Source: a virus
Virus record (IMG/VR): IMGVR_UViG_3300026518_000006
Coordinates: 62,001 to 126,000 of that record
Reading direction: 5' to 3' (one strand)
Length of the DNA: 64,000 bases
Shown here: piece after piece, positions 1 through 64,000 of the stretch
Position numbering within the stretch: position 1 is the first letter of the stretch
Layout of the letters: each line of letters opens with the position of its first letter
Program-made: the position numbers and the translations under genes
The notes under the pieces: generated by a model
What the model saw: only the letters and a program-made list of their open reading frames with translations
Told to the model about the DNA's origin: nothing
Database searches by the model: none

Positions 1-1
1 T

Positions 2-193
2 AAAAATACAGTAGCATTATACGAACCTAGAGTTGATATTCAGTCACTTAGAGTGGTGGCATCGCCTGAATACAATAGAATAACTGTTACTATAAAGTTT
101 TATGTATTAATAAATAACACAAAGACTTTTGAAAACCTTAGATTTTCATTAGCCCATAACGAAATGACAAGTATCGTCACAAGACACGCATAA
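2..193 (+). CDS. 25: Baseplate wedge protein, gp25-like (C-terminal part)
   Basis: The open frame enters from the left edge and ends in TAA at 191-193, giving the last 63 residues of a protein. It contains YEPRVDIQSLRV, the E-P-R segment typical of the GPW/gp25 lysozyme-like baseplate family, followed by a beta-rich tail. gp25 helps assemble the wedge that joins the baseplate to sheath and tube. The gp6-like gene follows after 10 bases, an arrangement known from other T4-related phages. The start lies outside the window. Confidence 0.75.
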   Translation, partial: KNTVALYEPRVDIQSLRVVASPEYNRITVTIKFYVLINNTKTFENLRFSLAHNEMTSIVTRHA

Positions 194-203
194 AGGAAAA
201 CAA

Positions 204-3200
204 GTGAGCACAAACGAAAATATCGTAAAAGAAACTATACCTTTTACACAAAATGAGCTTGAACTAGAAGTTAAAAGACTACTACTTTCAAAAGGGCTAA
301 CAGACATATTATATCCAGGTTCCACCGTAAGTCAATTGTCTGATGTAATGACCTACTTAGTCCACGCATTAAACACCAACACCGCTATAAACCTACAAGA
401 AGTCATTTTACCTTTAGCTTCTAAAAGAATGAATGTACTTTTTGGTGCAAGACAACTTGGTTATGAGGCTGTACAAAAAACATCATACAGATATAAATTA
501 AAAGTCCAAATTCGTGAGCAATTGGATGAAAATGGAGACCCTTTATTGGGTGACTTTAGAGTCCAAATTCCAAAATATACTGAGTTTACATCAAACGGAA
601 ATACCTATTATTATCTTGGGGAAGACATTGATGTTGTAACTAACAATCAAGAAAGATTTGGTATAGAAATTGAGCTTGAAGTTAAAGAGGGAAAATTAAT
701 CAGATATGATGATAATGAACTCCTAAGATTTAGAGCTTTTAATGTTGTTGATAAAAACGGAGATATAGTAACTAAGCAGAATTATCTTATTCCTTTTAGA
801 GATATTGAAGAAAACGGATTGGAAGTATTTCTAACTTATGTTGATAAGTATGGTACAACAGTAGAGAAAGAGTTGTGGACTAAATCTGACCAATTCTTAA
901 TCGATAGTTCATTTGACTACCAAAAAAGAAAATATATAAGATTGGAGAACTTTTTCTTACAATTCCCTATCATATTCTTTGAGATTGGGGGTTATGGAAA
1001 TCCCATTAGACTCAACACTTTGATAGAGGTAAATGCCCTGATATCAAAAGGTGCTGATGGAAAAGCAGGAGATGTATTCGAAGTTGTAGACCCACTTTTA
1101 AAAGAGCAGATATCGGTATCTCCTGGGGTTATTGTGCACTATGGTAGTAATGAGGAGCATATAGAAAGTATTAAAGAAAATGCCCCTATATTCCATAATA
1201 CTGCCAACCGTGCAGTGACAGCACTAGATTATGTTGCGTTAAGTCAAAGACACGAAGCTGTAAAATTAGCTTCTGTTTGGGGAGGGGAAGATGAAGTATC
1301 TAACCGTTTTGCCAATGTGTTGTTTAGTTTTACTCCTGAAAGAACTCAAAGAGTATTTTTGTCTACTGACCCAAATAAAGACTATAATTTACCTGATGAA
1401 AACTATGCCTTAAATGTTCAATATGATTTACAATACCTGCCAAGAAGACCAAAAATTCCTGACATCCAAGACCCAAATGCGTTTGGTGTGCCACCAAAAC
1501 CAACCAACCCTGATTGGATTCCACTACCATCTAACTATATGGAAAAACCTGACACTTGGGTTACAGGATTAACAGCAGAACCAACACCAGTAGTAAACCC
1601 CGGAGCAGGTCCTCAGTTCACTTGGATTCCTGAAAGAGACGCTTATAACCACGACAGTGCTTATCCAAACCCATTTCCTAATGGTTTGACTTTCCCTACA
1701 GATTGGGTTGAGAATCCTAATATTGATGAGCTTTATTTGTCTGACCCGACTAATCCTGATTGGGCTACACCTGAAGAAAAGGCTGTAATTAAAAATCAGA
1801 AGCAAAGTCAAGCATACGAAATTTACAAAGCACTTTCATTTGAAGTTGATGAGTTCGGAAATCCACTTTCTACTTGGACACAAGAACTAGAGGATAAAGA
1901 TAAAGAATGGTTTGCTAATGGTGGTGCTCCAATATACAGAGATTATATAAGAAGACAAGATGCCATTGATTATATCCAATGGAGAAGAGATACAACTATA
2001 TATGAGAAATATGTTAAAGATAAAGAGGAGTGGGATGCTCTTGTAGCGCAAAACAAAAAATATGCGGATTATATTACTTCTAAAGAAGGGATAGAGTACA
2101 CTAATTATTGGAATAGTTTTTCTAATTATGCGAATACACCTGCTGAATTACAAGCGAGACAGGATGCGGATATAGCATACAATAAGTATCTTGAAGACCT
2201 TGAAATTTATAACCAAAACCGTGAAGCTATAGATGAGCTGATAGATAATTGGTATCTTGATGATGTTGATGATGTATACCCAATTACACCACCACCTTTG
2301 CCACCACAAAGAGATACTAATGTATTCACTATTTTAAACGCATATAAAATTATGACTATGAAGCATAGTCATAGAAAGCCAGCTTATATAGATTTCTTCT
2401 TTAATATAAAAGTATTGAAGTACAACTTGGCTGTTACAAACTCAAAGACAAATGAGACAATTTTTAATATAATCGATGAGTATTTTAAAAACTATGCGGA
2501 AAAATTTGAGGTTGAATATTTTGCTTCAAATCTACAAAGAAGAGTTGATGAAGCACTAGGAGATAATTCAGGTGTAGAAATCAACCTAAAAACTCAAATA
2601 GCTATTAATGAGGCTATGTATGACTACAAGTATAGTGGTACATCTAAAATTATTATAAGATTGGCTTTCCCTTTTGAGAACCTATATCCTGACGGTCTTA
2701 ATATGACTAACCAACAGTTTTTGCCTAATATTGATACTTTATCTTTTGTGGGGGCTGTTACTGATTGGCGTTTAAAAGACGGTGACAGCTTTAGCATCGG
2801 TGCAGGAGATAGTGTACTTGAAAAAAGAGAAGTTGATGGTACAGGAGATAACAGTGATGGTATTTTTGGAGTAAAATATATTTCAAAAATAGCGCAGACT
2901 CTTGATAGTAATACTGTGAACTTTTTAGATAAAACTAAATGGAAAGATTTAGGTGGAAACTATGACTATTATTTCTCAGCGGGAGATGTAGTTATACAAA
3001 AAGGTGAAAGAATTATTATCGATGTAGAGAACACAGTAAATCCATCATTTGCAACGAAAGGATATGTGTACACGAGACTCACGAACAACACAAATAATCA
3101 GCCCACTGATGTGATTAATGAAGATTTCAATAATGAAACTCTGTGGTATAAAGAAAAAGCAACAGCTTATGATGTAGTTATGGACTCAACAAACCTTGTC

Positions 3201-3791
3201 GATATCAAAACGGGTGATACCGTCTTTATCAATGAGGATTTATCGGGATATGGCGGAAATGGTATTTTAGGCTCTGTTTATAAGTCTAAAAAAGATTTTA
3301 ATGATGTGACTTTGAATACAGTCGATTATACAAATAAAGACGATTGGCAAGAATTTATCCCTGTATCTAAAGACTTGTATTGCCTTAAAAAAGTAGATAA
3401 TTATGGTAATCTTGCTTATAGAGTAGACCAAAACCCTGACCCAGGAACCCCAGGAGCTTTTCTACCACCAACAAATGAACTACCAAATATTATCTTGGAT
3501 GTTTACCTTGGAGATATTAAAAATGATACCTTAGAACCTGATGCAAACCCTGATGAAAAAGTTGGTAGATACTATATCAGAAACGAAAGATTTCAACACA
3601 TAGATGTCCATTTAGACTTTAATACAGGCGGTGGTGTAGGTGCTCCGCCTGACTCTGTGTTTACAGATTATGGGTATGGTCATATAGACTTGGTATATCC
3701 AAGTAACATAGACATAAATAGTGATAACATTCCGTTTACAGGATATACTATACCTCGTTTAAGACAGGTTAAATTTTATAAGGATGTTTAA
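204..3791 (+). CDS. 6: Baseplate wedge protein, gp6-like (J family), enlarged
   Basis: Starts at GTG 204 after AAGGAAAACAA. The N-terminal 400 residues resemble T4 gp6/baseplate J: a long beta region, GGYGNPIRLN, then NRAVTALDYVALSQRHEAVK near residue 335, the family's recurring segment. gp6 forms the inner ring that cross-links wedges. The protein is 1195 residues, about twice T4 gp6 (about 660). The excess includes residues ~405-705, rich in Pro, Asp, Asn, Trp and Tyr with coiled stretches, which looks like an insertion. The C-terminal 490 residues are beta-rich and unassigned. The stop overlaps the next start (TAATG). Confidence 0.75.
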   Translation: MSTNENIVKETIPFTQNELELEVKRLLLSKGLTDILYPGSTVSQLSDVMTYLVHALNTNTAINLQEVILPLASKRMNVLFGARQLGYEAVQKTSYRYKLKVQIREQLDENGDPLLGDFRVQIPKYTEFTSNGNTYYYLGEDIDVVTNNQERFGIEIELEVKEGKLIRYDDNELLRFRAFNVVDKNGDIVTKQNYLIPFRDIEENGLEVFLTYVDKYGTTVEKELWTKSDQFLIDSSFDYQKRKYIRLENFFLQFPIIFFEIGGYGNPIRLNTLIEVNALISKGADGKAGDVFEVVDPLLKEQISVSPGVIVHYGSNEEHIESIKENAPIFHNTANRAVTALDYVALSQRHEAVKLASVWGGEDEVSNRFANVLFSFTPERTQRVFLSTDPNKDYNLPDENYALNVQYDLQYLPRRPKIPDIQDPNAFGVPPKPTNPDWIPLPSNYMEKPDTWVTGLTAEPTPVVNPGAGPQFTWIPERDAYNHDSAYPNPFPNGLTFPTDWVENPNIDELYLSDPTNPDWATPEEKAVIKNQKQSQAYEIYKALSFEVDEFGNPLSTWTQELEDKDKEWFANGGAPIYRDYIRRQDAIDYIQWRRDTTIYEKYVKDKEEWDALVAQNKKYADYITSKEGIEYTNYWNSFSNYANTPAELQARQDADIAYNKYLEDLEIYNQNREAIDELIDNWYLDDVDDVYPITPPPLPPQRDTNVFTILNAYKIMTMKHSHRKPAYIDFFFNIKVLKYNLAVTNSKTNETIFNIIDEYFKNYAEKFEVEYFASNLQRRVDEALGDNSGVEINLKTQIAINEAMYDYKYSGTSKIIIRLAFPFENLYPDGLNMTNQQFLPNIDTLSFVGAVTDWRLKDGDSFSIGAGDSVLEKREVDGTGDNSDGIFGVKYISKIAQTLDSNTVNFLDKTKWKDLGGNYDYYFSAGDVVIQKGERIIIDVENTVNPSFATKGYVYTRLTNNTNNQPTDVINEDFNNETLWYKEKATAYDVVMDSTNLVDIKTGDTVFINEDLSGYGGNGILGSVYKSKKDFNDVTLNTVDYTNKDDWQEFIPVSKDLYCLKKVDNYGNLAYRVDQNPDPGTPGAFLPPTNELPNIILDVYLGDIKNDTLEPDANPDEKVGRYYIRNERFQHIDVHLDFNTGGGVGAPPDSVFTDYGYGHIDLVYPSNIDINSDNIPFTGYTIPRLRQVKFYKDV

Positions 3792-6700
3792 TGCCTAATA
3801 TATTATACGAAAATGGGGCACCTCAAACAAGTACGGCATATACAACACAAGACTTGACTGCCCCTGTCACATTCCATTATGACAAAATATTTGAAACTTT
3901 AATAGATAATATTGCACCCCAAAGAATAATGAGCAAAAATAAGCTTTTATTGGAAAGCTTTGTGGATATTCTTGGTGAAGTTTCCCCTATCAGTGTGAAT
4001 ATTATTGATGTATTCAACAAGAACAGACAATATAAAGAGCATAGCCACATAAAAGGTGTCCAAGATGGATTTGCACAAATGTTTTTGGAAAACTTTTGGA
4101 GTGTTGTCCACAAAGCCCAAAATAACTATGCTCTTCAAAATAGATTGAATAATATCCTTGCTAAATACACAGAATTGGCAGGTGCTACAGATGCTTTGCA
4201 ATCAGAACTTGTATTTTTTGGTAATACAGATGAGTTATATACTGAAGAACGATATATTTTAGGTAAAGATTTTAAAGAGAAAAAGGGAACAGGTACCGCA
4301 ATTGAATACGCCTATAAGGTGGGTTGGTTGGCAGAAATAGAGGGTCCTCTTCGTGATTCTTATTACTTTAAGCTACATACTCCTGAGTGTACAGGTGGCA
4401 TTCCTAAAGGTATTATAATTGCTTGTGAAAATCCATATACTCCTTCACCCGAAGCACCTTCTCCTGACCAAAATGGCGATACTTGGGCAGCACATCCTGC
4501 CTGTACAGGCGTGCCTTATCCGAATGAAAGATTTATAAACGAATTTTATATTGGTGAAGAGCTTGATGATAATGATTGTAGACCATTCTCTTATTCAGTA
4601 GAGGGGTCAATGATACCCGCTTTATTTGAAGCATTTGTTATCCCATTAGCACACCCTGTTGGTTTCTCATACTCATATAAGAAAGTCTTAATAATAGACT
4701 TTATAGATTATTTTAACTTGGAATATATCTATACAGCCAATAAAGTGTCTGTTAAAAGTCTGTGTCCAAATGGAGACTGTGCTGTACCCGAAGAAGATAT
4801 ATATGGTCTTAGAGGAGGCGGAGGTATCACCAACTCTGAACTAAAATATTATGAAACAGGGGATATATATGTAGGGGATTTCAAAGGTTGGAGTTATGAC
4901 AAATACACTTTCGCAAATGGTAGCTACTTAGTAAGTTTTAAGTATGTAAGTCCAAGAGGTGTTAATCAAGAAGTCATACATTATTATGACATTGCTGACA
5001 TTGAGGCTAGTCAAAATATAATAAAAAATGGAGATTTTGATGATAATTCCGAGTGGAACTTAGGAAGTAATTGGAGTATCGTCAATGGCAAAGCGGTGAA
5101 TTCAGGTGGTGGTGTAGATGATAAACTATCACAATCAGTAGTATTAGAAGCAAACAAAACATACAACCTAAGAATTACAGCAACACTTGATTCATCTAAT
5201 GACAATTTTATTATTGATGTTGGTGGTGTTATTATAAACATACTTTCAACAGGAACAACAAACACAAGTGTTGTTATTGGCGACTCTAATTCAGGAGAAT
5301 TTTCAATTTATGGGAACAACAAAACATTCTCTATAGATGATATTTCATTAGTAAAAATAGAGCCTACAACAGTGTATAATGACTACACTCATTCATCAAT
5401 TATTATAGACAATCCTACGCCTCCTGTAGCTGTATTATATACGCACGATATTTTTAGCTACAGTCAAGATTTTGCAATTGGAGACCATATTACTATACCT
5501 ATTTTTGATGATGATAGAACGAATCTTCCGTGTCATAATATTGTAGTAAACCCAAAATTTACCATTGATGCCTCTACAATTATAAACAATGGAGACTTTT
5601 TAGAGCCTATAGGAACATATTGGACAGCCGTTGGTAATTGGCAACAACACATAGACCCTGTTTATCACGGTGTTTATGGGTATATGACCTTAACAAACGG
5701 AACTATAACAGATACTTTATCACAAAACCTATATTGGGAAGATAAAGAATATGAAATTTACGGCACTTTAAAACCGAGTAGTTATGATGATTATTTAGTA
5801 ATTACTATAGGCAGTAGTGTATATGAGATAAACAACTATGGTAGATTTACCATCCAACACACAGGTAATAGTTCTGATACAAATGTTGTATTGGCAGGTA
5901 AAAACGACATAAAAGGAACAGCTAATTTAAGATTGGACGAGTTTCAAATTAGAGAAATAGATGATAAAGGTCTATACGGTTGGAATGCAGGTGCTAATTG
6001 GAAAGTTATTAATAATAGAGCAACACTTACAAATGGTGATAGTAGTGATATTTTATCTCAATCTATAATGTTGGATGGAGGTGTTACATATAGAATAAAT
6101 TTTGATGTCGAAGTAAATAGCTCTACACAAAGAGCATTTTTCCAAATAGGAAATGAAAAACACAAAATTGGCGGTATAGCCAAAGAAAGATACACATTTA
6201 CACCACCAACATCAGGGAATTATCTTATTCAATTCTACCCTGAAGCGAATAATACTACATTTTCAGTCACTAATATTGAAGTGGACTGCAACAAAGACAT
6301 AATTGGTGATGCTATGACAAGCCTTTATACCAATAAGCTTGCAGTTATAGGACCTGACTTGCTGATTGCTGATGCAAGATTAGATGTTGGTGTTAATGTG
6401 ACAAGAGAAGGTGGGTTTATTATTGGCGGATATATTTTACCTCACGGAGACCCAAGTACTCAATATATGCTTGATAACTTGAGTATATCACCTGAGCAAC
6501 AAGTATGGAAAGAAGCACTTGATGTCCCTGATTTTAGAGACCCAAGTGAGTGGTCAACAGACACATCTTGGACTATCATTACAGGCTCTACACCTACAGG
6601 AAATTATGCTTATTGTGATGGCACACAATCAGGATATGCTAAACTCTATAGAACATTTACCATAAACGATTCAAGTTCTGCAAACTCTCATTATGTTAGA

Positions 6701-6964
6701 GTGGATTTTGATATGAGTACACAAAGTATAAACGGGTATATAAAAGTATATTCAGGAATTACTGATGGGGTATTGGGGGTAGATGATGAAATCAGATTTT
6801 ACGGTTCAGGATTAAAGAGTTTTATTATGAAATATGACCATAGTTTAGAAGGTAACGGAGAAAACAAAATAATTTTCTACGCTTCTAATGATAGCCATCC
6901 TGACCAAGAAGCATTTGAGGGTACTATAAATAGTGTACAAGCTACTTACATCGAGCAGATGTAA
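3791..6964 (+). CDS. Large baseplate protein (gp7 position) with carbohydrate-binding-like modules
   Basis: The start overlaps the gp6-like stop (TAATG), so the two are translationally coupled. Length (1057) and position match T4 gp7 (1032), but I see no decisive gp7 motif. Residues ~1-190 are helical and probably attach to the wedge. Residues ~200-245 are Cys/Pro-rich. From ~409 there are four beta modules beginning near residues 409, 596, 726 and 914. Three share N-G-D-F/G-x-N-W-x-V and a later L-S-Q-S motif, as in CBM4/9-like jelly rolls. Inference: a peripheral wedge protein carrying glycan-binding domains. Confidence 0.6.
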   Translation: MPNILYENGAPQTSTAYTTQDLTAPVTFHYDKIFETLIDNIAPQRIMSKNKLLLESFVDILGEVSPISVNIIDVFNKNRQYKEHSHIKGVQDGFAQMFLENFWSVVHKAQNNYALQNRLNNILAKYTELAGATDALQSELVFFGNTDELYTEERYILGKDFKEKKGTGTAIEYAYKVGWLAEIEGPLRDSYYFKLHTPECTGGIPKGIIIACENPYTPSPEAPSPDQNGDTWAAHPACTGVPYPNERFINEFYIGEELDDNDCRPFSYSVEGSMIPALFEAFVIPLAHPVGFSYSYKKVLIIDFIDYFNLEYIYTANKVSVKSLCPNGDCAVPEEDIYGLRGGGGITNSELKYYETGDIYVGDFKGWSYDKYTFANGSYLVSFKYVSPRGVNQEVIHYYDIADIEASQNIIKNGDFDDNSEWNLGSNWSIVNGKAVNSGGGVDDKLSQSVVLEANKTYNLRITATLDSSNDNFIIDVGGVIINILSTGTTNTSVVIGDSNSGEFSIYGNNKTFSIDDISLVKIEPTTVYNDYTHSSIIIDNPTPPVAVLYTHDIFSYSQDFAIGDHITIPIFDDDRTNLPCHNIVVNPKFTIDASTIINNGDFLEPIGTYWTAVGNWQQHIDPVYHGVYGYMTLTNGTITDTLSQNLYWEDKEYEIYGTLKPSSYDDYLVITIGSSVYEINNYGRFTIQHTGNSSDTNVVLAGKNDIKGTANLRLDEFQIREIDDKGLYGWNAGANWKVINNRATLTNGDSSDILSQSIMLDGGVTYRINFDVEVNSSTQRAFFQIGNEKHKIGGIAKERYTFTPPTSGNYLIQFYPEANNTTFSVTNIEVDCNKDIIGDAMTSLYTNKLAVIGPDLLIADARLDVGVNVTREGGFIIGGYILPHGDPSTQYMLDNLSISPEQQVWKEALDVPDFRDPSEWSTDTSWTIITGSTPTGNYAYCDGTQSGYAKLYRTFTINDSSSANSHYVRVDFDMSTQSINGYIKVYSGITDGVLGVDDEIRFYGSGLKSFIMKYDHSLEGNGENKIIFYASNDSHPDQEAFEGTINSVQATYIEQM

Positions 6965-7017
6965 GTTTAATTTAAACTTATAAAAGTATAATTTTTAAGA
7001 TATTTAAAAGGAAAGAT

Positions 7018-7668
7018 ATGGTAGATAAAACACATAAGCCTGTCGAAGGTTTTTTTAAAATCGAGCAATTCGATGAACAAGGAAATTTAATCGACAGTTA
7101 TGAAGACCGCAATATGATTATGCGTGATAGTAAAAGAGATGTGGCGTATCTTGCTATGGGCGCATATCCTGATGGTGTTACTGATATGCACATAAACACT
7201 TTTGTTTTAGGCAACAAAGGAAATGTAGACGGAGATTTATTGACACCAAAAACCTTTTCTTTTGAGAGAACAAACTTATTTGCTCAAGAAGAATTGGGAG
7301 GGGTAACATACCCTATAACTTGGAATCCAACAGAAAGCCCAAATGGAGACCCTATTACAGCAAGTAACTCATCAAAAAAAGTAATTAGTGAAGGTTCGGC
7401 TGAACTACCTTCTATCACAAATGACAGCACTGTAGATGTTAAGATTGAAGATGATAGTACAATTGTGTATGAAATAAATATCTCATCAGCGAATGCCAAT
7501 GGTGCAGGAGATGGTGCTATTGCTTGGACAGAAGCGGGGCTTTTTACCGCAGAGGGCTTAAACAATTCAGGCGGTATTAGTGGTAAAATTTTTGCAATGA
7601 GAACCTTCCCCGCAAAAATTAAAGAAAATACAACAAACTTTAGAGTTACTTGGAAGATAGTATTCTAA
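7018..7668 (+). CDS. Tail or baseplate-associated structural protein, unassigned
   Basis: ATG 7018 follows AAAGGAAAGAT. The 216-residue beta-rich protein has a charged N-terminus (VEGFFKIEQFDEQGNLIDSY) and an end pattern (FAMRTFPAKIKENTTNFRVTWKIVF region) seen in phage fibre-network proteins whose C-terminal strand ends in W-x-I-x-F. No catalytic motif. It lies between the large baseplate gene and a small structural ORF on the same strand, so a role as a short tail spike or fibre-attachment protein is plausible but inferred from context. Confidence 0.55.
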   Translation: MVDKTHKPVEGFFKIEQFDEQGNLIDSYEDRNMIMRDSKRDVAYLAMGAYPDGVTDMHINTFVLGNKGNVDGDLLTPKTFSFERTNLFAQEELGGVTYPITWNPTESPNGDPITASNSSKKVISEGSAELPSITNDSTVDVKIEDDSTIVYEINISSANANGAGDGAIAWTEAGLFTAEGLNNSGGISGKIFAMRTFPAKIKENTTNFRVTWKIVF

Positions 7669-7691
7669 AATAAAATATAAGGAAAAATAAT

Positions 7692-8066
7692 ATGGCAGAT
7701 AGAGTAACACTTTCAAATTTTAGAGCAACATTTGAAGTAAAGAACGGAGAGTTGGGGAGCGATGCAGTTCTCAATAGAGCTGTAGACCAAGTTAAAAAAG
7801 AGTTGGACAATCTTTGGAATTGGGCTACTAATGACACATCAGACACACTTCCTACAGGTACAATTGTAGAGTATCTTATTGATGATGTGACCGTAGATGC
7901 AGTAGCCACAGCAGGAATGGATAAAAAAGTTCGTTCAGCTAAATGGGTTCAAGAGCACATTTCCAATTTAGAAAATCCACCAAGCGTAATTTATTATACT
8001 TGGAGTGTGGATAGAATCAAACAGTATGTGCAGACTACAACATTAGATGGTGGCACTTGGAACTAA
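7692..8066 (+). CDS. Small protein ending the baseplate operon
   Basis: ATG 7692 is preceded by AAGGAAAAATA. The 124-residue product has no family I recognise: an N-terminal beta/helix segment, an acidic middle and a Trp/Tyr-rich end. A hairpin directly downstream ends the operon. By position, probably a virion or assembly protein. Confidence 0.5.
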   Translation: MADRVTLSNFRATFEVKNGELGSDAVLNRAVDQVKKELDNLWNWATNDTSDTLPTGTIVEYLIDDVTVDAVATAGMDKKVRSAKWVQEHISNLENPPSVIYYTWSVDRIKQYVQTTTLDGGTWN

Positions 8067-8070
8067 ATAT

Positions 8071-8100
8071 TAAAGAGCCTAGTGTTTTATAGGCTCTTTA
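8071..8100. terminator. Bidirectional terminator between convergent genes
   Basis: TAAAGAGCCT - 10-nt loop - AGGCTCTTTA is a perfect 10-bp inverted repeat with flanking A and T tracts on both strands. It serves the plus-strand baseplate operon and overlaps the stop of the minus-strand gene. The AAAGAGCCT arm recurs in the hairpin at 36548-36609. Confidence 0.8.
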
Positions 8101-8588
8101 TAACTTTCTTTTCTGAATGAATTGTCATAGTCCATATAATCAAAAGCAAGGGTTAAGGTCATCACATTTAATTCATCACTTGGGTCTACAATACTAACAT
8201 TTATTTCACTAATATCACTCAATCTACAGTTATAAAACCAAAACTTTTTAACAACTTCACCTTTGCCATTTCTAATGTCCGTCCACATATCGAATTGTTT
8301 TGGTCTATAAATCCCTTTTTCAATATTAATAGTTTCTATGAAAAATTGATAAATCTCATCATAAACTTTCCATTCTCTATCAATAATAATGTCAAAGACG
8401 AGTTCTGTGTATGTTACTGTGTCTGAACCCAAGTTGATTTGCACACCCTGTCTACCACCTACTTTTGGGGGGCTGAAACTCATACTTGGGATTATCATAC
8501 TTTGAGCATTAAACCAAACACCTTCAAGTTCTTTACTTCCGAACTGTATGTTTGTATTAGCGGAAAAGGAGTTATTGTTGATAGCCAT
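8079..8588 (-). CDS. Tail-tube-fold protein, gp19-like
   Basis: 169 residues, close to T4 gp19 (163). The order of elements matches the gp19/gp54 tube family: FNAQSMIIPSMSFSPPKVGG, then YTELVFDIIIDREWKVYDEI, and a final strand ELNVMTLTLAFDYMDYDN equivalent to the gp19 end. gp19 hexamers stack into the inner tail tube. The gene is isolated on the minus strand with its own late box at 8606-8613. The gp19 neighbour gp18 (sheath) is absent here, so this could be the tube protein or a second tube-like subunit. Confidence 0.6.
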   Translation of the reverse strand: MAINNNSFSANTNIQFGSKELEGVWFNAQSMIIPSMSFSPPKVGGRQGVQINLGSDTVTYTELVFDIIIDREWKVYDEIYQFFIETINIEKGIYRPKQFDMWTDIRNGKGEVVKKFWFYNCRLSDISEINVSIVDPSDELNVMTLTLAFDYMDYDNSFRKESYKEPIKH

Positions 8589-8605
8589 ACTTTGCCTTTT
8601 TTACT

Positions 8606-8613
8606 TATTTATA
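8606..8613 (-). promoter_or_regulatory. T4-type late promoter
   Basis: TATAAATA read on the minus strand, 18 bases upstream of the tail-tube-fold gene start, within CCTTATAAATAAG. Confidence 0.65.
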
Positions 8614-8631
8614 AGGCAAGGTATAGGTAGA

Positions 8632-9243
8632 CTATTTTAGGTTTGCTTTTGCAAGACAATACCCATAAAGAGATGGGTCTTCTTCGATAAGTCGCTTGAA
8701 TTGTTCAATTTCAGCACTTGTTTTAGGGTCTTCTTTGAGTTGTGATACAAACTCTTTAATGGCTTTATTGGCTACAGAAATACTTGCCCCATTAACTTTA
8801 GCTTCTTGCTTCAATTCTTTAATTTCTTCTCTGATTTGAGCGATTTCAGCCTCTTTTTCTAAGAGACTTATCATATACTCTTTATTGACAGGAATTGCCT
8901 CTTTAAATTCAGCAGTATAAGCCAACTTATCTCCCGAAACAGACATTGTTTCTGATATTTTATGTTCTCTTGTCTTTTTTTGTCTATCTACCAAATCAGT
9001 AATGGCTTTACCCGCTTGTTGAAGCACTTCATCAACATCTTCAGGAGTTTCTATTTTTTCAGGTTCAGGTTCAGGTTCAATCTCTTCAAGTAGTTCTTGG
9101 TTGGCATCATTTTCCAAGGCAAAACCTGTACCCACCTCATCAATCAATTCATTAAGATTTTCCTCATCACTATTCACACTTTCATTAGAAGTTTCGTTTA
9201 GCACATCTTCAAGTAGTGCGTCTATATTTTCCATATCATTCAT
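8632..9243 (-). CDS. Acidic coiled-coil protein, unassigned
   Basis: 203 residues. The first ~75 are very acidic with an EPEPEPE run; residues ~125-180 are predicted coiled coil. No known motif. Such composition is common in phage scaffold, chaperone or early host-interaction proteins. It sits between the tail-tube gene and primase on the same strand. Confidence 0.5.
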   Translation of the reverse strand: MNDMENIDALLEDVLNETSNESVNSDEENLNELIDEVGTGFALENDANQELLEEIEPEPEPEKIETPEDVDEVLQQAGKAITDLVDRQKKTREHKISETMSVSGDKLAYTAEFKEAIPVNKEYMISLLEKEAEIAQIREEIKELKQEAKVNGASISVANKAIKEFVSQLKEDPKTSAEIEQFKRLIEEDPSLYGYCLAKANLK

Positions 9244-9300
9244 AATTATCCTTTTATATTGGTATTTTGGTATTATATAAGCTTTTTGATTAAAACATAC

Positions 9301-10695
9301 TTAATATATTTCATAATCTTTAATAGATATCGTCTTTTTTTTCAGTTTCTCGATAGGGTTTTCAAGTACAAATCTATTCAGCCTAATATAGGCTTCTAAA
9401 CCACTGTATATGTTCTCAGCAATCAATTTTTTATTTTCTTCTAAGCTTGTGGATAAAAGACGCTCGTTCATATCTTTTTCTTTAATATCTTCTCTCCACA
9501 CAAAAGTTTTATAGCCCATTTTATTATATTTTATAGCTTTTCGCACCCCTGTTTCATCATTATCAAAACAAAATACAGGGTCTTTTAATTCTGATAATAA
9601 ACTTTCAGGTAAATCCGCACTAAGCATTGCGATAACATTTTCATAACCTGAACTCATAGCATCAAATATACCCTCAAACACATAGACTGTTTGTGTTGGG
9701 TCGAGTGTTTCAGAAGCCCAATATTTTTCACCTTTTGGAAATATGATTGTGCTAAATCTTTTCTCCTCTATTGAGCGAGTGTAGAAGCCTTTAAGTTTCT
9801 TATATTGAAATATGGGTATAAATATAAAATTCTTCACATAATATGCTTTGTCGAAAATATTGATAAACTTATCTCTACTAAATAACCAATTATCCCCGAC
9901 ACTAAGCCCTCTTTTTTCAATATACTCTACCGCTTCAGGAACATTTCTACAAGGTAATAATTTTTTAGAGAATAGTTCAGGTATTCGCAATGCTGTTGAA
10001 CCATCAGGCAAATCTGTTTCAGGTTTTACTTGCTTCTTGATACCTACTAATTCAGCCTCTAAATCATCATCATCACATATAGGCTTTATTGTTGTTTCTT
10101 TATTTTTTGGACTCTCAAGTACATTTTTGTTGGTATTTTCTTGACTTTCAAACTCAAAATCACTATTAGTAAAGTTAAAATCAAAAGACATTGAAGAGGG
10201 CTTTTTATCTTCTTTGGATGGTTTCACATAATTGTCTTTTGTGACTACGGATTTATCTGCATTAGAAAATAAACCACCTATGTCGATATCAATATCCTCT
10301 TGGATATTACTTGATTTTGTTGGTTTCTGTGGTTTGGGTGGCTCTTTTCCTGCCTTTTTTGCCTCTGCTACTGCCAAAATATCATCAAGACTCAATTCAT
10401 TGTCTTTTTTTATGTTTTTGATGTTGTCGGCAAATCTTTCTTTTTTGTAATTAGGAACAAGTTCAGGGCGTACTTCTTTTAAAAACTTAACCATACCCAT
10501 TTGATTATCATCAAAAATACAACCTGCATTGTAACAATGAACTAGTGCTATATCCATACCATCATTTTTATAGAGATGAAGCCTCTGTTTTCTATCACCA
10601 CAAGATACGCAGTTAACAGAACAATCATTAGGTGTTTCTTTAGCTAACTTCCCAACAGCCAACTTAAAATACTTCACATCAATTGGGTCTATCAA
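9301..10695 (-). CDS. DNA primase (zinc finger + TOPRIM)
   Basis: 464 residues. An N-terminal zinc ribbon is formed by Cys29, Cys32, Cys54 and Cys59 (C-x2-C ... C-x4-C). Residues ~100-220 are a low-complexity Lys/Asp linker. The C-terminal half carries TOPRIM signatures: VYVFEGIFDAMSS (conserved Glu) near 335 and FCFDNDETG near 376. DnaG and T4 gp61 primases make RNA primers at the fork. The helicase partner is not in the window. The linker is longer than in T4 gp61. The sigma-like gene upstream is separated by 10 bases. Confidence 0.8.
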   Translation of the reverse strand: MIDPIDVKYFKLAVGKLAKETPNDCSVNCVSCGDRKQRLHLYKNDGMDIALVHCYNAGCIFDDNQMGMVKFLKEVRPELVPNYKKERFADNIKNIKKDNELSLDDILAVAEAKKAGKEPPKPQKPTKSSNIQEDIDIDIGGLFSNADKSVVTKDNYVKPSKEDKKPSSMSFDFNFTNSDFEFESQENTNKNVLESPKNKETTIKPICDDDDLEAELVGIKKQVKPETDLPDGSTALRIPELFSKKLLPCRNVPEAVEYIEKRGLSVGDNWLFSRDKFINIFDKAYYVKNFIFIPIFQYKKLKGFYTRSIEEKRFSTIIFPKGEKYWASETLDPTQTVYVFEGIFDAMSSGYENVIAMLSADLPESLLSELKDPVFCFDNDETGVRKAIKYNKMGYKTFVWREDIKEKDMNERLLSTSLEENKKLIAENIYSGLEAYIRLNRFVLENPIEKLKKKTISIKDYEIY

Positions 10696-10705
10696 TATTT
10701 ATCCT

Positions 10706-10921
10706 TTAGTGTTTTTCCACATCACCCTCTACACTTTCAGAAGTGTCCCCTATATGTAGATAATCCCAAAGTATTCGGGCGTTTTTTGGGTGTTTCAATT
10801 TTCTAATTGCACCCTCATAAATTCGCTTAACTTCCCCTTCGCTTATACCCATCACTTCAGCTATCTCAGCAAAGCTCATAGTATCACCGTTTTTGCCCAT
10901 TTTATCTTTTAATCTATCCAT
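10706..10921 (-). CDS. Stand-alone sigma-70 region 4-like protein
   Basis: 71 residues. The core SFAEIAEVMGISEGEVKRIY plus EGAIRKLKHP matches the helix-turn-helix of sigma-70 region 4.2, including the I-x-E-x-A-I-R-K-L-x-H-P ending. No region 2 is present. In T4 the late sigma gp55 lacks region 4 and gp33 takes its place on the RNA polymerase beta flap, so this protein could play a gp33-like role at the TATAAATA promoters. That is inference. The start has AGGG within a hairpin at 10928-10945. Confidence 0.65.
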   Translation of the reverse strand: MDRLKDKMGKNGDTMSFAEIAEVMGISEGEVKRIYEGAIRKLKHPKNARILWDYLHIGDTSESVEGDVEKH

Positions 10922-10927
10922 AATAAC

Positions 10928-10945
10928 CCTATTAATTGTAATAGG
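10928..10945 (-). promoter_or_regulatory. Hairpin covering the ribosome-binding site of the sigma-like gene
   Basis: CCTATTA - 4-nt loop - TAATAGG, a perfect 7-bp inverted repeat 6 bases upstream of the ATG. The AGGG likely to act as ribosome-binding site is in the 3' arm, so folding would reduce translation. Confidence 0.45.
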
Positions 10946-10999
10946 ATATATTACTTAAATAAACCTTAAATGGACTTTAAAGTTATACTAAAGTATAGC

Positions 11000-11149
11000 T
11001 TACTGTTTCTTCTTTTTTGCTTTACATTCAATACTTATTTTGTTACCATTTTCATCAAAAAAAGAAATCTTATACTCATCAGTGAATCCTAATTTTTTCA
11101 GGTGTTCTTTGACAGCAATCTTCACTTCTTTTTCGTATAGTAACAGCAT
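11000..11149 (-). CDS. Small basic protein (49 aa)
   Basis: ATG 11149 follows AAAAAGGCGTGTA, a good ribosome-binding site. The frame reads MLLLYEKEVKIAVKEHLKKL then a two-strand end rich in Lys and closes at TAA 11000-11002. It fills an otherwise empty gap between the sigma-like gene and the small-protein cluster. No homology recognised. Confidence 0.5.
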   Translation of the reverse strand: MLLLYEKEVKIAVKEHLKKLGFTDEYKISFFDENGNKISIECKAKKKKQ

Positions 11150-11189
11150 TACACGCCTTTTTGTTTTATTAAATTATACCAAGATAAAC

Positions 11190-11585
11190 TTAAACAAAGT
11201 ATTGAGGGTGGGTTTTTAACATTTTTGCAACAAAATCCTTTTCTGTTTCATCTCTATTCTTTTCATATTCATTAATATCTATACAGCCAAATACTTCCAA
11301 AAATTCATAATGGTCATCATTGGATGAGTCATAGCCTTTATCACGAAACAACACGATAGCGTCACTCATAGGGTCTTTGCCACTAATCTTAATAATGTCA
11401 GACAATTCAACTTGTTTTTCATTGCTATTTGTGATATATCCTATAAATTTTGAACGAATGTCCCCTAAATCTCTGTTTTCGGCTAACATTTTTTTATAAT
11501 TAAAATAATAATTATATAGGATAACATCTCCAGTTTTTAATTCGCTCAATATTTTTTCACTTTGCGTTTTTGTTGTATTGTTCAT
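11190..11585 (-). CDS. Small protein with C-terminal HPQYFV
   Basis: 131 residues; ATG 11585 after AGGAGTTATA. The N-terminal half (TGDVILYNYYFNYKKM) resembles a small beta domain. The protein ends MLKTHPQYFV, one of fifteen in this window with this C-terminal peptide. Last gene of the operon running from 13108 to 11190. Function unknown. Confidence 0.6.
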   Translation of the reverse strand: MNNTTKTQSEKILSELKTGDVILYNYYFNYKKMLAENRDLGDIRSKFIGYITNSNEKQVELSDIIKISGKDPMSDAIVLFRDKGYDSSNDDHYEFLEVFGCIDINEYEKNRDETEKDFVAKMLKTHPQYFV

Positions 11586-11593
11586 TATAACTC

Positions 11594-11890
11594 CTATATA
11601 AAATATTGAGGGTATTCATTAATCAGATAATTAACCATCTGCTTCGCTTTCTCTATTTTTTTATCATATGTATCTTTATTTGCTGTTTTGTTGCGACTTT
11701 TTTTTGTGTTTAATTGTTGTCTTGATAACATAGATATGCGGTTTAAAAGAGCATTATAAAATACTTCAGGAGTGATATCCTTTTCATCATAACCAATATT
11801 TTTTGCTTCATAAAATTCAATTGTGTAAAGTTTATATTCCTCAAATGAGGGGCAACTTTCAGGTTTTGATTGCACGGTTCTATATCGCAT
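11594..11890 (-). CDS. Small protein with C-terminal YPQYFI
   Basis: 98 residues, Lys-rich and helical, ending MVNYLINEYPQYFI. Its ATG at 11890 lies inside the last codons of the upstream gene (GAGTATGCGATATAG encodes both that gene's EYAI-stop and this start), so the two are translationally coupled. Function unknown. Confidence 0.6.
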   Translation of the reverse strand: MRYRTVQSKPESCPSFEEYKLYTIEFYEAKNIGYDEKDITPEVFYNALLNRISMLSRQQLNTKKSRNKTANKDTYDKKIEKAKQMVNYLINEYPQYFI

Positions 11891-12116
11891 ACTCAGGAAA
11901 CTCCTCTAAAAATTTTTTGTGCGGATAGTAAGCAAAATCATTTCTACTGCTGAACAGCCTTATTTCCTCTTTATCAGTTACCAAATAACGATAAGTATTT
12001 GCGCCCATTTTGGTGTTTGTTATAATAATTTTTGCTTTGCCTACAGCAATTGGTTTTTCATTATTAAATCTACTAAAAGAATTTTTCCAAAGTACATAAT
12101 ACCCTTCATTATTCAT
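11880..12116 (-). CDS. Small protein with C-terminal FPEYAI
   Basis: 78 residues, beta-rich, ending KKFLEEFPEYAI. ATG 12116 is preceded by AAGGATTGTT. Overlaps the next gene by 11 bases. Same operon and same C-terminal peptide family as its neighbours; no other similarity seen. Confidence 0.6.
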   Translation of the reverse strand: MNNEGYYVLWKNSFSRFNNEKPIAVGKAKIIITNTKMGANTYRYLVTDKEEIRLFSSRNDFAYYPHKKFLEEFPEYAI

Positions 12117-12125
12117 AACAATCCT

Positions 12126-12362
12126 TTATATAAAATATTCAGCATTTTGTTTCACTATTATATCAATTTTTTCCTGATAGTATGCTATATCATTTCTGAG
12201 AGATAAAAGTGTAGGAGTATCACAGACAGTTTCATTTATATAAAAACTCATAAGACTTTCGGAGTGCTTTATTTTATCTTTGTAGTATTCGACTTTTATG
12301 ATAGGTTTAGGTTTAGGCTTTTCGATGGTGCCCTGATACACTTCGCCATTAAATATTTCCAT
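12126..12362 (-). CDS. Small protein with C-terminal NAEYFI
   Basis: 78 residues ending IIVKQNAEYFI, where Ala replaces the usual Pro of the shared C-terminal peptide. A Pro/Lys repeat (KPKPKPII) lies near residue 17. ATG 12362 follows AAAAAGGTTAAGT. Function unknown. Confidence 0.55.
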   Translation of the reverse strand: MEIFNGEVYQGTIEKPKPKPIIKVEYYKDKIKHSESLMSFYINETVCDTPTLLSLRNDIAYYQEKIDIIVKQNAEYFI

Positions 12363-12384
12363 ACTTAACCTTTTTGTTTGTTTT

Positions 12385-12573
12385 TTAAATGAAATATTGA
12401 GGAAAATGCTTTATAACATAATCTTTATGTGTGAACACAAAAGATTGTTTGAGTAGTTTACTCTTCAGCTTTTGATACTCTTTAATTTCTTTTTTTGAGA
12501 TTTCCATCATATCCAAATTCTTCTTAACAGAAGCTTCAAAAGCTTCTGATGGTTTAGTCGAGGTGGTTTTCAT
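12385..12573 (-). CDS. Small helical protein with C-terminal FPQYFI
   Basis: 62 residues. I choose ATG 12573 (MKTTSTKPSEAF) because GAGG lies ten bases upstream; a TTG-initiated frame further upstream would have no such site. It overlaps the end of the previous gene by 20 bases. The C-terminus is VIKHFPQYFI. Function unknown. Confidence 0.55.
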   Translation of the reverse strand: MKTTSTKPSEAFEASVKKNLDMMEISKKEIKEYQKLKSKLLKQSFVFTHKDYVIKHFPQYFI

Positions 12574-13108
12574 AAAATGTGTCCTCAAGTGAACAAGGAT
12601 TCACATAAGAGTCTTTCACTTTTAGACCATTTTGTGTGAATTTACCCTCAATAGTCTTTCCTGTGGGAGTTGGGTCACAAGAAACATTTCCTGTCCATCC
12701 AATGTCACCTGATACCCATTTTTTATCAAGCTCTTCCAAAATTACTTTATTTCCTTTAATATCGATAACTTTATAGAAGTAGTTGAAAGTCATAGTGTAG
12801 CTAAAAACTCCTCTCAGGTAAGAGCCCACTTTAATCTCAGATTTCATTTTTTTAAGAGCTTCTTTTTTTGCTTCTTTTCGAGCTTTTTTTTCTTCTTCAT
12901 ATCTTCTGAGATTGTTGATATACACCTCAACTCTTTTCTCCATAGCTTCCATATTTTGATGACGCTCATAAAAGTCGTACTTCTTTTTTCTGCCTGAATA
13001 TGCTACCACAACCACTTTGCCGTCTTTTTCTTGTTTATAAGATACCTCTGACTTAACATCTTCAAACTTCAGCATTTGACCACCATCAATATAAAATCTT
13101 TCTCTCAT
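12554..13108 (-). CDS. Early protein, first gene of the 13.1-11.2 kb operon
   Basis: 184 residues from ATG 13108, in the recurrent leader AAAGGATTGAAAATG. A Lys/Glu/Arg-rich helix (residues ~55-90) separates two beta segments; the second (GSYLRGVFSYTMTFNYFYKVI) is seen in small phage proteins of unknown role. Unlike the next five genes it lacks the PQYFI end (its own is YENHLD). Transcribed from the cassette at 13138-13166. Confidence 0.6.
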   Translation of the reverse strand: MRERFYIDGGQMLKFEDVKSEVSYKQEKDGKVVVVAYSGRKKKYDFYERHQNMEAMEKRVEVYINNLRRYEEEKKARKEAKKEALKKMKSEIKVGSYLRGVFSYTMTFNYFYKVIDIKGNKVILEELDKKWVSGDIGWTGNVSCDPTPTGKTIEGKFTQNGLKVKDSYVNPCSLEDTFYENHLD

Positions 13109-13137
13109 TTTCAATCCTTTATCTCTTTTTATACCCT

Positions 13138-13166
13138 ATTATATAATAGTCTTTAGTAGAAGTCAA
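13138..13166 (-). promoter_or_regulatory. Early sigma-70-type promoter cassette
   Basis: On the minus strand TTGACT (13166-13161), 17-nt spacer, TATAAT (13143-13138), then a ~30-nt leader with AAAGGATTGAAA before ATG 13108. Member of a family of nine. Confidence 0.8.
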
Positions 13167-13207
13167 GTAGTTTGGAAGATTTTTTTAAAATTTTTGTGTA
13201 GTTTTGA

Positions 13208-13245
13208 AGATTTTACTTTTTTAAAAAGTAAAATCTCTTGAAGAG
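13208..13245. repeat. AT-rich inverted repeat upstream of early promoter
   Basis: AGATTTTAC - T/A core - GTAAAATCT (13208-13236), abutting the palindrome CTCTTGAAGAG (13235-13245), about 42 bases upstream of the -35. The same element recurs near 18336, 29772, 38583, 39442 and 49843. Confidence 0.7.
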
Positions 13246-13257
13246 GTGAGGAGTAAA

Positions 13258-13749
13258 TTACCTTTTTCGTCTTTCTTTTCCCGTCTTTATGTATAATTCA
13301 TTTTTTGCTTTCTTTATCAACTTGTCTGTACCTTTAAACATTTCTCTTGTGTTCTTAAAGTCTTTACTATAAGTTGAGGCGTAAACAAAGTCATCGGTTG
13401 CAGGCACTGTTGGTTTATTTGCAGATAAAATAGCAAACTCATCACCGCCTATTCTAAAAATACAACCGTCAAAGTTGTCCACTAAATAGCGGGCTACTCT
13501 TTTTATAAGCGAATTTCCTGCCAAATATCCCTGTTGCTCATTAACAAAATGTAGTCCGTTTATATCAACCAAAGTCAAGTAAAAATTTCTGTTGTTTAAT
13601 TTATACTTGTTAAATAAATCATTGAAGTCTTTTGATAATTTAAAGCCTGTAAGAAAATCATAGCGATAACTATTTAGTTCGGCTTCCAAATGTTTGATTT
13701 TTTCTTTTAGTAGCTTGTTTTCTAATGCTAATTCTTCTATAGTTTCCAT
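13258..13749 (-). CDS. GGDEF-domain protein
   Basis: 163 residues: a coiled-coil start (residues 1-27), then a short GGDEF domain. Visible signatures are D-F-L-T-G near 32, LVDINGLHFVNEQQGYLAGN near 60 (metal-site Asp and the N-x-x-x-G-x-x-x-G-N motif) and FRIGGDEFAIL near 98, with the GGDEF loop intact. Diguanylate cyclases make c-di-GMP from two GTP. The C-terminal third is shorter than in usual domains and no sensor is attached, so it may be an enzyme, a GTP or c-di-GMP binder, or a decoy. Confidence 0.75.
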   Translation of the reverse strand: METIEELALENKLLKEKIKHLEAELNSYRYDFLTGFKLSKDFNDLFNKYKLNNRNFYLTLVDINGLHFVNEQQGYLAGNSLIKRVARYLVDNFDGCIFRIGGDEFAILSANKPTVPATDDFVYASTYSKDFKNTREMFKGTDKLIKKAKNELYIKTGKERRKR

Positions 13750-13805
13750 ACTAACTTCTTTAAATTATTTTAAGAAGCATAGCACAAAAATAGCAAATAT
13801 CAATC

Positions 13806-14180
13806 TTATTTATCTAATTTTTTATATTCGTTGTATATTTTTTCGAGTCTTTCTGCTTCTTCCTGTAATGTATTGAGCGCATTTATCAATACCCCTTTTG
13901 ATACTGCTCTATTTATAAATTTGACAAATGGTATAAATACTGCAAAAGGGAATAAAATAGAAAAACTTTCTTTTTTTATTATTTTCTTTTTTGGTAGATT
14001 AGAGCGATAAAAATGTATTACAGTATTGTAATTGTCCATTTTTTTAGTAAGCTCAACAAATTTTACCGCATCCATACGCATACCCTCGACACCACCTATA
14101 ACAATAGTGTAAGTTATAGTAAATAATATCAGTATGATATTAAAAATATAGCCAAATAAAATTATTTCTAATAACCCCAT
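13806..14180 (-). CDS. Membrane protein, unassigned
   Basis: 124 residues. Residues ~5-30 form a strong transmembrane helix, a second hydrophobic stretch is near residues 76-92, and the C-terminal 30 residues are coiled coil. Located between the GGDEF gene and topoisomerase genes in one minus-strand run. Role unknown. Confidence 0.5.
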   Translation of the reverse strand: MGLLEIILFGYIFNIILILFTITYTIVIGGVEGMRMDAVKFVELTKKMDNYNTVIHFYRSNLPKKKIIKKESFSILFPFAVFIPFVKFINRAVSKGVLINALNTLQEEAERLEKIYNEYKKLDK

Positions 14181-14183
14181 AGT

Positions 14184-14381
14184 TTACTCCATTATATACA
14201 GCTCTTTTTCAAGTAGCTGTCTATATATCTGATTTATTTTAAAATGACCAATACCCCTACTAAAATCATACCACGCATTGAAGTAATGAAAATTGAGGTA
14301 CCTTACATCTTTTTCGACATTATATTTAATTGTGTTAAAATCCATTAATGGCATTTTTATATCAAATAGAATAGAAATCAT
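14184..14381 (-). CDS. Small protein coupled to gp52, unassigned
   Basis: 65 residues from ATG 14381, which overlaps the TGA of the topoisomerase gene (AAATGA). Rich in Tyr, Phe and Asn. The overlap argues for translational coupling and supports this start over an upstream TTG. Function unknown. Confidence 0.5.
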   Translation of the reverse strand: MISILFDIKMPLMDFNTIKYNVEKDVRYLNFHYFNAWYDFSRGIGHFKINQIYRQLLEKELYIME

Positions 14382-15700
14382 TTTAAATCTTCTAACCAAA
14401 TATCTTCGATTGATTGTTTTTTGAGTTTGTCAAGTTCAGCTTTCTTCTGTTTTATGTCATTCATAAGCTTCTCCATACGCTCAACAGTTAGTGAAGCTAT
14501 CGGCATATTTAGAAGATAATCGTAGCTTCCGTCTTTTTCAATAATTTTATCTATCTTTTTAATGTCTTTTACAATAACATCTTTTTTCCGCTTATTCACT
14601 TTTAACTTATCCTCGACTATCATCTTAATAAATATATATTTGCTAGCATCAAACTGTATATCCTCTTTATATTTATTCAGGAGGTATTCTTTTCGCTTCA
14701 ATATGAACTTTTTTTTGACATCGATATAATAATGAAAAATATCATTTATATTGTCAAATGTTCTAATTCTGTTCTCCGCAGTCATAGCGGTATAATTCTC
14801 TGTAATTGGTTTTACTAATTTTAAGACATTTAAAAGTTTCTCATCATCAAGTTTAGCTAAATCTGCTCTTTTAAACTTAACGATAAAATTGAATATATTT
14901 TCGCCATCTGATTTATCTTGATAATAGGTAATAACACCACTGTCGGATAATGTTTTTAATACTTTTAGGTATGTTTTTAAGTTATACCCAATAGGTAATT
15001 CGGTTATCTCAACTGTAGTGGTATTTATTCTGTTAACTATGCCTTTTATAATCCATTGGTTATGGGTTGTTCCGCTTTCGACTATACCACGAAAGCCATT
15101 CCAATGCGGTTTATTTTTAAACGGTCTATTCTGCTTATTTTTTCCCTCTAAAGTATATATCAGATATTTTTTTACCGCTTTCGGGTCACGGGGCAATATT
15201 TTTTGTGCAAACCCTGATGAAATGCCCTCAGAACCATTACATAAAAGTAGAGGTAATGATGGTGTATAGAACATAGGTTCGATTTTTGCTCCCTCAAAAG
15301 TCTGTTTTATAAGAATCGGCTCATCGTTTTTATTGAATAATTCCCACAACTCAGGAGTGCCTTGAGTATAGATATATCTTGGGGCTGATGCTTCGGGAAT
15401 TGAGCGAGTACCAAAATTCCCTCCTGCTGTAAGCAGAGGGATATTATTAGTTCCTGTGTATGATTGTGCCAATGACACTATAACGCCTGAAGCGTCTCCG
15501 TGTAAGTACTCTGTATGTTCAGCCATTTTTGAAGATAGTTGAGACACTTTGAGTTCGTTTGTAATATTTTTATCAATAACAGTATTGATGATTTTTCTTG
15601 AGGTGTTTTTCAATCCATCGACAGCACTAGCTATTTTTCTGAGGTTGTCATATGATGAATAATCAACATATTCATTTTTATAAAAATCTGATACTAACAT
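14378..15700 (-). CDS. 52: Type II DNA topoisomerase, DNA-cleavage subunit, gp52-like
   Basis: 440 residues, as in T4 gp52 (442). GyrA/ParC-type cleavage domain: EHTEYLHGDASG near residue 40, FGTRSIPEASAPRYIYT near 95-112 containing the R-Y pair with the catalytic Tyr, then a coiled-coil C-terminus. With the gp39-like ATPase subunit it relaxes and passes DNA during phage replication. Its ATG overlaps the stop of the small LuxR-type gene upstream. Confidence 0.88.
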   Translation of the reverse strand: MLVSDFYKNEYVDYSSYDNLRKIASAVDGLKNTSRKIINTVIDKNITNELKVSQLSSKMAEHTEYLHGDASGVIVSLAQSYTGTNNIPLLTAGGNFGTRSIPEASAPRYIYTQGTPELWELFNKNDEPILIKQTFEGAKIEPMFYTPSLPLLLCNGSEGISSGFAQKILPRDPKAVKKYLIYTLEGKNKQNRPFKNKPHWNGFRGIVESGTTHNQWIIKGIVNRINTTTVEITELPIGYNLKTYLKVLKTLSDSGVITYYQDKSDGENIFNFIVKFKRADLAKLDDEKLLNVLKLVKPITENYTAMTAENRIRTFDNINDIFHYYIDVKKKFILKRKEYLLNKYKEDIQFDASKYIFIKMIVEDKLKVNKRKKDVIVKDIKKIDKIIEKDGSYDYLLNMPIASLTVERMEKLMNDIKQKKAELDKLKKQSIEDIWLEDLK

Positions 15701-15906
15701 TAGTATTCCTTGCTTCTTAATTCTAACTCTAAAATTTTGTTGCCCATCAACTCCACTCTATCCTTTACACCCATTTTAGCGTATATTTTATTGCAGTGTA
15801 ACTTGACCATACTTAAACTACGACCCATTGAGTCGGCTATTTCTTGTTGGGATTTAGAGGTATATAAGTGTTTTAAAACCTCTTCTTCTTTTCTTGTGAG
15901 ACTCAT
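15700..15906 (-). CDS. LuxR/GerE-type helix-turn-helix protein
   Basis: 68 residues, essentially a lone LuxR-family HTH: LTRKEEEVLKHLYTSKSQQE followed by IADSMGRSLSMVKLHCNKIY and AKMGVKDRVEL. It sits between the two topoisomerase subunit genes, two bases after the first and overlapping the second. Likely a phage transcription regulator; a sigma-region-4-like role is also possible because the folds are related. Confidence 0.7.
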   Translation of the reverse strand: MSLTRKEEEVLKHLYTSKSQQEIADSMGRSLSMVKLHCNKIYAKMGVKDRVELMGNKILELELRSKEY

Positions 15907-15908
15907 TT

Positions 15909-17726
15909 TTACACCTTAGCGATACTAAATTTATTATTCATTATGTATTCTTTTCTTTTGTCTGATTTCTTATCAGATAACCAATCATCAATTATCTCTT
16001 CATCATCGAACTCTAACATTTCAATCATATTTTCAAAACCGTCTTTGTCTATAACGGGTTTTAAAGTTGCTTTGGTATGTGTCCCAAGACCTTTAAAATA
16101 CTTCGATGTTTCTCCTGCTTTTGGCGCAACACTATCATTAATACTATAAGACCATCTAACAGGCTTTTTGTTCTTCATAATAATAATGACAGGTGTATTT
16201 AAAATCCCTACTCTATTTTTATATTCAGGGATATATTTATGTATAAATCCTGTTAGTAATCCTCTGATATGAATACCATCAAGGTCTTGGTCAGTAGAGT
16301 ATATTAAATATTCATAATTTTCGTTCTTTATGATTTGGTATAGTTCACTAAGCTCTTTGTTCGATGTGAATTTACTAGAAGAAGCACTATAGGCGTTAAG
16401 CGGTTTTCCTTTTAATTCATAAAACCCGCATTCATCACGACCCAATATTGGTAATAATCCTCCTGTCGCTGAAGCCCCTTCGGTAATACATAGATATTTC
16501 GGTGTCCCTGTTGCAGGCAAGTATTTTTCAGAATCTATTTTCTTTTTGCCTTTATCCAAAGCACTCAACTCTTTTCGTTTCTTTAACTCCTCTTTTAATT
16601 TGAAGAACTCTGTAATAGGTTCTATAATCTCTTTTGACTTTAGGACTTTGTTTATAACAGCATTTATATCGGTGTCTTTATAATACTCTCTAATCAATTT
16701 GGGAGGTGTTGATATTTTGGATTTTGTTTGTCCTTCCCAATCGATGTGTTTCATATTTTTAGCTATCAACACAAACTGCAATTTATTTCTTATATCACCG
16801 AGTTTGATTGTCTTGTATTTTTTTACGAGTTTGTCTCTAACACCTTTTACAATATCATCCACAATTGTTGTGATGTGGCTACCACCATCAAAGGTTTCAA
16901 GTCCGTTTACAAAGCTTATCTGTCTGAAATCATCAAGTTCATTTGGCAAAATAGCAAAGAAATAGTCTTTTTGTTGCTCTATTACAGCGTGTTCGCCCAA
17001 GAGTTTAATAAATTGTCTAGGTGTTTGTTTTACTGTTTTTCCATTAAATTTGAAGTTTACTTCGGGGTATGTGAGAGCTTGTATTAAGGTGTACTCATAC
17101 ATTCTATCAATGTGCTCTTGGTCAATTTCGTCTACCTCAAATATTTTGAAGTCAGGTTTAAAAGAAACAGTAGTACCTGTTTTGCCTGTCGTTTTTCTTT
17201 GTGAGACTTTGTGGTGTAGATTGTTGTCAGTAGCTATAACAGTGGTTACTTTTTTACCATCATCAGAAACCGCTTTAAACCAAGTTGAAAGAGTAGTACA
17301 AAGTTTAATTCCGATACCGTTGGTACCTTTTTGTCCTTGACCTTTTTTCTCTTTGTAATTGCTTGATGAGTTATATTCACACATAGCATTAAAGAGGTTG
17401 AGTTGCCCATTTGCGTGCTTTTCTGATGAGATACCGTACCCATCATCAATAACAGTAATCGAAGTACTGTCCACTTTTACTGATATATTTTTACAACCAC
17501 CCTTAATGGCAACATCGATAGGATTATCAAGTGCCTCCATAAACAGCTTGATTAAAGCGGGCACTGTGGTTTGTGTGGTCAACTCTATGCCATCAGGTGT
17601 GATTTTATATCGCTCTTTAGCTACCTTTTTGATAGACCCTGCTAAGTTATATGGTCTGTTTACAATTGCCTCTCTTTGGGTTTCTAAATCAATAGCTTCG
17701 GGTTGTGGTTTGTTTTGTTCAGCCAA
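15909..17726 (-). CDS. 39: Type II DNA topoisomerase, ATPase/TOPRIM subunit, gp39-60-like
   Basis: 605 residues with GHKL ATPase motifs (DNPIDVAIKGG, VIDDGYGIS, GQKGTNGIGIK), a transducer region, then TOPRIM motifs ITEGASATGGLLP and STDQDLDGIHIRG. In T4 the equivalent is divided between genes 39 and 60; here it is continuous, so the TOPRIM carried by T4 gp60 is fused. Forms the holoenzyme with the gp52-like subunit encoded downstream in the same operon. Confidence 0.88.
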   Translation of the reverse strand: MAEQNKPQPEAIDLETQREAIVNRPYNLAGSIKKVAKERYKITPDGIELTTQTTVPALIKLFMEALDNPIDVAIKGGCKNISVKVDSTSITVIDDGYGISSEKHANGQLNLFNAMCEYNSSSNYKEKKGQGQKGTNGIGIKLCTTLSTWFKAVSDDGKKVTTVIATDNNLHHKVSQRKTTGKTGTTVSFKPDFKIFEVDEIDQEHIDRMYEYTLIQALTYPEVNFKFNGKTVKQTPRQFIKLLGEHAVIEQQKDYFFAILPNELDDFRQISFVNGLETFDGGSHITTIVDDIVKGVRDKLVKKYKTIKLGDIRNKLQFVLIAKNMKHIDWEGQTKSKISTPPKLIREYYKDTDINAVINKVLKSKEIIEPITEFFKLKEELKKRKELSALDKGKKKIDSEKYLPATGTPKYLCITEGASATGGLLPILGRDECGFYELKGKPLNAYSASSSKFTSNKELSELYQIIKNENYEYLIYSTDQDLDGIHIRGLLTGFIHKYIPEYKNRVGILNTPVIIIMKNKKPVRWSYSINDSVAPKAGETSKYFKGLGTHTKATLKPVIDKDGFENMIEMLEFDDEEIIDDWLSDKKSDKRKEYIMNNKFSIAKV

Positions 17727-17871
17727 TGTAACATCCTAAATTTTTTAGCTACTTATAATTCCTCTGTATCCTTTTATATTAACAGAATACAGAATATATT
17801 TTGTAATGTTACACAAATATTATTAACAGAACCTTAAATACTATAAAGCAAATGCCCATTATCCACCAAAA

Positions 17872-18243
17872 TCAAAAGGCTTTAATCTTGGCACTTCTTA
17901 GGTAGTGCTCCTCATCAATCCCCATCAACATAGCCAATTGTTTGGGTGTTCTTACTGAGTTGGAGTTTCTTTTGAAAGCAACTTCATAACCTTTTGCGTC
18001 TAAAATCGTAAAGGTTTGAGAAGTTCGGTTATTTGAGGTATCGGTTAGTACTTCTATTTTTACATCTAATGAGCCTGATTTTACACTCAACGATTTGTTT
18101 CTACGGCTATTCAAGCGGCTTTTAAACACAAAGAAAGTTTCTTCCTCTACACCTTTAATTAATTCACGAAGTCTTTTCAACTCTTTCAAAGTAGCTTCTT
18201 CATCAGCTTGGAACCTTTTTAAAAAAACATCTCTATCAAACAT
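17872..18243 (-). CDS. Early protein, unassigned
   Basis: 123 residues from ATG 18243 in the recurrent leader; a TTG six bases upstream is the false longer start. Helical first third, then a basic Arg/Ser-rich beta region (SRLNSRRNKSLSVKSGSL) and a C-terminal segment VRTPKQLAMLMGIDEEHYL. Transcribed from the cassette at 18274-18302. The 145 bases between its stop and the gp39-like gene hold no clear gene. Confidence 0.55.
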   Translation of the reverse strand: MFDRDVFLKRFQADEEATLKELKRLRELIKGVEEETFFVFKSRLNSRRNKSLSVKSGSLDVKIEVLTDTSNNRTSQTFTILDAKGYEVAFKRNSNSVRTPKQLAMLMGIDEEHYLRSAKIKAF

Positions 18244-18273
18244 TCTCAACCCTTTTCTCTTTTAATATACCTA

Positions 18274-18302
18274 ATTATACAATAATCTTTAATAGAAGTC
18301 AA
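18274..18302 (-). promoter_or_regulatory. Early sigma-70-type promoter cassette
   Basis: Minus strand TTGACT (18302-18297), 17 nt, TATAAT (18279-18274). Drives the gene starting at 18243. Confidence 0.8.
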
Positions 18303-18335
18303 GTGGTTTTGAGGACTTTTTGAGTACTTTTAAAG

Positions 18336-18360
18336 ATTTTACTTTTTAAAAAAGTAAAAT
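18336..18360. repeat. AT-rich inverted repeat between divergent promoters
   Basis: ATTTTACTTTTT - A/A - AAAGTAAAAT followed by CTCGAAGAG, the same element as at 13208. Here no gene ends nearby on either strand, so it is unlikely to be just a terminator. Confidence 0.6.
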
Positions 18361-18398
18361 ATCTCGAAGAGGTTTAAGAAAATTTAAGTTTGTTATAG

Positions 18399-18404
18399 TA
18401 TAAT
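18399..18404 (+). promoter_or_regulatory. Probable -10 box for the zinc-ribbon gene
   Basis: TATAAT in GTTATAGTATAATTTG, 27 bases upstream of ATG 18432. No good -35 is visible. Confidence 0.4.
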
Positions 18405-18431
18405 TTGTCATAATAATAAAAAGGATAAGCA

Positions 18432-18602
18432 ATGAGTTTATTTGCAGAATACCCCAAAAAATGTGATTTGTGTGGAAAAGAAACTGATGAACTTTTTGAG
18501 GTGAAAATTGATGGTGTGATTTATCACATCTGTAAAGAGTGTCTTGAAAAAGGAAACTATAAAGTCTATGACGGCAAGGATTGGGCAAGTGATTGGAATT
18601 AA
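18432..18602 (+). CDS. Small zinc-ribbon protein (56 aa)
   Basis: ATG 18432 after AAAAAGGATAAGCA. Two C-x2-C pairs (CDLCGK near residue 11 and CKECLEK near 34) define a treble-clef or zinc-ribbon fold; the end is acidic with DWASDWN. Possibly an RNA-polymerase or nuclease adaptor; the target cannot be read from sequence. Confidence 0.6.
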   Translation: MSLFAEYPKKCDLCGKETDELFEVKIDGVIYHICKECLEKGNYKVYDGKDWASDWN

Positions 18603-18625
18603 AATAAAAGCATTTTCAAGTTTGA

Positions 18626-18633
18626 TATAAATA
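18626..18633 (+). promoter_or_regulatory. Late promoter of the lysis cassette
   Basis: TATAAATA 20 bases upstream of ATG 18653. A small hairpin AATCC-TAAAAA-GGATT follows and includes the AAAAGGA ribosome-binding site. Confidence 0.6.
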
Positions 18634-18652
18634 ATCCTAAAAAGGATTGTTT

Positions 18653-19087
18653 ATGTTTTTATCACTATTAAATAACAAATATATATTGGAGGGTATTTTC
18701 GCACTACTTATTTTATCATATTTAACATTCTATGTCAATAATTTAAAACACACTATAAAACTTCAAGAAAGTAAAATAACAAAATTATCATACGACTATA
18801 ATATATGCAAAACAAATTTAAATACAACCATCAAAGTAAACAAAAATAATATCAATTCTATTAATCAGTACAAAGAAGATGTGATTAAGATAAATGAAGC
18901 ATATGAGAAAATAATTTCTTCGAAAGATAAGACTATATTGAGTCTTAAAAAAATCATAGCCGATAAAAATACAACAACCACATATCCAAATATTATCAAA
19001 TATAAAGAATGTAACTTTAAAATAAAAGGAATAAATGATGCAAAAAAAGATGACTTATTATATGGTTTGGGTAATATTGGCAAGTAG
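18653..19087 (+). CDS. i-spanin (Rz-like)
   Basis: 144 residues from ATG 18653 (AAAAGGATTGTTT upstream). Residues ~10-28 form one transmembrane segment; the rest is a long coiled-coil periplasmic domain. Its 3' end overlaps an out-of-frame lipoprotein gene, the classical Rz/Rz1 layout. i-Spanin joins o-spanin to fuse inner and outer membranes at the last step of lysis. Assigned from topology and gene overlap, not from sequence similarity. Confidence 0.65.
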   Translation: MFLSLLNNKYILEGIFALLILSYLTFYVNNLKHTIKLQESKITKLSYDYNICKTNLNTTIKVNKNNINSINQYKEDVIKINEAYEKIISSKDKTILSLKKIIADKNTTTTYPNIIKYKECNFKIKGINDAKKDDLLYGLGNIGK

Positions 19088-19403
19088 TATGGGGGTGTTA
19101 TTTGGTGGATGTACTAAGGAGTGTCCTGAACCGAAAGTAATCGTAGAGTATAAATATATAAAACCAAAAACAATAAAAGTCCGAAAAAAACCAAAATTTG
19201 ATAAATATAATGTGAATGAGGTTGAGTTTAGAGGAAAGCGTTATTTTATGATGGATTACAACAACGCCTCAATTATGTTATCAAATTGGTTGAGCTACAA
19301 AGATTGGGCTGAAAATAATTATAATATTTTAGAATCATTGAAACAAAAGGGTGATGAAGATGGAAGAATGCAACGAACAAAAAGAAATAGAGGAAAAAAA
19401 TAA
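19035..19403 (+). CDS. o-spanin lipoprotein (Rz1-like)
   Basis: 122 residues; ATG 19035 lies inside the i-spanin gene in another frame after AAAAGGAATAA. A signal peptide (residues ~5-24) ends in the lipobox VLFGGC, so the mature protein would start at Cys26 with a lipid anchor in the outer membrane. Longer than lambda Rz1, with a basic C-terminus. The lipobox implies a Gram-negative host. Confidence 0.65.
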   Translation: MMQKKMTYYMVWVILASSMGVLFGGCTKECPEPKVIVEYKYIKPKTIKVRKKPKFDKYNVNEVEFRGKRYFMMDYNNASIMLSNWLSYKDWAENNYNILESLKQKGDEDGRMQRTKRNRGKK

Positions 19404-19662
19404 AATAAATACTAACACAACCAAAAAAGAAAATGATTGTGGTGATGGTTTGCCTGATGATTTAATATCTAAACACAATATAATCACTAGACTTATTGTA
19501 TTTGTTATTATAGGTATTTTTATATATTCTTTTATAACTCCTTTGCCTATCGGATACGCAGAAATAATAACATATGCTCTTATTTTTGCTTTATTAATAA
19601 TTACTTTTGGACTAAACTCATTAAAAGTAATAGGCAATCTTATAGATAAGTGGAAGAGGTAG
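19360..19662 (+). CDS. Holin-like two-helix membrane protein
   Basis: 100 residues from ATG 19360; GTG 19351 and ATG 19354 are in frame, but AAAAGGG is best spaced for 19360. The N-terminal 40 residues are charged; two transmembrane segments follow (residues ~43-61 and ~67-88) and the end is basic (DKWKR). Small size, two helices and position after a spanin pair suggest a holin. No endolysin is seen beside it, so the assignment is contextual. Confidence 0.5.
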   Translation: MEECNEQKEIEEKNKINTNTTKKENDCGDGLPDDLISKHNIITRLIVFVIIGIFIYSFITPLPIGYAEIITYALIFALLIITFGLNSLKVIGNLIDKWKR

Positions 19663-19667
19663 TTGGA

Positions 19668-19690
19668 GTTGGGTTTAATCAAAACCCAAC
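19668..19690. terminator. Bidirectional terminator
   Basis: GTTGGGTTT - AATCA - AAACCCAAC, 9-bp stem, between the convergent ends of the holin-like gene and the gene at 19675. T tracts occur on both sides. Confidence 0.7.
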
Positions 19691-19896
19691 ATTTTCTTTA
19701 GAATACCCATTATGTAGGCATAATTCTCACTTTCCCCTTCTTCTTCCGCAATTTTTTTAGCCTTTTTCCAAAGCTCTTCAACCTCATCGATAGTTTTTCC
19801 ACTTTTTTGAGCAAAACTTTTTAATACAGCCGTAACTTCATTTAAACTCGTTGCTTCATTGATTGTTTGCGATAGTATATATTTTTTAAATGTCAT
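19675..19896 (-). CDS. Candidate internal head protein with capsid-targeting-like N-terminus
   Basis: 73 residues, mostly helical. The start MTFKKYILSQTINE followed by Ala resembles the T4 capsid-targeting sequence, which prohead protease removes after [IL]-x-E. The proposed cut is after INE at residue 14. The gene lies downstream of the neck gene on the minus strand and can be read from the late box at 20846. Could alternatively be a prohead core component. Confidence 0.5.
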   Translation of the reverse strand: MTFKKYILSQTINEATSLNEVTAVLKSFAQKSGKTIDEVEELWKKAKKIAEEEGESENYAYIMGILKKMLGFD

Positions 19897-19910
19897 AATT
19901 TTTTCCTTTA

Positions 19911-20798
19911 TTAACCTGAGAAAATCCCAAGTGCTTCACTATATTTATTAAGTAAATCTTCATCAAGCTTTTCAATCATTGCTTCGGCTTCTTGTTGCAT
20001 TTTATCATAATTTATTTCAGCACCACCAACTAATGATTGTGAGTATTTTCCTGTTACTGTAGACCACAATCTTCTTGTTAAAGCAACTGCATAGTCTTTA
20101 ACCCAAGGATGGCTATAAATTTCATCATATTCAGGATTGGGTATGTATTCCGCTGAAGCCTCTACTAAGAAATTAGCATCACCTATTTGCTCAAACACAC
20201 GCAATATTTTAGTGTTAGAGTTAAACTCAAAGTTCACTCCTCTTGCAAAAATTGATTGAAGTGTATCTCTCTGTGCTAATGAAGCATAGGCGTTAGCCAT
20301 ATTGCCCATTGTACTGCCTTGGCTCACACCTCCCGCAACACCACTAACAGTGGTGCTACACGCACCTGCTGAGCCACCACCAACACTAAGACTTGAAACT
20401 TCTCCCTGCATTGTAATATGGGGTACATATCCTATTCCAATAGTCCCCCACCCAGGACCTATATTGATACCACCACCTGAACCGTATCCATAAGAACCTA
20501 AGCTATTGCCAAATGAAACTGATAGGACTGCTTGTACTCTTTTATCGAGAACATAATCTTGAATATTACTTTTTCCCTCTACAATAAAGGCAATTCTTTG
20601 TTCACCTCCATATGCAAAATCACTAAATTTTCTTACTGTGTCGTCTATTAATAAAAGTATCTGTTCATCTGATACATCAACAGTTATCATAGGTTCCCCA
20701 AGCATTGTGCGAATATAATCTAATAGCTTCTTTTCTGAATCAATTCTACGGCTTTGTTGGGCTTGATTAACTACTCTAGGTTGATTTCTACTTCCCAT
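19911..20798 (-). CDS. 13: Neck / head-completion protein, gp13-like
   Basis: 295 residues, near T4 gp13 (309). The N-terminal segment LLDYIRTMLGEPMITVDVSD then EQILLLIDDTVRKFSDF fits the gp13 pattern (Y-x3-L-G-x-P-x-I-x-V-x-V-[TS]-D-E-Q-I). A Gly/Ser-rich loop spans ~100-170, and the C-terminus has HPWVKDYAVALTRRLWSTVTGKY, typical of connector proteins. gp13 seals the packaged head for tail joining. Divergent from the portal gene with a shared late-promoter region. Confidence 0.65.
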   Translation of the reverse strand: MGSRNQPRVVNQAQQSRRIDSEKKLLDYIRTMLGEPMITVDVSDEQILLLIDDTVRKFSDFAYGGEQRIAFIVEGKSNIQDYVLDKRVQAVLSVSFGNSLGSYGYGSGGGINIGPGWGTIGIGYVPHITMQGEVSSLSVGGGSAGACSTTVSGVAGGVSQGSTMGNMANAYASLAQRDTLQSIFARGVNFEFNSNTKILRVFEQIGDANFLVEASAEYIPNPEYDEIYSHPWVKDYAVALTRRLWSTVTGKYSQSLVGGAEINYDKMQQEAEAMIEKLDEDLLNKYSEALGIFSG

Positions 20799-20845
20799 TG
20801 CTAACCTTTTTATTATTATTTTGTGAAATTTACCACTTTATGACT

Positions 20846-20859
20846 TATTTATATAAATA
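20846..20859. promoter_or_regulatory. Overlapping divergent late promoters
   Basis: TATTTATATAAATA contains TATAAATA on the plus strand (20852-20859, for the portal) and on the minus strand (20853-20846, for the neck gene). The two boxes overlap by two bases, so simultaneous use looks impossible. Confidence 0.65.
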
Positions 20860-20884
20860 ATTCAATATTATACAAGGACTTTAA

Positions 20885-22426
20885 ATGTTTGAGAATTTAA
20901 GAGAAGCTTTAAAAAAACCATTTTCATCACAAAAAGATGAATTAAAAAACCCATCAAATACAACAAGTGACTTACACACTGTCAAATCATTGAGTGATGA
21001 TGATTTTGATGGAACTATGGTATTTGGTGATTTACAAGGTTATGAGTGGCAATATGGAGGTACAGAGCAAAGTCTTATGATGTACCAAAATAGAATTATT
21101 GATATGTATAGAAAATTAGCAAAGAACCCCGATATTAACTATGCTATTGATATTATTGTAAACGAAATGGCTTTTACGGTAGAAGAGCACGATTTTAAAA
21201 TAGATATAGATGAAGAAAATAATGAAATCAAAAAAAGAATAGGTGATGTATTTGGAAAAGTACAAGACTTACTAAACCTAAAAGAGCAGATACACCCATT
21301 AATTAGACAAATGTATATAGATGGTCAACTAAATGTGGTATTGACATATGATGAAAGTAATATAAAAGACGGTATAAAAAAGGCAATTATAGTTGAACCC
21401 CATAATCTTTATTATGATAAAGATAGTAAACTTTGGAAATATGCCCCTGATACTCAAATGGAGCAGTGTCTATATGGCTCTGATAGTTGGGGCGAAGAAT
21501 ACGATGAAACATATACCAACGATGAATTTGTACATATCGATTACGGCTTGTATAGTAAAGTAACACTCGGTGATAATGCACGAGGTCGTGTTAACTTGGG
21601 GTATTTGGAAAATGCTCTAAAGCCCGCTAATATGCTTGATACATTAGAAAATATGCTTGTCCCGATGAGATATAGCCGTTCTGTTTCAAGAAGAATGTTT
21701 AATATTGATGTAGCTGACCTGCCCCCAAAAAAGGCAAAAGAGTTGATGGACAAAATTCGTGCTGAGTTTAAATATAAAAAAACATACGACACAGAAAATG
21801 GAACAATCAGAAATATGCAATCTACACAGCCTTTGGTTGAAGATTATTGGATGTCCAACAGAAGTGGAGCAAGAGGCACAACAGTAGATACTATTGATGA
21901 AAAAGGTGCGATTATGGATATGGATGACATCATATATAGCACCAAAAAGTTATTCACAGCTTTAAAAATTCCAAGTAGTAGAAACCCATATATAGACCAA
22001 GATGGTGGTAATTTTAGCTACGAAACCTCTGATGCCACAAACGAAGAAATGATGTTCTACCTACATATTGACAGATTGAGAATACCTGTCACAAACCTTT
22101 TAAAAGAAATATTAAAAAGAGAAATAATATCAACAGGGGTTATGACAGACAAAGAGTGGGAAAAATACAAAAATAAAATAAAAATTAATTTCACAAGTCG
22201 CTCTATATTCCTTGAGAATATGGCTAAAGATTTGTTTATCAAATCAGTAGGGAATTGGCAAGAGATTAAAGAAGAGGTTGGAAGAATAGTTTCGCTTGAG
22301 ACAGCAGTGTCTACTACTTTTGGTTGGAGTAATGACCAACTTCAAGAAGAAATGGACAAAATCAAAGATGAAACAAACAATCCTATATACTCAGCATTTT
22401 ATCAAAGCAATGATGAATCGTTTTAG
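20885..22426 (+). CDS. 20: Portal vertex protein, gp20-like
   Basis: 513 residues (T4 gp20 524). Matches the T4 portal family: YEWQYGGTEQSLMMYQNRII with Y-R-K-L-A-x-N-P-D-I near 55-90, VEPHNLYYDKDSKLWKYAP, VADLPPKKAKELMDKI and SSRNPYIDQDGGNFSYETSDATNEE. Twelve copies form the DNA-packaging channel. First gene of the head operon; the order portal-core-protease-scaffold-capsid is that of T4. Confidence 0.92.
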   Translation: MFENLREALKKPFSSQKDELKNPSNTTSDLHTVKSLSDDDFDGTMVFGDLQGYEWQYGGTEQSLMMYQNRIIDMYRKLAKNPDINYAIDIIVNEMAFTVEEHDFKIDIDEENNEIKKRIGDVFGKVQDLLNLKEQIHPLIRQMYIDGQLNVVLTYDESNIKDGIKKAIIVEPHNLYYDKDSKLWKYAPDTQMEQCLYGSDSWGEEYDETYTNDEFVHIDYGLYSKVTLGDNARGRVNLGYLENALKPANMLDTLENMLVPMRYSRSVSRRMFNIDVADLPPKKAKELMDKIRAEFKYKKTYDTENGTIRNMQSTQPLVEDYWMSNRSGARGTTVDTIDEKGAIMDMDDIIYSTKKLFTALKIPSSRNPYIDQDGGNFSYETSDATNEEMMFYLHIDRLRIPVTNLLKEILKREIISTGVMTDKEWEKYKNKIKINFTSRSIFLENMAKDLFIKSVGNWQEIKEEVGRIVSLETAVSTTFGWSNDQLQEEMDKIKDETNNPIYSAFYQSNDESF

Positions 22427-22441
22427 TGGTTGATTTAAAAT

Positions 22442-22449
22442 TATAAATA
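22442..22449 (+). promoter_or_regulatory. Late promoter upstream of core/protease genes
   Basis: TATAAATA 38 bases before ATG 22488, followed by a small hairpin AGCC-TACA-GGCT (22461-22472) just before the ribosome-binding site AAAAAGGA. Confidence 0.65.
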
Positions 22450-22487
22450 AAATAAACAAAAGCCTACAGGCTAAAAAGGAAATTAAA

Positions 22488-22730
22488 ATGTTAGATATAA
22501 AAACACTAATCCAAAATGCACAAGACCGTAAATATAGTGAATTTGAGCAAAATGCGTTAGAAGCTCTTAAAGCAAAGTTTTTGTCGAACCCTGTACTTCA
22601 AGATAGTCTTTCAAAATTGGCAGTCGCAAAAGGTATTACTGAAGATTGTGATAACGATGAAGACGATGATATGAAAGACAAAATGAAGAAACATAAAGAC
22701 GAAGAAGAGGGAGAAGAGGGAGAAGAGTAA
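22488..22730 (+). CDS. 67: Prohead core protein, gp67-like
   Basis: 80 residues, the same length as T4 gp67. A helical N-terminus of ~50 residues is followed by an extremely acidic Asp/Glu tail, the hallmark of gp67. Position between portal and protease matches T4 gene 67. The core protein is needed for prohead shape and is degraded by the protease. Assigned mainly by synteny, length and composition. Confidence 0.75.
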   Translation: MLDIKTLIQNAQDRKYSEFEQNALEALKAKFLSNPVLQDSLSKLAVAKGITEDCDNDEDDDMKDKMKKHKDEEEGEEGEE

Positions 22731-22754
22731 TCTCTTTCTCAAAAGGAATTTCAT

Positions 22755-23723
22755 ATGAAACTTATACTTGAAGAAAATTTTGATGTCGAAAATGTTGTCG
22801 AACTAAATGAGAGCACAGGCGAGAAAAAATATGTGATTAAAGGTACCTTTTCTACTCCTGAAAAGAAAAACCGAAATGGTCGTATATATGGTCGCAAACT
22901 TTGGGAAGACAATGTTGCAAGATATCAAAATGAAATTAAAAACAAAACAATCAATACACTAATGGAAAAAGAGCATCCCCCAAGAACAGCAGTAAACCCT
23001 TGGGAGGCTGTAGCTCAAATTAGAAAATTGGAAATGCGTGATGGGGTTGTGTATGGTGAAGCAGAGCTATTCAATGTACCTGAAACAAAAATTATGCGTG
23101 AGTTGATTGATAAAGGTATAAAAATTGGTGTTTCAAGTCGTGGTGTTGGTAAAATGAAAGGTGATATAGTAGAAGAATTTAATCTTATCACATACGACAT
23201 TGTATCCACACCAAGTGACTACAATGCCAATTTAGAGGGGTTTAACGAATCTCTTATTTTAGAGGGTGTTGAAATCGAAATCGGTGAAAATGGAGAGTAT
23301 ATATGCACTCCTGAAGGGTGCAAACTTGCTGAAAGTAAGCATAGTGAAGAATCTGACGAGACTGATGACCTCAAATCAGACGAAGAAGGTGTACCTACTG
23401 CTGATGAGATTAATAAAAAAGGAAAGAAATTGAAACCACAAGAACCTAAAACCGAATGTGAAAAAAAGGCTAAAGAATTAGCCGAAGCTCTTAAATCTTT
23501 AGCGGGTGAAACGCCTGAAGAAGATATCAAAGAAAAAGAATTAAGAGAAAAATTCAAGCAATATATGGGTCGTGAAAAACCTTTTGAAAAAATTGAAGAG
23601 AGCACAGAAGAAGTGAAAGAGGGTATGAGTGTAAATACTAAAGCTATATGTGATGAAGCAAAAAAATTAAGCCCTGCCAATCAAGCAAAAGTATTCGCAT
23701 ATGTGCTTTCACTTCAAGATTAA
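22755..23723 (+). CDS. 21: Prohead core protease, gp21-like
   Basis: 322 residues, versus 212 in T4. The first 170 hold the U9/S78-type serine protease fold: LMEKEHPPRTAVNPWEAV supplies the catalytic His (near residue 73) and IGVSSRGVGKM the catalytic Ser (near 126). The last 150 residues are an acidic, Lys/Glu-rich extension absent from T4 gp21, perhaps a core domain. The enzyme matures the prohead by cutting after [IL]-x-E sites. Confidence 0.88.
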   Translation: MKLILEENFDVENVVELNESTGEKKYVIKGTFSTPEKKNRNGRIYGRKLWEDNVARYQNEIKNKTINTLMEKEHPPRTAVNPWEAVAQIRKLEMRDGVVYGEAELFNVPETKIMRELIDKGIKIGVSSRGVGKMKGDIVEEFNLITYDIVSTPSDYNANLEGFNESLILEGVEIEIGENGEYICTPEGCKLAESKHSEESDETDDLKSDEEGVPTADEINKKGKKLKPQEPKTECEKKAKELAEALKSLAGETPEEDIKEKELREKFKQYMGREKPFEKIEESTEEVKEGMSVNTKAICDEAKKLSPANQAKVFAYVLSLQD

Positions 23724-23732
23724 GGGGTATAT

Positions 23733-24194
23733 ATGAAATTTGGAACAGGAAATGGGTTTGAAGAAATCTTTGCTGAAGCTTTTAAAGAGGTGAGAAGCAA
23801 AGGTACAACTACAGTATATGAGAATGAACTTGACAAGCACGGAATGATGTATATAAGAAAACCAAGTGGTGACTTCTATAATGCTAAAGACGAACTTTTA
23901 CCTGAAAGTGAGCAGTCAAGATTAGAGTTTTTGGTGGATGACGGTATATTAGTTGAAACTGATTATACCGAAGAGCAAGTTCTAAACAATTTCAAATATG
24001 TCATTACAGATGGTTATAATATATATAAACAAGATGGCAAAACAGAGTTCAATGAAGAAGCTGTATGGTCTAACAGAAACTTTGCATATAATGAATATTT
24101 CTTCGAAAGTAAAGAAGAGGCAAGAAAATTCATAAACAGAAATAATTGGCTAGAAAGTGGTGTATATCCCACCAAAGTAATGGTGAGATTATAA
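23733..24194 (+). CDS. Head-operon protein, unassigned
   Basis: 153 residues, no recognised family. Acidic/aromatic, with an NFKYVITDGYNIYKQDGKTE beta segment and a C-terminal S-K-E-E-A-R-K-F-I motif. It sits where T4 has no gene, between protease and scaffold. By context a core, decoration or assembly factor. Confidence 0.5.
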   Translation: MKFGTGNGFEEIFAEAFKEVRSKGTTTVYENELDKHGMMYIRKPSGDFYNAKDELLPESEQSRLEFLVDDGILVETDYTEEQVLNNFKYVITDGYNIYKQDGKTEFNEEAVWSNRNFAYNEYFFESKEEARKFINRNNWLESGVYPTKVMVRL

Positions 24195-24228
24195 GTTATA
24201 TATAGCTTAAATTCAAAAATTTTTAAGT

Positions 24229-24236
24229 TATAAATA
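24229..24236 (+). promoter_or_regulatory. Late promoter of the scaffold gene
   Basis: TATAAATA 87 bases upstream of the scaffold ATG; the transcript would begin just before the structured leader at 24250. Confidence 0.7.
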
Positions 24237-24249
24237 AAGTATATAAAAC

Positions 24250-24301
24250 AAATTAAGACAGAGATGAAACAGCTGAAATCGCATAAAGCGAGTCTTAATT
24301 T
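24250..24301 (+). ncRNA. Structured mRNA leader of the scaffold gene
   Basis: Outer stem AAATTAAGAC (24250-24259) pairs with GTCTTAATTT (24292-24301). An inner hairpin TCGC-ATAAA-GCGA (24279-24291) stacks directly on its 3' side. The unpaired 5' strand reads AGAGATGAAACAGCTGAAA. The same architecture and GAAA spacing occur in the capsid leader. Confidence 0.6.
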
Positions 24302-24322
24302 CAAAACATAAAAGGACATACA

Positions 24323-25057
24323 ATGAATGAACTATTTGAAAGTTTAGACATTAGCGAAGAGATGAAAGCGAACCTTTCTGAAGCATTTGATAAAGCGGTT
24401 CTTGCTAAATCTGTAGAGCTTATGGATGAGCATATCGAAGAAAAGGTAGAAGAGCAGAAGGCTCTTTTAGAGGCAGAATACAACGAAAAAATAGAAGCAC
24501 TTGAGGACACTCTTGATGGTTATCTTACTTCTGTTGTAGAAGAGTTTGTAGAGTCACAAAAATCTACATATGAAGCTGAAATCCTTGATGAAAAGGCTAA
24601 GAAATTGCTTGAGATGTTTGATTCTATGCTTGTTGTAGCAGGTGTAACACTTACAGATATTCAAGAAGCAAGAACAGAGCGTGATATTCAAGAAGATGCT
24701 GATAGCCTTGAAAATCAAATCGCAAGACTTGACGCAAGACTTTCTGAGAAAGAAGCTGACCTCCACGAAGCTCGTAAGGAGGCTGATAAATACCTTAAAG
24801 CAGGTTTAATTGCTGAAATGAAGCAAGGTCTCACAATGATTGAAGCTGAAAAATTTGAAAGACTTGCAGAAATGGTAACATTTGAGAGAAGTGAAAAGTA
24901 CGCACAAGCTCTTGATACTATCAAAGAGTCTATTATTGATAGCCGTGAAGAAAAGTTTGATGAATCAGCGTTAAACGAGGGCGAACTTCCTACTAAGGCG
25001 TTCAAACCACAGGAAGTAGATGTTGAATCTGCTATGGATTTCTCTAAGTATATCTAA
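24323..25057 (+). CDS. 22: Prohead scaffold protein, gp22-like
   Basis: 244 residues (T4 gp22 269). Almost wholly helical and Glu/Lys-rich with coiled coils, ending in the segment EVDVESAMDFSKYI. Between protease and capsid genes as in T4. It forms the assembly core and is digested by the protease; several [IL]-x-E sites are visible. ATG 24323 follows AAAAGGACATACA. Confidence 0.85.
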   Translation: MNELFESLDISEEMKANLSEAFDKAVLAKSVELMDEHIEEKVEEQKALLEAEYNEKIEALEDTLDGYLTSVVEEFVESQKSTYEAEILDEKAKKLLEMFDSMLVVAGVTLTDIQEARTERDIQEDADSLENQIARLDARLSEKEADLHEARKEADKYLKAGLIAEMKQGLTMIEAEKFERLAEMVTFERSEKYAQALDTIKESIIDSREEKFDESALNEGELPTKAFKPQEVDVESAMDFSKYI

Positions 25058-25100
25058 TACTTAGAGATAGGTATATATAATTTATATGATTTCTAAATCT

Positions 25101-25108
25101 TATAAATA
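25101..25108 (+). promoter_or_regulatory. Late promoter of the major capsid gene
   Basis: TATAAATA 146 bases upstream of the capsid ATG, giving an unusually long leader that contains the fold at 25137-25189. Confidence 0.7.
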
Positions 25109-25136
25109 ATATGTAAAAGTATCATATATAAGTATT

Positions 25137-25189
25137 ACGCTGATAGAGCCTGAAATAGAAACTGAAACTCTCGGTGGAGAGGTCAGCGT
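25137..25189 (+). ncRNA. Structured mRNA leader of the major capsid gene
   Basis: Outer stem ACGCTGA (25137-25143) with TCAGCGT (25183-25189); inner hairpin CTCTC-GGTG-GAGAG (25168-25181). The 5' strand TAGAGCCTGAAATAG... ends AACTGAAA before the hairpin, aligning with the scaffold leader (AGAG-x-TGAAA ... CTGAAA-hairpin). A further hairpin TCACT-TAT-AGTGA lies at 25208-25220. Confidence 0.6.
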
Positions 25190-25253
25190 GATGTTAGTAG
25201 CACACGCTCACTTATAGTGATACACAAAAAAATAAAAAAGAAAAGGACGAAAA

Positions 25254-26711
25254 ATGTCTAAGAAATTCCAAGAACTTTTAGAGAGTTCAAAATACGCTCC
25301 ACTTTCAGAGCTTGACAAAAACACACTCGGTGCTATTATGGCTAACACAGAGCGTGAAACTGCACAAATGATTGCTGAGGGTACCATCTCTGCTGATATT
25401 GCACAGTTCACACCATTCCTTATGCCTATGCTTCGTAGAGTATATCCCGCTCTTATCGCAAATGAAATTTTAGGCGTTCAACCAATGTCAGGACCTACAG
25501 GGTTTATTTACAACCTTACAAATAGATTTGTAGGTAATCAGGCAACTCCAATTAATCCTAATGTTAAAGCTCAGGTTCTTGACCTTGACTTTGCTGATGC
25601 GCAAGTTGGTGATGTTATTACTGGTACAACTTCAGGTGCTGTAGGTACTGTTGTGTATGTTGAACCTGCTACATTTACTCGTAATGAGCAAAAACCGGGT
25701 AATGCACAAGGTGGTATTGCAGGTAAGCAATTTAGTGACAAATTCGCAGGTCGTGTACTTGTTGAATTGGCTGACCCTACAATCTTCTTCCAAAGAGGTG
25801 AAGCGGTAACAAGTACAGGTACTACAGGTGCAGGTAATGTTGATGCTACATATACTTCTGAAGCAACTTGGTTAGGTCTTCTTCCACAATATTCAGGTTC
25901 TTATACAACTGCTGAAGGTGAAATCAGAGGTACTGTTGGTAATGAAATGAACGAAGTTGGTATTGCGGTTGAGAGAAAGCAAATTGAAGCTCGTACTCGT
26001 AAATTGAGAGCTGAGTATACAATTGAAATGTATCAAGACCTTAAAGCAATGCACGGTGTTCTTGCAGACCAAGAGCTTATGGCTATGATGGGTTATGAGA
26101 TTAAAGCTCAAACAGACCGTGAAGTAGTTGATTTTGTTAATGCAGAAGCATCTGTTGAAGCAGACTTCGTAATCGGCGGTGCTAAAGACCCTTATGGTGT
26201 TGATGGTGCAAACGGTAGATGGGAAATCGAGAAGTATAGACTTTTCGCAACTAAACTCTCTGATATGAGCCGTGAGCTTGGTAGATTGAACCGTAGAGGA
26301 GCGGGTAATAAACTTCTTGTATCTCCAAAAGTTATTACTATGCTTGAGCAAATCGGTGGTTTCACTCCTGCATCTGTTGATAGCACAGTTAATCCACAGC
26401 TTGCTAATGGTGGTGTTGTTGGTAGATTTGACAACAAATTCTCTGTAGTAGTTGATAACTTTGCTAAGTCTGAGTACGCAACTGTAATCTATAAAGGTTC
26501 TAACCAAGATTCAATTGGTGTGTATGCTCCATATACTCCTGTTCAAATCCAAAAAGTGACTCATATCACTACTGGACAACCTGCACTAATCGCAATGAGC
26601 CGTTATGGATTGACAACAAATCCTTGGCAAGACTCAGCGAAGCAAATGGGTGAGAAATCTCCATACGCTTCTATGATTGGTGTAGACTTCACTTCTACTG
26701 TTTTAGCGTAA
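25254..26711 (+). CDS. 23: Major capsid protein, gp23-like
   Basis: 485 residues (T4 521). Matches gp23: PMLRRVYPALIANEILGVQP and MSGPTGFIYNLTNRF near 65-95, then the long HK97-type domain ending LTTNPWQDSAKQMGEKSPYA. The N-terminal delta domain is short; the best protease site is IAE followed by Gly at residue 42, against LTE/A at 65 in T4. ATG 25254 follows AAAAGGACGAAAA. A terminator lies just downstream. Confidence 0.93.
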   Translation: MSKKFQELLESSKYAPLSELDKNTLGAIMANTERETAQMIAEGTISADIAQFTPFLMPMLRRVYPALIANEILGVQPMSGPTGFIYNLTNRFVGNQATPINPNVKAQVLDLDFADAQVGDVITGTTSGAVGTVVYVEPATFTRNEQKPGNAQGGIAGKQFSDKFAGRVLVELADPTIFFQRGEAVTSTGTTGAGNVDATYTSEATWLGLLPQYSGSYTTAEGEIRGTVGNEMNEVGIAVERKQIEARTRKLRAEYTIEMYQDLKAMHGVLADQELMAMMGYEIKAQTDREVVDFVNAEASVEADFVIGGAKDPYGVDGANGRWEIEKYRLFATKLSDMSRELGRLNRRGAGNKLLVSPKVITMLEQIGGFTPASVDSTVNPQLANGGVVGRFDNKFSVVVDNFAKSEYATVIYKGSNQDSIGVYAPYTPVQIQKVTHITTGQPALIAMSRYGLTTNPWQDSAKQMGEKSPYASMIGVDFTSTVLA

Positions 26712-26720
26712 GCTAAAAAG

Positions 26721-26748
26721 TAAAAGAGTGGCTAAAACCACTCTTTTA
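26721..26748 (+). terminator. Terminator of the head operon
   Basis: TAAAAGAGTGG - CTAAAA - CCACTCTTTTA, a perfect 11-bp stem 10 bases after the capsid stop, with T-rich flank. Confidence 0.85.
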
Positions 26749-26834
26749 CACCACTCTACATATCCTCTAAATTCTTACAAAAAAATGTGAAATATCTTAA
26801 ATCTATTTTAATATAATTATGATATAATATCTAT

Positions 26835-28481
26835 ATGAATAAACAAGCAATAGAAGCTTTTGAAAAAGTACAAAAAAATACATCATATACTCTACTAAAA
26901 GAAACTTATAAAAACTCCAAAACTAAATTTGATGCTATATGTGATATTCACGGAAAATTTAGTGCCTTTTTAAAAGATTTTAGGAAACCTTATGCTTGTC
27001 CTAAATGCAAACCTAAAAAACGCCCCCACAATTATATAGATGAAAATGAAGCATTTAATAGATTAAACAAAATAGATGGTTTTGTATATGGAAAATATAA
27101 CGGCTATGATGAGGATATGGAAATATTATGTATAAAACACAATAAAAAATTTATAAAAACTCCAAAAGCACACATAAAGCATAATGGTTGTGATTTATGT
27201 GCGAAGGAAAAATTAAAGAACTCTAAAAAAATAACCCACGATGAGAATATTAAATTATTTAGAAGTGTTCACGGTGATAAATATGACTATAGTAAGTTCG
27301 AAAATAAAGGAAATGATGTTTTATCCACTATAATATGTCCTATACACGGAGAATTCAAAAAAACTCCTCACGCACATAAAAGCGGTCAAGGGTGCCAAAA
27401 GTGTGCTTTAAATATAAAGTCGCTAAATGAACGAAAAGAGCAATTTATCGATATACATAACGATAGATATGATTATTCAAAAATAGAATTAGATGGACTG
27501 TATGTAAATAACATCATATGCCGTAACCACGATGAACCGTATATGTTTAGTCAACTAATAATAAACCACTTACAGGGAAAAGGTTGTCCGAAATGTGGAT
27601 TGAATATTTCAAAAGCAGAGGATGAAATAGCGCAATATATTGAGAGTTTCGGGGTTACTGTGATTAGAAGAGATAAAACCGTATTAAGAGGCAAAGAATT
27701 AGATATTTATATACCTGAATATAATTTAGCTATTGAATACGATGGGATGATTTGGCATTCAAGAGGTACCACATTTCCAAATAACTTGGAAGGGTTTGAT
27801 AAAAATGGACACATTAGTAAAACAAATATATGTGAAGAAAACGGAATACAACTTTTACACATTTTTGAAAATGAGTGGATTCTTAATAAAGAACAGTGGA
27901 AGAGTGTAATAAAAAATAAGTTGAATAAAACAGATGTTAAAATATATGCAAGAGATACAGAAATTAAAGAAATAAAAGCTACAGAAGCATCAAATTTTTG
28001 CGAAAAGAACCATTTGCAAGGAAAAAATGACTCAAGTTTGAATTACGGGCTGTTCTATAATAATAAGTTGGTTTCAGTGATGACTTTTTCTAAAAATAGA
28101 TTTAACAAAAAAGCAGATTATGAAATGGTTAGGTTTTGTAATTTATTAAATCATAATGTTGTGGGGGGAGCATCAAAACTCCTGAAATATTTTAGAGAAA
28201 AAAATTCAGGAAAAGTTTTATCATATGCTAACAGACGATGGTCTAATGGTGGATTGTATAGAAGTTTAGGGTTTAAAGAAATCGGAAAAACACAAGTAGG
28301 ATTTTATTTTTTTAATCATAAAGATATCACTAAGTTATATAGTAGACAAAAGTTCCAAAAACATAAATTAAAAAATATTAATGGTTTTGATTTCGATGAA
28401 AACAAAACAGCACTTCAAAATATGTTTGATAATGGGTATAGACAAATTTTTGATAGTGGGAATTTTGTTTTTATTCTGTAA
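26835..28481 (+). CDS. Free-standing homing endonuclease (zinc repeats + Vsr-like nuclease)
   Basis: 548 residues. The first ~260 have four ~60-residue zinc repeats (C-x-x-H-G-x-F ... H-x-x-G-x-G-C-x-x-C), for example CPIHGEFKKTPHAHKSGQGC. A Vsr/EDxHD-type nuclease core follows near 268-345: KAEDEIAQYIES, GKELDIYIPEYNLAIEYDG, MIWHSR and LLHIFENEW. The C-terminal ~150 residues are an acetyltransferase-like DNA-recognition region. Inserted directly behind the major capsid gene, a common homing site in T4-like phages. A TATAAT lies ~15 bases upstream; no late box. Confidence 0.75.
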   Translation: MNKQAIEAFEKVQKNTSYTLLKETYKNSKTKFDAICDIHGKFSAFLKDFRKPYACPKCKPKKRPHNYIDENEAFNRLNKIDGFVYGKYNGYDEDMEILCIKHNKKFIKTPKAHIKHNGCDLCAKEKLKNSKKITHDENIKLFRSVHGDKYDYSKFENKGNDVLSTIICPIHGEFKKTPHAHKSGQGCQKCALNIKSLNERKEQFIDIHNDRYDYSKIELDGLYVNNIICRNHDEPYMFSQLIINHLQGKGCPKCGLNISKAEDEIAQYIESFGVTVIRRDKTVLRGKELDIYIPEYNLAIEYDGMIWHSRGTTFPNNLEGFDKNGHISKTNICEENGIQLLHIFENEWILNKEQWKSVIKNKLNKTDVKIYARDTEIKEIKATEASNFCEKNHLQGKNDSSLNYGLFYNNKLVSVMTFSKNRFNKKADYEMVRFCNLLNHNVVGGASKLLKYFREKNSGKVLSYANRRWSNGGLYRSLGFKEIGKTQVGFYFFNHKDITKLYSRQKFQKHKLKNINGFDFDENKTALQNMFDNGYRQIFDSGNFVFIL

Positions 28482-28493
28482 AACAAAAAAGGC

Positions 28494-28515
28494 TCTTCGT
28501 AAAATAATGGACTTT
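28494..28515 (+). repeat. Left inverted repeat of a two-gene module
   Basis: TCTTCGTAAAATAATGGACTTT and, in reverse orientation at 29434-29457, nearly the same sequence (two mismatches). They bracket the genes at 28535 and 28861. Confidence 0.55.
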
Positions 28516-28534
28516 ATCAAAAAATATAAAGTAA

Positions 28535-28864
28535 CTATTTTTTGTTACGATTTTTCCTAGTTCTACATTTACCACTACAAATAGTCCTATTTTTGCTAGT
28601 TTTCAAAAACAATTCATTACATACTTCGCAATGTCTATAAATTTGGAATTTATCAAATCCATATTCTCTTATATCCTCACCAAGTTGAGTCATTATTCTA
28701 TCTATTGATTGTGCATTAAATTCACCTTTAATATAAATTTGAGTTAAATCAATATCAAAACCTTTATCATCTTCATCATCAAATTCAACCAACTTTATTT
28801 TAACAACCATAACAAAACTACCATCATCATAAGTAGCTATATCTTCTGTGAATGACCAAATCAC
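28535..28864 (-). CDS. Small protein with C-terminal zinc finger
   Basis: 109 residues. Acidic beta-rich N-terminal half; the C-terminus HCEVCNELFLKTSKNRTICS then GKCRTRKNRNKK has C-x2-C...C-x3-C and a basic tail, as in CGNR-type zinc fingers that bind nucleic acid. Its ATG overlaps the TGA of the upstream gene by four bases, so they form an operon. Confidence 0.6.
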   Translation of the reverse strand: MIWSFTEDIATYDDGSFVMVVKIKLVEFDDEDDKGFDIDLTQIYIKGEFNAQSIDRIMTQLGEDIREYGFDKFQIYRHCEVCNELFLKTSKNRTICSGKCRTRKNRNKK

Positions 28865-29355
28865 TTTAGCATACCAACTGCAATAAGTTCTGTATAGTGA
28901 TTTGCATTATCCCATCCGTTCCATTCATCAAGAATGTTGTAAGCTTCTTCAACTGTGCCACTCCATTTATATTGTCCGTCCTCTATTCTACCCCAACACA
29001 GATACTCTTTATCATCGTCAATATCTCCATCAACCATATATGCTGTTTTGCCATCATCAAATATTTTTTTAAATTTTGTAATATCCTCATCTGAAAAGCT
29101 GTAGTCAAATTCTTCTGTGTATGCTTCAACCTCTCCAATGTTATGGAAAGTATCTATCATATGTTCTGTTTCATAATCTAAGATTTCTTCTATATCATTG
29201 TAATCATAACCTTTAATATAATTCCCAGTATGTGGTTTTTCAAACCAAATATTTTTATCCATCCAAGAGCCATCATCAAATCTATATTGACTAATTAACT
29301 CTTCTTTTGCTTTTTCAATCTCTTCTGTACCAATAAATCCAAATTGTGCTTTCAT
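28861..29355 (-). CDS. Acidic protein, unassigned
   Basis: 164 residues with a strong excess of Asp/Glu spread along the chain and many Trp/Tyr, a composition seen in DNA-mimic anti-defence proteins. No family motif recognised, so that idea is only suggestive. Transcribed from a promoter with a palindromic operator (29384-29412) and coupled to the zinc-finger gene downstream. Confidence 0.5.
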   Translation of the reverse strand: MKAQFGFIGTEEIEKAKEELISQYRFDDGSWMDKNIWFEKPHTGNYIKGYDYNDIEEILDYETEHMIDTFHNIGEVEAYTEEFDYSFSDEDITKFKKIFDDGKTAYMVDGDIDDDKEYLCWGRIEDGQYKWSGTVEEAYNILDEWNGWDNANHYTELIAVGMLK

Positions 29356-29383
29356 TTTTAATCCTTTATTTTATATATACTAT

Positions 29384-29412
29384 ATTGTAACTAAATTTAG
29401 TTACAAAGTCAA
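29384..29412 (-). promoter_or_regulatory. Early promoter with operator between -35 and -10
   Basis: Minus strand TTGACT (29412-29407), 17-nt spacer, TACAAT (29389-29384). A perfect 22-bp palindrome with half-site TTGTAACTAAA (29385-29406) fills the spacer and covers most of the -10: an obvious repressor site. Confidence 0.7.
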
Positions 29413-29433
29413 GAGTTTTTGTTAATTTGCTTT

Positions 29434-29457
29434 AAAAAGTCCATAATTTTACGAAGA
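29434..29457 (-). repeat. Right inverted repeat of a two-gene module
   Basis: Partner of the repeat at 28494-28515 in opposite orientation; reads TCTTCGTAAAATTATGGACTT on the minus strand with one extra mismatch further in. Confidence 0.55.
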
Positions 29458-29480
29458 ACCCAAAAATCCCAATTAACCAT

Positions 29481-29675
29481 TTACCTATTTAATAATTCAC
29501 ATCTACACATAGTATCTTCTGATAAACAACACTCACAAGCATTACAAGACCAACAATAAGCACAACCACAATCATTACCACCACAATCACAACAATCATA
29601 ATAATAACTACAATCCTTGATTACTTTTGGTTTTTGAAGTTTATTTTGTGATTTAATTTTCGTTTTGTTTTCCAT
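29481..29675 (-). CDS. Cysteine-rich metallothionein-like protein
   Basis: 64 residues with 14 cysteines in the C-terminal 40 (CDCGGNDCGCAYCWSCNACE and CC pairs), after a Lys-rich N-terminus. Many C-x-C, C-C and C-x2-C pairs suggest a metal cluster or zinc scaffold rather than disulfides, since no signal peptide is present. Driven by its own early cassette. No known phage family recalled. Confidence 0.55.
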   Translation of the reverse strand: MENKTKIKSQNKLQKPKVIKDCSYYYDCCDCGGNDCGCAYCWSCNACECCLSEDTMCRCELLNR

Positions 29676-29701
29676 ATTTACCTACCTGTTTAAGATACCT
29701 A

Positions 29702-29730
29702 ATTATATAATAATCTTTGAAAGAAGTCAA
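29702..29730 (-). promoter_or_regulatory. Early sigma-70-type promoter cassette
   Basis: Minus strand TTGACT (29730-29725), 17 nt, TATAAT (29707-29702), upstream of the cysteine-rich gene. Confidence 0.8.
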
Positions 29731-29771
29731 GGATTTTGAGAGATTTTTGAGTACTATTTGAGGACTTTTAA

Positions 29772-29808
29772 AGATTTTACTTTTTTAAAAAGTAAAATCT
29801 CTTGAAGA
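29772..29808. repeat. AT-rich inverted repeat upstream of early promoter
   Basis: GATTTTACTTTTTTAAAA and its complement, abutting CTCTTGAAGAG; same element as at 13208. Here it also follows the stop of the gene at 29841 and could add termination. Confidence 0.65.
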
Positions 29809-29840
29809 GAATGATTTTATATAAAATAGGCGATATTCGC

Positions 29841-30293
29841 CTATTTTGAAAATTTATCAGCCACAGTTGAGCTACACCAAGCATCAGGTTTAAAAACAGG
29901 CTCAACACCTATAATACCCGTTATCATACCATAGGCACTTCCATAAGCAATTGATGAACCTTTATTTTTATCTTTAGCTATATCCAAGTGGACGCTAAAA
30001 TCTTTATCATACAGGACATCTTCAAAGATTGTGTATAGGTCGATAATAACTTCCACTTCAGACATCATTCTATTATAAGGTTTAGATAAATTCCCATCTT
30101 TTATTGTGCGGTGTTCAATGAACTCGAAGATTTTACCACCCCGATTTCCTTCATAGTGTACTACCAACACACAAGCGATTTTAACTTTATTTTTCTTTTG
30201 TCTTTGACTGTCTACACATAGATATATTTTACTTTCTTTGTGGGTGTTTATAAAGCTTTTTATTTCATTAACTCTATCTTGTGAAATTTTCAT
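29841..30293 (-). CDS. RNase H-like protein of the YkuK/DUF458 type
   Basis: 150 residues matching the YkuK pattern: IYLCVDSQ near residue 23 (first acidic residue), VVHYEGNRGGKIF, MMSEVEVIIDL, FSVHLDIAKDKNKGS, and the C-terminal GVEPVFKPDAWCSSTVADKF. The family is predicted to have an RNase H-like fold; a nuclease role is likely but not proven. The catalytic acidic residues (D-S-Q, E, H-L-D) seem kept. Confidence 0.7.
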   Translation of the reverse strand: MKISQDRVNEIKSFINTHKESKIYLCVDSQRQKKNKVKIACVLVVHYEGNRGGKIFEFIEHRTIKDGNLSKPYNRMMSEVEVIIDLYTIFEDVLYDKDFSVHLDIAKDKNKGSSIAYGSAYGMITGIIGVEPVFKPDAWCSSTVADKFSK

Positions 30294-30329
30294 AAATTTT
30301 CCTTATCGAAAGATGGTGGTTATCATCGG

Positions 30330-30515
30330 CTATGTTTTCTTTAACTTATTTAAAGTATCTTCAGCGATACTGATGTTTTCCTTAGCCTCTTCAAACCATC
30401 CCATTTCCTCATATATATTAGCCTGAAGTATTTTTAATACTACAATGTCCCGTTTGTCAAATAATTTTTTCTCAGCCTCTAAGAAATGATTGTCGATTCT
30501 GCACATATCACACAT
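30330..30515 (-). CDS. Small helical protein, unassigned
   Basis: 61 residues; ATG 30515 after AAGGATAAATT. A C-x2-C at the N-terminus (MCDMCR), then a TPR-like helix pair. Separated by 13 bases from the RtcB gene upstream, so likely its operon partner. Confidence 0.5.
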   Translation of the reverse strand: MCDMCRIDNHFLEAEKKLFDKRDIVVLKILQANIYEEMGWFEEAKENISIAEDTLNKLKKT

Positions 30516-30528
30516 AATTTATCCTTAT

Positions 30529-32694
30529 TTATCCTTTTATATTTAAAATTGGTTTAATATGGTCTACAACCTCCACAAGGTCTTTTTGTAGTTCCATTAC
30601 TTCAAATATATTTTTATAAGCCTTTGGACTTTCATCAATCGTGTTATCTGAGTGGTTGGAGACTATCCCTTTCATATCATTATGAAATTCTTCCACATCA
30701 AGTTCTGTTTTGGCTTTCGCTCTTGATAATACTCTCCCCGCACCGTGAGAACTTGAACACATACTATCAACATCCCCTTTACCTTTTATTATAAATGAGC
30801 CATCACGCATATTTCCTGGGATTACGCCATACATCCCTTTATCTGCTTGTGTAGCTCCTTTTCGATGAATAACAAAATCATCAAAAACTTCTGCGTGATT
30901 ATGGTTTCTATTAATAAACATAAGCTCTTTCACAGATTCTTTTAATTGTTTATTAATAAGCCCTTTAATTACTTCTCCCATTCGTTTTCTGTTTTCAAGC
31001 GCAAACTCTAAACCAACATTTAAATCTTTGAGATAGTTTTTTCCATTATCACTATTAATATCAAATGAATAATGACCTTCTAAATTAGTTTTTAATCTCG
31101 CTCTTACTCGTCTATAAACGAACTCCTCCAATGCTTTATCATATTTTTCAGGATTATGTTCTCTCCAAGTATTTTTAGCCTTAAACTCATCAATATATCG
31201 TTGCTCATCTGTATTTGTAATTGCAGATAGTTTCATATAATGCTCTGCAATCTTGTAACCAAATCCTCTTGAGCCTGAGTGTATTACAATCCAAAGCTTA
31301 CTGTCTCTACCTGTCCCAAGCTCTATGAAATGGTTTCCGCCACCTAAAGTACCAAGCTGATATTTGGCAGTTTCAAACGCCTGTTTAGCAATATTAGTAC
31401 ATTCACCCAAATTATATTTTTGAGGTTTTGTGTGTTTTGCTGACCCAACAGGTATTTTCTCAACTATGTCGTCTTTAAGTTTATTTAAATCCAACTGTTT
31501 ATAATCAACATCAAGTTTAATAGCCGACATTCCACAATTTCCTGTAATAGATATTTTGCCATTTCTTCGTTGTACCCAATATCCTGTTTCGGTAGTAAAA
31601 CAATAAGCCTTACCATCTTCACTTTTAACTCGTTTTATATATTTTGGTTGTGGTAGCCCCACTATCTCATTATTAGTTGAATATAAATTATAAGTTGGGT
31701 TCCAATTTTCTTGGCACTCTTTTTTGTATTCTATTTTATGAAATCCTACCCGAACCCCGCTAACAGAAAAGGCGTACTGAATTAAATCAATATTCTCTTT
31801 TTGGTTGCTTGAAAATGTAAATCTACCATCTTGTTTTATATGCCCATCCCATAATTTAGACTCATTAGCAACAATTTCTAATTGTTTTTGATTTGCACCC
31901 CAAAGAAAACTTAAAGATTTAGTAGCTATTGGGGGGGTAAAACTGCAACTAAAATTTCCATTGGCTCTTGTATGAATATTAGGTACTATATTCACTTTAT
32001 CTAAAATGCTCAATAATCTGTCGATTTTTCGTTGTTTTATTAAATGAAATTCGACAATATCTTTTGTTCTTTTTCTTCTTCTAATGGTGCCATCTGCACT
32101 AATAGCAACTTGTAGTTGAATTTCAGCATCTGATAAATCTACCCCACCACCACTTAAATTAAAAGTAGTTTTGAAACCACCTTGAACCCCCTTTTTTAGA
32201 GATTTATGTTTTTTTAATAAATCTTTGGTTAAAAAATCTTTTGTTTTATATCCTTTTTTCTTTGACCCCATAAACAATAAAACTTTATGGTCATCCGTCA
32301 GCATTTGGTTAGTAATCTTATTATCAATTAAATTAAAATATTCACAGTCTTTTTTAATATACGCTAAAGGCATAGCAAAATTAGCGGTATCTGTTTTAAC
32401 ATCATACTGCAAAATTTCTTCATTATTATAATTACTAATCTTTACCCAACCTTTTTTTGTTAAATACTCGGTATCTTTATCGGTACACCCAATATCATAC
32501 CCGACATAAGAAGGAAATATTCTACCTTTTGATTTGATTACAGCACCAATTGGCAATGTATAACCTGTGTGGGAATCGGGCATTAGAGCACCCTGAATAT
32601 TACAGTCTAAGTTCATAGCTTCTCTAAACTGATTAATTGCATCTTGTTCCAATACTTCAGCATAAATTTTAGTGTTAGGTATTCCTAAATTCAT
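30529..32694 (-). CDS. rtcB: RNA ligase RtcB interrupted by an intein
   Basis: 721 residues: RtcB halves 1-69 and 387-721 (404 together, normal size) with a 317-residue intein at 70-386. RtcB motifs are MPDSHTGYTLPIGAV, GYDIG|CGMSAIK (the Cys after the splice is the Mn-binding residue), GGGNHFIELG, HSGSRGFG and SSHGAGRVLSRAKA with the guanylylated His. It joins 2',3'-cyclic phosphate ends to 5'-OH and could repair tRNAs cut by host nucleases; the tRNA cluster is next door. Splicing is needed for activity. Confidence 0.9.
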   Translation of the reverse strand: MNLGIPNTKIYAEVLEQDAINQFREAMNLDCNIQGALMPDSHTGYTLPIGAVIKSKGRIFPSYVGYDIGCTDKDTEYLTKKGWVKISNYNNEEILQYDVKTDTANFAMPLAYIKKDCEYFNLIDNKITNQMLTDDHKVLLFMGSKKKGYKTKDFLTKDLLKKHKSLKKGVQGGFKTTFNLSGGGVDLSDAEIQLQVAISADGTIRRRKRTKDIVEFHLIKQRKIDRLLSILDKVNIVPNIHTRANGNFSCSFTPPIATKSLSFLWGANQKQLEIVANESKLWDGHIKQDGRFTFSSNQKENIDLIQYAFSVSGVRVGFHKIEYKKECQENWNPTYNLYSTNNEIVGLPQPKYIKRVKSEDGKAYCFTTETGYWVQRRNGKISITGNCGMSAIKLDVDYKQLDLNKLKDDIVEKIPVGSAKHTKPQKYNLGECTNIAKQAFETAKYQLGTLGGGNHFIELGTGRDSKLWIVIHSGSRGFGYKIAEHYMKLSAITNTDEQRYIDEFKAKNTWREHNPEKYDKALEEFVYRRVRARLKTNLEGHYSFDINSDNGKNYLKDLNVGLEFALENRKRMGEVIKGLINKQLKESVKELMFINRNHNHAEVFDDFVIHRKGATQADKGMYGVIPGNMRDGSFIIKGKGDVDSMCSSSHGAGRVLSRAKAKTELDVEEFHNDMKGIVSNHSDNTIDESPKAYKNIFEVMELQKDLVEVVDHIKPILNIKG
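31537..32487 (-). other. Intein in RtcB (LAGLIDADG-type insert)
   Basis: Residues 70-386. It starts with Cys (CTDKDTEYLTKKGWV, block A), has the block-B motif MLTDDHKVLL and ends ISITGN before extein Cys387. The penultimate residue is Gly instead of the usual His, which is uncommon. The middle holds two degenerate LAGLIDADG segments (QVAISADGTIRR and ANESKLWDGHI), so homing activity may persist. Confidence 0.85.
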
Positions 32695-32707
32695 TATATT
32701 CTCCTAA

Positions 32708-32998
32708 TTATACAAAATATTGTGGTGCATATTCTGCAAAAAGTTTTGAAATTCTGTTTTTATTATATCGTGATTTACCAAAAATCAACAGAGTGTAAAT
32801 GTTGTGAAGCTCTTCTTCAGAAACTTCATCTACATAACCCCTCAAAATCTCTAAGTCTAAATGCCTATGCAACAATATGTCTGTCAACATACCATTGATG
32901 TACACATATACATTAAAATCATCGTGTTTTATAAACTCGACACAATCATCACCAACATTAATAAAACCCTGTAAAGATTTTTGAACATCAAAAAGCAA
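32708..32998 (-). CDS. Small protein with C-terminal APQYFV
   Basis: 96 residues, acidic N-terminal beta domain and helical end closing in LFAEYAPQYFV. ATG 32998 follows AAGGAGATATTTTG. Between RtcB and another member of the same C-terminal-peptide family. Function unknown. Confidence 0.55.
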   Translation of the reverse strand: MLFDVQKSLQGFINVGDDCVEFIKHDDFNVYVYINGMLTDILLHRHLDLEILRGYVDEVSEEELHNIYTLLIFGKSRYNKNRISKLFAEYAPQYFV

Positions 32999-33030
32999 AA
33001 TATCTCCTTAAATAAGCTCATTTTGCTTTA

Positions 33031-33339
33031 TTAAACAAAGCATTCGGGGTATTTTTCAACCAATCTCTTTTTAATTTTTTCTTTATCTCCATATATTACA
33101 TAATCTTTACTTAAAATGTATTGAAAAGTTTCATCATCACTTATCAGTTCTTCATAGTAGCTATATGAATCTGTTTCATACACACGAGAGTTTGTAATAA
33201 CAAAAGTTATGTCCTCAAAGAATTCAAAAAAATCATCATCAAAATCATCAAACCACCACTCTTCATAATATTCATCTAAATCATATATAGAAAAAATATT
33301 TTTTGGGATTTCTTGTATGTTTCTATAATGAAGACTCAT
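33031..33339 (-). CDS. Small acidic protein with C-terminal YPECFV
   Basis: 102 residues, extremely rich in Asp, Glu, Tyr, Phe and Trp (YYEEWWFDDFDDDFFEFFED). The end is LVEKYPECFV, with Cys in place of Tyr in the shared peptide. The run of negative and aromatic residues could mimic nucleic acid. Upstream lies the tRNA-Arg gene. Confidence 0.55.
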   Translation of the reverse strand: MSLHYRNIQEIPKNIFSIYDLDEYYEEWWFDDFDDDFFEFFEDITFVITNSRVYETDSYSYYEELISDDETFQYILSKDYVIYGDKEKIKKRLVEKYPECFV

Positions 33340-33372
33340 TTTAATCCTAAACGACTATATGGAGTGGTATTG

Positions 33373-33449
33373 TGGTACTGTCACAAGGACTCGAACCCTG
33401 AACCCCTCCGTCCGTAGCGGAGTGCTCTATCCAATTGAGCTATGACAGC
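33373..33449 (-). tRNA. tRNA-Arg(ACG)
   Basis: 77 nt with encoded CCA. Acceptor GCTGTCA/TGACAGT, anticodon stem CTCCG/CGGAG, loop CTACGGA (anticodon ACG), T-loop TTCGAGT. All arms close. Confidence 0.92.
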
Positions 33450-33701
33450 TTATTTATTTTCCCATATGTCTTTTACAACTTTCAATATACACTTGTCAAG
33501 TTCTGTCGCTTCTCTTACTTCTTCATCACAACTCCAAGCGTGAGAAGTATGATATTCAACACTCTGCATTAGCTTACCATCTTCAATCCACATAAGTCTG
33601 TCTATGTTGTATTTCTTTTTAATGAACTCTAAAGCAATCTTCTTTTCTTGTTCATCAGAGATTGTAATTTTTCTTGTTTCTTGAATATGTAGTTCAGTCA
33701 T
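33450..33701 (-). CDS. Small protein, unassigned
   Basis: 83 residues from ATG 33701, preceded by AAAAAGGAAATATA. The longer frame begins inside a tRNA remnant and is artefactual. Lys/Glu-rich with a helix-rich N-terminal half. It abuts the 5' end of tRNA-Arg. Confidence 0.5.
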   Translation of the reverse strand: MTELHIQETRKITISDEQEKKIALEFIKKKYNIDRLMWIEDGKLMQSVEYHTSHAWSCDEEVREATELDKCILKVVKDIWENK

Positions 33702-33719
33702 TATATTTCCTTTTTTTTT

Positions 33720-33757
33720 ATTGGACGGTGCTCTACCAACTGAGCTAATCATACCGT
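33720..33757 (-). pseudogene. tRNA remnant (5' half)
   Basis: Minus strand GGTATGATTAGCTCAGTTGG then TAGAGCACCGTCCAA: acceptor 5' strand, complete D arm and the 5' strand of the anticodon stem, then A tract and a ribosome-binding site instead of the 3' half. Confidence 0.6.
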
Positions 33758-33970
33758 ATTTTGAACTTTAAATTTCATTAGTTTATGATAAGGCAACTCT
33801 GTACCATCTTCCATTAATACAAATCTATCAGAAAATTCTTTAATTGTGTGCACAATTGTTTTGTGTTCTTCGTAAAATTTCGGGTCAACAAAATACTCAC
33901 CCTCCCATAACCAAAATTCACTGTCCCTGTTCTTTACCAAGTTTTTATAAATGACATCACCTTTTTTCAT
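33749..33970 (-). CDS. Small protein, unassigned
   Basis: 73 residues; ATG 33970 after AACAGGAATTAAT. Basic N-terminus (MKKGDVIYKNLVKNRD), then an SH3-like beta pattern ending FKVQNTV. Its stop overlaps the tRNA remnant. Function unknown. Confidence 0.5.
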   Translation of the reverse strand: MKKGDVIYKNLVKNRDSEFWLWEGEYFVDPKFYEEHKTIVHTIKEFSDRFVLMEDGTELPYHKLMKFKVQNTV

Positions 33971-34004
33971 ATTAATTCCTGTTCTTTTCTATTATTTGTT
34001 TAAC

Positions 34005-34066
34005 GTGGAGAATTTTGAAATCTCAACTTATTGACTTAACACTTTACCAACTGAGCTATACCCACC
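34005..34066 (-). pseudogene. Degraded tRNA-like sequence
   Basis: Minus strand GGTGGGTATAGCTCAGTTGG is a good tRNA 5' half; the remainder has a weak T-arm-like GAGA...TCTC and a partly pairing CTCCAC end, but the anticodon arm does not close and it is about 12 bases short. Confidence 0.5.
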
Positions 34067-34071
34067 ATATT

Positions 34072-34147
34072 TGGAGTTGGTAAAGGGACTCGAACCCTTA
34101 GTCTTTGGATTTGCAATCCAATGCCTTACCAATTTGGCTATACCAAC
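34072..34147 (-). tRNA. tRNA-Cys(GCA)
   Basis: 76 nt with CCA. Acceptor GTTGGTA/TACCAAC, anticodon stem TTGGA/TCCAA, loop TTGCAAA (GCA), T-loop TTCGAGT. Confidence 0.92.
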
Positions 34148-34151
34148 AAAA

Positions 34152-34256
34152 TTAATCTACAAACCAAATATTATGTTTTTTCATTTTTTGAATAGCCTGC
34201 TCTTGCTCTTCTTGGGTAGTAGCGAATACATACTTTTCAAGCAATTTTCTATACAT
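34152..34256 (-). CDS. Small helical protein (34 aa)
   Basis: ATG 34256 follows GGAGAAATAG. MYRKLLEKYVFATTQEEQEQ, then a basic end IWFVD. It fills the gap between tRNA-Cys and the next ORF; a good ribosome-binding site supports it. Confidence 0.45.
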   Translation of the reverse strand: MYRKLLEKYVFATTQEEQEQAIQKMKKHNIWFVD

Positions 34257-34265
34257 CTATTTCTC

Positions 34266-34430
34266 CTATCTAAATATCATTATAACAATCAATACAAATA
34301 TTGAAAATGGTAGTATACTGAATGTCATAATATCCAATATAGCTGTTTCCCAATCAATATTATCTGAGTGGTCTAACCAACCAAATTCTTTAAGTTTTTT
34401 GTATAATTTTAATTTTAACTCATTTTTCAT
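34266..34430 (-). CDS. Small single-pass membrane protein (54 aa)
   Basis: Start ATG 34430 with AAGGGTG upstream; the longer frame runs through tRNA sequence. Basic helical N-terminus (KNELKLKLYKKLKEF) and a strong C-terminal transmembrane segment (TFSILPFSIFVLIVIMIF). Function unknown. Confidence 0.5.
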   Translation of the reverse strand: MKNELKLKLYKKLKEFGWLDHSDNIDWETAILDIMTFSILPFSIFVLIVIMIFR

Positions 34431-34450
34431 TAAAACACCCTTAATAATGT

Positions 34451-34491
34451 TATCGAATACCATTGTTCTATTCAACTGAACTACAGCGATA
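34451..34491 (-). pseudogene. tRNA remnant (5' half)
   Basis: Minus strand TCGCTGTAGTTCAGTTGAAT then AGAACAATGGTATTCGA: acceptor and D arm only; the ends TATCG and CGATA can pair, closing a mini-fold. Three bases upstream of tRNA-Ser in the transcript's opposite sense of reading order. Confidence 0.5.
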
Positions 34492-34493
34492 TA

Positions 34494-34583
34494 TGGAGGA
34501 GAGCAGGATAATCGAAATCCATAGCCTGTTCTGACTACAATCACCTTAGCAGGGTGTTCTTCTACCTTAGAAGTTTACTCTCC
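34494..34583 (-). tRNA. tRNA-Ser(GCT)
   Basis: 90 nt with CCA and a long variable arm. Acceptor GGAGAGT/GCTCTCC, anticodon stem CACC/GGTG, loop CTGCTAA (GCT), T arm GGAT-TTCGATT-ATCC. Its 5' end overlaps the stop of the HNH gene by nine bases. Confidence 0.88.
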
Positions 34584-35081
34584 ATCTTTGTTTGTGTAAT
34601 ATTCTATTTTAAAGTCTTTCTCAGGTGCTTTTGATATGGCTTTATTTTGCATCTTCGCACCGTATAAACCTGAGCATTGTTTGGAACAGAAAAACCCTGA
34701 AGCTCTTTTTCTTAATTGGTTCTTAGTTGCGATAAATACTTTACCACACATAAAACATTTAACTTCTATATCTTTTACTCGTTTGGCATCTAAAGCACTG
34801 TGTTCCTTTCTCGATAAAATTTGTAGATTTTCTACTGAATTATTTGATGTATTTTTGTCTATATGGTCTACTGTTTCATCACTATTTAATACCCTTTTTA
34901 GACGAACTTCCATTATTGCTTTTGGAAAAGATATTGTTTTTAATTTCCCTTTTGTACCTTTTGGTAATGAAGATTTATTTAAAACAATATGTTGCCTACC
35001 GTCTTTTCTATTGTATGGTCCGTAAACCTTATCAAAATCATCGTATAAACTCAATATAATAGCGACAAATTTTTCATCCAT
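34575..35081 (-). CDS. HNH homing endonuclease within the tRNA cluster
   Basis: 168 residues. Classic HNH order: RLKRVLNSDETVDHIDKNTS (first His and Asp), NNSVENLQILSRKEHSALD (Asn and His), then a C-x2-C...C-x3-C zinc finger (CFMCGK ... CSKQCSG). Sits between tRNA-Ser and tRNA-Leu and overlaps tRNA-Ser by nine bases, an invasion typical of mobile HNH genes. Confidence 0.8.
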   Translation of the reverse strand: MDEKFVAIILSLYDDFDKVYGPYNRKDGRQHIVLNKSSLPKGTKGKLKTISFPKAIMEVRLKRVLNSDETVDHIDKNTSNNSVENLQILSRKEHSALDAKRVKDIEVKCFMCGKVFIATKNQLRKRASGFFCSKQCSGLYGAKMQNKAISKAPEKDFKIEYYTNKDGE

Positions 35082-35100
35082 TAAGTTCCTTTTTGATTAG

Positions 35101-35192
35101 TGGTACGGGCGGTGGGAGTCGAACCCACGATGTGAACTTATCTGTGAGGGATTTTAAGTCCCTTGCGTTTCAACCAGCTTCGCCACGCCCGC
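35101..35192 (-). tRNA. tRNA-Leu(TAA)
   Basis: 92 nt with CCA and long variable arm. Acceptor GCGGGCG/CGCCCGT, anticodon stem AGGGA/TCCCT, loop CTTAAAA (TAA), T-loop TTCGACT. Confidence 0.92.
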
Positions 35193-35204
35193 ACATAAGA
35201 AAAG

Positions 35205-35281
35205 TGGTACCCCATCAGGGAGTCGAACCCCGAAATTCTTGTTCCTAAGACAAGTGCCTATACCAATTCGGCTAATGGGGC
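35205..35281 (-). tRNA. tRNA with anticodon TAG (Leu), short variable loop
   Basis: 77 nt with CCA. Acceptor GCCCCAT/ATGGGGT, anticodon stem CTTGT/ACAAG, loop CTTAGGA so anticodon TAG (reads CUA Leu). The variable loop is only AATTT; bacterial tRNA-Leu normally has a long arm, so its charging identity is uncertain. Confidence 0.8.
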
Positions 35282-35312
35282 ACAGGTTTGTTGGCAAAGC
35301 CAACAAATTTTG

Positions 35313-35447
35313 TTATTTTACCATTTGTACTTCAGCTTTATTACTAAAGTAAACAACTCTGAAATCAACATTTTCTTTCAACCCTCTCTGTTTAAGGGCT
35401 TCAATTTTTTGCTGAATCTCTTGTTTGTTAATCACATTATACATCAT
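35313..35447 (-). CDS. Small protein (44 aa)
   Basis: ATG 35447 (or 35444) with AAAGGAGTG just upstream. MMYNVINKQEIQQKIEALKQ then a beta hairpin ending AEVQMVK. The longer frame starts in tRNA-Trp and is an artefact. Function unknown. Confidence 0.5.
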   Translation of the reverse strand: MMYNVINKQEIQQKIEALKQRGLKENVDFRVVYFSNKAEVQMVK

Positions 35448-35500
35448 CACTCCTTTAACTTTCTTTAAATATAACCTAAACCAAATCCTTTTAGTTTTTT

Positions 35501-35576
35501 TGGCAATCGGGAAGGGGCTCGAACCCTTGACCTGCGGTTTTGGAGACCGATACTCTACCAACTGAGCTACCCGATT
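35501..35576 (-). tRNA. tRNA-Trp(CCA)
   Basis: 76 nt with CCA tail. Acceptor AATCGGG/CCCGATT, anticodon stem CGGT/ACCG, loop CTCCAAA (CCA), discriminator G. Confidence 0.92.
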
Positions 35577-35580
35577 ACAA

Positions 35581-35699
35581 GAAAAGAATCGGCTGAAGTG
35601 CCGCTTTCTTTTCTGTGGGTTCCCGCTTCACTAAAAAGTGTCGGAGGGTGCTGATTCCCCTATCTTATCCGAAACCACTTTGTTTTCAACAAAACAAAG
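35581..35699 (-). other. Structured spacer between tRNA-Phe and tRNA-Trp
   Basis: Non-coding. GAAAAGA...TCTTTTC encloses CGGC-TGAAGT-GCCG (35581-35613), next to the tRNA-Trp 5' end; a second hairpin CTTTGTTTT-CAAC-AAAACAAAG lies at 35678-35699. Could be processing signals or a small stable RNA; I cannot assign a family. Confidence 0.4.
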
Positions 35700-35746
35700 A
35701 AAACTAAGTAAGCACCCATAAGACAAGATGCTTATTCTAATTTTCT

Positions 35747-35822
35747 TGGTCGTGCAGATTGGATTTGAACCAATAACGCCAAGCTCTTCAAGCCTGCGCT
35801 CTACCGTTGGAGCTACTGCACG
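35747..35822 (-). tRNA. tRNA-Phe(GAA)
   Basis: 76 nt with CCA. Acceptor CGTGCAG/CTGCACG, anticodon stem CAGGC/GCTTG, loop TTGAAGA (GAA), T-loop TTCAAAT. The 5' C is unusual. Confidence 0.88.
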
Positions 35823-35828
35823 ATTTAA

Positions 35829-35905
35829 TGGTACAGGTGACAGGACTCGAACCTGCGACATCCCCGCCCCAAACGGGGTGCTCTCCCAAACTGAGCTACA
35901 ACCCC
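35829..35905 (-). tRNA. tRNA-Pro(TGG) with imperfect acceptor stem
   Basis: 77 nt with CCA. Anticodon stem CCCCG/CGGGG, loop TTTGGGG (TGG), T arm closes. Acceptor GGGGTTG against CACCTGT has two mismatches and two G-T pairs, so it may be decaying or need editing. Confidence 0.78.
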
Positions 35906-35914
35906 ACTATTACC

Positions 35915-36247
35915 CTAAACAAAATATTCAGGGTACTTTTCTATTATTTTTTCAAAGAAGTCACCTTCGATGAAATCATATTGTGGAAACAACGCTTTGG
36001 CACTTTCTAAAGGAAACTTAGCACCATAAGCCATAATATATGCTATATCTCTATCCTCATCACTAAGCCCTTGCCCCTTTAGATTTGGGGCTTTATACCT
36101 TTCTGATGCGATAGATTTAATGTAGCTTTTGTATTGTTTAGTAACTAAATCTTGACATATAACAATGCCTACATCTTGAAACCAACAAACATCTATACAT
36201 ACTATATTGTTGCTGTTAATAAATTTTTTGTTTCTATCAAGATACAT
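35915..36247 (-). CDS. Protein with C-terminal YPEYFV
   Basis: 110 residues from ATG 36247 after AAAAGGGAAAGAA. Contains YIMAYGAKFPLESAKALFP and ends FEKIIEKYPEYFV, the shared peptide. First gene upstream of the tRNA cluster on the same strand. Function unknown. Confidence 0.55.
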   Translation of the reverse strand: MYLDRNKKFINSNNIVCIDVCWFQDVGIVICQDLVTKQYKSYIKSIASERYKAPNLKGQGLSDEDRDIAYIMAYGAKFPLESAKALFPQYDFIEGDFFEKIIEKYPEYFV

Positions 36248-36300
36248 TTCTTTCCCTTTTAATATACTAACAATAGTATACATAATCTTAGGTTAAGATA

Positions 36301-36547
36301 GTCTTAATAGATGAAGCTATGATTTTGAAGTTATCAAGGGCTTCTCAAAGCCCCTGATTTTTTTAGAGGGGTTTTAAGAAGTTCTCGATGAAGTTTGTAG
36401 CCATCTACACGGAAAAAATGGCGCAAGCACAAAACTATGGGCATTACTATTGGCAGTATTCCCCGATGAGAGAAGACTTGACAATAAAGAAGTATTTATT
36501 CTTGCGCTCATTATATTTCCTTGTTTGAATTGTTTTATTTATAAAAC
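36301..36547. other. Non-coding structured region
   Basis: No convincing gene; a 46-codon plus-strand frame (36388-36528) lacks a ribosome-binding site. GGGCTT-CTCA-AAGCCC followed by T7 (36339-36366) looks like a terminator, and CCCCT...AGGGG offers an alternative pairing. GCGCAAG (36421-36427) pairs with CTTGCGC (36501-36507). G+C is locally higher than in neighbours, compatible with a stable RNA. Confidence 0.4.
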
Positions 36548-36609
36548 ATAAAAGAGCCTGTGAAATTGAATGTTTTAGTTTCACTTGGAGGTGTCACAGG
36601 CTCTTTTAT
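36548..36609 (-). terminator. Large terminator-like hairpin
   Basis: ATAAAAGAGCCTGTGA and its exact complement (16 bp) around a 30-nt loop, followed on the minus strand by a T-rich stretch. It would end transcription from the gene at 36736. The AAAGAGCCT arm matches the terminator at 8071. Confidence 0.65.
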
Positions 36610-36616
36610 ATTTTAG

Positions 36617-36686
36617 CGCTGTCCATATAAGAGTCCACAAAGGGGGTTGGAGGACTTTGGCTTTGTGGACTCTTATATGGACAGCG
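36617..36686. repeat. Perfect 26-bp inverted repeat with G-rich loop
   Basis: Arms 36617-36642 and 36661-36686 are exact complements (start CGCTGTCCATATAAGAG). The 18-nt loop GGGGTTGGAGGACTTTGG has four GG runs and could form a two-layer quadruplex. Lies between the stop of the gene at 36736 and its terminator. Confidence 0.9.
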
Positions 36687-36735
36687 TTTATATATACGGT
36701 TATTATATATAATATAACTTAAATTTAGCTTAAAC

Positions 36736-36984
36736 TCAATCTACTTTTATTGTTTTACTGCCGACTGAGAAGCTTTTAACTCCACGCTTTTTAAGTTCGT
36801 GAAGAATGTCTTTGTTCTTTTTCTTTGCTTTCTCCATTGTTTTATAATCATCAATATAGTCAGTGTACAAATCGTAGTTTGAAATTAATGAAATCACTTC
36901 ATTTTTTCCCTGTATGTTTTTAGGCTCAACTTTAATTGCTTTTGGGTCTATTCCTGCTTCGTTTAAAAACATTTCCTTAAACAT
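36736..36984 (-). CDS. Candidate internal head protein with capsid-targeting-like N-terminus
   Basis: 82 residues. MFKEMFLNE followed by Ala fits a T4-type targeting peptide with cleavage after LNE (residue 9). The remainder is basic and helical (KKKNKDILHELKKRGVK), as expected for a DNA-associated internal protein. A late box lies 27 bases upstream. Function after injection unknown. Confidence 0.55.
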   Translation of the reverse strand: MFKEMFLNEAGIDPKAIKVEPKNIQGKNEVISLISNYDLYTDYIDDYKTMEKAKKKNKDILHELKKRGVKSFSVGSKTIKVD

Positions 36985-37009
36985 ATATAATCCTTTTATA
37001 CTATTTTTA

Positions 37010-37216
37010 CTATTTATATTTTATAATTTTATTTAATATATTGAATTTATCAGGGTCATTATTTTCGAGCAACTCTTTATATCGTCTAAATGGTTTGGCT
37101 GTATGTGTGTTTAAACCTAGTTTCTTTAGGTACTCTGATGCCTCCGTTAGGTCTTTTGCTACCTCGACAGGTTCTGCGGTCTCGTTGTTGAATATAATGT
37201 ATTTAAAAATGTGCAT
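37010..37216 (-). CDS. Small late protein, possible internal head protein
   Basis: 68 residues with late box at 37242-37249. The start MHIFKYIIFNNE then Thr loosely resembles the targeting peptides seen in other late genes here, but the cleavage motif is not [IL]-x-E. The rest is basic and helical. The gene carries the late box of its downstream neighbour in its last codons. Confidence 0.45.
   Translation of the reverse strand: MHIFKYIIFNNETAEPVEVAKDLTEASEYLKKLGLNTHTAKPFRRYKELLENNDPDKFNILNKIIKYK
37011..37018 (-). promoter_or_regulatory. Late promoter
   Basis: TATAAATA on the minus strand, 27 bases upstream of ATG 36984 and inside the 3' end of the preceding gene. Confidence 0.6.
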
Positions 37217-37241
37217 TTCTGCGTTTGTCCTTTTTTGATAA

Positions 37242-37249
37242 TATTTATA
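37242..37249 (-). promoter_or_regulatory. Late promoter
   Basis: TATAAATA on the minus strand, 26 bases upstream of ATG 37216. Confidence 0.6.
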
Positions 37250-37252
37250 ACT

Positions 37253-37639
37253 CTACGGTTGCAATTTTTTAAAAAGTCTATAGTTGTAAAAGGTCTTTCC
37301 TAAGTTTGGGAATTCTACAGGGTTCAAAAGAATTTGCGTTAAAAGAGGGTCTTGTTCTTTGTCTCTAATCCTTACCATATACCTAGTGTAATGTATTAAA
37401 ACCATCTCGTCTTTTTCGTGATGTTTATAATATGCCTCTTCTTTTTCTTTTGGTGGTCTTGTTAAAGGGGTGTATTTTGAAAAGTCAATTGCGGTGTCTT
37501 TGAGTTCAACTTCTATAAAATGCTTGATATTTCTTTTGTATTCAAACCTTTCAATACTAAATATATTTTGATAGTCTGATTTTGTATCAAAGTTTAAGAT
37601 TTGTCGGAAATGTTTGATGGGATTTATTTGGTCATTCAT
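37253..37639 (-). CDS. Early protein, unassigned
   Basis: 128 residues from ATG 37639, which overlaps the end of the previous gene and follows GGAGATTTCA. Mixed alpha/beta with MVLIHYTRYMVRIRDKEQDP. Third gene of the operon from the promoter at 38207. Function unknown. Confidence 0.5.
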   Translation of the reverse strand: MNDQINPIKHFRQILNFDTKSDYQNIFSIERFEYKRNIKHFIEVELKDTAIDFSKYTPLTRPPKEKEEAYYKHHEKDEMVLIHYTRYMVRIRDKEQDPLLTQILLNPVEFPNLGKTFYNYRLFKKLQP

Positions 37640-37886
37640 TGAAATCTCCAATATCAATATAAATTTCCATTGCAGGCGTGGGTAGTCCGTAGTCTTCCGC
37701 TACTGCTCTCGCAAGATTTTTTCCTAACTGTGCATTTCCAAGTACAATTTCAATAGGTTCTTTCCTAAGCCCTGAGCCCAACACAACAACTGTTCCATCT
37801 TCATAGTATCTTGCATTTTTAACTTTGTTATATACTTTGTTAATGAAGTCTATGTGTTTTTGAATAAATCTTCTATCTGCTTTCAT
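37632..37886 (-). CDS. Early protein, unassigned
   Basis: 84 residues. Contains VVLGSGLRKEPIEIVLGNAQ and ends MEIYIDIGDFNE. Starts directly at the stop of the gene before it (37887) and overlaps the next by eight bases, so translationally coupled. Function unknown. Confidence 0.5.
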   Translation of the reverse strand: MKADRRFIQKHIDFINKVYNKVKNARYYEDGTVVVLGSGLRKEPIEIVLGNAQLGKNLARAVAEDYGLPTPAMEIYIDIGDFNE

Positions 37887-38177
37887 TTATATTTCTCCAA
37901 ATTTTGCTATAAGTTTTCTTGGTGTGTATTGTCTTAAAGTACCAACATCCCCCCAAACACCATACTTCTGATTGATTTTGGTATCAGCTGTTATGTTTGG
38001 TCTTCCTGCAACTTGTTCCAACATTTCTACAAGAGTTCTTGTAGCAATCACCTCACCTTTTACTTTAATCCAGTACCCGTCCACTTTTTTCATAAAGATT
38101 TCATACATCAAGTTATTCCTCTCATAATCAGTGAGAATCCTACAATTACCAACATTGTTTTTTGTGTTTTTAAACAT
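37887..38177 (-). CDS. Early protein, unassigned
   Basis: 96 residues from ATG 38177 in the recurrent leader AAAGGATTGAAAATG; a TTG six bases upstream gives the false longer frame. Basic, with VKGEVIATRTLVEMLEQVAG. First gene after the early cassette at 38207. Confidence 0.55.
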   Translation of the reverse strand: MFKNTKNNVGNCRILTDYERNNLMYEIFMKKVDGYWIKVKGEVIATRTLVEMLEQVAGRPNITADTKINQKYGVWGDVGTLRQYTPRKLIAKFGEI

Positions 38178-38206
38178 TTTCAATCCTTTATCTCTTTTTA
38201 TACCTA

Positions 38207-38235
38207 ATTATACAATAATCTTTAATAGAAGTCAA
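38207..38235 (-). promoter_or_regulatory. Early sigma-70-type promoter cassette
   Basis: Minus strand TTGACT (38235-38230), 17 nt, TATAAT (38212-38207). Confidence 0.8.
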
Positions 38236-38272
38236 GTGGTTTGGAAGATTATTGAGAACTTTTTAAATATTT

Positions 38273-38503
38273 TTATATAACACTACTCAAGTCATAAACA
38301 ATATTATTATATTTAAAAGTAGGCTTGCCGTCTATCATTTTAATTTTTCTTTTCATTCTTTTTGTATTTGCTCTGTCACTCCAATAAATAGAATCAGGTA
38401 TTACATTAAAATAGACGGTATCGTGTAATTTATTGCTCCCCATAGGAATAGAGTTGAGACCAATAACCTCAATTTGATGCCTTGCTTCTTTTACATCAAC
38501 CAT
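38273..38503 (-). CDS. Early protein, unassigned
   Basis: 76 residues from ATG 38503 in the recurrent leader. Basic, with RANTKRMKRKIKMIDGKPTF near residue 47. Single gene between two early cassettes. Function unknown. Confidence 0.5.
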   Translation of the reverse strand: MVDVKEARHQIEVIGLNSIPMGSNKLHDTVYFNVIPDSIYWSDRANTKRMKRKIKMIDGKPTFKYNNIVYDLSSVI

Positions 38504-38532
38504 TTTCAATCCTTTATCTCTTTTTATACCCT

Positions 38533-38561
38533 ATTATACAATAATCTTTAATAGAAGTCAA
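38533..38561 (-). promoter_or_regulatory. Early sigma-70-type promoter cassette
   Basis: Minus strand TTGACT (38561-38556), 17 nt, TATAAT (38538-38533), with the AT-rich inverted repeat and CTCTTGAAGAG at 38583-38620 upstream. Confidence 0.8.
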
Positions 38562-38660
38562 GTGGTTTTCGATTACTTTTAAAGATTTTACTTTTTGAAA
38601 AAGTAAAATCTCTTGAAGAGGTATGAGAAAGTACTAAAATAAAGTATTCAGCTAAAGTAC

Positions 38661-39329
38661 TCAAATAAAGTACTGAGGAAAGTGTTCTTTACCGAACTCA
38701 ATATATTTTTGTTTAATGTCTTTGTCTAACTTTACATTAGGATAGTAATACTCGTTTTCAAATGAAGTTATTTTGTTATCATAACAATAAAAATTGCCCT
38801 TAATATCAGGACAGTATTTAAATGAAGTTATCTGATTATAACTACAATAAAAATCCCCATTAATATCAGGACAAAACTTAAATGAGGTTATCTCGTTATA
38901 GGCACAATTAAAATCACCCTTAACATCAGGACAAAACTTAAATGAAGTTATTTTGTTTCTACTACAATAAAAGTTATCCTTAATATCAGGACAGTATTTA
39001 AATGAAGTTATCTGATTATAACTACAATAAAAATCCCCATTAATATCAGGACAAAACTTAAATGAGGTTATCTCGTTATAGGCACAATTAAAATCACCTT
39101 CAACATCAGGACAAAACTCAAATGAAGTTATTTTGTTATTATGACAACTAAAGTCACCCTCAATATCAGGACAGTACTTAAAGGAAGTTATTTTGTTATA
39201 ACTACAATAAAAATTGCCCTCAACTTTTTTATAACAACCTTCCAATGAAGTTAATCCTTTATCAGAGATATCAAGGTCTCCATTATAGACTTCATTTGAT
39301 TTGTCTCCATAGAGGTCTTTGAATGTCAT
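38661..39329 (-). CDS. Tandem-repeat (LRR-like) early protein with C-terminal FPQYFI
   Basis: 222 residues from ATG 39329; the longer frame starts upstream of the promoter. About eight 20-residue repeats of the form ITSFKYCPDIKGDFYCSYNQ, visible in the DNA as a 60-bp period, form a right-handed or LRR-like solenoid of cysteine ladders. Ends GKEHFPQYFI. A paralogue at 49144 shares both ends and the repeat. Repeat number differs between them, suggesting recombination. Likely a protein-binding surface; target unknown. Confidence 0.65.
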   Translation of the reverse strand: MTFKDLYGDKSNEVYNGDLDISDKGLTSLEGCYKKVEGNFYCSYNKITSFKYCPDIEGDFSCHNNKITSFEFCPDVEGDFNCAYNEITSFKFCPDINGDFYCSYNQITSFKYCPDIKDNFYCSRNKITSFKFCPDVKGDFNCAYNEITSFKFCPDINGDFYCSYNQITSFKYCPDIKGNFYCYDNKITSFENEYYYPNVKLDKDIKQKYIEFGKEHFPQYFI

Positions 39330-39360
39330 TTTCAACCCTTTTTCTCTTTTAAGATACCTA

Positions 39361-39389
39361 ACTATACAATAATCTTCGAAAGAAGTCAA
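39361..39389 (-). promoter_or_regulatory. Early sigma-70-type promoter cassette
   Basis: Minus strand TTGACT (39389-39384), 17 nt, TATAGT (39366-39361), one -10 mismatch from the family. Confidence 0.75.
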
Positions 39390-39441
39390 GTGTTTTTGAG
39401 AGATTTTTTGTGTGTTTTGAGGACTTTTTGAGGACTTTTGA

Positions 39442-39469
39442 AGATTTTACTTTTTTGAAAAGTAAAATA
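39442..39469. repeat. AT-rich inverted repeat between divergent promoters
   Basis: GATTTTACTTTTTTGAAA and its complement, followed by a CTTCGAAGAG-like palindrome. Separates the early minus-strand gene from the late plus-strand tail genes. Confidence 0.6.
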
Positions 39470-39519
39470 TTTCGAAGAGGGTATATAAAATAATTACTAT
39501 CAAGTCTTATTAATGAAGT

Positions 39520-39527
39520 TATAAATA
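39520..39527 (+). promoter_or_regulatory. Late promoter
   Basis: TATAAATA 21 bases upstream of ATG 39549. Confidence 0.65.
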
Positions 39528-39548
39528 AAGAAAAACCAAAGGAAAACT

Positions 39549-39869
39549 ATGGGATTTTCGGCATTTAAAGAAAAAAAGACCAAGAAAGAACTGGAAGTAG
39601 AGCTGAAAGTTCTTGAAAATAGTTTAAATGATGATTTACCTAAAGGTGACAAAGTTATCATAGAGAAGAAGATAGAAAAACTAAAACAAAAATTGGAATC
39701 TTTTGAAAGCACAGTAGCGGGGGATATTGCTGTAGCTACTAATAATCTTATGTCTGATTGCACAGGAAAGCCTGATTGTGACTGCCACAAATGTAGATTA
39801 TTAAAAAGAGACCCTGTTGCTGAAGCTGTTCAAGATGAATTAAGCTTCGGAAGATTATTTGGATTATAG
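39549..39869 (+). CDS. Late protein with C-terminal cysteine motif
   Basis: 106 residues: basic coiled-coil N-terminus, then DCTGKPDCDCHKCRLL (C-x5-C-x-C-x2-C, a possible metal site) and an aromatic end FGRLFGL. Under a late promoter and 14 bases before the gp15-like gene, so probably a virion or assembly protein. Confidence 0.5.
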   Translation: MGFSAFKEKKTKKELEVELKVLENSLNDDLPKGDKVIIEKKIEKLKQKLESFESTVAGDIAVATNNLMSDCTGKPDCDCHKCRLLKRDPVAEAVQDELSFGRLFGL

Positions 39870-39883
39870 GAACAACTACAATT

Positions 39884-40834
39884 ATGATGGATTTAAAGAA
39901 CATACTATATTTCAATAGCACAAGAACCAACACATTAGCAATTTTGAACTCATTGAATAATATAAAGCATTGGGTTAAAGATGAAGATGGTAATGATGTT
40001 GAAAAAATAGTGCCCATTTCTTTTGGTAATTATGAGAAATCCATAGCCCTTGAAGATATAGGAGTGGAGCAGTTAAAAAGTGCAAAATTTAATGTTATAC
40101 CAAGACTTGTGCTTAGTTTTAGAGGTATGAAAAAAGCACACGAAAGAACAACTTCAAAATACCAAAAAATTGCCAAAAGAGTAACTGGTTCTGACGGTAG
40201 AATATCTATAAATTTTGGTTACAACAGCGTCCCCTACGATTTTAGTTATACACTAACACTTCAAGCTCGTGGACTTAACCAAGCATTTATGATTGTGGAA
40301 CAAATACTACCAAGATTTAGACCATCTTATACTATTGCAATAAAAGAATATCCTCTTTTTCAAGACAAAACTGAAACACAACTATTAATTGAAGACCCAA
40401 ATTTTGAAATTATTGAAGAGTTTGAAGATACAGATGTGAATATAGTCAATGTTACATTTGAATTAACTCTCAGAGGAAATCTCTATATGCCACTCCAAGT
40501 ACAAGGTCCTATCAAGATTGTGACTTTGATGAATTATTTGTGGGATAACTATGAGATTGAGGAAAGTCAATTAGCAAGACATTATGAGTGGGAAGTATGT
40601 GAAAAAGACGGCTATATCTATCACGAAAATCTCAATAGAGTATATGCACCACACAAACTTATTATTGAAGATGATAATACACCTGAACCACCTGTTGTTT
40701 CCCCTTGTGTGGATGAGTGTCACGGAACAGTTATCAATAGTGAAGGGTATGATGATTTACAAACTGAAGAGAAACATAGTTCTATAGTCACTGAACACCC
40801 ATTAGAGAATAAACGCCCTGAGTGTGATGTGTAG
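39884..40834 (+). CDS. 15: Tail sheath terminator / stabiliser, gp15-like
   Basis: 316 residues (T4 gp15 272). Shared features: N-terminal ILYFNSTRTNTLAILNSLNN then VPISFGNYEKS; a central FSYTLTLQARGLNQAFMIVE followed by QILPRFRPSYTIAIKEYPLF, very close to the T4 I-V-E-Q-I-L-P-x-F-x-P segment; and a Pro/Glu-rich C-terminal tail. The protein caps the tail for joining to the neck. The tail carries two cysteines (PCVDEC) of unknown role. Confidence 0.78.
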   Translation: MMDLKNILYFNSTRTNTLAILNSLNNIKHWVKDEDGNDVEKIVPISFGNYEKSIALEDIGVEQLKSAKFNVIPRLVLSFRGMKKAHERTTSKYQKIAKRVTGSDGRISINFGYNSVPYDFSYTLTLQARGLNQAFMIVEQILPRFRPSYTIAIKEYPLFQDKTETQLLIEDPNFEIIEEFEDTDVNIVNVTFELTLRGNLYMPLQVQGPIKIVTLMNYLWDNYEIEESQLARHYEWEVCEKDGYIYHENLNRVYAPHKLIIEDDNTPEPPVVSPCVDECHGTVINSEGYDDLQTEEKHSSIVTEHPLENKRPECDV

Positions 40835-40931
40835 AACACCCATATGGTAACAAATTTTAAAACAGTAATTCTATCATAAACTGGGGCTCTTGCTCCACAA
40901 ACCACCTACTACCTACAAATAATCTTCATAT

Positions 40932-40939
40932 TATAAATA
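40932..40939 (+). promoter_or_regulatory. Late promoter of the tail-fibre gene
   Basis: TATAAATA 25 bases upstream of ATG 40965. Confidence 0.65.
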
Positions 40940-40964
40940 CAATAATAAACAATAAGGCATTATA

Positions 40965-43358
40965 ATGGCAAGAACAGAAATAAAAATATCTACACTTAAA
41001 AGTCTTCCAAAACCTGTCGAAATGACAGACTTATTAGCTATCGTAAGTGATAATAAAACATACAACATCAAAGTCGGCAAGTTTCTTGAGGACATCTACT
41101 CACTACTTGATGGAAAAGAAGATTATCTTGGATTGCCACCAAAAGATGGTTATATATTAAGCTCTGATATTCAAGGAAATAGAAGTTGGGTAGCAGGTGG
41201 TTCAGGTGGAGGAGTACCAAGTGGTGGAGTTAAAGATGATATTCTTGTAAAACAATCAGATGTAGATGGTGATGTTGCTTGGGAGGATAGAATCATCTAC
41301 AAAGGAGTAGAAATCCCTGATGACTCTTTGGGCAGAGAAGGGGATATGTACCTTAGATATGGCATTACGGGGTATGGGATTATTGATGGAAACACGGCGG
41401 GTCCTGACTCTGACCCTCAGAATACAAGCGGACAGTTTTATAATGGTAATGTTAATCTTTGGGATGGAAATGGTTATGACCCTGACCCTATTGAAATTTA
41501 TTTAAAAGCAAATGGTCAATGGATTTTACAAAAATTCGTGCCAAAAGGTGGAACAGCAGGTCAAGTTTTATCAAAAATTAGTGCTACTAATGGTGATATA
41601 ACTTGGACTGATATGCCTGAACAAATAGTTTGGAAAGGCGAAGGGGCTCCTGCTCCTGACTTGGGTCAAATTGGCGACAAGTATATGGAGATTCTGAGAA
41701 TTGAAACACTACCCGCAATAACCGAAACGGCTACTTTTAAATTCGATGTGTATCAAAACAGTAGAGTATTTTCCCCTATTTTTTCTTCATTAGACCCAAA
41801 AAGAGGCGGTATTATAGGAAAAACGCCCATAAACTTTATTAGATTTGAAGAAGGTATGGTAAGTGGGTCGCTCACAATCGTTTTCGATGGGGCTAAAGAA
41901 AACTATAAAATGGATGGCGCAATTATAAATTACTCATCAAAATATGGAAGTGGCAGTGTTATTATTCCACAAGATGCAGAAATGTATAATGAGGAATATG
42001 GTCTATATTATATGATTGATTATACAGATGGTGATTATCAAGACTTTGCTGATGCTGTCTCAAAAGCAACTGCTAATTTTGAAATAGTTGATATAAGTGT
42101 CACTTATCATCAACATACAAGACCTACAGATTATCAAGAATATACAAAAACGAATGAAGGGTGGAAAAAAGTACTTACACCTGTTGTTTTCAAAGGAAAA
42201 GGAAACCCTGATAATAACTTGGGAAAAAATGGTGACAAGTATATGCAGGAAAGTGAGTATATTCCTGTAGATTTTGATGTTTTTTTAGAAATACCATTTC
42301 GTTATGTAGAAGATACCAAAGGATTCCCATATTTGTGTTATTCTAAATTTGGTGAAAATACTATTCCTGTTATAGAAGATTATGATTCAGGAGCTATCAA
42401 TATTAGAAATGGAAATGTAGATTTAGTATATTTTGGTATTCAAAATATTGATGGTGTGGACACACTTGCATTTCAATTAAAAAATGGTGAACAACTAGAG
42501 TATGATGGAAAAATTTACCTTGAGAGTAACAGTGTAATTTATACACTCCCTGCTCCAAAAGAAGCTTTTGTGTATTCCATTAATGATGGGGGTGTTAAAA
42601 TTCCTATAAATGCCTACCTGATGACGGTGAATGATACCTTTTTAACACAAGAAGAAAAAGATACAATCACCGCAATAATACAGAGCCAAACATTGAATCC
42701 ACAATATAGAATTTTTGAAAATAAAAATGAAATATCAGGGCTTGGAAGTCTATCGGATTACATTGAGTTTACTAAAGCCGAAAATGAATGGGTACAGCTT
42801 CCTGTTGTTGGATTGGAAGTTGTTAGAAATAGAGAAAACGACATAGGCTATAGAGTTACAAGAACAGATAGCAGAAACTTTGCAGATATCGGTTCAGGTG
42901 CTATTGATTTCAGTCATCAAACATCAGGAAATGGCGGAGGAGCTGTAGCTAGTTATTCGATAGCTTCAGGTGTTGACACGATAGCTTCAGGAGATTATTC
43001 AGTAGCTATGGGATATAAAACAACTTCGAATAATTATACTTCGGTAACAATGGGCAAATATAACATTGGCACCGCTACAGATACTGTATTTGAGTTTGGT
43101 ATAGGTGTATCAGACACAGACAGAAAAAACGCTTTTGAAATCTACACTGATGGAAGAATTAAAGCCCCTGAATTGAGTATTTCACTAATCAATGACCCTA
43201 AATCATTGGTCACTAAAGAGTATGTATTATCAAATGGAAATACAGCTTCAAGACCGTCCGCCCCATCAATAGGTCAATTTTATTTTGATACAGATTTATC
43301 TAAGCCAATTTGGTATAGTGGGTCGAATTGGGTAGATGCCACAGGCACTGCTGTTTAA
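40965..43358 (+). CDS. Tail fibre / adhesin with YadA-like repeats
   Basis: 797 residues. N-terminal attachment segment, Gly-rich linkers (GGSGGGVPSGG), three copies of a motif W-K-G-x-G-x-P-x-x-x-L-G-x-x-G-D-x-Y (near 110, 225 and 410), and near 655-695 the trimeric-adhesin head repeat A-S-G-x-x-S-x-A-x-G (VDTIASGDYSVAMGYKTTS). The end NTASRPSAPSIGQFYFDTDL plus PIWYSGSNWVDATG is a common phage-fibre terminal module. Host-recognition or fibre protein; trimeric by inference. Confidence 0.7.
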   Translation: MARTEIKISTLKSLPKPVEMTDLLAIVSDNKTYNIKVGKFLEDIYSLLDGKEDYLGLPPKDGYILSSDIQGNRSWVAGGSGGGVPSGGVKDDILVKQSDVDGDVAWEDRIIYKGVEIPDDSLGREGDMYLRYGITGYGIIDGNTAGPDSDPQNTSGQFYNGNVNLWDGNGYDPDPIEIYLKANGQWILQKFVPKGGTAGQVLSKISATNGDITWTDMPEQIVWKGEGAPAPDLGQIGDKYMEILRIETLPAITETATFKFDVYQNSRVFSPIFSSLDPKRGGIIGKTPINFIRFEEGMVSGSLTIVFDGAKENYKMDGAIINYSSKYGSGSVIIPQDAEMYNEEYGLYYMIDYTDGDYQDFADAVSKATANFEIVDISVTYHQHTRPTDYQEYTKTNEGWKKVLTPVVFKGKGNPDNNLGKNGDKYMQESEYIPVDFDVFLEIPFRYVEDTKGFPYLCYSKFGENTIPVIEDYDSGAINIRNGNVDLVYFGIQNIDGVDTLAFQLKNGEQLEYDGKIYLESNSVIYTLPAPKEAFVYSINDGGVKIPINAYLMTVNDTFLTQEEKDTITAIIQSQTLNPQYRIFENKNEISGLGSLSDYIEFTKAENEWVQLPVVGLEVVRNRENDIGYRVTRTDSRNFADIGSGAIDFSHQTSGNGGGAVASYSIASGVDTIASGDYSVAMGYKTTSNNYTSVTMGKYNIGTATDTVFEFGIGVSDTDRKNAFEIYTDGRIKAPELSISLINDPKSLVTKEYVLSNGNTASRPSAPSIGQFYFDTDLSKPIWYSGSNWVDATGTAV

Positions 43359-43369
43359 TATCTAATCAA

Positions 43370-43395
43370 AAAGTGGTTGCTCAGTAAGCCACTTT
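43370..43395 (+). terminator. Terminator after the tail-fibre gene
   Basis: AAAGTGG - 12-nt loop - CCACTTT, 7-bp stem, 12 bases after the fibre stop, with T-rich flanks. Confidence 0.65.
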
Positions 43396-43422
43396 AAATA
43401 TACTATAGTGTGTAGAAAATAT

Positions 43423-44165
43423 CTACTGAGGTTTTTTATTCGACAAATCGATAGTAATTTTTTCATACATACCATAGTATATACTATCAACTTGTCTGAT
43501 TAAATCTGACATTTCTTTATTAATATTCTTTTTTGAAACAGGTAGAATATCCTTATATTCATCAGGAACATCCGTTTTGTTTTCGTGCAACATCTTCATA
43601 TTAAATTCTTTTTCTATAGCCTTAATGCCTTCTTTGTTCATAGGGTACACTGAAGCTGTATCACCACCTGTTCCTCTCCAAAACCAATCAAAAAAGGACA
43701 ACCTTGTGACCCTTATGAAATCCTTGAAATCTTGCAGGAACTAAAACTTTTGGGAATATGTCATTATAGAATTTTCAGGTGTAAAATCTTGCAACACAAT
43801 TGTTTTTGTTATCCCTGCGTAATCAGGGTCGAAGTTTTTGTTGCGCCCCAACTCATCTTTCGGGTATCTCCGTGATTTTCTACGATAATTTGGACATCTC
43901 TATCTGTCAAATATTGGTCTCTAATTTCTTTAATAGGCAACTGCATAGCGACAAATACCCTAAACTCTAAATCTGATAATCTTCTTGCTCTACTCAGTCC
44001 TAAGTGCATATTAGCCTCTCTACCTTTAAGACCAATATCCATATTATTTGTTTCCGCACGAAGTTCATCCCCGTCAATAACAAAACTGTCTTTTACATAT
44101 CTTTCCATAGCAGAAGTGATAGTGGTTTTTCCTGCTCCTGATTTACCAACAAGTGCTACAATCAT
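43423..44165 (-). pseudogene. Frameshifted P-loop kinase + nucleotidyltransferase gene
   Basis: The N-terminal frame (44165-43809) has a P-loop GKSGAGKTT, IDGDELRAETNN and LGLSRARRLSDL, as in adenylylsulfate-kinase-like enzymes. Good coding continues in other frames: GRNKNFDPDYAGITKTIVLQ, then VLVPARFQGFHKGHKVVLF (an H-x-G-H nucleotidyltransferase motif), then FDWFWRGTGGDTASVYPMNK to TAG 43423. Three shifts are needed (near 43850, 43770 and 43692). Either a decayed bifunctional gene or one with sequencing indels. Confidence 0.65.
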
Positions 44166-44968
44166 TCATTATTCTTTTTATTTTGTGTTTTATGTGCTTC
44201 TGTAATTCTTTCTTTTGCTAATTCGAAATATTCTTTATCTATTTCTATTCCTATAAATTTTCTGCCAAGTTCAGCACATACAACACCTGTTGTACCTGAA
44301 CCCATAAATGGGTCTAAAACCAATGCCTCTTTATATGTATTCATTTTTATAAGTCGTTTTGGTAATTCTTTAGGAAATGGTGCAGGATGATTTACCTTCT
44401 TGGTTTCTCCGGGGAACTCCCATAAAGAGTTAGCAAATTTTATAAATTCTTCTTTTGTTACATCAGTTTCTCCGTTTTTTGTCAGCTTTTTTGAGTTTTT
44501 AGAGAATATTAGAATATATTCAAAAGTAGTAGGGTAAGATGGGCAAGATGGTTTCATCCAAGAGCCCCACGCGGTTCTATTACTTGTATTTTTCTTATTC
44601 CAAATTATGTTTGCGGATAAGATAAAGTTAAATCTTGAAGTAAGGTTTTGTATTAAATCAGAGTGTGTTGGAATTGTACCATTTTTTCCATCACCAATAT
44701 TAATACACAATCTACCCCCCTCTTCTAAAAGGTCATAACATTTCCCGAAAATTCCAACAAGCCACTCTATATATTCGTGATGTTCTTTATTATCTCTATA
44801 TAGAGAATATGGGTTTTTGTTGTATTTATTATTTCCTAAATCGACATTATAAGGAGGTGATGTAATGATAATATCAACTACTACGCCATCTTTAATTAAT
44901 TCATCTAAAATTAAGTTAGAATCACCATTATATATATTACCAATCCCATCCATCTCTACAAGACTCAT
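44162..44968 (-). CDS. DNA methyltransferase (N6-adenine/N4-cytosine, beta type)
   Basis: 268 residues. Motif IV TSPPYN is at residues 36-41, and DPFMGSGTTGVVCAELGRKF with IGIEID near 220-240 is motif I plus its acidic partner; the order IV before I marks the beta class. LWEFPGETKKVNHPAPFPKE is the usual target-domain end. No restriction gene is adjacent, so an orphan enzyme protecting phage DNA is likely. The stop overlaps the start of the kinase-like gene by four bases. Confidence 0.88.
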   Translation of the reverse strand: MSLVEMDGIGNIYNGDSNLILDELIKDGVVVDIIITSPPYNVDLGNNKYNKNPYSLYRDNKEHHEYIEWLVGIFGKCYDLLEEGGRLCINIGDGKNGTIPTHSDLIQNLTSRFNFILSANIIWNKKNTSNRTAWGSWMKPSCPSYPTTFEYILIFSKNSKKLTKNGETDVTKEEFIKFANSLWEFPGETKKVNHPAPFPKELPKRLIKMNTYKEALVLDPFMGSGTTGVVCAELGRKFIGIEIDKEYFELAKERITEAHKTQNKKNNE

Positions 44969-45057
44969 TAATTAGCGTCCTTTTTTATGTGATTATAACA
45001 AATGCCTCTTAATTATTTCTTAATATAATGTGTGATAGGATATCAAAAAGGAGTTTT

Positions 45058-45393
45058 ATGTTCAACACAAACAACACAAGAAAAAAATACAGAGAAATGA
45101 TACCCGAAGGACTGTATTACTATGAAGGAACAGAGGTAATCAAAATAACAAGAATTGTCAAAGATGAATTAAATGGAGTAGTGGTTTACTCAATGAATGA
45201 TGTAGTGGATTCATTTACACCTAAAACCTATACTTGGTATGATGTAAATAGAATTACACCATCTTTAGATTCAGCTATCAACAGCTGTATAAAAAGAAGA
45301 ATAGAAAGTGCAAAACATACTATTCAGCGTTGTAGAGAAAATATTGAAAAAGAGCAGGAGTGGATAGAATCATATCCACAGTATGCTATCTAA
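45058..45393 (+). CDS. Small protein with C-terminal YPQYAI (plus strand)
   Basis: 111 residues from ATG 45058 after AAAAAGGAG; the longer frame begins in the -10 box TATAAT (45024-45029). Contains an SH3-like LYYYEGTEVIKITRIV and ends EWIESYPQYAI. The only plus-strand member of the shared C-terminal-peptide set. Overlaps the convergent gene by four bases. Confidence 0.6.
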   Translation: MFNTNNTRKKYREMIPEGLYYYEGTEVIKITRIVKDELNGVVVYSMNDVVDSFTPKTYTWYDVNRITPSLDSAINSCIKRRIESAKHTIQRCRENIEKEQEWIESYPQYAI

Positions 45394-45698
45394 TCGTCTT
45401 TCATCAAATCTTCTATTGATACACTTTTCTTTTTTGGTTTGTTTTGGTCATCAGATAGTTTATTAATAGCTTCCAAAACAGCAGGGGTATTTTTGTATAG
45501 TTCATTAAAACCCTTTATACCATCAGAAATGATTTTTGAGATTTCTATATGCTCTTCTAGTTTTCCAAAATCATCTTCTAATAAGCTGTAGACAAGAGAT
45601 TCATCAATTTTTCTGTTGTGGTCAATAATTTCTGTCAAAGCACCTCTTGTTTTATTAAAATCTTCTGTAAATTTTTTAATTAGTTCTTCTTTTGTCAT
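45390..45698 (-). CDS. Late helical protein, possibly small terminase-like
   Basis: 102 residues, almost all helical, ending SIEDLMKDD. Preceded by a late box at 45721-45728. The central LLEDDFGKLEEHIEISKIIS faintly recalls T4 gp16 (E-D-D-Y-G), but length is short and I would not rely on it. Otherwise an unassigned assembly protein. Confidence 0.4.
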   Translation of the reverse strand: MTKEELIKKFTEDFNKTRGALTEIIDHNRKIDESLVYSLLEDDFGKLEEHIEISKIISDGIKGFNELYKNTPAVLEAINKLSDDQNKPKKKSVSIEDLMKDD

Positions 45699-45720
45699 AT
45701 TAACCCTTTGGTTTTTAAAT

Positions 45721-45728
45721 TATTTATA
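45721..45728 (-). promoter_or_regulatory. Late promoter
   Basis: TATAAATA on the minus strand, 22 bases upstream of ATG 45698. Overlaps the upstream region of the divergent epimerase gene. Confidence 0.6.
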
Positions 45729-45770
45729 AGTTTAGTTTATTATAATACTCAACACAACAAAGGAAAAACT

Positions 45771-46658
45771 ATGAATATATTAATCACAGGTGGAGCGGGA
45801 TTTATAGGCACTCATTTATACCAACACCTAAAAGATAAACACAATATAAAAAGAATTGATAATTTTAAAACATCACTAAAAACAAAAGGTGTAATACCTA
45901 TGGACTTGTCCAATTTAAGTCGTGAAGAGATAAGTTTTATAGAGGATGTGTTAAAGGAAACTGATGTAGTATTTCATTTTGCCTCAAGCATAGGAGTAGA
46001 CTTGATTGAGAAAGACCCAAAAGGCACACTCTTAAACTCTTTCAATATCAATAACAACTTATTTCCATTATTTGAAAAATATAAACCAAAAGTCATTTAC
46101 GCAAGCTCAAGTGAAGTATACGGCTCAAGAGATACCCCTATGAAAGAGACTGATGACTTAATTATAGGCTCTCCACAAAATAGTATGCGATGGGGATATG
46201 CCACTCAAAAGTTGATGAGTGAGTTTTTAATTAAGAGTTATTCGTTTCCTTACACTATCGTTAGGTTTTTCAATGTGACAGGAAAAGGTCAGCGTGGAGA
46301 TTATGGTATGGTACTACCCCGTTTTATTCAGAGTAGTAAAAAGGGAGGTGTTTTAACTGTGTATGGAGATGGAGAGCAGAAGAGAAGTTTTTGTGATGTG
46401 CGGGATGCTGTTAATGTGTTGGAGCTTCTTCTAACAGAAATGGATGGTGAAATTCTCAATATAGGGAACGACCAAAACATCACAACAATTAAAGAACTAT
46501 CAACTAAAATTGTCATTACTACAGGAAAAGGAAATGTGGTATTAAAGCCTACTGAAAGACCTGTTGATATACAGAATAGAGTGCCTAATATAGATAAAAT
46601 GAAAACAATATACACCCCGAAATACTCAATAGAAGATATCATCAAAAGTATGTTGTAG
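45771..46658 (+). CDS. NAD-dependent sugar epimerase/dehydratase
   Basis: 295 residues from ATG 45771 (AAAGGAAAAACT upstream); earlier in-frame residues are non-coding. Extended SDR: NILITGGAGFIGTHLYQHL (Rossmann), ASSSEVYGSRDTP, WGYATQKLMSEFL (catalytic Y-x3-K), VRFFNVTGKGQ, and YGDGEQKRSFCDVRDAVNVL. Acts on a nucleotide sugar, likely UDP- or GDP-linked. TATAAT is at 45741-45746. With the next two plus-strand genes it suggests glycan precursor synthesis. Confidence 0.8.
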   Translation: MNILITGGAGFIGTHLYQHLKDKHNIKRIDNFKTSLKTKGVIPMDLSNLSREEISFIEDVLKETDVVFHFASSIGVDLIEKDPKGTLLNSFNINNNLFPLFEKYKPKVIYASSSEVYGSRDTPMKETDDLIIGSPQNSMRWGYATQKLMSEFLIKSYSFPYTIVRFFNVTGKGQRGDYGMVLPRFIQSSKKGGVLTVYGDGEQKRSFCDVRDAVNVLELLLTEMDGEILNIGNDQNITTIKELSTKIVITTGKGNVVLKPTERPVDIQNRVPNIDKMKTIYTPKYSIEDIIKSML

Positions 46659-46663
46659 GTGGT

Positions 46664-47002
46664 TTATAAGTCTTTTAAATCATCTTTTGTTTTCATTTTA
46701 CCATAGCTAAAAAATTTTTCGCCAAAAAATCTAACTGCTTTATAATAAAGATAGGCTATCAAGTAGTGGCTTATCTTTTCATACCATTTTGATTCGGCAC
46801 AATCTTTCTTCATATACTTATAAAACATATCATCGGCATATTTTCTATCATTTTCTTCTCCGCCTCTCCAATAATAAAAATCGTGTTGGTTACAAGAAGC
46901 TTTAAATAAAAAATTAGGGGCTTTGAACCACCCGCCCTTAGCCCCACACCCGTTACATATCTTACTCTTTTGTTCTTCGGTTAAATCACTATATTTTAGC
47001 AT
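46664..47002 (-). CDS. Phospholipase A2-like protein, late
   Basis: 112 residues. The segment KASCNQHDFYYWRGG has the C-x-x-H-D-x-x-Y core of prokaryotic phospholipase A2, followed at the expected distance by YADDMFYKYMKKDC (Asp and Cys). The N-terminal C-x2-C-G-A-K-G-G-W is also a family feature. A hydrophobic stretch (HYLIAYLYYKAVRFF) may bind membrane. Late promoter at 47025. Could act in lysis or at entry; no signal peptide. Confidence 0.65.
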   Translation of the reverse strand: MLKYSDLTEEQKSKICNGCGAKGGWFKAPNFLFKASCNQHDFYYWRGGEENDRKYADDMFYKYMKKDCAESKWYEKISHYLIAYLYYKAVRFFGEKFFSYGKMKTKDDLKDL

Positions 47003-47024
47003 TATATCTCTCTTTTGTTTTATT

Positions 47025-47032
47025 TATTTATA
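47025..47032 (-). promoter_or_regulatory. Late promoter
   Basis: TATAAATA on the minus strand, 22 bases upstream of ATG 47002. Confidence 0.6.
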
Positions 47033-47075
47033 AGGATAATTATATTATAATATAGGATTATTTAGGAGTTTAAAA

Positions 47076-47636
47076 ATGAAACCTGTGCTAATGATACACG
47101 AATTTAGTGAGGATATGTTGAATCTACCTCTTGAAAAATTCATATTAACATTTGATGATGGCTTATATACACAATACAAGTATCTTAGTGAACTGAAAAA
47201 AATTCCAACCAAAAAGATATTCTTTATATCTACAGGTATTGTAAGACCTGATGATGTGGAACCAAGTGATACTTTCATAAAATGTGAACTTGCTCATTAT
47301 AAGGCATTTAAGGGCAATTTCGAAAACTATATGAGTTGGGAAGAAATTATGGAAATTCATCTTACTCCAAACTGTGAAATTGGCGGTCACGGACACGCCC
47401 ATTTAAGATTGGAAGATATTAAATCTACAAGAGATAGATATAATGCGATAGACAAAGATTGCAAAGAGATGTTCAAACAATTTAAAGCCAATGGAATAAA
47501 CATATCAAAATTTTGTTATCCTTATAATTATGAAGACCATCTTCTTAAAGGGGTTCTACAAAGAAAAGGCATCAAGGAGTTCTTTGGGGATGAGAGGACT
47601 GCTATTGAATATATTCAACTAAAGGATAAACAGTGA
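47076..47636 (+). CDS. Polysaccharide deacetylase-like protein
   Basis: 186 residues. NodB-type landmarks: FILTFDDGLYTQY near residue 27 (catalytic/metal Asp pair), IGGHGHAHLRL near 105 (the H-x3-H metal motif) and FCYPYNYEDH. Shorter than typical NodB domains. Acts on acetylated sugars in cell-wall or capsule glycans in known relatives. -10 TATAAT at 47046; its stop overlaps the GTG of the next gene. Confidence 0.7.
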   Translation: MKPVLMIHEFSEDMLNLPLEKFILTFDDGLYTQYKYLSELKKIPTKKIFFISTGIVRPDDVEPSDTFIKCELAHYKAFKGNFENYMSWEEIMEIHLTPNCEIGGHGHAHLRLEDIKSTRDRYNAIDKDCKEMFKQFKANGINISKFCYPYNYEDHLLKGVLQRKGIKEFFGDERTAIEYIQLKDKQ

Positions 47637-48397
47637 CTATTATTATAGGCTTTGGGTTTGTTGGACAAGCAGTGTATCACTCTTTATTAAATAAAAGAAT
47701 GGATGTTATGATTATAGACCCGAAACGAAATACCTATACAAATAGTATAGAGTTTAGGAATGCCATTACTGCAAGTGAAATGGCAACTCAACCCACACTC
47801 ATTGTTTGTGTGCCTACACCACAAAATCCTGATGGAAGTGTAGATTTAAAAATCTTTTCTGATGTATGGAAGGACATTAAGAATTTTGATGGGCTTATTA
47901 TTATCAAAAGCACAATACCAAAAGAATTTATTCCTGCACAAGATAATGTAGTTTATAATCCTGAATTCTTGAACGCCAATACTGCTAATGAAGATTTTAT
48001 GAATCAGAAATATGTGGTATTGGGTGGTGAAATGGATTGGACTTGTAAAGCTGAAGATTGGTATAGAAACTATACTGTAATAGGTAGATATGATGATGTT
48101 TATTATGAGCACTGTTCGAAAGATTTAGCTTCTGATTTTAAATATATGAGAAACATATATAGTGCTTATAAACTTATGTTTTGGGAATTTGTTGAGGATG
48201 TGACAGGAAATAGCAGAAAAGTATCAGATATGATGAAGCATATTCCTGTAAGAGAAATGGACATTGTTGGGATGGATGGTTTTAGAGGATTTGGTGGAGC
48301 TTGTCTACCGAAAGATACAAATGCCCATCACGATATCCATAGACACAAATTAACCGAGTTTCTTTTAGATTACAACAAAGAGCTTCAATCTAAATAA
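47633..48397 (+). CDS. UDP-glucose/GDP-mannose dehydrogenase family protein, short
   Basis: 254 residues from GTG 47633 (AAAGGATAAACA upstream), overlapping the deacetylase-like stop. Rossmann start IIIGFGFVGQAVYHSLL, VCVPTPQNPDG, NPEFLNANTANEDF, and GFRGFGGACLPKDTNAH with the catalytic Cys. The C-terminal UDP-binding domain of full-length enzymes (~430 residues) is missing, so it may be a minimal enzyme or truncated. Confidence 0.78.
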   Translation: MTIIIGFGFVGQAVYHSLLNKRMDVMIIDPKRNTYTNSIEFRNAITASEMATQPTLIVCVPTPQNPDGSVDLKIFSDVWKDIKNFDGLIIIKSTIPKEFIPAQDNVVYNPEFLNANTANEDFMNQKYVVLGGEMDWTCKAEDWYRNYTVIGRYDDVYYEHCSKDLASDFKYMRNIYSAYKLMFWEFVEDVTGNSRKVSDMMKHIPVREMDIVGMDGFRGFGGACLPKDTNAHHDIHRHKLTEFLLDYNKELQSK

Positions 48398-48779
48398 GAT
48401 ATTCAGGGGAGTTTTCAACTTTTTTGATTAAGCTGTTGTAAAACTTTCTCTCTTCATCGGATATTTTTTTCTGTATATTTCTGAGTTCTTGTTTCAGTGG
48501 AAGTACAACTTTTTCGATTTCTATTTCAGAATCAAACAAAACCTTTTCCGTCACTTCATAAAACTTTAGTGCCTTTTTGTAGTCGTCAAATACTTTTATG
48601 TTGTTGTTTGTTTTAGAGAACCTTGAAGCATCATTTGAATTATAAACGAAATAGTGTCTTTCATTTTCTCTTTCCACAGCAAAAATTCGGACATTTTTTT
48701 TAACAACTGTAACTATGTATTTCTTGAATTTTACATCTCGTTCAAAACCGTACTCTATGTTCTGAATATCTTTATACAT
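48390..48779 (-). CDS. Small protein with C-terminal SPEYLI
   Basis: 129 residues: beta-rich first half (KKYIVTVVKKNVRIFAVERE), coiled C-terminal half, end LIKKVENSPEYLI. Second gene of the operon from the early cassette at 49077. Overlaps the convergent dehydrogenase gene by eight bases. Function unknown. Confidence 0.55.
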   Translation of the reverse strand: MYKDIQNIEYGFERDVKFKKYIVTVVKKNVRIFAVERENERHYFVYNSNDASRFSKTNNNIKVFDDYKKALKFYEVTEKVLFDSEIEIEKVVLPLKQELRNIQKKISDEERKFYNSLIKKVENSPEYLI

Positions 48780-48782
48780 AGT

Positions 48783-49046
48783 TTACTTCACATATCTAAA
48801 GAATACACGGTGTGAGTATTCATTAGCCTTTTTGTTTGGATATGTTATAGCATAAGATGTTCTGACAGCAATCAACCAACGAATATCCTCGTCAGTCAAT
48901 TCATTCCTTAAAACATCTTCCCCAAGAAAGAATTGTCTGTCACCCTTTTTAATAACATCATCTTCTCCAAGAACATAATATTTGTTTAGAACCCCGTGCT
49001 TTTTAAGTTTAATGTTGAAGCCCTCTTTTTTATGATATTTTGTCAT
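48783..49046 (-). CDS. Early protein, unassigned
   Basis: 87 residues from ATG 49046 in the leader AAAGGATTGAAAATG; a longer frame to 49085 would start upstream of the -10 box, so it is rejected. Basic; contains VLGEDDVIKKGDRQFFLGED and ends FFRYVK. Function unknown. Confidence 0.5.
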   Translation of the reverse strand: MTKYHKKEGFNIKLKKHGVLNKYYVLGEDDVIKKGDRQFFLGEDVLRNELTDEDIRWLIAVRTSYAITYPNKKANEYSHRVFFRYVK

Positions 49047-49076
49047 TTTCAATCCTTTTCTCTTTAAATATACTGT

Positions 49077-49105
49077 ATTATACAATAATCTTTAATAGAA
49101 GTCAA
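49077..49105 (-). promoter_or_regulatory. Early sigma-70-type promoter cassette
   Basis: Minus strand TTGACT (49105-49100), 17 nt, TATAAT (49082-49077). Confidence 0.8.
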
Positions 49106-49143
49106 GTGGTTTTGAGAGATTTTTGTGTACTTAAATAAAGTAC

Positions 49144-49752
49144 TTAAATAAAATACTGAGGAAAGTGTTCTTTGCCGAACTCGATATATTTTTGTTTAAT
49201 GTCTTCGTCTAACTCTACATTAGGGTAATAATATTTGTTTTCAAATGAGGTTATCTGATTATGATTACAATTAAAACCCCCCTTAATATCAGGACAGCAT
49301 TTAAATGAAGTTATTTTGTTTCCCCTACAATAAAAATCACCATTAATATCAGGACAATACTCAAAGGAAGTTATTTGATTTCCATTACAATAAAAATCAC
49401 CCTTAATATCAGGACAATACTCAAATGAAGTTATTTTGTTTCTACTACAATAAAAGTTATCCTTAATATCAGGACAGTATTTAAATGAAGCTATTTGATT
49501 ATCATTACAATTAAAGACACCGTTAACATCAGGGCAAAACTCAAATGAAGTTATTTTGTTTCTACTACAATAAAAGTCACCCTTAACATCAGGACAGTAC
49601 TTAAATGAAGTTATTTTGTTATAACTACAATCAAAATTGCCATCAACTTTTTTATAACAACCTTCCAATGAAGTTAATCCTTTATCAGAGATATTAAGGT
49701 CTCCATAATAGACTTCATTTGATTTGTCTCCATAGAGGTCTTTAAATGTCAT
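49144..49752 (-). CDS. Tandem-repeat (LRR-like) early protein with C-terminal FPQYFI, paralogue
   Basis: 202 residues from ATG 49752. Same N-terminus (MTFKDLYGDKSNEVYYGDL), same 20-residue repeats (ITSFEYCPDIKGDFYCNGNQ) and same C-terminus (GKEHFPQYFI) as the protein at 38661, but with about seven repeats and different residues at the variable positions. The pattern of a fixed frame with changing solvent-exposed positions suggests diversifying binding surfaces. Confidence 0.65.
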   Translation of the reverse strand: MTFKDLYGDKSNEVYYGDLNISDKGLTSLEGCYKKVDGNFDCSYNKITSFKYCPDVKGDFYCSRNKITSFEFCPDVNGVFNCNDNQIASFKYCPDIKDNFYCSRNKITSFEYCPDIKGDFYCNGNQITSFEYCPDINGDFYCRGNKITSFKCCPDIKGGFNCNHNQITSFENKYYYPNVELDEDIKQKYIEFGKEHFPQYFI

Positions 49753-49782
49753 TTTCAATCCTTTTCTCTTTTAAGATACCTA

Positions 49783-49811
49783 ATTATACAATAATCTTTA
49801 ATAGAAGTCAA
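49783..49811 (-). promoter_or_regulatory. Early sigma-70-type promoter cassette
   Basis: Minus strand TTGACT (49811-49806), 17 nt, TATAAT (49788-49783). The AT-rich inverted repeat and CTCTTGAAGAG lie at 49843-49880. Confidence 0.8.
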
Positions 49812-49842
49812 GTGTTTGTGAGTACTATTTGAGTACTTTTCA

Positions 49843-49880
49843 AGATTTTACTTTTTTGAAAAGTAAAATCTCTTGAAGAG
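49843..49880. repeat. AT-rich inverted repeat upstream of early promoter
   Basis: AGATTTTACTTTTTTGAAA and complement followed by CTCTTGAAGAG; same element as at 13208. Confidence 0.65.
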
Positions 49881-49886
49881 ATACAG

Positions 49887-50348
49887 CTAAATAAAATATT
49901 CAGGTATTTTCTTATATACCTTAACCATCTCCTCTTTTGTTAATGGTCTCCCATCTTTATACCACTCTTTTTCGTCATCATTAATATACTCTATCGCAGG
50001 TAAATAATTTTCACGCCCTATTTTACCTCCAATATGCCACACTTTTCTATTACAGTCTATAATTGGCTGTATTTCTTTTTCTTTTTTTAAAAATCTGTCT
50101 TTTTCCTCCTCAAACCCTCTGTATCTCCATATTCTTTTAATATGTGCGTCCATAATATTGTGCTTCCAACCATTGATATAATATAAAGGCTGAAGAGTAT
50201 GACTGCCTGTTCTCTCCATCATCAAGGTTTTTCCTAATAAACTCTTCGGTACTTTTTCGTTAAAAGCATTTAGCTTTTCGCTATTGTCGATGATTTCTAC
50301 AATAACAACCTCACCAAAATCTAAATCTGTTACCGATATCTTTTTCAC
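49887..50348 (-). CDS. Small protein with C-terminal IPEYFI
   Basis: 153 residues from GTG 50348, chosen because AAAAGGAAGTGAT precedes it and because it removes a 158-base overlap with the upstream gene. Contains IWRYRGFEEEKDRFLKKEKE and ends KVYKKIPEYFI. Function unknown. Confidence 0.5.
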   Translation of the reverse strand: MKKISVTDLDFGEVVIVEIIDNSEKLNAFNEKVPKSLLGKTLMMERTGSHTLQPLYYINGWKHNIMDAHIKRIWRYRGFEEEKDRFLKKEKEIQPIIDCNRKVWHIGGKIGRENYLPAIEYINDDEKEWYKDGRPLTKEEMVKVYKKIPEYFI

Positions 50349-50370
50349 ATCACTTCCTTTTATATACAGA

Positions 50371-51102
50371 TTACACAAGATATTGTGGATAATGTGTGGT
50401 AATCCACTCAAGAAATTCAGGAGTCTTTTTATTAATTTTGTTGATTGGTATATCGATTTCCCCACACCCAATTGAATAATTCCATTCTGAGCGACTATAA
50501 TCAGTTTCAATTTTATACAACATTCCACTAAAAGTTAAACTTCCTTCTATAAAATCAGCTCTAATATACCCTTTTATTGTACCATCTTCATCAAAAAGAG
50601 TAGACCACAAATAAACATTATAATCGCAATCATCATATCTTTCGCCATACCCTATATATCGCTTAAACATTTCCCAACGCTCTTTATATACTAAATTCAG
50701 TATGTTCAAAATGTCTTTATATTTGTATAACATTGTTTGAATATCAATATAAGTATTATCACCAAACACCACCATCCGATTTTTCTCGTGTTCAACTGTA
50801 AGTAAATCAAAAGTGTTTTCATCTGTAGCTTTTTTATATAATTCTAAAAAAAACTCTTTGATTCTTTGGAAATTTAGCAAATTACTATAACCATAATCTC
50901 TAATTGCCGTATAAGACATTGATTTTTCAACAAACCCATAGGTTCTTTCTATTTCAACCTCAAGCCTTTCAAATTGTCTTTTTATTACTCTTAATGTGTG
51001 TATTATTTCAAGGATTTGTTTGTTGGTTAAAGGATTTCCGACCAATAATACCTTCTCCATTTTTGTTATTTCTTCAAGGTATGAGTTACACATAGATTCC
51101 AT
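50371..51102 (-). CDS. Protein with C-terminal YPQYLV
   Basis: 243 residues, the longest non-repeat member of the shared C-terminal-peptide set. Helical first 130 residues, then a beta-rich domain with YNVYLWSTLFDEDGTIKGYI, ending LEWITTHYPQYLV. ATG 51102 follows AGGATGTAAT. Function unknown. Confidence 0.55.
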   Translation of the reverse strand: MESMCNSYLEEITKMEKVLLVGNPLTNKQILEIIHTLRVIKRQFERLEVEIERTYGFVEKSMSYTAIRDYGYSNLLNFQRIKEFFLELYKKATDENTFDLLTVEHEKNRMVVFGDNTYIDIQTMLYKYKDILNILNLVYKERWEMFKRYIGYGERYDDCDYNVYLWSTLFDEDGTIKGYIRADFIEGSLTFSGMLYKIETDYSRSEWNYSIGCGEIDIPINKINKKTPEFLEWITTHYPQYLV

Positions 51103-51200
51103 ATTACATCCTCTTGTTTATTTCTTTTAAAGATTATATACCATACAACCTTGTAATAAGTTTAAAAGTAAAACTCCCAAAAACCTTAAAACTTTAAAAA

Positions 51201-51208
51201 TATAAATA
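51201..51208 (+). promoter_or_regulatory. Late promoter
   Basis: TATAAATA 22 bases upstream of ATG 51231. Confidence 0.65.
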
Positions 51209-51230
51209 CAATAAAATTAAGGACACAAAA

Positions 51231-51854
51231 ATGAGTTTTAAATCATACATTAATGAGAGTAGAACACTCACCGAAATGGAAAGCAATATAATTGTAATGG
51301 CGTATCTACTTGAAGAAAATTTGGACAATATGAATGAGACAGACTATGTAATGTTAGCTGAAGGGATTAATGACAAACTCGGAAAAGTTGGATTAAAACT
51401 CCACAAAGGAAAAGGAATTATCGACTACATCAAAGACTTCACAATGGGGGTGGGCAGATTATTTTTAGCACTTATGAAGGGTGATAAAAACAAAGCAAAA
51501 GAAATCTTAAAAACAGTTTCTAAAGAAGATGTCCTCGACTTCCTATATAAACTTGACCTCGGCACTCTTCATCTAATAACAGGACCTCTCCACACTATTG
51601 ATGCTTGGACAGGTTGGGATTTAGGGGTTAAAGTTAAACAAAAAATGGAAAAAGCCAAAGATATTTACCAAGAGATTAAACACGCTCTTCAAACTGTAAA
51701 GCAAAAAATCAAAACTGCTTTTGACAAAAAAGTAGCTCCGAAATTGATTAGTAAAATTGGAGAAATAGAGAAGGTAGTTGCTCCTACCAATGAAAGTTTT
51801 GATGAAACTGAAGATTTACTTGAATCTACAACAAACACATTTATTGGAAAATAG
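51231..51854 (+). CDS. Candidate internal head protein with capsid-targeting-like N-terminus
   Basis: 207 residues; MSFKSYINE then Ser fits a targeting peptide cut after INE (residue 9). The body is helical and basic, with a hydrophobic segment (LGTLHLITGPLHTIDAWTGW) and a Lys-rich coiled coil. A second [IL]-x-E-like site occurs near the C-terminus. Late promoter at 51201. The TAG stop is followed in the same frame by more coding-like sequence (next entry). Confidence 0.55.
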   Translation: MSFKSYINESRTLTEMESNIIVMAYLLEENLDNMNETDYVMLAEGINDKLGKVGLKLHKGKGIIDYIKDFTMGVGRLFLALMKGDKNKAKEILKTVSKEDVLDFLYKLDLGTLHLITGPLHTIDAWTGWDLGVKVKQKMEKAKDIYQEIKHALQTVKQKIKTAFDKKVAPKLISKIGEIEKVVAPTNESFDETEDLLESTTNTFIGK

Positions 51855-52123
51855 GATGGTAGAAACTATGCTGTTAGATATGACGGGTTGGATGTGAGTG
51901 CGATGAAATCAGGTGTTTTTGGTAGAATGATGAGAGCTTTATCAAGAGGAAAAGAAATTAAAAACAGGGCAAAAAACATTACATTTCTTGTAAAGGCGAA
52001 GCTACTCTAAGTTGTGTTAAAAAATGGGTAAAAGAAAATAACCCTAAAGAATTTTTTGTTACTTGGAAGTCTGATACCACATACTACAAAGATGATGTTA
52101 TAGAGATTTATACTATCGACTAA
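51855..52123 (+). pseudogene. Frame-interrupted ORF downstream of a TAG stop
   Basis: In frame with the previous gene after its TAG: DGRNYAVRYDGLDVSAMKSG ... SRGKEIKNRAKN, then coding moves to the -1 frame (CKGEATLSCVKKWVKENNPK to YTID, TAA 52121). The switch occurs at gcA-AAA-AAC (51971-51977), a canonical -1 slippery heptamer. The upstream frame ends at 52010. An ATG at 51903 could start it. Decay, sequencing deletion or programmed frameshift. Confidence 0.5.
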
Positions 52124-52151
52124 TTACAAATGTCTAAAAATTAAGCATATA

Positions 52152-52215
52152 ATACATAGGATTTAAAAGATACCTATATAAATAAAGTATCTTAAAGAAA
52201 GGAAATCCTATGTAT
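52152..52215 (+). promoter_or_regulatory. Late promoter inside an inverted repeat that masks a start codon
   Basis: 13-bp arms 52152-52164 and 52203-52215 are exact complements; inner arms AAGATAC (52167-52173) and GTATCTT (52187-52193) also pair. TATAAATA is at 52177-52184 in the loop. The 3' outer arm includes the ATG at 52210. Read-through RNA would hide the start; RNA from the late promoter lacks the 5' arms. Confidence 0.7.
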
Positions 52216-52266
52216 CTCACTCTATCTGATATTGATTGGTCTGTACCACCATTTGACTTGATTTAA
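52210..52266 (+). CDS. 18-residue late microprotein
   Basis: ATG 52210, reading MYLTLSDIDWSVPPFDLI, TAA 52264-52266. AAAGAAAGG is 8 bases upstream. Too short for homology. The dedicated late promoter and start-masking hairpin are the evidence that it is expressed; T4 genes e and soc use the same device. Could be a capsid-binding or signalling peptide. Confidence 0.5.
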   Translation: MYLTLSDIDWSVPPFDLI

Positions 52267-52267
52267 T

Positions 52268-52987
52268 CTATCGTCTCCGTTTTTTCTTGAACTCATCATA
52301 ATCATTAAAAATGAGTTCAATTTTATCACCTTGTTCTATAACTACTTTCTCGACATTATCCAAAACAGTATTTGAGCCATCAATCCAAACCATAACACTA
52401 TTTCTTGATGTTGGTTTTATGATGGTTTTTCTTGGTTTAATAACATAGTCTATGTTATGATTTGTTTTGTCGCCTGTGATACTCCACAAATTTGAACTTA
52501 ACGGCAATATAGTACCCCTGTTAGTTTTATTAATGCCCGTTGAACCTTGCGGTGTGCTTATAATCAAACCACCACCTTTGAATTCACCGAAAAGTTTATC
52601 TTTCTCTTCTATCTCAAAATTAATCCAAGCGTCCATACCATCAGACCCACCTATACATACATCATTAAATGCCTGAAAAACGCCTTTTTTTGGCTTTAAT
52701 ACATCATATATACTTGACAAGTCTCTTTCTCGTTTTTTATAATAAACAGTTACCTTAATTCTCCTAAAAATTTTAATGGTATGTTTTTTAGCAGGCTTGG
52801 TACCTTTTGTGTTATTCATAAGGAAATTCAGAGAACCCCCCGCTACTCCAAAAAAGGGCTTATTTAGGTGTGAAAATTTATGAATAGCTCTCAAGAGGGT
52901 GCCATCGCCCCCCTTAACATAGATATACTCATCTGCTTCTTTAATGACTTTTTTAGGGTCATAGTCATCTGTAAATATTGTCTTCAT
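52268..52987 (-). CDS. nadK: NAD kinase-like protein
   Basis: 239 residues. The NAD-kinase motif GGDGTLL is at 26-32 (YVKGGDGTLLRAI), followed by VAGGSLNFL (G-x-x-x-F-L), FNDVCIGGSDG (N-D/E-type motif) and STPQGSTGINKTNRG, matching the family's T-P-T-G-S-T-A-Y segment. It phosphorylates NAD to NADP. Last gene of the NAD cluster, four bases after the NAMPT C-terminal half. Confidence 0.8.
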   Translation of the reverse strand: MKTIFTDDYDPKKVIKEADEYIYVKGGDGTLLRAIHKFSHLNKPFFGVAGGSLNFLMNNTKGTKPAKKHTIKIFRRIKVTVYYKKRERDLSSIYDVLKPKKGVFQAFNDVCIGGSDGMDAWINFEIEEKDKLFGEFKGGGLIISTPQGSTGINKTNRGTILPLSSNLWSITGDKTNHNIDYVIKPRKTIIKPTSRNSVMVWIDGSNTVLDNVEKVVIEQGDKIELIFNDYDEFKKKRRR

Positions 52988-52990
52988 AGC

Positions 52991-53983
52991 TTACACTTTG
53001 GTTTTAGAGTTCTCACGGACATCATTAATATTATAAGTTTTTGTTATAACACCATTCTCAAATACCGTTTCAAGAATATCATAAGCACCTTCAAAATCTT
53101 CACCCACTTTATCAGTAAAGTATGTTTTTGTTGCAGGATTATAATATGTTGTAATTCTGCCCTTTTTAGACTTTTTGTTTGGTGCTGTAATTGGGTCTTT
53201 GAATACTTCTCTTTCTTTTCCATCTACAGTAATACTACTACATTTTACAGCAAAACCCAATGTATCTCTATCGTGCTGTTGCATAAGCCAACCTCCTGAA
53301 CCAAAGGCGATATTTTCAGAACTATATCCACGACTTTCCATAAGGTCAAGCATATCTTTCATATTATCCATAGTAATACCATCACCCCAAATAATGCGAT
53401 ACTTGTCCCAAACTTTATAACCTTTATTATTTTTAGTAAATGGCACACCATTCTCTTCCATAATATCTATAGTGGCTGTTATCATTTCGATAGGGTCTCC
53501 ACTATCAGGTCTCAAGACGAAGATAGGGTACTCAGGGCTGTCGATAAGACTTCTGAACCGCTCGGTGCCTGTAACTACATCAACGGCTTTAAGGTAGTCG
53601 TATGAGTCCATAACACCCGCTATAATATATGCCCCTTTGTTATTTCTGATGTGGTTTTCAATCATATCAAATTCAGAATCTTTACCCCAAGAGGTAGTCG
53701 TGCTGTGCTCAGTAGCAGGAATAGAAATTCCTATAGAAGCCAAAAACTCTTTTCTTCTTTTTATGCTTTCATCCAAACTTTCAGGATAAATCTTTTTTTC
53801 AGTACTACCTGAATCTGCTCCATAAAAAATGTCAGTGTATTTGATAGCTTGAAAATTATCAGTACCTAAAAATTGAGTGAGGTGAGCCATACCACCAATA
53901 CCTGCACTCTCTATAGAGGATGAACCTCTATCGCCAAAGTTTGCAAAACCCAGTTTTACTACCATTTCTTGTGTTTCAGTCAT
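52991..53983 (-). CDS. nadV: Nicotinamide phosphoribosyltransferase, C-terminal part
   Basis: 330 residues, starting MTETQEMVVKLGFANFGDRG and SSSIESAGIGGMAHL, the middle of NAMPT enzymes. Catalytic elements: DRGSSS (as in human GFRGVSS), FVLRPDSGDP (PRPP/phosphate binding), IIWGDGI and FGSGGWLMQQHDRDTLGFAVK. It makes NMN from nicotinamide and PRPP. The N-terminal 172 residues are a separate gene at 54664; the two are divided by an HNH gene. Confidence 0.88.
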   Translation of the reverse strand: MTETQEMVVKLGFANFGDRGSSSIESAGIGGMAHLTQFLGTDNFQAIKYTDIFYGADSGSTEKKIYPESLDESIKRRKEFLASIGISIPATEHSTTTSWGKDSEFDMIENHIRNNKGAYIIAGVMDSYDYLKAVDVVTGTERFRSLIDSPEYPIFVLRPDSGDPIEMITATIDIMEENGVPFTKNNKGYKVWDKYRIIWGDGITMDNMKDMLDLMESRGYSSENIAFGSGGWLMQQHDRDTLGFAVKCSSITVDGKEREVFKDPITAPNKKSKKGRITTYYNPATKTYFTDKVGEDFEGAYDILETVFENGVITKTYNINDVRENSKTKV

Positions 53984-53986
53984 TTT

Positions 53987-54616
53987 TTATTCCTTTAGAA
54001 TTTTCTCCAAAATCTCCAACTCTTCTTGTGTATAGAACTCAGTAGGCATTTTGGTATGTTTTTTAGAATTACAACTTTTACATAATACAACAGCATTACT
54101 AAGTTCCAACTTAAAACCTTTACTCAAAGGTTTATTGTGGTCTATAGCAATATTATCAGAAGTACCACATTTAAAACATTTGTAATCAAATCTCTTCAAT
54201 GTTATACACTCATCTTCATATGTAAAGTCTTCATTCAACTCTTGTTTTAAAGCTCTTCGTTTTATAGTAGATTTTCTTGAGTGAACATTACATTTGTCTT
54301 TATTCTCATTGTAATATTCTTTCTGATATTCTGCTACTTTATCACGATTAGCTTCTTTGTAATCATTCGCTCTTTGAATATATGACTCTTTATTAGCCTC
54401 ATACTCTTTATGTTTTGACTCTTTTAAAAACTCTTTATTATCTTCTCTGTATTGTTTTTTATATGCCCTTATTTTCTCTTTATTTTTTTGAGCATACTCT
54501 TTGTTTACCTTTGATTTGCAAGGCTTACAAATATCAGACAACTCATCTTTAGAGCGACTTCTTTTTCCGAATTTTGATTTAGGGACATTCGTTTTACATT
54601 TGTAACAGTATTTCAT
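53987..54616 (-). CDS. HNH homing endonuclease splitting nadV
   Basis: 209 residues. N-terminal zinc ribbon (CYKCKTNVPKSKFGK ... CKPCKSK), a long Lys/Glu/Tyr helix region, then the HNH core: CFKCGTSDNIAIDHNKPLSK and LSNAVVLCKSCNSKKHTKMP. Placed precisely between the two NAMPT halves, three bases from the second and 47 from the first, leaving no room for an intron. Near-late box CATAAATA upstream. Confidence 0.82.
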   Translation of the reverse strand: MKYCYKCKTNVPKSKFGKRSRSKDELSDICKPCKSKVNKEYAQKNKEKIRAYKKQYREDNKEFLKESKHKEYEANKESYIQRANDYKEANRDKVAEYQKEYYNENKDKCNVHSRKSTIKRRALKQELNEDFTYEDECITLKRFDYKCFKCGTSDNIAIDHNKPLSKGFKLELSNAVVLCKSCNSKKHTKMPTEFYTQEELEILEKILKE

Positions 54617-54663
54617 AGTAGTCCTTTTTGAATTTATTTATGAAATACCACTATCTCCAAAAT

Positions 54664-55182
54664 TTAATCAACAGTTTTTTCGGCATACTCTGTAAGCATT
54701 TGTTTGACATAGTAACTTCTTGTAGCAACATTGCAGGTATACCACACTTTCATAAGAACAGTCTCAAACCAAGAGGCAACCCAAAATACTTTAGGGTCTG
54801 TGCTCTCTATGGTAAACAGCACATTGCCATTTGGAATAACAGAGCCTTCTTTTACTGCTCTGATTTTAACAGGAAGTTTCCCACCAAGTTCTCTTGCAAT
54901 ATAAAACCAACCATCACCATCAAACGGAATACCGTGTTGTTCAGCATAAATTTTTGCCTCCACAACCTCTTCTTCGGTTATTGGTGTACTAAAGTAATTT
55001 TTAAGAATATATTGAAGACCAAAAAATACAGTTTTCTCATACACTTTTGTACTTCTTGCTTCAGCATAGTCATACATAGCTGTGGTGCCTTTAGGGTACT
55101 GCCAAGGGTGAGAATACTTATAGCTGTCTGCCAACATTACTCTGTTCGTTTTAAATTGTGTGTTTATATTTGTGTTCATCAT
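54664..55182 (-). CDS. nadV: Nicotinamide phosphoribosyltransferase, N-terminal part
   Basis: 172 residues from ATG 55182 (AAGGAGCTT upstream). NRVMLADSYKYSHPWQYPKG and YDYAEARSTKVYEKTVFFGL then QYILKNYF are the conserved NAMPT start; WFETVLMKVWYTCNVATRSY near 140 is the segment before the split. It ends EYAEKTVD with a normal stop. No intein or intron sequence is seen at the break, so the two chains would have to assemble. Confidence 0.88.
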   Translation of the reverse strand: MMNTNINTQFKTNRVMLADSYKYSHPWQYPKGTTAMYDYAEARSTKVYEKTVFFGLQYILKNYFSTPITEEEVVEAKIYAEQHGIPFDGDGWFYIARELGGKLPVKIRAVKEGSVIPNGNVLFTIESTDPKVFWVASWFETVLMKVWYTCNVATRSYYVKQMLTEYAEKTVD

Positions 55183-55208
55183 AAGCTCCTTATGTTTTTG
55201 ATTGTAAA

Positions 55209-55354
55209 TTAAGTCTTAGTGATAAACACTAAAACTAAAGCCATCACGACTAAGAAAGGAAAAAATCTCCAAAACCATTGTCGCTTTTGTTTCCGTTTTT
55301 GTTTCCGTTTTTGTTCTCATTTTCACCGTTTACATCGGGAAATGTAGTTGACAT
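55209..55354 (-). CDS. Small C-terminally anchored membrane protein, frame interrupted
   Basis: ATG 55354 (GAGGTAAA upstream) reads 34 residues of Asn/Gly/Lys-rich repeat and stops at 55250. If one base is missing in the T6 run near 55262, the frame continues as FFPFLVVMALVLVFITKT to 55209, a clear transmembrane anchor. The start overlaps the end of the gene at 55330. Low-complexity 12-base repeats encode NKNG units. Confidence 0.4.
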
Positions 55355-55698
55355 TTTACCTCATAGTAGTGATTTCTTAAATCTTTGTATCGGTCACGGG
55401 TCACATATCTGTTATCAGCAACTTCACCAAAGAACTTACTCTCAGGTAATTTACAAATCAACTTTGAGTTATTATACTTAAAAATACTTAAATTGTCAAA
55501 AAATTGTTTTCCCCCAAATGGTCTATATCTCATCCAAATATCATCAACAAATTTCTGAAAAGTTTCGTATTGGTCGGGATATAAACCTACTCTACCGTTA
55601 GGGTCTTTCATATCGCTGTACTTTGTTTCACGGACGGGGTGTTTTTCACACCACTCTTGGTAAGAGATTTCTGTATTTTTACATTCATAAAATTTCAT
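55330..55698 (-). CDS. Protein of the NAD cluster, unassigned
   Basis: 122 residues, aromatic and basic, with YPDQYETFQKFVDDIWMRYR and no catalytic motif I can name. Flanked by the NAMPT and acetyltransferase-like genes on the same strand. Function unknown. Confidence 0.5.
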   Translation of the reverse strand: MKFYECKNTEISYQEWCEKHPVRETKYSDMKDPNGRVGLYPDQYETFQKFVDDIWMRYRPFGGKQFFDNLSIFKYNNSKLICKLPESKFFGEVADNRYVTRDRYKDLRNHYYEVKCQLHFPM

Positions 55699-55713
55699 TT
55701 CATTTCCTACAAT

Positions 55714-56331
55714 CTACAAAATATCTTTCAAAAGAAGTCTAATATGCTTCTTATCAATACCATAAGACCAAACTCTGTTATCAAAGTCCCAATCTTCTGA
55801 ACCGTGCTTTAAAGTGACATCTTTTTCAAGGTATTTGTTGGCATTAATGTCTATGATATCCACTTTAACATCTAAGCTTTTGGATAATCTAGCCCACAGT
55901 TTTCTTGCTCCGAAATACTGTATTTCATCACCTAAGATGATATAACCCTCTTTTTTCACTAAGAACTTGTACATTGCGGTTGCTATGCCGTCACCTTGTC
56001 TTGTTTTAGCTACCATTACACCATCAACATTCATTAGCTTTTTGTTCAATTTAAAAGCATTTGCTACTGATTTATGCTCATTGAGTCTAATCTCAAAGTC
56101 AACCTCAAGCTTTTCATCACCCTCACTAGAAGTCATAAAATTACCTAATAGGTAAGTGTTCTCAAGGTGATAAACCAAATACTCTCTACTTGATACCTTT
56201 AATTCACCCACTTGTTTCCAATGCTTGTCTATCACTAATTTACTTCTAGTACCAACCATCTCTTTACTAGGGTTCCAATCACCATATCCTGCGATTGACA
56301 TCTCTTTTAATAGTTCTTCTCTAAAATCCAT
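55714..56331 (-). CDS. GNAT-like acetyltransferase
   Basis: 205 residues. The N-terminal half is a beta-rich domain; VAKTRQGDGIATAMYKFLVK matches the acetyl-CoA binding motif (R/Q-x2-G-x-G/A plus helix), and EIQYFGARKLWARLSK the C-terminal GNAT helix. Substrate unknown. Located in the NAD cluster two bases after the gene upstream. Confidence 0.55.
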   Translation of the reverse strand: MDFREELLKEMSIAGYGDWNPSKEMVGTRSKLVIDKHWKQVGELKVSSREYLVYHLENTYLLGNFMTSSEGDEKLEVDFEIRLNEHKSVANAFKLNKKLMNVDGVMVAKTRQGDGIATAMYKFLVKKEGYIILGDEIQYFGARKLWARLSKSLDVKVDIIDINANKYLEKDVTLKHGSEDWDFDNRVWSYGIDKKHIRLLLKDIL

Positions 56332-56334
56332 CTT

Positions 56335-56733
56335 TTATCCCTTTAATCTTTTTAGCTCATATTCAAAGTCATAAACTCTATTTTCGTGCAATAATTCAGC
56401 TATCTTGAGGTGTAAAATTTCCATCAATCTCAGGGTTTCTTGAACATCTCGTTTTTTTGGTAATGTACTGTACTTTTTTAAATTTCGTTTCTCTTTTCCT
56501 AATATATAATCAACATTTGAAGCATCAGTAATAGGCTCTTTAAACAGTAATTTAAAGTACAACTCTTTAGAAAATTTTCTTTTTGGTTTTTGCCAATCAT
56601 AGCCATCTATAGTGTATAACCAAGTCATAATATCATTGATATATTTATCTTCATTTGTATTATCTTTGTATCTCAAAAACTTAATAAGATGCTCATTGAT
56701 TTGGTTCTCTAAATTTCTAATTTTATCTTCCAT
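56335..56733 (-). CDS. Helical protein, probably continuing an upstream leader ORF
   Basis: 132 residues from ATG 56733, without a strong ribosome-binding site. Helical and basic. The upstream ORF (56798) shifts into this frame if one base is added in the A10 run at 56739-56748, giving an N-terminus MNIKEMFYDLILNE that resembles capsid-targeting peptides. Hence the true product may be about 154 residues. Confidence 0.5.
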   Translation of the reverse strand: MEDKIRNLENQINEHLIKFLRYKDNTNEDKYINDIMTWLYTIDGYDWQKPKRKFSKELYFKLLFKEPITDASNVDYILGKEKRNLKKYSTLPKKRDVQETLRLMEILHLKIAELLHENRVYDFEYELKRLKG

Positions 56734-56798
56734 AACTCTTTTTTTTTTAAAGCCATTTCATTAAGTATTAAATCATAAAACATTTCTTTGATGTTCAT
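56709..56798 (-). other. Leader ORF with A10 run and targeting-like peptide
   Basis: ATG 56798 follows AAAGGACAGAAG, an excellent ribosome-binding site. It reads MNIKEMFYDLILNEMALKKK, crosses ten A (slippery for polymerase or ribosome) and stops at 56709 in this frame. The -1 frame enters the gene at 56335. Confidence 0.5.
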
Positions 56799-56816
56799 CT
56801 TCTGTCCTTTAAAGCT

Positions 56817-57866
56817 TTACAACGACTTCGTGAAGAAATCTATAATATCTGCGTGGTCATCAAAAAGTTGCATATTCTTAACCTCTGCAAGTGGCACCCA
56901 TTTAGCATTAGAAGCATCATCAGACCCTTTTACTTTTGGAAGCTTTGGGTATTTGCCTTGAACAAAATCAGGCTCAATTTCAGCATAATAAGCGTTTGTC
57001 ATACGGGGTATTCCCATATTTCTAATAGGATTATCAAAGGTCTTGTATTCTTTGATGCTACCTTTTATTACTTTGTACGGAACCTTGATACCCGTCTCTT
57101 CAAACAGTTCTCTAATAGCACACTCCTCAAAAGTTTCATTTCTATTAACAAAACCTCCTGGAAGAGCATACACGCCTTTTCCTGGGGCGAATTTTCGTTC
57201 TATAAGCAAAACATTTCCTGAACATACAAGTACCATATCAGCACAGCAAAGCTTTAGTGTTTCGGGGTAAGGATAATCTTTAAATTTTTCAGCTTCTTTT
57301 TCGTGATATTCTCTTTCCTCTACCAAATCTTTATAGGCTTCGGTTGTGATGAATTTCTTCATATACTCCAAAGTTTGAGATGGAAGTGAATCTTTAAACA
57401 CCTCTTCTACTCTTTTTGGTGTAGGGTCAAGACTACACAATGTAAAGTACAAATTTCGGATTTCGGTTCCACTAATATTGCCTGCAAGAGACGGGACTTC
57501 TTGGTAATACCAATTCGGAAACTCTTTTAGATAAAAACTTGAAGCGTCTTTTGTGTGCCCGACAAGTGTTATTTTGCCTTGTGCAAGTGAGTTTACAACC
57601 ATTTCGACTTGACTTATCCACTTTTGTTCTTCGTAAAGATAATCTTTGATAGTAGCCACTTTGATTTTTGGGTCAATCGCTTTAATCCAACTTTCAATAA
57701 CATCTGTATTAAAAGGATTTTTTAAGTTTCGTCTTCTATTCGAAGAACCTATGAGAACTATCACATTAGTGTATTCTTTCAACATAATGTCGATTACACC
57801 TTTGTGACCATTGTGAAGAGGGGCAAATCTTCCGATGTAAACCCCTGTTGTGGGAGATATATTCAT
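56817..57866 (-). CDS. nadM: Bifunctional NMN adenylyltransferase / Nudix hydrolase (NadM-Nudix)
   Basis: 349 residues. N-terminal nucleotidyltransferase: VYIGRFAPLHNGHKGVIDIM (H-x-G-H), LIGSSNRRRNLKNPF and ISGTEIRN. C-terminal Nudix box GGFVNRNETFEECAIREL then FEETGI near 235. The first domain turns NMN into NAD; the Nudix domain of such fusions hydrolyses ADP-ribose in known examples. ATG 57866 follows AAGGAGCTTGAT. With nadV and nadK it completes nicotinamide to NADP. Confidence 0.9.
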   Translation of the reverse strand: MNISPTTGVYIGRFAPLHNGHKGVIDIMLKEYTNVIVLIGSSNRRRNLKNPFNTDVIESWIKAIDPKIKVATIKDYLYEEQKWISQVEMVVNSLAQGKITLVGHTKDASSFYLKEFPNWYYQEVPSLAGNISGTEIRNLYFTLCSLDPTPKRVEEVFKDSLPSQTLEYMKKFITTEAYKDLVEEREYHEKEAEKFKDYPYPETLKLCCADMVLVCSGNVLLIERKFAPGKGVYALPGGFVNRNETFEECAIRELFEETGIKVPYKVIKGSIKEYKTFDNPIRNMGIPRMTNAYYAEIEPDFVQGKYPKLPKVKGSDDASNAKWVPLAEVKNMQLFDDHADIIDFFTKSL

Positions 57867-57936
57867 ATCAAGCTCCTTGATTTATTGAATACTTAATGTA
57901 TTGTATGTATTATACTCTCTTTAACTTAAAGGGAGG

Positions 57937-58647
57937 TTAATAATCTGTTCTATGGAAGTTTCCATTTGGTGTTTTAATTATATCATTATACCCATAAAGA
58001 ACAATATTTTCAAAAGCTTTTTTAGGGTTATTTCTATAGTATTTTATAAAAAAATCCACGATACATTCTTTTGTAGCTTTTGTGTCCAACACGAAATTTA
58101 TGTTGTTAGCCCAATCATCAAAATTATACCCCAAATAAAGAACCTCTCTATCATATAACTTTTGAGGGTTATCTATGTCTTTAAGAGTCAGACCATATTG
58201 TCCATCGATAAACTCTTCAAAATTTTTGTATTCAGGATAGTATGCTTTATCTTCTTTCCATTGTGTTTTCAGGTATTTTTTAGCTTCACTAACAAATTTC
58301 TTTATATTTAATAATTTTATACCGCAATTATCTATGATTTTTTCAGCATCTGCTTTTTTTAAAAAGCTGCCTGTAATATCTTTTAATGGATTAGTACTTC
58401 CATAAAACCAATTATCCTCAAAGTATCGCGTAATTTCTTTTTTGTAGTCTTTAGATTTTCCACCCGCAATATATATGTAGTATTTATCTTCAACACCATA
58501 TAGATTGGGCTCTTGTACCAATTCTATATCTTCAGGTGATACTTTTAGTCTTTTAGCTAATTCGGCAAGAGCCTTCTTTGGTGCTTTTCTACTCTCTGTG
58601 ATTGTATTTGCAGATATTGTCGATTCTATAAACATTTTTTTGAACAT
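57937..58647 (-). CDS. Late protein with MFKKMFIES start, candidate internal head protein
   Basis: 236 residues. The first 11 residues, MFKKMFIESTI, are identical to those of the next gene and resemble targeting peptides; a good [IL]-x-E site is ITE then Ser at residue 18. The body is basic and Lys/Tyr-rich. Late box 20 bases upstream. Possibly injected with the DNA. No family recognised. Confidence 0.5.
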   Translation of the reverse strand: MFKKMFIESTISANTITESRKAPKKALAELAKRLKVSPEDIELVQEPNLYGVEDKYYIYIAGGKSKDYKKEITRYFEDNWFYGSTNPLKDITGSFLKKADAEKIIDNCGIKLLNIKKFVSEAKKYLKTQWKEDKAYYPEYKNFEEFIDGQYGLTLKDIDNPQKLYDREVLYLGYNFDDWANNINFVLDTKATKECIVDFFIKYYRNNPKKAFENIVLYGYNDIIKTPNGNFHRTDY

Positions 58648-58667
58648 AACTTTCCTTTTTTTTAATA

Positions 58668-58675
58668 TATTTATA
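58668..58675 (-). promoter_or_regulatory. Late promoter
   Basis: TATAAATA on the minus strand, 20 bases upstream of ATG 58647. Confidence 0.6.
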
Positions 58676-58680
58676 ATATG

Positions 58681-59043
58681 CTATCTCAATATATCGTAAT
58701 ATTTTTTGAGTAATTTAGTATTTTTTCTAATTTGGGGTAACTTTACGCCCCAAAATTTGGCTCTGCTATTAATATCATCATATTTTTTATTAATATAAAC
58801 ATCTTTAGCAAAAGACACAATCCCACTAATATTGTTTTTGGTTAACTCAATTATAACCTTTCTTAATTCAGTATCCTCAATATCATTAAATCCTTGAGTA
58901 TGCTGAGTTAGTACTAATCCGTTTTTATTGATTTTATGCAACTTTTTATATATATCTATAAATGTTTTCATATCTTTAGTATACTTGTCACTTATACCAC
59001 TTACTTCTACTATTGTCGATTCTATAAACATTTTTTTGAACAT
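58681..59043 (-). CDS. Late protein with MFKKMFIES start, candidate internal head protein
   Basis: 120 residues. Same start as the gene at 57937, here continuing IVE followed by Val at residue 13, a possible protease site. The remainder is basic (over 20 Lys) and unrelated to the neighbour, as if a targeting module was attached to different cargo. Late box at 59076. Confidence 0.5.
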   Translation of the reverse strand: MFKKMFIESTIVEVSGISDKYTKDMKTFIDIYKKLHKINKNGLVLTQHTQGFNDIEDTELRKVIIELTKNNISGIVSFAKDVYINKKYDDINSRAKFWGVKLPQIRKNTKLLKKYYDILR

Positions 59044-59075
59044 AAGTTTCCTTTTGTTTTGTAAAACTTTTACTT

Positions 59076-59083
59076 TATTTATA
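59076..59083 (-). promoter_or_regulatory. Late promoter
   Basis: TATAAATA on the minus strand, 32 bases upstream of ATG 59043. Confidence 0.6.
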
Positions 59084-59096
59084 TATTATATACTTA

Positions 59097-59645
59097 TTAC
59101 TTTACGATAACACCATAAAGGCTGTCATCTTTAGCTATAGAAATAAGACCCAAAATAGCTGAACCCACATTGTCCAAGCCACCTCTCAATGGTTGCATAG
59201 TCTTTTTGACGGCTACATATGGAGTGGTCGATGTATGGTTTACCTCAAAAGTTTTAAACAGCTTGACATTCTTGCCACTCTCAAACTCATCTCTTACACT
59301 TTCAAATTCATCTTGAATTTTTTCTCTGAGTTTCTTTTCAAGGTCATAGTCGATATCCACAAAAACAAATGTATTTCCACCTGCTAAAATTTCACCTGTT
59401 CTTTCGTCATAATCAACTTTTTCTAAGTCATCGGCAATGTGTTCGATTTTTCCAAGAACCTTTAGTGCTTTTGAGGATTTTACCTTAACTCTTACCGCAC
59501 TTTCATACCCACCTCTTGAGGTCTTCACTGACACATCTCTGTTACTAAGACCGAGTTCTTTTTTAAGTTTTTCTCTAATGATTTGAGAAGTAGATTGTTT
59601 TTTTGTTTCGTTTAAAATTGTTCCTAAAGTCGTTCCTAAAGTCAT
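59097..59645 (-). CDS. Late protein, candidate internal head protein
   Basis: 182 residues. The start MTLGTTLGTILNE then Thr has a protease-type LNE site at residue 13. The body is Lys/Arg-rich with alternating beta and helix (RGGYESAVRVKVKSSKALKV). Late box at 59666. No known family; grouped with neighbours by promoter and N-terminus. Confidence 0.5.
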   Translation of the reverse strand: MTLGTTLGTILNETKKQSTSQIIREKLKKELGLSNRDVSVKTSRGGYESAVRVKVKSSKALKVLGKIEHIADDLEKVDYDERTGEILAGGNTFVFVDIDYDLEKKLREKIQDEFESVRDEFESGKNVKLFKTFEVNHTSTTPYVAVKKTMQPLRGGLDNVGSAILGLISIAKDDSLYGVIVK

Positions 59646-59665
59646 TTTGGTTCCTTTTGTTTTAC

Positions 59666-59673
59666 CTTATTTA
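59666..59673 (-). promoter_or_regulatory. Late promoter
   Basis: TATAAATA on the minus strand, 20 bases upstream of ATG 59645. Further upstream (59694-59722) is a degenerate copy of the early cassette with altered spacing. Confidence 0.6.
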
Positions 59674-59729
59674 TACAATAAGTATAACCAAATAATCCTT
59701 TATATAATCTTTAATAGAAGTCTGAAATT

Positions 59730-59978
59730 TTAAATAAATAATTCAGGATAAACTTTTTCAAGTTTTTCTGCAAGATTTATCAATCGTTTTAAATCATTTG
59801 CTGTAAAAACAGTATCATCAATATTTATCAGTGTATCGCCCGATATATGAATAGCTGTAGAAGAATCCCAAATAACCGTACCTCCTTGAGAAGTGCAGTT
59901 ATTTAAATTGGCTCCATCAATAAGACTCATCTCCCCATATGGTCTATTTTGTATCGTTACTCCCTCCAAAATCTGCAT
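59730..59978 (-). CDS. Small protein with C-terminal YPELFI, coupled to nrdB
   Basis: 82 residues. The first half is a short parallel-beta pattern (SLIDGANLNNCTSQGGTVIW, pentapeptide-like), the end AEKLEKVYPELFI belongs to the shared C-terminal-peptide set. Its ATG overlaps the nrdB stop (TAATG), so it is co-translated with the reductase. Confidence 0.55.
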   Translation of the reverse strand: MQILEGVTIQNRPYGEMSLIDGANLNNCTSQGGTVIWDSSTAIHISGDTLINIDDTVFTANDLKRLINLAEKLEKVYPELFI

Positions 59979-61030
59979 TAGATATCATCCCAACCGTCAA
60001 TAACACTCATATTTTTATAATTGATTGATGTTACCTCAAAGTTGTTACTACGATTTGAAGCTTCATCATCTATACCCGCAATCAACTCCAAGTGATTGTA
60101 AGGATTCTTCTTTTTAGGAAAAATCTCTTCCAATCCTATGTGTTTTAATCTCATATTACCTAAATAGTGCGCATAGTCTTCAATACTTTGTTTGTTCATA
60201 CCGAGAATTTTATCGCCTATGATGTCTTGACTAAATTCAATTTCAATTTCTACAGCTTGTATAAACATTTCGTATATCATCTCTTCGTTTTCACCAATAA
60301 ATTCAGGGTTTTCTGCTCGTATTTCATTAATAATGTTCTTAAAAATATTACAGTGCTGAATTTCATCTCTTTGGATGTATCTAATTTGGGTATCAGTTCC
60401 TGCCATTAAACCACGACTTTGCAAATTGTGGAAAAATTGAAAACCATTATAAAAATAAAGACCCTCTAATAGATAGTTTGCAACTATGGTCTTTAATAGA
60501 GACAAATTAGTCGGGTTATCTTTGTGTTCTTGGTAAATTTCCGCTATCAAGGCATTACGCTTCAAAAGTAGTGGGTTTTCTCTCCATCTATATACAATTT
60601 CATCAGCTTTGTTTTTATCAAAAAGAGAAGATAGAATCCACCCATAAGATTTACTATGAATAGCTTCGTCATAAGTCTGTCTCGCTAATACATAAACAAT
60701 ATCAGGAGCCGTGATATATTCAGAAATATTCGGTAAATTGTTTGTTTGAATACTGTCCAAAAACACTAAGAAACTAATAATATCCTCAAAAGCTTGTTGC
60801 TCATCGGGGGTTAATTTTTTCCACTGTGCTTTATCATCTCCCATTGGGGTTTTGTGAGGAAGCCAGTTGTTACCATAAATAACATCAAAAATATCGTGAG
60901 CCCACTGATACTTGATATTGCTGAGGTTCAAGAGGTTTGTTGTGTCTCCTCCTAAAACTCTAACCTCTTCATCACTTGCATTTGGGTTGAATAGTGCTTT
61001 TTCTTTTATTTTTTGTTTGTTAGTAATCAT
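59978..61030 (-). CDS. nrdB: Ribonucleotide reductase class I, small subunit
   Basis: 350 residues. Diiron and radical features: FLVFLDSIQTNN (Asp), TYDEAIHSKSYGW (Glu, His), EGLYFYNGFQFFHNL (Glu and Tyr), RDEIQHCNIF (Glu, His). Provides the tyrosyl radical for deoxynucleotide synthesis with the large subunit encoded upstream. ATG 61030 overlaps the end of a GIY-YIG gene inserted between the subunit genes. Confidence 0.92.
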   Translation of the reverse strand: MITNKQKIKEKALFNPNASDEEVRVLGGDTTNLLNLSNIKYQWAHDIFDVIYGNNWLPHKTPMGDDKAQWKKLTPDEQQAFEDIISFLVFLDSIQTNNLPNISEYITAPDIVYVLARQTYDEAIHSKSYGWILSSLFDKNKADEIVYRWRENPLLLKRNALIAEIYQEHKDNPTNLSLLKTIVANYLLEGLYFYNGFQFFHNLQSRGLMAGTDTQIRYIQRDEIQHCNIFKNIINEIRAENPEFIGENEEMIYEMFIQAVEIEIEFSQDIIGDKILGMNKQSIEDYAHYLGNMRLKHIGLEEIFPKKKNPYNHLELIAGIDDEASNRSNNFEVTSINYKNMSVIDGWDDI

Positions 61031-61883
61031 TTATTTTTTCCTTTATGTATTGTATTAAATCATCTTTAATTTCCGCTGAGAACCATTCAGTAAAGCCATT
61101 AAATTTTTCATTAAATGTTAAGTTATAATCATTAAACTCATTATGAGCTTCATTTTCTAATCTCCTAATTACTTCATACTTGCCGTTAGCCTCAAAAAGA
61201 ACAACAACATTACCAACATCTTGAGAAATTTGCTTTAATCTTTTATCTAAATCTTTTGTGATGCCAACTTTAATCCCGATTTTATTTTCTATAACATACA
61301 AGATATAAATTGTACCCTCTTGTGATTTTTGATAATGATTTCTTGCTATTCCTTTTGACTTTTTTAAAGATGTTTCTTGCCACTTTTGAGTACCTAACTC
61401 TTCACCATATCTTTTGATATAGGCTTTCTCTGAGATTTCACACTTTTCTTTATAAGACTCGACATCTCTTTTACGATTATTGCAATAATCATTCCACTTT
61501 TGTGTGCCTAACTCTTGACCGAACTCATCTAAGTATCTTTGTTTTGAGTTTTTATATTTTATCTTATTACAATAATCATTCCACTTTTGTGTGCCTAACT
61601 TTTGACCATATTTAGTAATACATTTTTCAAGAGTAAAGCCCATAGTGTTTTGATAATCACTCCACTTTTGTGTGCCTAACTCTTCACCATATTTCTTGAT
61701 GAACTTTTCAAGAGTTTGTTTTTTAGACTCTCTGTACTTGGTGAACTCTTTAAGTCCTTTTTCATCACCGTATTCTAATATAAAACCTTGTTTAGACTTC
61801 ATACATTTTATACTGCAATAATTATATATAGTCTTCTTTTTTGTTTTTCTATCGAACTCTTTATTACAAATATCACACAACAT
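61020..61883 (-). CDS. GIY-YIG homing endonuclease with G-T-Q-K-W repeats
   Basis: 287 residues. N-terminal C-x2-C zinc motif and C-x3-C pair (CDICNK ... CSIKCMKS), then five repeats containing Y-G-E-E-L-G-T-Q-K-W spaced ~25-35 residues, and a C-terminal GIY-YIG-type domain of the T5orf172 kind (YILYVIENKIGIKVGITKDL with KRLKQIS). Sits between nrdA and nrdB. Late box at 61901. Shares its repeat with the endonuclease at 62392 although the nuclease domains differ. Confidence 0.72.
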   Translation of the reverse strand: MLCDICNKEFDRKTKKKTIYNYCSIKCMKSKQGFILEYGDEKGLKEFTKYRESKKQTLEKFIKKYGEELGTQKWSDYQNTMGFTLEKCITKYGQKLGTQKWNDYCNKIKYKNSKQRYLDEFGQELGTQKWNDYCNNRKRDVESYKEKCEISEKAYIKRYGEELGTQKWQETSLKKSKGIARNHYQKSQEGTIYILYVIENKIGIKVGITKDLDKRLKQISQDVGNVVVLFEANGKYEVIRRLENEAHNEFNDYNLTFNEKFNGFTEWFSAEIKDDLIQYIKEKINDY

Positions 61884-61900
61884 AAATAACCCTTTTGGAT

Positions 61901-61908
61901 TATTTATA
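61901..61908 (-). promoter_or_regulatory. Late promoter of the GIY-YIG gene
   Basis: TATAAATA on the minus strand, 17 bases upstream of ATG 61883. Free-standing and intron homing genes of T4 are also under late promoters. Confidence 0.6.
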
Positions 61909-61924
61909 TCTTAGCACAATCTAC

Positions 61925-62395
61925 TCAATTGCTACAATCAGTACAGTTTGTCTCTTTTTTACCATCAATCGTTAAACTGTAGTAAACGGCTTTCAGTTCT
62001 TTTTTCTTAAATCCATCTAAAATAGCGTCTGAAATCAATTTTATAGTCGTTAATTCAGGATTAATATTAACTTCCATTGAAACACCTGTATCTGTCCATT
62101 TCTGTATTCTTCGTGTAACATTTATCATACTATGAGCACCGTATTGGAATTTCCCTTTATAGTACCAATATCTTGTCTTAATATAGCGTGGCAAAATCGG
62201 TACACTAATATCAGCTAAAGTTTGGTAATTTAGTTTGGAGTGTGGGGGTTGCCAAGAAGCAGTAGCCCCCATCAGAATACCGCTTGATGTGTTGTGACTT
62301 GCACACCCATTATCTAAGAAGTAATGGTGGTCTACCTCGACTTCAAAATCATAGGTGGGAATGGGGTCTTTTTTTGTTATTTTCTTAATTTTCAT
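61925..62395 (-). CDS. nrdA: Ribonucleotide reductase large subunit, C-terminal half with C-intein
   Basis: 156 residues. Residues 1-35 are a split-intein C-part: IPTYDFEVEVDHHYFLDNG then CASHN, ending in His-Asn. Residue 36 (Thr) starts the extein TSSGILMGATASWQPPHSKL, which continues the reductase, and the C-terminus has the redox pair CTDC. In trans it should splice to the N-half at 63343. Overlaps the endonuclease gene by four bases (ATGA). Confidence 0.88.
   Translation of the reverse strand: MKIKKITKKDPIPTYDFEVEVDHHYFLDNGCASHNTSSGILMGATASWQPPHSKLNYQTLADISVPILPRYIKTRYWYYKGKFQYGAHSMINVTRRIQKWTDTGVSMEVNINPELTTIKLISDAILDGFKKKELKAVYYSLTIDGKKETNCTDCSN
62291..62395 (-). other. C-terminal part of split intein
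   Basis: 35 residues ending C-A-S-H-N before extein Thr. Standard blocks F and G are present (Y-D-F-E-V near 15 and final H-N). Confidence 0.85.
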
Positions 62396-63312
62396 AATAA
62401 TTCCTTTAATTTATTGATTATATTTTTTAAATCTGAATTTTTGTTTATTCTGATTAATTTGTAGCCTTTTTCTAAGGCAACTTTCTCTTTCGCTTCATCA
62501 TTATCGATAATTGATTGTTTATCAATTAGAAAATGGTTTACTCCTATTTCATCCTCATTATAATGATACATATACCCGTCATATTCTATTATAATTTTTT
62601 TGTCCAATATTACAAAATCATAATAATATTTTCGGTCTGCTTCAACATAAAACTCTTCCATATCTTTATACCCAAAAGCGACATTCAACCCCATCCCCAA
62701 ACAAAACCCCCATATAGGCAATAGAAGCTCAAGAGACTCTTTTGATGCACTCCCTTTTAATTTATTTAAAGGTGTGTATTTCCCATTATAATGTCTCAAT
62801 AAAATCTCTTCATCTGATATATCAATATCATATTTTTTTCTAAAATGACTAATTATCATCTTATTGGATTGTTCGAAGTTATTTTTATAATACTTCTCGG
62901 TACCTTTTTCGACACCATATCTATCGATATAACCATCTAATGTATTAGCTAATGAAACTTTTTTAGCCTTTTCAAGATATTTTTTAGTTCCTATTTCTTC
63001 ACCATACCTTGAGACGAAAGATTTCAAATCACTTGAAATTTTTCCTTTTAGTTCATTAACTTTTTCAATAGCTTCATCTTCAGAAAGATTATATCTCTCC
63101 ATTTGCTGATTAATATCATATGGATTAAACTTTCTTTTAGATTGTTTAAGGTTAAATTGTTTTCTCCCCTCTACTTCACCTAATCTGTAAATATAACTTT
63201 CTAAACTATGTCCTGTTTTTAATTTTAGTTCATTAACTTTTTCAATAGCTTCATCTTCAGAAAGATTATATCTCTCCATTTGCTGATTAATATCATATGG
63301 ATTAAATCTCAT
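62392..63312 (-). CDS. Vsr-like homing endonuclease inside fractured nrdA
   Basis: 306 residues. Two nearly identical 35-residue N-terminal repeats (FNPYDINQQMERYNLSEDEA), repeats containing R-Y-G-E-E-I-G-T-K-K-Y as in the GIY-YIG gene, then a Vsr/EDxHD-type nuclease near 215-300 (YYYDFVILDKKIIIEYDGYM and KEKVALEKGYKLIRINKNSD). Free-standing endonucleases of this family between split-intein gene halves are known from environmental phage fractured genes. Confidence 0.8.
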   Translation of the reverse strand: MRFNPYDINQQMERYNLSEDEAIEKVNELKLKTGHSLESYIYRLGEVEGRKQFNLKQSKRKFNPYDINQQMERYNLSEDEAIEKVNELKGKISSDLKSFVSRYGEEIGTKKYLEKAKKVSLANTLDGYIDRYGVEKGTEKYYKNNFEQSNKMIISHFRKKYDIDISDEEILLRHYNGKYTPLNKLKGSASKESLELLLPIWGFCLGMGLNVAFGYKDMEEFYVEADRKYYYDFVILDKKIIIEYDGYMYHYNEDEIGVNHFLIDKQSIIDNDEAKEKVALEKGYKLIRINKNSDLKNIINKLKELL

Positions 63313-63342
63313 AGCTAAATCTCCCTATATATTTAATGAGAG

Positions 63343-63690
63343 CTATTGCTTCTCATTGATATTTATAATATCATCACCCTCTTTCAATTCATCACAACGA
63401 ATCCAAATCTCTTCGCCATTTCTATAGACAAGTAATTTGTGATTGTAGGTGAATTCATAAGTATTTCCATCTTCAAATTCAATTTCTATAACAGGTTGTT
63501 TTCCGTTATACCAAATGCGGTTTACTTCACTTTCTCCGTTTAATGTAGGTACTTTTATTGCGTCTATACCTATCCATTGCGGAACATTCAACTCTTCTAT
63601 TTTTCTGTAGTCTATATTTTGTTCTTCAAGAATATCATAAATAGATTTATTGCCGTCTGTTGTTTTCATTTTATTATGACCACTTTGACA
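63343..63690 (-). other. N-terminal part of split intein
   Basis: 115 residues from Cys1 to the stop, with blocks A and B and no endonuclease domain. Partner is 62291-62395 across the endonuclease gene. Confidence 0.82.
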
Positions 63691-64000
63691 GTTTGGTGCA
63701 GTAGCCAATAATAGGAAATTTCTAATCCCTTTTTCTTGAATTTTTTTAGACATTTCAGACCACTTGAAACCATTTAGGCTCTCTTTATCAAGTTGTTTGG
63801 TATTTTTTCCGAACATTTTAGAATAATCGGCTTTATCAAATAAAGGATAAGCACCTTTTTTCTCTGCAAGTTGAACACTTCTCTCATAACAATACCAAGC
63901 GATTTTTTCGTAAACCTTTTCAAGCTCGTCTAAGTCTTCAGGCTTCTCATAAGATAATTTATTATAAGCCATCCAATCACCTGTGCCCAACACTCCAATA
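63343..64000 (-). CDS. nrdA: Ribonucleotide reductase large subunit, N-terminal half with N-intein (partial)
   Basis: The frame enters from the right edge (IGVLGTGDWMAYNKLSYEK) and ends at TAA 63343. Extein residues include KGIRNFLLLATAPN, directly followed by Cys and an N-intein (WIGIDAIKVPTLNGESEVNR; block B YEFTYNHKLLVY). Spliced to the C-half it gives the usual reductase sequence LLLATAPN-TSSGILMG. The apparent start near 63993 is only the window edge. Confidence 0.88.
   Translation of the reverse strand, partial: IGVLGTGDWMAYNKLSYEKPEDLDELEKVYEKIAWYCYERSVQLAEKKGAYPLFDKADYSKMFGKNTKQLDKESLNGFKWSEMSKKIQEKGIRNFLLLATAPNCQSGHNKMKTTDGNKSIYDILEEQNIDYRKIEELNVPQWIGIDAIKVPTLNGESEVNRIWYNGKQPVIEIEFEDGNTYEFTYNHKLLVYRNGEEIWIRCDELKEGDDIININEKQ

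Follow-up and report, generated by a model that had tools for sequence, protein, structure and literature searches.

Do fifteen small and otherwise dissimilar phage proteins that end in nearly the same peptide carry a common signal, and what might read it? The question is raised by a window of 64,000 nucleotides (positions 62,001 to 126,000 of the 235.6-kb genome recorded as IMGVR_UViG_3300026518_000006), in which a first-pass annotation had noticed fifteen ORFs ending in variants of P-[QE]-Y-F-[IV] and had proposed a portable signal. All fifteen are present, with 3′ ends and terminal peptides exactly as first written (Table 1). Independent gene calling recovered 14 of them, and the missed one, 12385-12588, is nevertheless an open frame with the tag. 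More internal starts are probable for 35915-36247, 38661-39329, 49144-49752 and 49887-50348.

In the whole record, 70 of 379 genes are tagged (weight matrix; [P/A]-[E/Q]-Y-F-[I/V] ends) where ~0.5 would be expected by chance, and the window therefore holds about a fifth of the genome-wide set. The strict form P[QE]Y.[IV] closes 30 of the 379 genes against a composition-based expectation of 0.009, and is found away from the C-terminus in just three instances in 69,383 residues, which bears out the claim that the tag strictly adjoins the stop codon. One further matrix match in the window (39884-40834, ending RPECDV) is probably due to chance, since the motif is missing from its homologues in six other phages. 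The initial observation is confirmed, and is larger than reported.

Table 1. Tagged proteins, early promoters and the candidate reading machine. Positions refer to the window unless marked "record".
Feature	Position	Strand	Details
Tagged small protein	11190..11585	-	131 aa, ends HPQYFV
Tagged small protein	11594..11890	-	98 aa, ends YPQYFI
Tagged small protein	11880..12116	-	78 aa, ends FPEYAI
Tagged small protein	12126..12362	-	78 aa, ends NAEYFI
Tagged ORF	12385..12588	-	67 aa from TTG, ends FPQYFI, outside gene-caller output
Tagged small protein	32708..32998	-	96 aa, ends APQYFV
Tagged small protein	33031..33339	-	102 aa, ends YPECFV
Tagged small protein	35915..36247	-	110 aa (longer frame reaches 36283), ends YPEYFV
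Tagged repeat protein	38661..39329	-	222 aa, GDFxCxxNxITSF repeats, ends FPQYFI
Tagged small protein	45058..45393	+	111 aa, ends YPQYAI
Tagged small protein	48390..48779	-	129 aa, ends SPEYLI
Tagged repeat protein	49144..49752	-	202 aa, paralogue of 38661, ends FPQYFI
Tagged protein	49887..50348	-	153 aa, ends IPEYFI; G001 homologue also tagged
Tagged protein	50371..51102	-	243 aa, ends YPQYLV; tagged G001 homologue, body identity 20%
Tagged small protein	59730..59978	-	82 aa, ends YPELFI
Early promoter TTGACTTCTATTAAAGATTATTGTATAAT	49783..49811	-	one of 25 genome copies
Other TTGACTTCTATTAAAGATTATTGTATAAT copies in window	starts 13166, 18302, 29730, 38235, 38561, 39389, 49105	- (all)	
MoxR-type AAA+ ATPase	record 162243-163349 (outside window)	-	AAA_5, phrog_1297
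Zinc-metallopeptidase-VWA protein	record 176620-178179 (outside window)	-	HExxHxxxxH, DxSGS

Enrichment at the exact C-terminus is found in related genomes as well as in the full genome. Tagged genes (chance expectation in brackets) number 73 of 300 in Va1 (0.35), 72 of 307 in phiKT1024 (0.3), 44 of 147 in G001 (0.2), 41 of 142 in G032 (0.2), 38 of 344 in G036 (0.4), 36 of 267 in G027 (0.3) and 17 of 292 in G021 (0.3). The bearers comprise T4-like phages of two clades, among them Va1 and phiKT1024, cultured phages of Vibrio to which Pv27 and phiTY18 are closely related, an N4/AD45-like podovirus and a 224-kb phage of a different backbone; three or more unrelated backbones carry the tag. It is absent from T4, KVP40, CP220, NCTC12673, N4 and AR9, and we found no earlier report of the motif in the literature. 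Its dialects are whole-genome properties that shift together within each phage: at position -4, E is used in 73 of 73 Va1 tags and in none of the 36 in G027, where Q is used in 22, and at position -1, V closes 30 of 44 tags in G001 and I closes 35 of 36 in G027.

Among gene families, MoxR alone is shared by the four near-complete T4-like tag genomes and missing from every one of ten untagged genomes. The MoxR proteins of all tag phages form one clade (support 97/97), which every sufficiently large tagged genome carries, and the contigs of judgeable size found via tag DNA alone (G032, G034, G044, G036, G043) all encode MoxR and a metallopeptidase-VWA protein. In a prospective test, tagged ORFs were seen at 14 of 16 new loci within the clade and at none of 15 outside it (p = 5e-7; dereplicated, 10 of 11 versus 0 of 13, p = 6e-6). 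Of the 24 genes lying directly beside MoxR/VWA genes in six tag phages, 12 are tagged (p = 0.002). Four in-clade loci have one tagged ORF apiece, and no tag was seen at L328 and L329, in-clade loci only 6-8 kb long. The tagged contigs in which no MoxR was seen (G001, G030, G031, G041; 37-82 kb) are probably fragments, and G010, with a VWA gene and matrix matches in just 2 of 211 genes, is probably an incomplete contig. We rejected the idea that any MoxR suffices, as N4, AR9 and phiTE each have one and are untagged; nor does a MoxR-VWA pair alone imply the tag, since in N4, AR9 and others the pair belongs to other clades and the tag is missing.

In the present genome the ATPase is assigned to MoxR by AAA_5 (E = 1e-10) and phrog_1297 (E = 4e-63), with Walker A/B motifs GLHGIGKS and LFLDE, and its partner is assigned by a DUF2201 VWA match (E = 1e-8) and the metal site DTSGS (DxSGS in 16 of 16 proteins compared). 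The N-terminal metallopeptidase reads HESRHIISGH, and HExxH is conserved in 15 of the 16. Peptidase activity cannot be essential in the heavily tagged G034, because HNMLH replaces HExxH there. Adjacency of the two genes is usual, though not strictly defining; they lie close together in G027, G034, AD45 and several IMG/VR loci, and 13 kb apart here. No solved structure matched the MoxR or VWA protein in sequence, and a search of bacterial genomes yielded only two distant MoxR relatives, both without tags.

Because the tag phages share this machine, we consider it probable that the peptide serves as a portable C-terminal tag for docking, most likely read by the phage MoxR/VWA-metallopeptidase machine. 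Rather unlikely, in our judgement, is that a host factor reads it, as a hydrophobic degron (ClpXP, Lon, Tsp) or as the ligand of a host hub, with the MoxR clade travelling along in phages of the same hosts. Hydrophobic C-termini can indeed serve as degrons in bacteria, accessory genes could be common to phages of related hosts, and a common host might in principle account for the association of tag and MoxR even if the two never make contact. However, the link to the MoxR clade was predicted beforehand and holds across T4-like, N4/AD45-like and other backbones, whose range is broad, and KVP40, likewise a Vibrio phage, lacks the tag. Several tag phages also encode ClpP, which would suit a degron, but ClpP is found alike in tagged and untagged phages and was dropped as the reader.

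If the MoxR/VWA machine is the reader, its clients might still be virion or maturation factors that are processed during assembly, Iyer et al. (2021; PMC7824862) having proposed virion assembly as the role of the MoxR-vWA-metallopeptidase pair in group 2.2 jumbo phages. We find this quite improbable: the nearest upstream promoter is the late TATAAATA for 15 of 70 tagged versus 175 of 309 untagged genes, recognised structural genes lack the tag, and no structural-family match was found among the tagged proteins tested. The strong early promoter TTGACTTCTATTAAAGATTATTGTATAAT is slightly enriched (21 of 70 tagged versus 57 of 309 untagged, p = 0.048). Of the earlier description of these genes as early, the avoidance of late promoters therefore stands, whereas the early-promoter excess is slight; judged from promoters only, the tagged proteins appear to be mostly non-late.

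The bodies of the tagged proteins are largely unrelated, as first claimed: 231 proteins from five phages fall into 189 clusters by BLAST and into 176, including 157 singletons, with iterative profiles. Two repeat proteins had been excepted as paralogues, which they are, although their family counts seven copies in this genome. It is highly improbable that the tagged proteins represent a single, rapidly diverging domain family in which the last helix can still be made out, even though there are some larger clusters (16 repeat proteins, 11 GDxVxY proteins and 9 members of a third family, across five phages), a strand-helix-tag pattern recurs at the protein end, and structural kinship may escape detection, the sole AlphaFold model of a small tagged protein, from one small tagged family, having a mean pLDDT of 45. 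In addition to the cluster counts, the tag is borne by the repeat proteins, by proteins of 285-379 aa from other families, and by a 239-aa protein whose predicted model matches DUF945/DUF932 proteins, with the tail modelled as a short last helix (pLDDT ~89). As a set the tagged proteins are soluble, with TM-like character in 3 of 319. BLAST found almost no tag-less homologues of them in other phages, and PADLOC found nothing. The G001 homologue of 35915-36247 has NAEYFI at the equivalent place, followed by 20 more hydrophobic residues. A tagged topoisomerase or sugar-epimerase fragment was dropped as proof of portability, the profile matches being marginal once aligned. Both outcomes that the first-pass annotation had named as refuting it, a single domain family and no enrichment in related genomes, are thus contradicted.

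We give almost no credence to a by-product of the DNA, in which the next gene's ribosome-binding site and overlapping start (GGAG...ATGA) would be read in frame: where the next gene abuts or overlaps (53 of 240 tagged genes in five genomes), codons are indeed biased to GAG and ATA/GTA-TGA (in G001, GAG 18 of 20 and TGA 19 of 20) with GGAG ~8 bases 5′ of the next ATG, but overlap does not dictate the P-E(Q)-x-F part, and the other 187 have codons mostly closer to background with the amino acids unchanged. The G027 tag uses CAA and has nearly no Shine-Dalgarno sequence, all three stop codons follow the tag, and the peptide is kept 5′ of convergent genes or long gaps. Codon variation, tags preceding gaps and the G027 dialect contradict ribosome-binding-site overlap, a recombination joint and a late promoter alike as DNA-level causes. 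Selection therefore acts on the peptide itself, since codons vary and the motif is kept where nothing follows the stop. Of the Va1/phiKT1024 orthologues, 59 of 60 are tagged in both genomes, with identity of 1.00 at -4 and 0.97 at -5 versus ~0.8 upstream.

In sum, unrelated bodies, abutment to the stop codon, strongest conservation at -4/-5, concerted dialects, at least three backbones and a single MoxR clade support a portable C-terminal tag read by one partner, as the first-pass annotation had suggested. The tag would be a short linear motif, some five residues long, [Y/F/H]-P-[E/Q]-x-[F/L]-[I/V/L]-COOH, placed after a helix and carried in each genome by dozens of unrelated small, soluble, mostly non-late proteins. 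By analogy with CbbQO and rubisco, the VWA protein or the ATPase may bind the exact C-terminus, and the ATPase may then pull on, unfold or clip the bound protein. Binding, direction of action and the role of the tagged proteins are inferred: these could be adaptors that supply the machine with various host or defence proteins, or timed substrates themselves. We lean slightly towards adaptors, since the many, varied bodies evolve fast whereas the tag is conserved. More tentatively, it is possible that unrelated phages share a modular remodelling or degradation system, in which one MoxR/metallopeptidase-VWA machine serves tens of small adaptors with their own target-binding bodies and a common tag, the dialect evolves in step with the pocket of the machine, and the system as a unit passes from one backbone to another.

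Nothing adds more dark matter to phage genomes than accessory proteins of unassigned function. A phage may end as many as one in three of its small proteins with the tag, and up to one gene in three would be marked in this way as part of one system. With a tag and a candidate reader in the same genome, hundreds of orphan genes reduce to a single testable question; the tag also offers a signature by which host-takeover or anti-defence proteins could be recognised in sequence where homology is lacking, and the phage MoxR-VWA-metallopeptidase pairs gain a concrete candidate job. The idea is testable now because cultured members exist (Va1, phiKT1024, Pv27, phiTY18).

Short C-terminal peptides bound by an AAA+ machine or by its docking domain are known from the ssrA tag and SspB-type ClpX-binding tails. 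The ssrA tag ends in LAA and is attached in trans, whereas the present tag is encoded at each gene's end by its own codons and differs in sequence. T4/RB69 gp43, gp55 and gp33 likewise dock on one hub through hydrophobic C-terminal sliding-clamp motifs; those are few replication/transcription proteins, while here a fifth of the proteome is concerned. Y-F-I would also fit the class II PDZ ligand pattern (hydrophobic-x-hydrophobic-COOH). The group 2.2 jumbo phage pair is identical in domain make-up to the pair described here, but the tag accompanies one clade of the pair only, and a text search of PMC7824862 for a C-terminal motif turned up none. In bacterial MoxR-vWA conflict systems, FxSxx-COOH precursors occur with a zincin-like metallopeptidase (PMC7159879). 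These are alike in combining small variable proteins and a conserved C-terminal peptide with a neighbouring metallopeptidase and MoxR-vWA, yet they are bacterial, have other motifs and, in the FxSxx type, a radical-SAM enzyme, whereas here one phage has up to 73 bearers. The activity of CbbQO, also a MoxR and VWA pair, depends on the exact C-terminus of rubisco: it is lost when a single alanine is appended, only aromatics can partly stand in at the penultimate position, and a C-terminal 11-mer stimulates the ATPase (PMC4660213). The tag here sits strictly at the stop codon, and its binding is proposed by analogy. CbbQO, however, has a single client, rubisco, with an H-K/R end, while here dozens of unrelated phage proteins per genome end in PE(Q)xF-I/V/L, and a metallopeptidase domain forms part of the VWA protein.

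The record, of 235,593 bases, of which the window covers 62001-126000, belongs to a T4-like phage according to its gp23, portal and topoisomerase matches. Judged by the capsid protein, the named phages closest to it are the Vibrio phages Va1, phiKT1024 and Pv27 (~44% identity), followed by Campylobacter phages of the CP220 group. Our own simple codon-usage caller yields 379 genes over the record, an absolute number that is slightly uncertain. A very uniform early promoter, TTGACTTCTATTAAAGATTATTGTATAAT, is present in 25 near-identical intergenic copies in the record and in none in a reversed control. The first-pass annotation had listed fifteen small proteins ending in a common peptide directly against the stop codon, and we find all 15 open reading frames with the ends it gave. 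The strict form P[QE]Y.[IV]-stop is present in 30 copies across the record versus 0.009 expected, and the same pattern is found inside proteins 3 times in 69,383 residues. Over the whole record, positions -5 to -1 (-1 being the last residue) are biased towards P (x4.7), E (x2.4), Y (x3.0), F (x2.7) and I (x2.1), and a weight matrix assigns the tag to 70 of the 379 genes versus ~0.5 expected. The tagged genes are short (median ~105 codons) and clustered (29 adjacent pairs versus 12.7 expected), and their products are soluble, with a TM-like stretch in 1 of 70.

Tag codons vary, and all three stop codons are used. In tags whose stop is overlapped by the following gene, the codons are GAG and ATA-TGA or GTA-TGA, and these bases also supply the Shine-Dalgarno GGAG and the following gene's ATG; GAG is used in 8/9 such tags in this genome, 18/20 in the related genome G001 and 15/17 in Va1. 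This overlap-linked GAG/TGA bias is one genuine DNA effect. Away from overlaps, however, GAG drops towards the genome rate (this genome and Va1) while the amino acids are kept, and the peptide is therefore primary, its DNA being reused where genes overlap.

The enrichment, which the first-pass annotation had proposed to test in related phages, was recovered de novo in G001 (44/147 genes tagged), Va1 (73/300), G021 (17/292), G027 (36/267) and phiKT1024 (72/307). The tag is absent from T4 (0/262), CP220 (0/191), NCTC12673 (0/174), phiW-14 (0/229) and the genomes G013, G016, G020 and G023; the counts for KVP40 (1/374) and G018 (1/156) are those expected by chance. Capsid and portal trees divide the T4-like tag phages into two separate groups, with the untagged CP220, G010 and G013 lying between. 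Scanning IMG/VR with two 18-base tag DNA patterns returned many further contigs, among them G032 (103.5 kb, 41/142 tagged), probably circular since its MoxR gene spans both record ends, which matches an N4-type virion RNA polymerase and shares 27 proteins with Alteromonas phage AD45-P1 (itself 3/122 tagged versus 0.09 expected), and G036 (224 kb, 38/344 tagged), which is without gp23. The tag's presence in the T4-like groups, G032 and G036 places it on at least three unrelated phage backbones. We note that Va1 (MK387337), phiKT1024 and G021 carry a second C-terminal motif, an acidic stretch with W (SLDDW, PNDEW, ADDFGW); W-ending genes number 15/300 in Va1 (x5.0, p = 5e-7), many encoding longer proteins, and this end is possibly a docking tail for a different hub.

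Only one gene follows the tag among the T4-like genomes, that of a MoxR AAA+ ATPase, present in 4/4 near-complete tagged and 0/10 untagged genomes. The protein that usually accompanies it, a DUF2201 metallopeptidase carrying a VWA domain, is confined to the same four genomes and G010. (PHROG phrog_1314 and the GenBank entries N4 gp25 and AR9 gp029 name this family 'HNH endonuclease', which looks like a misannotation.) Both genes are present in those contigs (G032, G034, G044, G036, G043) that were picked up by their tag DNA alone and are large enough to judge. Overall, G032, G034 and G036 were chosen by tag, G027 and AD45 by MoxR, and the others by capsid protein. In the MoxR tree all tag phages fall in one clade (97/97), outside which lie the proteins of N4, phiTE, Pastis, RHph, Tribble, CB2047-B, G038 and AR9. 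In a prospective test, IMG/VR loci were picked by MoxR similarity alone, placed in the tree and then scored for tags: tagged ORFs were present in 14/16 new in-clade versus 0/15 out-of-clade loci (p = 5e-7), four of the positive loci resting on one tagged ORF each. Dereplication, which reduces phylogenetic dependence, left 10/11 versus 0/13 (p = 6e-6). Reversed DNA of the loci gave the tag in 0 loci, and 1 of 2,232 genes from untagged phages exceeds the same threshold. The MoxR and VWA genes often directly adjoin tagged genes, 12 of 24 neighbours being tagged (p = 0.002).

Features of the record and of one related locus
Feature	Coordinates	Strand	Remarks
MoxR AAA+ ATPase	record 162243-163349		
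Metallopeptidase-VWA partner	record 176620-178179		HExxHxxxxH and DxSGS motifs
Three small genes adjoining MoxR	record 161265-162158 (outside window)	-	ends LTPYLI, IQPYII, IQPYII; perhaps a derived tag form
721-aa protein	window 30529-32694	-	apparent fusion, with matches to both PhoH-like and RtcB tRNA-ligase families
GDFxCxxNxITSF repeat proteins, tagged	window 38661-39329, 49144-49752		unit number varies; five more record copies
239-aa tagged family	record 151046-151765		model mean pLDDT 76; matches DUF945/DUF932 phage proteins
Identical C-terminal ORF stretch	record 37-114 and 235299-235577		record ends therefore probably redundant
L077, homologue of window gene 35915	G001 36452-36784		NAEYFI at tag site, stop absent, 20 further hydrophobic residues

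The form of the tag differs between genomes. Residue -4 is E in Va1 (73/73), G001 (42/44) and G021 (16/17), is Q in 22/36 and E in 0/36 in G027, and is mixed here (54 E, 16 Q); residue -1 is V in 30/44 in G001 and I in G027 (35/36) and Va1 (65/73). These genomes show no matching difference in their background Q/E and I/V ratios. Orthologues change their ends with the genome; for one protein, the end is FPEVFI in this genome, MPELFI in that of G001 and YPFIFI in that of G027. Between Va1 and phiKT1024, both members are tagged in 59 of 60 tagged orthologue pairs, with identity of 1.00 at -4 and 0.97 at -5 versus ~0.7-0.87 upstream. Such a joint shift of dozens of unrelated genes would be the expected product of a single reader with a changing pocket.

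With the last 12 residues removed, the bodies of 231 tagged proteins from five phages form 189 clusters by BLAST and 176 by iterative profiles (157 singletons), the biggest being repeat proteins (n=16), GDxVxY-start proteins (n=11) and a third family (n=9). The GDFxCxxNxITSF repeat family has seven copies in this genome and eight relatives in G027. The tail of the 239-aa protein is predicted to be a short last helix. Undetected structural kinship among the smallest tagged proteins is possible, since the only small one modelled gave no usable structure. The read-through in L077 may reflect a lost stop or a sequence error.

MoxR-VWA pairs use the metal site of the VWA domain to capture a peptide of their client, and they remodel that client at the expense of ATP (review, PMC7159879). 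We propose that the phage pair would read P-E/Q-x-F-I-COOH of the tagged proteins, which, once bound, could be timed substrates or could act as adaptors handing other proteins to the machine. The metallopeptidase domain suggests cleavage; in tagged G034, HNMLH replaces HExxH, and cleavage therefore cannot be general. We lean towards adaptors, because the bodies are numerous, diverse and fast-evolving while the tag is constant. The whole case for the tag system is comparative.

The proposed tag system would use a machine of known type. An earlier paper reports the MoxR-VWA-metallopeptidase pair from jumbo phages and gives it a role in virion assembly (PMC7824862); no C-terminal motif turned up in a search of its text, the phiTY18 and Pv27 genome papers mention neither motif nor MoxR, and our literature text searches returned no published report of the tag. 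Some tagged Va1 genes are without any annotation, which may be one reason the tag was overlooked. A close fit in mode would be offered by CbbQO, which needs the exact rubisco C-terminus, one residue more or less abolishing its action, tolerates only aromatics as partial replacements at the penultimate position, and has its ATPase stimulated by a C-terminal 11-mer (PMC4660213); the proposed phage pair would read its tag similarly.

Follow-up and report, generated by a model that had tools for sequence, protein, structure and literature searches.

The window, the whole stretch of 64,000 nucleotides that was analysed, encodes on its minus strand the enzymes of a predicted nicotinamide-to-NADP salvage module. 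Its NAMPT gene, nadV, is split by a putatively mobile HNH endonuclease gene, and on balance we favour the reading in which the module works all the same. The surrounding viral contig of 235,593 bp is T4-like in character, as seen from its baseplate wedge, portal, major head protein, topoisomerase II large subunit and NrdB. Against annotated phages, its major head protein reaches about 44% identity at best (Vibrio phages first, then Campylobacter). The nearest relative is contig G001, the source of locus L001, whose major head/capsid protein is 74% identical. Among annotated phage records, no near-identical DNA was found for the NAD block.

Gene content and the proposed salvage route

Read from position 57866 down to 52268, the block comprises nadM-Nudix, three small ORFs, nadV-N, the HNH gene, nadV-C and the NAD kinase gene. 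Its features are as follows.

56817..57866, minus strand: nadM-Nudix, bifunctional NMN adenylyltransferase / Nudix hydrolase, 349 aa (PDB 2qjo, E=5.5e-56; PF01467 and PF00293; motifs intact)
56335..56733, minus strand: 132-aa ORF of unknown function between nadM and nadV (no Pfam or PHROG match)
55714..56331, minus strand: 205-aa ORF (PHROG 15502, a family of unknown function, E=4e-14)
55330..55698, minus strand: 122-aa ORF of unknown function (no Pfam or PHROG match)
54664..55182, minus strand: nadV-N, the N-terminal 172 aa of NAMPT with the NAMPT_N domain (PF18127, E=9e-27; own RBS; ends in ...AEKTVD-TAA)
54635..54642, minus strand: late-promoter-like CATAAATA, matching TATAAATA at 7/8 positions by motif comparison and overlapping the 5' arm of the hairpin
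54608..54648, minus strand: RNA hairpin predicted from sequence, with a perfect 10-bp stem GUAUUUCAUA / UAUGAAAUAC (11 bp with a G-U pair)
53987..54616, minus strand: HNH endonuclease, 209 aa, between the nadV halves (PF01844, E=3.6e-8; PHROG 1035, E=5e-22)
52991..53983, minus strand: nadV-C, the C-terminal 330 aa of NAMPT with the NAPRTase catalytic domain (PF04095, E=4e-39; own ATG and SD)
52268..52987, minus strand: predicted NAD kinase, 239 aa, 3 nt past the nadV-C stop (GGDGT, AFND and STPQGST; pLDDT 87.9; PDB folds)

The nadM-Nudix product aligns over almost its whole length (residues 7-347) with the solved NMNAT/Nudix enzyme 2qjo, and the NCBIfam model for the bifunctional NMNAT/Nudix enzyme matches it with E=3e-88. 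The motifs GRFAPLHNGH (with GxxxPxHxGH intact) and ISGTEIR are present, together with a complete Nudix box, GX5EX7RELFEETGI.

A preliminary description of this DNA had placed NAMPT, an NMN adenylyltransferase-Nudix protein and an NAD kinase here as a complete module in one minus-strand block. The adenylyltransferase with its Nudix domain and the NAD kinase are confirmed at these positions, and so is the presence of the NARP2-like pair of NAMPT and NMNAT: both NAMPT halves are conserved, and nadM-Nudix lies 1.6 kb upstream on the same strand. NAMPT itself was correctly identified (PF18127, PF04095, PHROG 448) but is not the product of a single gene, being encoded by two ORFs parted by the HNH gene. 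Similarly, the enzyme genes do share one strand run, but since the HNH gene sits inside nadV and three ORFs (55330-56733) follow nadM, they are not contiguous. All the enzymes are encoded; whether the module is complete hinges on the assembly of the two NAMPT halves.

In the route that we propose, a two-part NAMPT would join nicotinamide to PRPP from the host to give NMN, NadM would turn NMN into NAD+, and the NAD kinase would phosphorylate NAD+ to NADP+. The Nudix domain could hydrolyse ADP-ribose-type products. A gene for PRPP synthetase was not found in the 235.6-kb contig. Such a module would act in a NARP2-like manner with an added NADP step, and its likeliest gain would be an NAD(P) supply kept up during infection, including against NAD+-destroying defences. 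A PADLOC search reported no defence system.

A divergent NAD kinase and its neighbours

Sequence families and predicted fold support the product of 52268-52987 as a divergent NAD kinase, for which we predict phosphorylation of NAD. It scores 21.2 bits in Pfam, under the gathering cut-off of 25.5, and matches the NCBIfam NAD kinase model with E=2.4e-20, under the equivalog cut-off. A profile search of the PDB leads to NAD kinases (E=4e-13). The AlphaFold model has a pLDDT of 87.9 and a pTM of 0.85; this pLDDT was reached with nine sequences, an alignment of two having given 34. With this model as the Foldseek query, the top matches listed are all NAD kinases (E=5e-13). The motifs GGDGT, AFND/AFNE and ST(P/A)QG(S/T)T are common to the aligned intact relatives.

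Alignment-based queries recovered these relatives from other viral contigs: eight are intact (43-57% identity) and one, in L009, is a decayed remnant. A single-sequence query against viral contigs gave no relative. The NAD kinase does not stand here by chance: in other phage contigs its relatives lie close to NMNAT and/or NAMPT. For seven of the eight intact relatives an NMN adenylyltransferase gene is found at most 6 kb away (directly adjoining in L001), so that NAMPT, NMNAT and NAD kinase make up a recurrent phage module. Six of the eight contigs with an intact NAD kinase also carry nadV, the remaining two being short fragments; more distant nadV contigs are without this NAD kinase, as far as the fragments extend. 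The NMNAT partner differs, being the fused NadM-Nudix in the window and in L010 and another NMNAT in most others. A stand-alone Nudix gene was rejected as a fixed partner in the relatives: a motif regular expression gave 0 matches among the loci listed, and Pfam backs the gene in L042 only, not the candidate in L001. A bacterial source of the kinase was also sought; the best similarity is about 30% over a long stretch, plus one 43-aa match at 44%, so we propose no donor.

A 2022 survey of viral NAD-ADPr systems treats NadV, NadM and NadR, and its text contains neither NADK nor 'NAD+ kinase' (PMC9503650). In L001 and L009 the NAD kinase gene adjoins a cREC gene, whose domain is known only from RNA-repair and cyclic-ADPR settings (PMC9503650); a cREC gene was not found in the window's own contig.

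The same enzymes could serve ordinary nucleotide and redox metabolism, with NADPH for ribonucleotide reduction and NAD for host enzymes, rather than counter-defence. This explanation, which is compatible with a split NAMPT, is a serious contender, if one that we rate somewhat below even. About 2 kb upstream of the NAD block, the same strand carries an RNR gene cluster, and the papers found give NAD kinase no role in NARP2. On the other hand, no DHFR gene was found in the 235.6-kb contig, NAMPT and NMNAT are the NARP2 pair, and in the two relatives just named, though not in the window's contig, the kinase stands beside cREC.

The split nadV and the HNH gene within it

The two halves match PHROG 448 over columns 8-185 (nadV-N) and 183-496 (nadV-C), and therefore span the whole of NAMPT without loss. 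As nadV-N holds NAMPT_N and nadV-C holds PF04095 from position 3 of 239, the cut falls at a domain boundary. All 36 nadV relatives compared, L001 included, are uninterrupted at this site (the set includes some near-duplicates and a few sequences truncated at contig edges); an endonuclease gene thus breaks a gene that is intact in relatives, without coding loss. At the junction, L001 reads ...AEKTQD-NPFVAYSYHNFGDRG..., and the window reads ...AEKTVD-stop, then MTETQEMVVKLGFANFGDRG. The best annotated relatives, at about 41% identity, are those of KVP40-type vibriophages. Among solved structures the closest chains belong to NAMPTs (for the N-half 7yqo, at 161 bits) and an NMNAT is also encoded, which bears on the choice between NAMPT (PRPP) and Namat (ADPR-PP). 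Elsewhere in the 235.6-kb contig there is no second nadV or other NAPRTase-family gene.

Neither half contains a stop or frameshift. nadV-C has its own ATG, 3 nt past the HNH stop, and its SD, AAAGGA, lies inside the 3' end of the HNH gene. Added together, the NCBIfam scores of the halves (196+280 bits) match that of intact L001 (483; cut-off 405). Of the columns that are near-invariant (at least 95% conserved in relatives), 61/62 are kept, 13/13 in nadV-N and 48/49 in nadV-C; in a leave-one-out comparison, intact relatives score about the same as the window's halves. The sole lost column is the H before NFGDRG, invariant in 36/36 relatives and changed to A in nadV-C, beside the insertion. In human NAMPT this residue, H191, is part of the inhibitor/active-site tunnel wall, and R is tolerated there in resistant cells (PMC3019212, PMC4186856). 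With an A at this place, next to the insertion, NAMPT activity could be altered or lost.

It is conceivable that the insertion inactivated NAMPT, leaving NadM and the NAD kinase functional in a decaying module that has lost its nicotinamide entry step. The split itself, the changed histidine and the decay of a module gene in a relative, namely the kinase remnant in L009, fit this account, which we nonetheless hold to be unlikely. Open reading frames, near-invariant columns, a start and SD for each half and a break at a domain boundary all speak against it, as does the precedent of Aeh1 NrdA, which retained function after a split (PMC2988022). A very recent insertion into a now-dead nadV would leave a nearly identical picture, and this counts against the explanation that we prefer. 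A cryptic self-splicing intron, its spliced mRNA giving full-length NAMPT, is highly improbable: HNH genes often lie within group I introns and other HNH-bearing introns of phage CB7 do splice (PMC7344957), but no Rfam intron model matches in the region even at E<=5, only 47 and 3 nt of non-coding sequence flank the HNH gene, each nadV half has its own start, stop and SD, and the CB7 nadV interruption is itself unspliced (PMC7344957).

A split intein was also rejected, as there are no intein residues: nadV-N ends in NAMPT residues and nadV-C has 14 residues before NFGDRG. In the same contig, nrdA offers a contrast case to nadV for split-intein segments.

With no detectable intron and no intein residues, any activity of the halves would require them to function as two chains. 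We thus return to the preferred reading, in which a free-standing HNH homing endonuclease would have entered nadV between the N-terminal and catalytic domains. The two polypeptides, each with its own start and stop, would assemble non-covalently, as in Aeh1 NrdA. Judging by their conservation and by this analogy, the halves probably form one working enzyme, and NAMPT activity is likely.

The HNH protein carries CxxC motifs at its N-terminal side and HNH at its C-terminal side. In phage f2b1 a relative stands as a gene of its own, with a helicase gene on one side and the next ORF on the other. Analogy supports the assignment of the HNH protein in the window as a mobile free-standing homing endonuclease. 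The contig has no second copy of its gene; two further HNH domains occur elsewhere in it.

The AUG of the HNH gene lies inside the 3' arm of the hairpin, with the SD AAGGA in the loop, and the late-promoter-like motif (7/8) falls in the 5' part, an arrangement that corresponds in sequence to a mobE-type leader. A perfect 10-bp stem enclosing the ATG occurs at 1/113 ORF starts (plus its palindromic mirror) and at 4/2157 ATGs. Compared with shuffled sequences, the folding energy does not stand out (z=-1.3), and 7/8 matches to the motif are common in this AT-rich DNA, in 11% of random 50-nt stretches. Exact TATAAATA stands upstream of late genes, e.g. portal. It also lies in the 5' arm of a start-holding hairpin at a second endonuclease-like gene (61020-61883, between nrdA and nrdB). 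A hairpin over start codon or RBS with a late promoter is known for I-TevI and Aeh1 mobE (PMC2988022). By comparison, the HNH gene looks regulated and is predicted to be silent early and on late: in early read-through transcripts the hairpin around the AUG would block translation, and late transcripts starting within the hairpin would allow it.

A NAMPT made of two chains would be a new addition to the metabolic enzymes that are split in nature. The active site of human NAMPT lies at the dimer interface, so two chains per NAMPT raise the question of a four-chain assembly. If the NAD kinase belongs to a counter-defence module, what phages protect is not just NAD but also NADP, and NADP loss becomes a testable part of NADase immunity. 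The furthest-reaching version, an NAD kinase-extended NAD(P) reconstitution that would rebuild both pools by way of an obligate two-chain NAMPT, itself the work of a homing endonuclease, is more doubtful, and we offer it tentatively; here, through the split, the timing of the endonuclease might even govern NAMPT dosage.

Comparison with known systems

Every part of the system has precedent. The papers searched contained neither the combination of a NARP2-like module with a split nadV nor the recurrent NAD kinase. NARP2 consists of NAMPT plus NMNAT. It is mentioned for T4-like Schizotequatroviruses (PMC12028318) and described as NAD+ replenishment (PMC11984713). The window shares with it the same two enzymes, encoded on one strand in a phage, and differs by its added NAD kinase and by a NAMPT in two pieces.

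NadM occurs in phages (PMC9503650). KVP40-type phages resemble the window in nadV (about 41% identity) and in the fused NMNAT-Nudix, but their nadV is intact, and tblastn found no NAD kinase of the window's family in them. In Vibrio phage KVP40 itself, nadM encodes such a fusion.

That a phage encodes an NAD kinase is no novelty in itself, since one is annotated in Sinorhizobium phage Phosso, where an NMN adenylyltransferase and an NMN transporter lie about 5.5 kb away. The Phosso kinase belongs to another NAD kinase lineage (33% over 157 aa) and another phage type, and no nadV is listed in the Phosso stretch around it.

Mobile elements have reached nadV elsewhere. Staphylococcus phages phiSNIID and vB_Sau_Clo6 carry inteins in nadV (PMC5526547); these too are aimed at conserved nadV motifs, but are in-frame (before the catalytic TEHS in phiSNIID) and not free-standing genes. 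Aeromonas phage Aeh1 offers a close parallel in nrdA, which is split by mobE, an HNH gene with hairpin and late promoter (PMC2988022). In both phages a free-standing HNH gene splits an enzyme gene behind a start-codon/RBS hairpin and a late promoter, both predicted here; the window differs in its target, nadV, and in its HNH protein, which falls in the PHROG 1035 group.

Finally, nadV of Pectobacterium phage CB7 (CB7_244/245/246) is HNH-interrupted and unspliced by RT-PCR, and its authors proposed a two-polypeptide NAMPT (PMC7344957). Both genes are thus broken by an unspliced HNH gene, but the CB7 insertion interrupts the catalytic domain itself, past its catalytic SEHS motif, and CB7 belongs to the Vequintavirinae, whereas the window's phage is T4-like. 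The HNH proteins are unrelated, with no significant blastp match. Because insertion site and HNH protein both differ, the split in the window is independent of that in CB7. If our reading is true, it is the second, independent case in which an unspliced HNH gene has broken nadV, which suggests that NAD-salvage genes are recurrent homing targets.

Remnants and neighbours of the NAD genes

In L009, a locus from another viral contig, a C-terminal remnant lacking GGDGT (L009:9634-10385) is all that is left of a decayed NAD kinase gene, and a cREC gene adjoins it. Beside nadV, the window phage and the phage of L003, a further compared locus, carry proteins that by eye appear to belong to a similar family of undescribed role (55714-56331, PHROG 15502; L003:4845-5429); by the same judgement, L003 holds additional copies.

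Other genes of the window

Genes for a nucleotide-sugar epimerase, a polysaccharide deacetylase and a UDP-glucose dehydrogenase-like protein are grouped at 45708-48397. The tRNA cluster is adjoined by a 721-aa ORF (30529-32694) that begins with a PhoH-like portion and has RtcB RNA ligase as its C-terminal portion. Immediately after the major head protein gene lies a 548-aa homing-endonuclease-like ORF (26835-28481; PHROG 559/3339).

nrdA and its endonuclease-like genes

Like nadV, nrdA is broken into several ORFs, and a further endonuclease-like gene separates it from nrdB:

63343-64000, minus strand, continuing in L061:6344-9574: large NrdA ORF, with an N-intein segment (PF14890) at its end
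62392-63312, minus strand: endonuclease-like ORF, 306 aa, next after the large ORF
61925-62395, minus strand: 156-aa ORF, starting with a C-intein-like segment (...GCASHN) and completing NrdA
61020-61883: endonuclease-like gene (T5orf172), 287 aa, between nrdA and nrdB

The start codon of the T5orf172 gene lies within a hairpin, at rank 1 among 72 starts; the 5' arm of this hairpin contains TATAAATA. The large NrdA ORF also contains a LAGLIDADG intein. With its N-intein end, endonuclease-like ORF and C-intein-like start, the layout of nrdA is, judged from sequence, that of a split-intein 'fractured gene'.

What the first reader, a model, noticed from the sequence alone, without database searches (positions are those of the whole stretch)
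61925..64000. Fractured nrdA: two split-intein halves with a Vsr-like endonuclease between them
The reductase large subunit ends ...LLLATAPN followed by an N-intein; 950 bases later a C-intein precedes TSSGILMG.... The halves are separated by a free-standing Vsr-like endonuclease gene that overlaps the C-half by four bases. This matches the fractured-gene arrangement reported from environmental phage sequences. The exact splice junction can be read from the sequence.
Basis: partly seen in the sequence, partly recalled or inferred. Interest (0 to 1): 0.72.

Follow-up and report, generated by a model that had tools for sequence, protein, structure and literature searches.

The report
Fractured phage nrdA with split intein
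A large phage encodes its DNA-building-block enzyme in two separate genes that a split intein should weld back together as protein, with a selfish DNA-cutting gene between them; the arrangement is a known kind, but the many relatives found here suggest that such broken genes lose the cutter and are fused again over and over.

Summary
On the minus strand, nrdA is fractured. The N-half ends LLLATAPN followed by a 115-aa N-intein. After 947 bases comes a 156-aa C-half (35-aa C-intein, then TSSGILMG). A 306-aa endonuclease gene lies between and overlaps the C-half by ATGA. All splicing residues are present. Joined in silico, the exteins give a 753-aa NrdA, collinear with E. coli R1 and above the curated NrdA cut-off. 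No continuous nrdA was found in the 235.6-kb record. The endonuclease is Vsr/EDxHD-like by profile and predicted fold. This is a new member of a known kind (fractured genes, Dassa 2009; Aeromonas phage Aes123 polB).

New here: (1) the same genome carries a fractured helicase and a terL fractured at least twice. (2) Of 41 distinct loci at this NrdA loop, 22 are split with an intact endonuclease (Vsr, HNH-like or another type), 5 hold decayed remnants, 8 are split without one, 6 are contiguous. On the tree endonuclease presence changes at least 17 times, and each contiguous form is isolated among split sisters (6 fusions against 16 or more splits), so repeated re-fusion is favoured. Trans-splicing itself is untested.

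The parts
63691..64000 (-). C-terminal part of the N-extein of NrdA, ending LLLATAPN (gene continues to about 66573, outside the window)
   Evidence: PF02867 and TIGR02506 matches; 4r1r alignment collinear through the junction after joining the exteins
63346..63690 (-). N-intein, 115 aa, Cys1 at 63688-63690; block-B His; stop codon 63343-63345
   Evidence: PF14890; C1, T10, H84, D106 invariant in 10 sequences; a relative's contiguous form folds as a Hint domain
62392..63312 (-). free-standing homing endonuclease, 306 aa
   Evidence: ORF; relatives aligned in A1; phrog_22677
62752..63312 (-). helical repeat region of the endonuclease, likely DNA-binding; holds a 91-bp direct repeat (63039-63129 and 63216-63306, 98% identical)
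   Evidence: same repeats in the neighbouring GIY-YIG gene
62395..62751 (-). Vsr/EDxHD-like catalytic domain (invariant E243, G246, H250, D272, K275)
62392..62395 (-). ATGA: stop of the endonuclease overlapping the start of the C-half
   Evidence: sequence; like overlaps in relatives
62291..62395 (-). C-intein, 35 aa, MKIKK...ASHN; His34-Asn35 at 62291-62296
   Evidence: TIGR01443 20.3 bits, cut-off 15.6; M1-K8, D16, Y25, N29, H34, N35 invariant in 10 sequences
61925..62290 (-). C-extein of NrdA, 121 aa from Thr+1 (62288-62290), with Tyr-Tyr and Cys-x-x-Cys; stop 61925-61927
   Evidence: PF02867 449-522; Y138, Y139, C151, C154 invariant
61020..61883 (-). second free-standing nuclease gene, T5orf172/GIY-YIG type, 287 aa, with the same repeats
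   Evidence: PF10544 E 1e-10, PF13455 5e-8; phrog_681, phrog_22677
59978..61030 (-). nrdB, class I small subunit, 350 aa
   Evidence: PF00268 E 1.4e-76; NF007184 360.9 bits, cut-off 310

Best explanation
nrdA was invaded at its substrate-phosphate loop by a split intein. Shown: two separate ORFs end and begin with complementary intein halves (Cys1 ... His-Asn|Thr+1) with every splicing residue intact, and an intact Vsr/EDxHD-like endonuclease gene sits between them. Inferred: the two polypeptides associate through the intein halves and trans-splice (Cys1 attacks at Asn|Cys1, transfer to Thr+1, Asn35 cyclises) to give a 753-aa NrdA, which also excises its own second, continuous LAGLIDADG intein and pairs with NrdB. 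Inferred: the endonuclease, aimed by its N-terminal repeats, cuts nrdA alleles that lack the element, so that repair copies in the intein halves with the endonuclease gene, which spreads the element. The ATGA overlap suggests that the C-half is translated by coupling to the endonuclease.
For: ORFs, junctions and coordinates. Intein families on both halves; catalytic residues invariant in relatives; a contiguous relative folds at pLDDT 96 as a Hint domain matching gp41-1, NrdJ-1, Npu DnaE and Aes123 PolB1. Joined exteins score 383.7 with TIGR02506 (cut-off 341) against 317 for the N-half alone and align without a gap at the junction to E. coli R1 4r1r. Only these two nrdA pieces lie in the record. 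Endonuclease. The element is polymorphic among close relatives, as homing predicts: 17 changes of endonuclease presence on a 41-tip tree, decayed copies. N-intein under constraint: dN/dS about 0.09-0.18; endonuclease 0.20-0.36 (some dS values saturated).
Against: No splicing, cutting or homing was observed. The endonuclease is shorter (306 aa against 353-494 aa in most relatives) and its target is unknown. The whole endonuclease model is only middling (pLDDT 70, pTM 0.38), although the catalytic domain matches.
Confidence: 0.88

Rival explanations
1. The two halves work without splicing: they associate non-covalently into an active reductase, as reported for the mobE-split NrdA of Aeromonas phage Aeh1, and the intein pieces are relics.
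For: Precedent for a working two-piece NrdA without splicing (PMC3653736).
Against: All splicing residues are intact and invariant across diverged relatives; N-inteins show dN/dS about 0.09-0.18. A relic would decay. The split falls in the loop aligned with E. coli PSETSS, where leftover intein halves should disturb the active site.
Confidence: 0.05
2. Trans-splicing works, but the intervening gene is a passenger that no longer homes; the split intein is now vertically inherited.
For: Many relatives have lost the endonuclease and keep the split (8 without, 5 with remnants). The window's endonuclease is short and holds a recent internal duplication.
Against: The ORF is intact with the EDxHD residues conserved; related endonucleases show dN/dS below 1.
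Confidence: 0.25
3. Assembly or sequencing error broke one continuous intein gene in two.
For: Contiguous versions exist in relatives.
Against: The halves are separated by a complete 306-aa gene with its own start, and the same split point with MKIKKITK recurs in dozens of independent assemblies.
Confidence: 0.01

Closest known systems
Fractured genes with split inteins and Vsr-like (EDxHD) endonucleases, Dassa et al. 2009 (paper not held; known here through PMC3653736, PMC12350094, PMC7090010)
   Same: Gene broken at a conserved site, intein halves on both pieces, free-standing endonuclease between; nrdA among the reported hosts (7 nrdA in ocean metagenomes, PMC3653736).
   Different: Here in a 235.6-kb phage record with a second continuous intein in the same protein and further fractured genes (helicase, terL) in the same genome.
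Aeromonas phages Aes123/Aes508 gp43 (polB): split intein with putative VSR endonuclease
   Same: Same layout; endonuclease homologous (26% identity over 69% of the query). The fused Aes123 PolB1 split intein is solved (9hth); the contiguous relative modelled here matches it at Z 16.4.
   Different: Host gene is DNA polymerase; that intein starts with Ser and is cysteine-less (title of 9hth), and the ORF overlaps are longer (16-17 bases).
Klebsiella phage KP13-7 nrdA
   Same: Split intein at the same NrdA loop with an ORF between, overlapping both halves.
   Different: The intervening ORF looks HNH-type; its Cys439-site intein is split too. Annotated only as nrdA_1, nrdA_2 and hypothetical.
Campylobacter phage CP220, PC14 and IBB_35 NrdA intein
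   Same: Homologous intein at the same NrdA loop.
   Different: Contiguous 146-153 aa mini-intein, no endonuclease.
Aeromonas phage Aeh1 nrdA-a/mobE/nrdA-b
   Same: nrdA in two genes with a nuclease gene between (PMC3653736).
   Different: Reported to be functional without self-splicing; mobE-type endonuclease.

Membership tests
Fractured gene (Dassa type) | host gene in two consecutive ORFs, each ending or starting with an intein half | tested here: met
Fractured gene (Dassa type) | free-standing endonuclease gene between the halves | tested here: met
Fractured gene (Dassa type) | no continuous copy of the host gene | tested here: met
   (record may be incomplete)
Fractured gene (Dassa type) | trans-splicing of the halves | not testable with these tools
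   needs co-expression
Split intein (Hint superfamily) | block A Cys1, block B His, penultimate His, terminal Asn, +1 Cys/Ser/Thr | tested here: met
   C1, H84, H34, N35, Thr+1
Split intein (Hint superfamily) | Hint fold | tested here: met
   tested on the contiguous relative L067 (152 aa): Z 17.6 to gp41-1, 17.4 to NrdJ-1; the window's own two-chain complex was not modelled
EDxHD/Vsr homing endonuclease (I-Bth0305I family) | Vsr-like catalytic domain | tested here: met
   profile to 1ODG/1VSR/1CW0 E 0.0012-0.0017; Z 8.9 to 1vsr, 8.6 to 3r3p
EDxHD/Vsr homing endonuclease (I-Bth0305I family) | conserved acidic and His catalytic residues | tested here: met
   E243, H250, D272 invariant in 8; Asp of the YDF motif in 7 of 8
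EDxHD/Vsr homing endonuclease (I-Bth0305I family) | site-specific cutting of the empty allele | not testable with these tools
   needs an assay
Class I NrdA | active-site Cys225, Cys439, Cys462, Tyr730-731 and C-terminal Cys pair (E. coli numbers) | tested here: met
   spliced positions 221, 441, 474, 735-736, 748 and 751
Aeh1-type fragmented nrdA without intein | no intein at the break | tested here: not met
   intein halves present

The most novel reading that the evidence does not exclude
Gene fracture by split inteins is a reversible phase of a homing cycle. At one loop of phage NrdA the split state is the background, endonucleases with at least three kinds of catalytic domain come and go in the gap, decay while their 3' end survives (it overlaps the start of the C-half), and the two halves are repeatedly fused back into one contiguous intein (six isolated cases, two still showing Met at the old start codon). 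The window is the endonuclease-bearing phase. Split inteins in phages would then be sources, not only products, of contiguous mini-inteins.
Probability: 0.5. Interest if true: 0.6.

Novelty: new member of a known kind. Interest (0 to 1): 0.48.

Why it matters
The locus confirms a rare known arrangement in a large phage genome and gives a new candidate natural split intein (115 + 35 aa, Cys1/Thr+1) for protein engineering. The relatives matter more. The split dnaE of cyanobacteria has been called an evolutionarily stable arrangement (PMC3403396). Close pairs in different states (split with endonuclease, remnant, split without, contiguous) make it directly testable whether gene fracture is reversible and what keeps it, and show different nuclease domains on a shared repeat module at one insertion site.

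Tried and rejected
Endonuclease as query in viral contigs gave no relative; relatives came through the C-half and N-intein. The N-half as query matched nothing. Pfam alone does not name the endonuclease (DUF559 E 0.026, below cut-off), and Foldseek on the whole model has no hit at E 0.001: the Vsr assignment rests on the family profile and the domain alignment. Mitoribosomal and cap-snatching rows are taken as common PD-(D/E)xK or helical arrangements. The Dassa 2009 paper is not held. YN00 dN/dS failed; only NG86 values, several with dS above 1. Tandem Repeats Finder found nothing at the locus; the repeats were found as dispersed direct repeats. A paper search for AceL-TerL gave nothing. The host of the phage was not determined.

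Full report
WHAT IS THERE. The window is bases 62001-126000 of a 235,593-base virus record. On the minus strand, in order of transcription: nrdA N-half (L003:7344-10574, 1076 aa; window part 63343-64000), endonuclease (62392-63312, 306 aa), nrdA C-half (61925-62395, 156 aa), a T5orf172/GIY-YIG gene (61020-61883) and nrdB (59978-61030). The N-half reads ...LLLATAPN|CQSGHNKMK...DDIININEKQ*, the C-half MKIKKITKKDPIPTYDFEVEVDHHYFLDNGCASHN|TSSGILMG.... The endonuclease stop and C-half start share ATGA, with ribosome-site-like AAAGGA just upstream. The N-half also holds a continuous 329-aa intein with a LAGLIDADG domain (PF14528) between SANL and CTES, outside the window; Vibrio phage ICP1 NrdA also carries a continuous LAGLIDADG intein, but its exact site was not compared.

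IS THE PROTEIN A REDUCTASE ONCE JOINED? Removing both inteins gives 753 aa. TIGR02506 rises from 317 bits for the N-half and 36 for the C-half to 384 (cut-off 341). The joined protein aligns from residue 4 to 745 with E. coli R1 (4r1r 7-740), without a gap at the second junction, which falls at the PSETSS loop; that this loop binds substrate phosphate is my own knowledge. Cys residues aligning with 225, 439 and 462 lie in the N-half; Tyr-Tyr (730-731) and the C-terminal Cys pair lie in the C-half. Neither half alone carries the full set. PF02867 finds no other copy in the record.

IS THE INTEIN INTACT? In ten aligned sequences C1, T10, H84 and D106 of the N-intein, and D16, N29, H34 and N35 of the C-intein, are invariant, as is MKIKKITK at the start of the C-half. 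The window's two chains could not be modelled together. A contiguous relative (L067, 152 aa) folds with pLDDT 96 into a Hint domain: Z 15-19 to many inteins, including gp41-1, NrdJ-1 and Npu DnaE, and 16.4 to the fused Aes123 PolB1 split intein.

WHAT IS THE GENE BETWEEN? Pfam gives only a sub-threshold DUF559 match. A profile of eight relatives has E. coli Vsr as its best three PDB matches (E 0.0012-0.0017). The predicted catalytic domain (residues about 188-306) aligns with Vsr 1vsr (Z 8.9, 103 residues, 2.7 A) and with the homing endonuclease I-Bth0305I 3r3p (Z 8.6, 89 residues, 3.4 A). E243, G246, H250, D272 and K275 are invariant in the eight. The N-terminal half is made of helical repeats; one 91-bp unit is duplicated at 98% identity. 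Related repeats occur in the neighbouring GIY-YIG gene (shared phrog_22677). DNA binding by the repeats is inferred.

RELATIVES. tblastn on phage records gave the annotated precedents: Aes123 polB with N-intein, 'putative VSR endonuclease' and C-intein; Campylobacter CP21 polB pieces with a homologous ORF between; KP13-7 nrdA; contiguous mini-inteins at the same NrdA loop in CP220, PC14 and IBB_35. The C-half and N-intein queries brought 23 and 80 viral loci and two metagenome-assembled genome contigs. I classified them by profile and reading frame. Forty-one distinct NrdA-site loci: 22 split with an intact endonuclease (13 Vsr-type; 7 with HNH-like motifs by eye, of which the five scanned share phrog_5104; KP13-7, HNH-like by eye; L074 with DUF7487 and a weak PD-(D/E)xK match); 5 split with a decayed endonuclease (L010, L016, L050, L051, L070); 8 split with none (gaps 2-143 bases; L066 has a short HNH-like 3' remnant by eye); 6 contiguous (PC14, CP220, L067, L087, L098, L102). 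The exact insertion position differs by one to three residues in protein alignment, probably through indels in the loop. Outside nrdA the same split intein type occurs in NrdJ-like exteins (KPSG|; L018, L027); there L025 keeps only the 3' part of the endonuclease that L021 has whole.

TREE. On trees of the intein alone and of intein plus flanking exteins, endonuclease presence needs at least 17 changes and contiguity 6; every contiguous form sits alone beside split loci. If the contiguous state were ancestral and never restored, 16-23 independent splits would be needed, all at the same place with the same new start; if split is ancestral, six fusions suffice. L098 and L102 keep a Met at the old C-half start. 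The trees are unrooted, several branches are long (L042, L043, L044, L070, L094), and Ile or Leu at that position in other contiguous forms is neutral, so re-fusion is favoured, not proven.

SAME GENOME, OTHER FRACTURES. PF14890 and TIGR01443 searches of the own record showed further halves. A helicase is broken inside its DEC|H motif, with a 361-aa endonuclease (phrog_15427, TnsA-like) between. terL is broken at least twice (PRQSGK|C...SHN|TVT and GYT|C...SHN|CNI), with short N-fragments and long C-fragments, a GIY-YIG-like gene (phrog_681) and a phrog_5104 gene between the pieces. A third terL break (L039 around 2478) lacks recognisable C-intein residues and is unexplained.

MECHANISM AND STEPS. 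Shown: anatomy, residues, fold of a relative, polymorphic endonuclease. Inferred: trans-splicing in the cell, homing by the endonuclease, translational coupling. The 3' end of the endonuclease persists in decayed copies, which fits its serving as leader and ribosome site of the C-half.

VERDICT. Ordinary as a kind, well supported as an instance, with an unusually rich set of relatives that make the fate of fractured genes testable.

Noticed in passing
G000:C1:154886-157856 (L039:14887-17857): Helicase gene fractured by a split intein inside the DEC|H motif, with a 361-aa TnsA-like endonuclease between; similar site in L028 and L119.
   Followed up: partly
G000:C1:141356-146480 (L039:1357-6481): terL broken into at least four ORFs by two atypically split inteins with GIY-YIG-like and HNH-like genes between; a third break without clear C-intein residues.
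   Followed up: partly
window 26835-28481 (+): 548-aa Cys-repeat (CapR-like) plus EDxHD/Vsr-like free-standing endonuclease right behind a probable major capsid gene (25254-26711); a similar gene lies behind terL (L039:3-1322). Resembles the HEG outgroup described in PMC12350094.
   Followed up: partly
window 61020-61883 (-): GIY-YIG/T5orf172 gene between nrdA C-half and nrdB overlaps nrdB by 11 bases and shares YGEELGTQKW-type repeats with the Vsr-like endonuclease: different nuclease domains on one repeat module.
   Followed up: partly
window 63039-63129 and 63216-63306: 91-bp direct repeat, 98% identical, inside the endonuclease gene: recent duplication of one repeat module.
   Followed up: no
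L025 5765-6001 against L021 4801-6001: NrdJ-like pair in which one contig keeps the whole endonuclease and the other only its 3' end, in DNA otherwise about 80% identical.
   Followed up: partly
L044 3335-4360 (KP13-7): The NrdA intein before the Cys439 equivalent, continuous in the window's phage, appears split in this Klebsiella phage: same protein, two split sites.
   Followed up: no
window 33373-35822: Cluster of six tRNA genes (Arg, Cys, Leu, Leu, Trp, Phe) on the minus strand.
   Followed up: no
window 56817-57866 (-): 349-aa fusion of a cytidylyltransferase-like domain and a NUDIX domain near nrdB.
   Followed up: no
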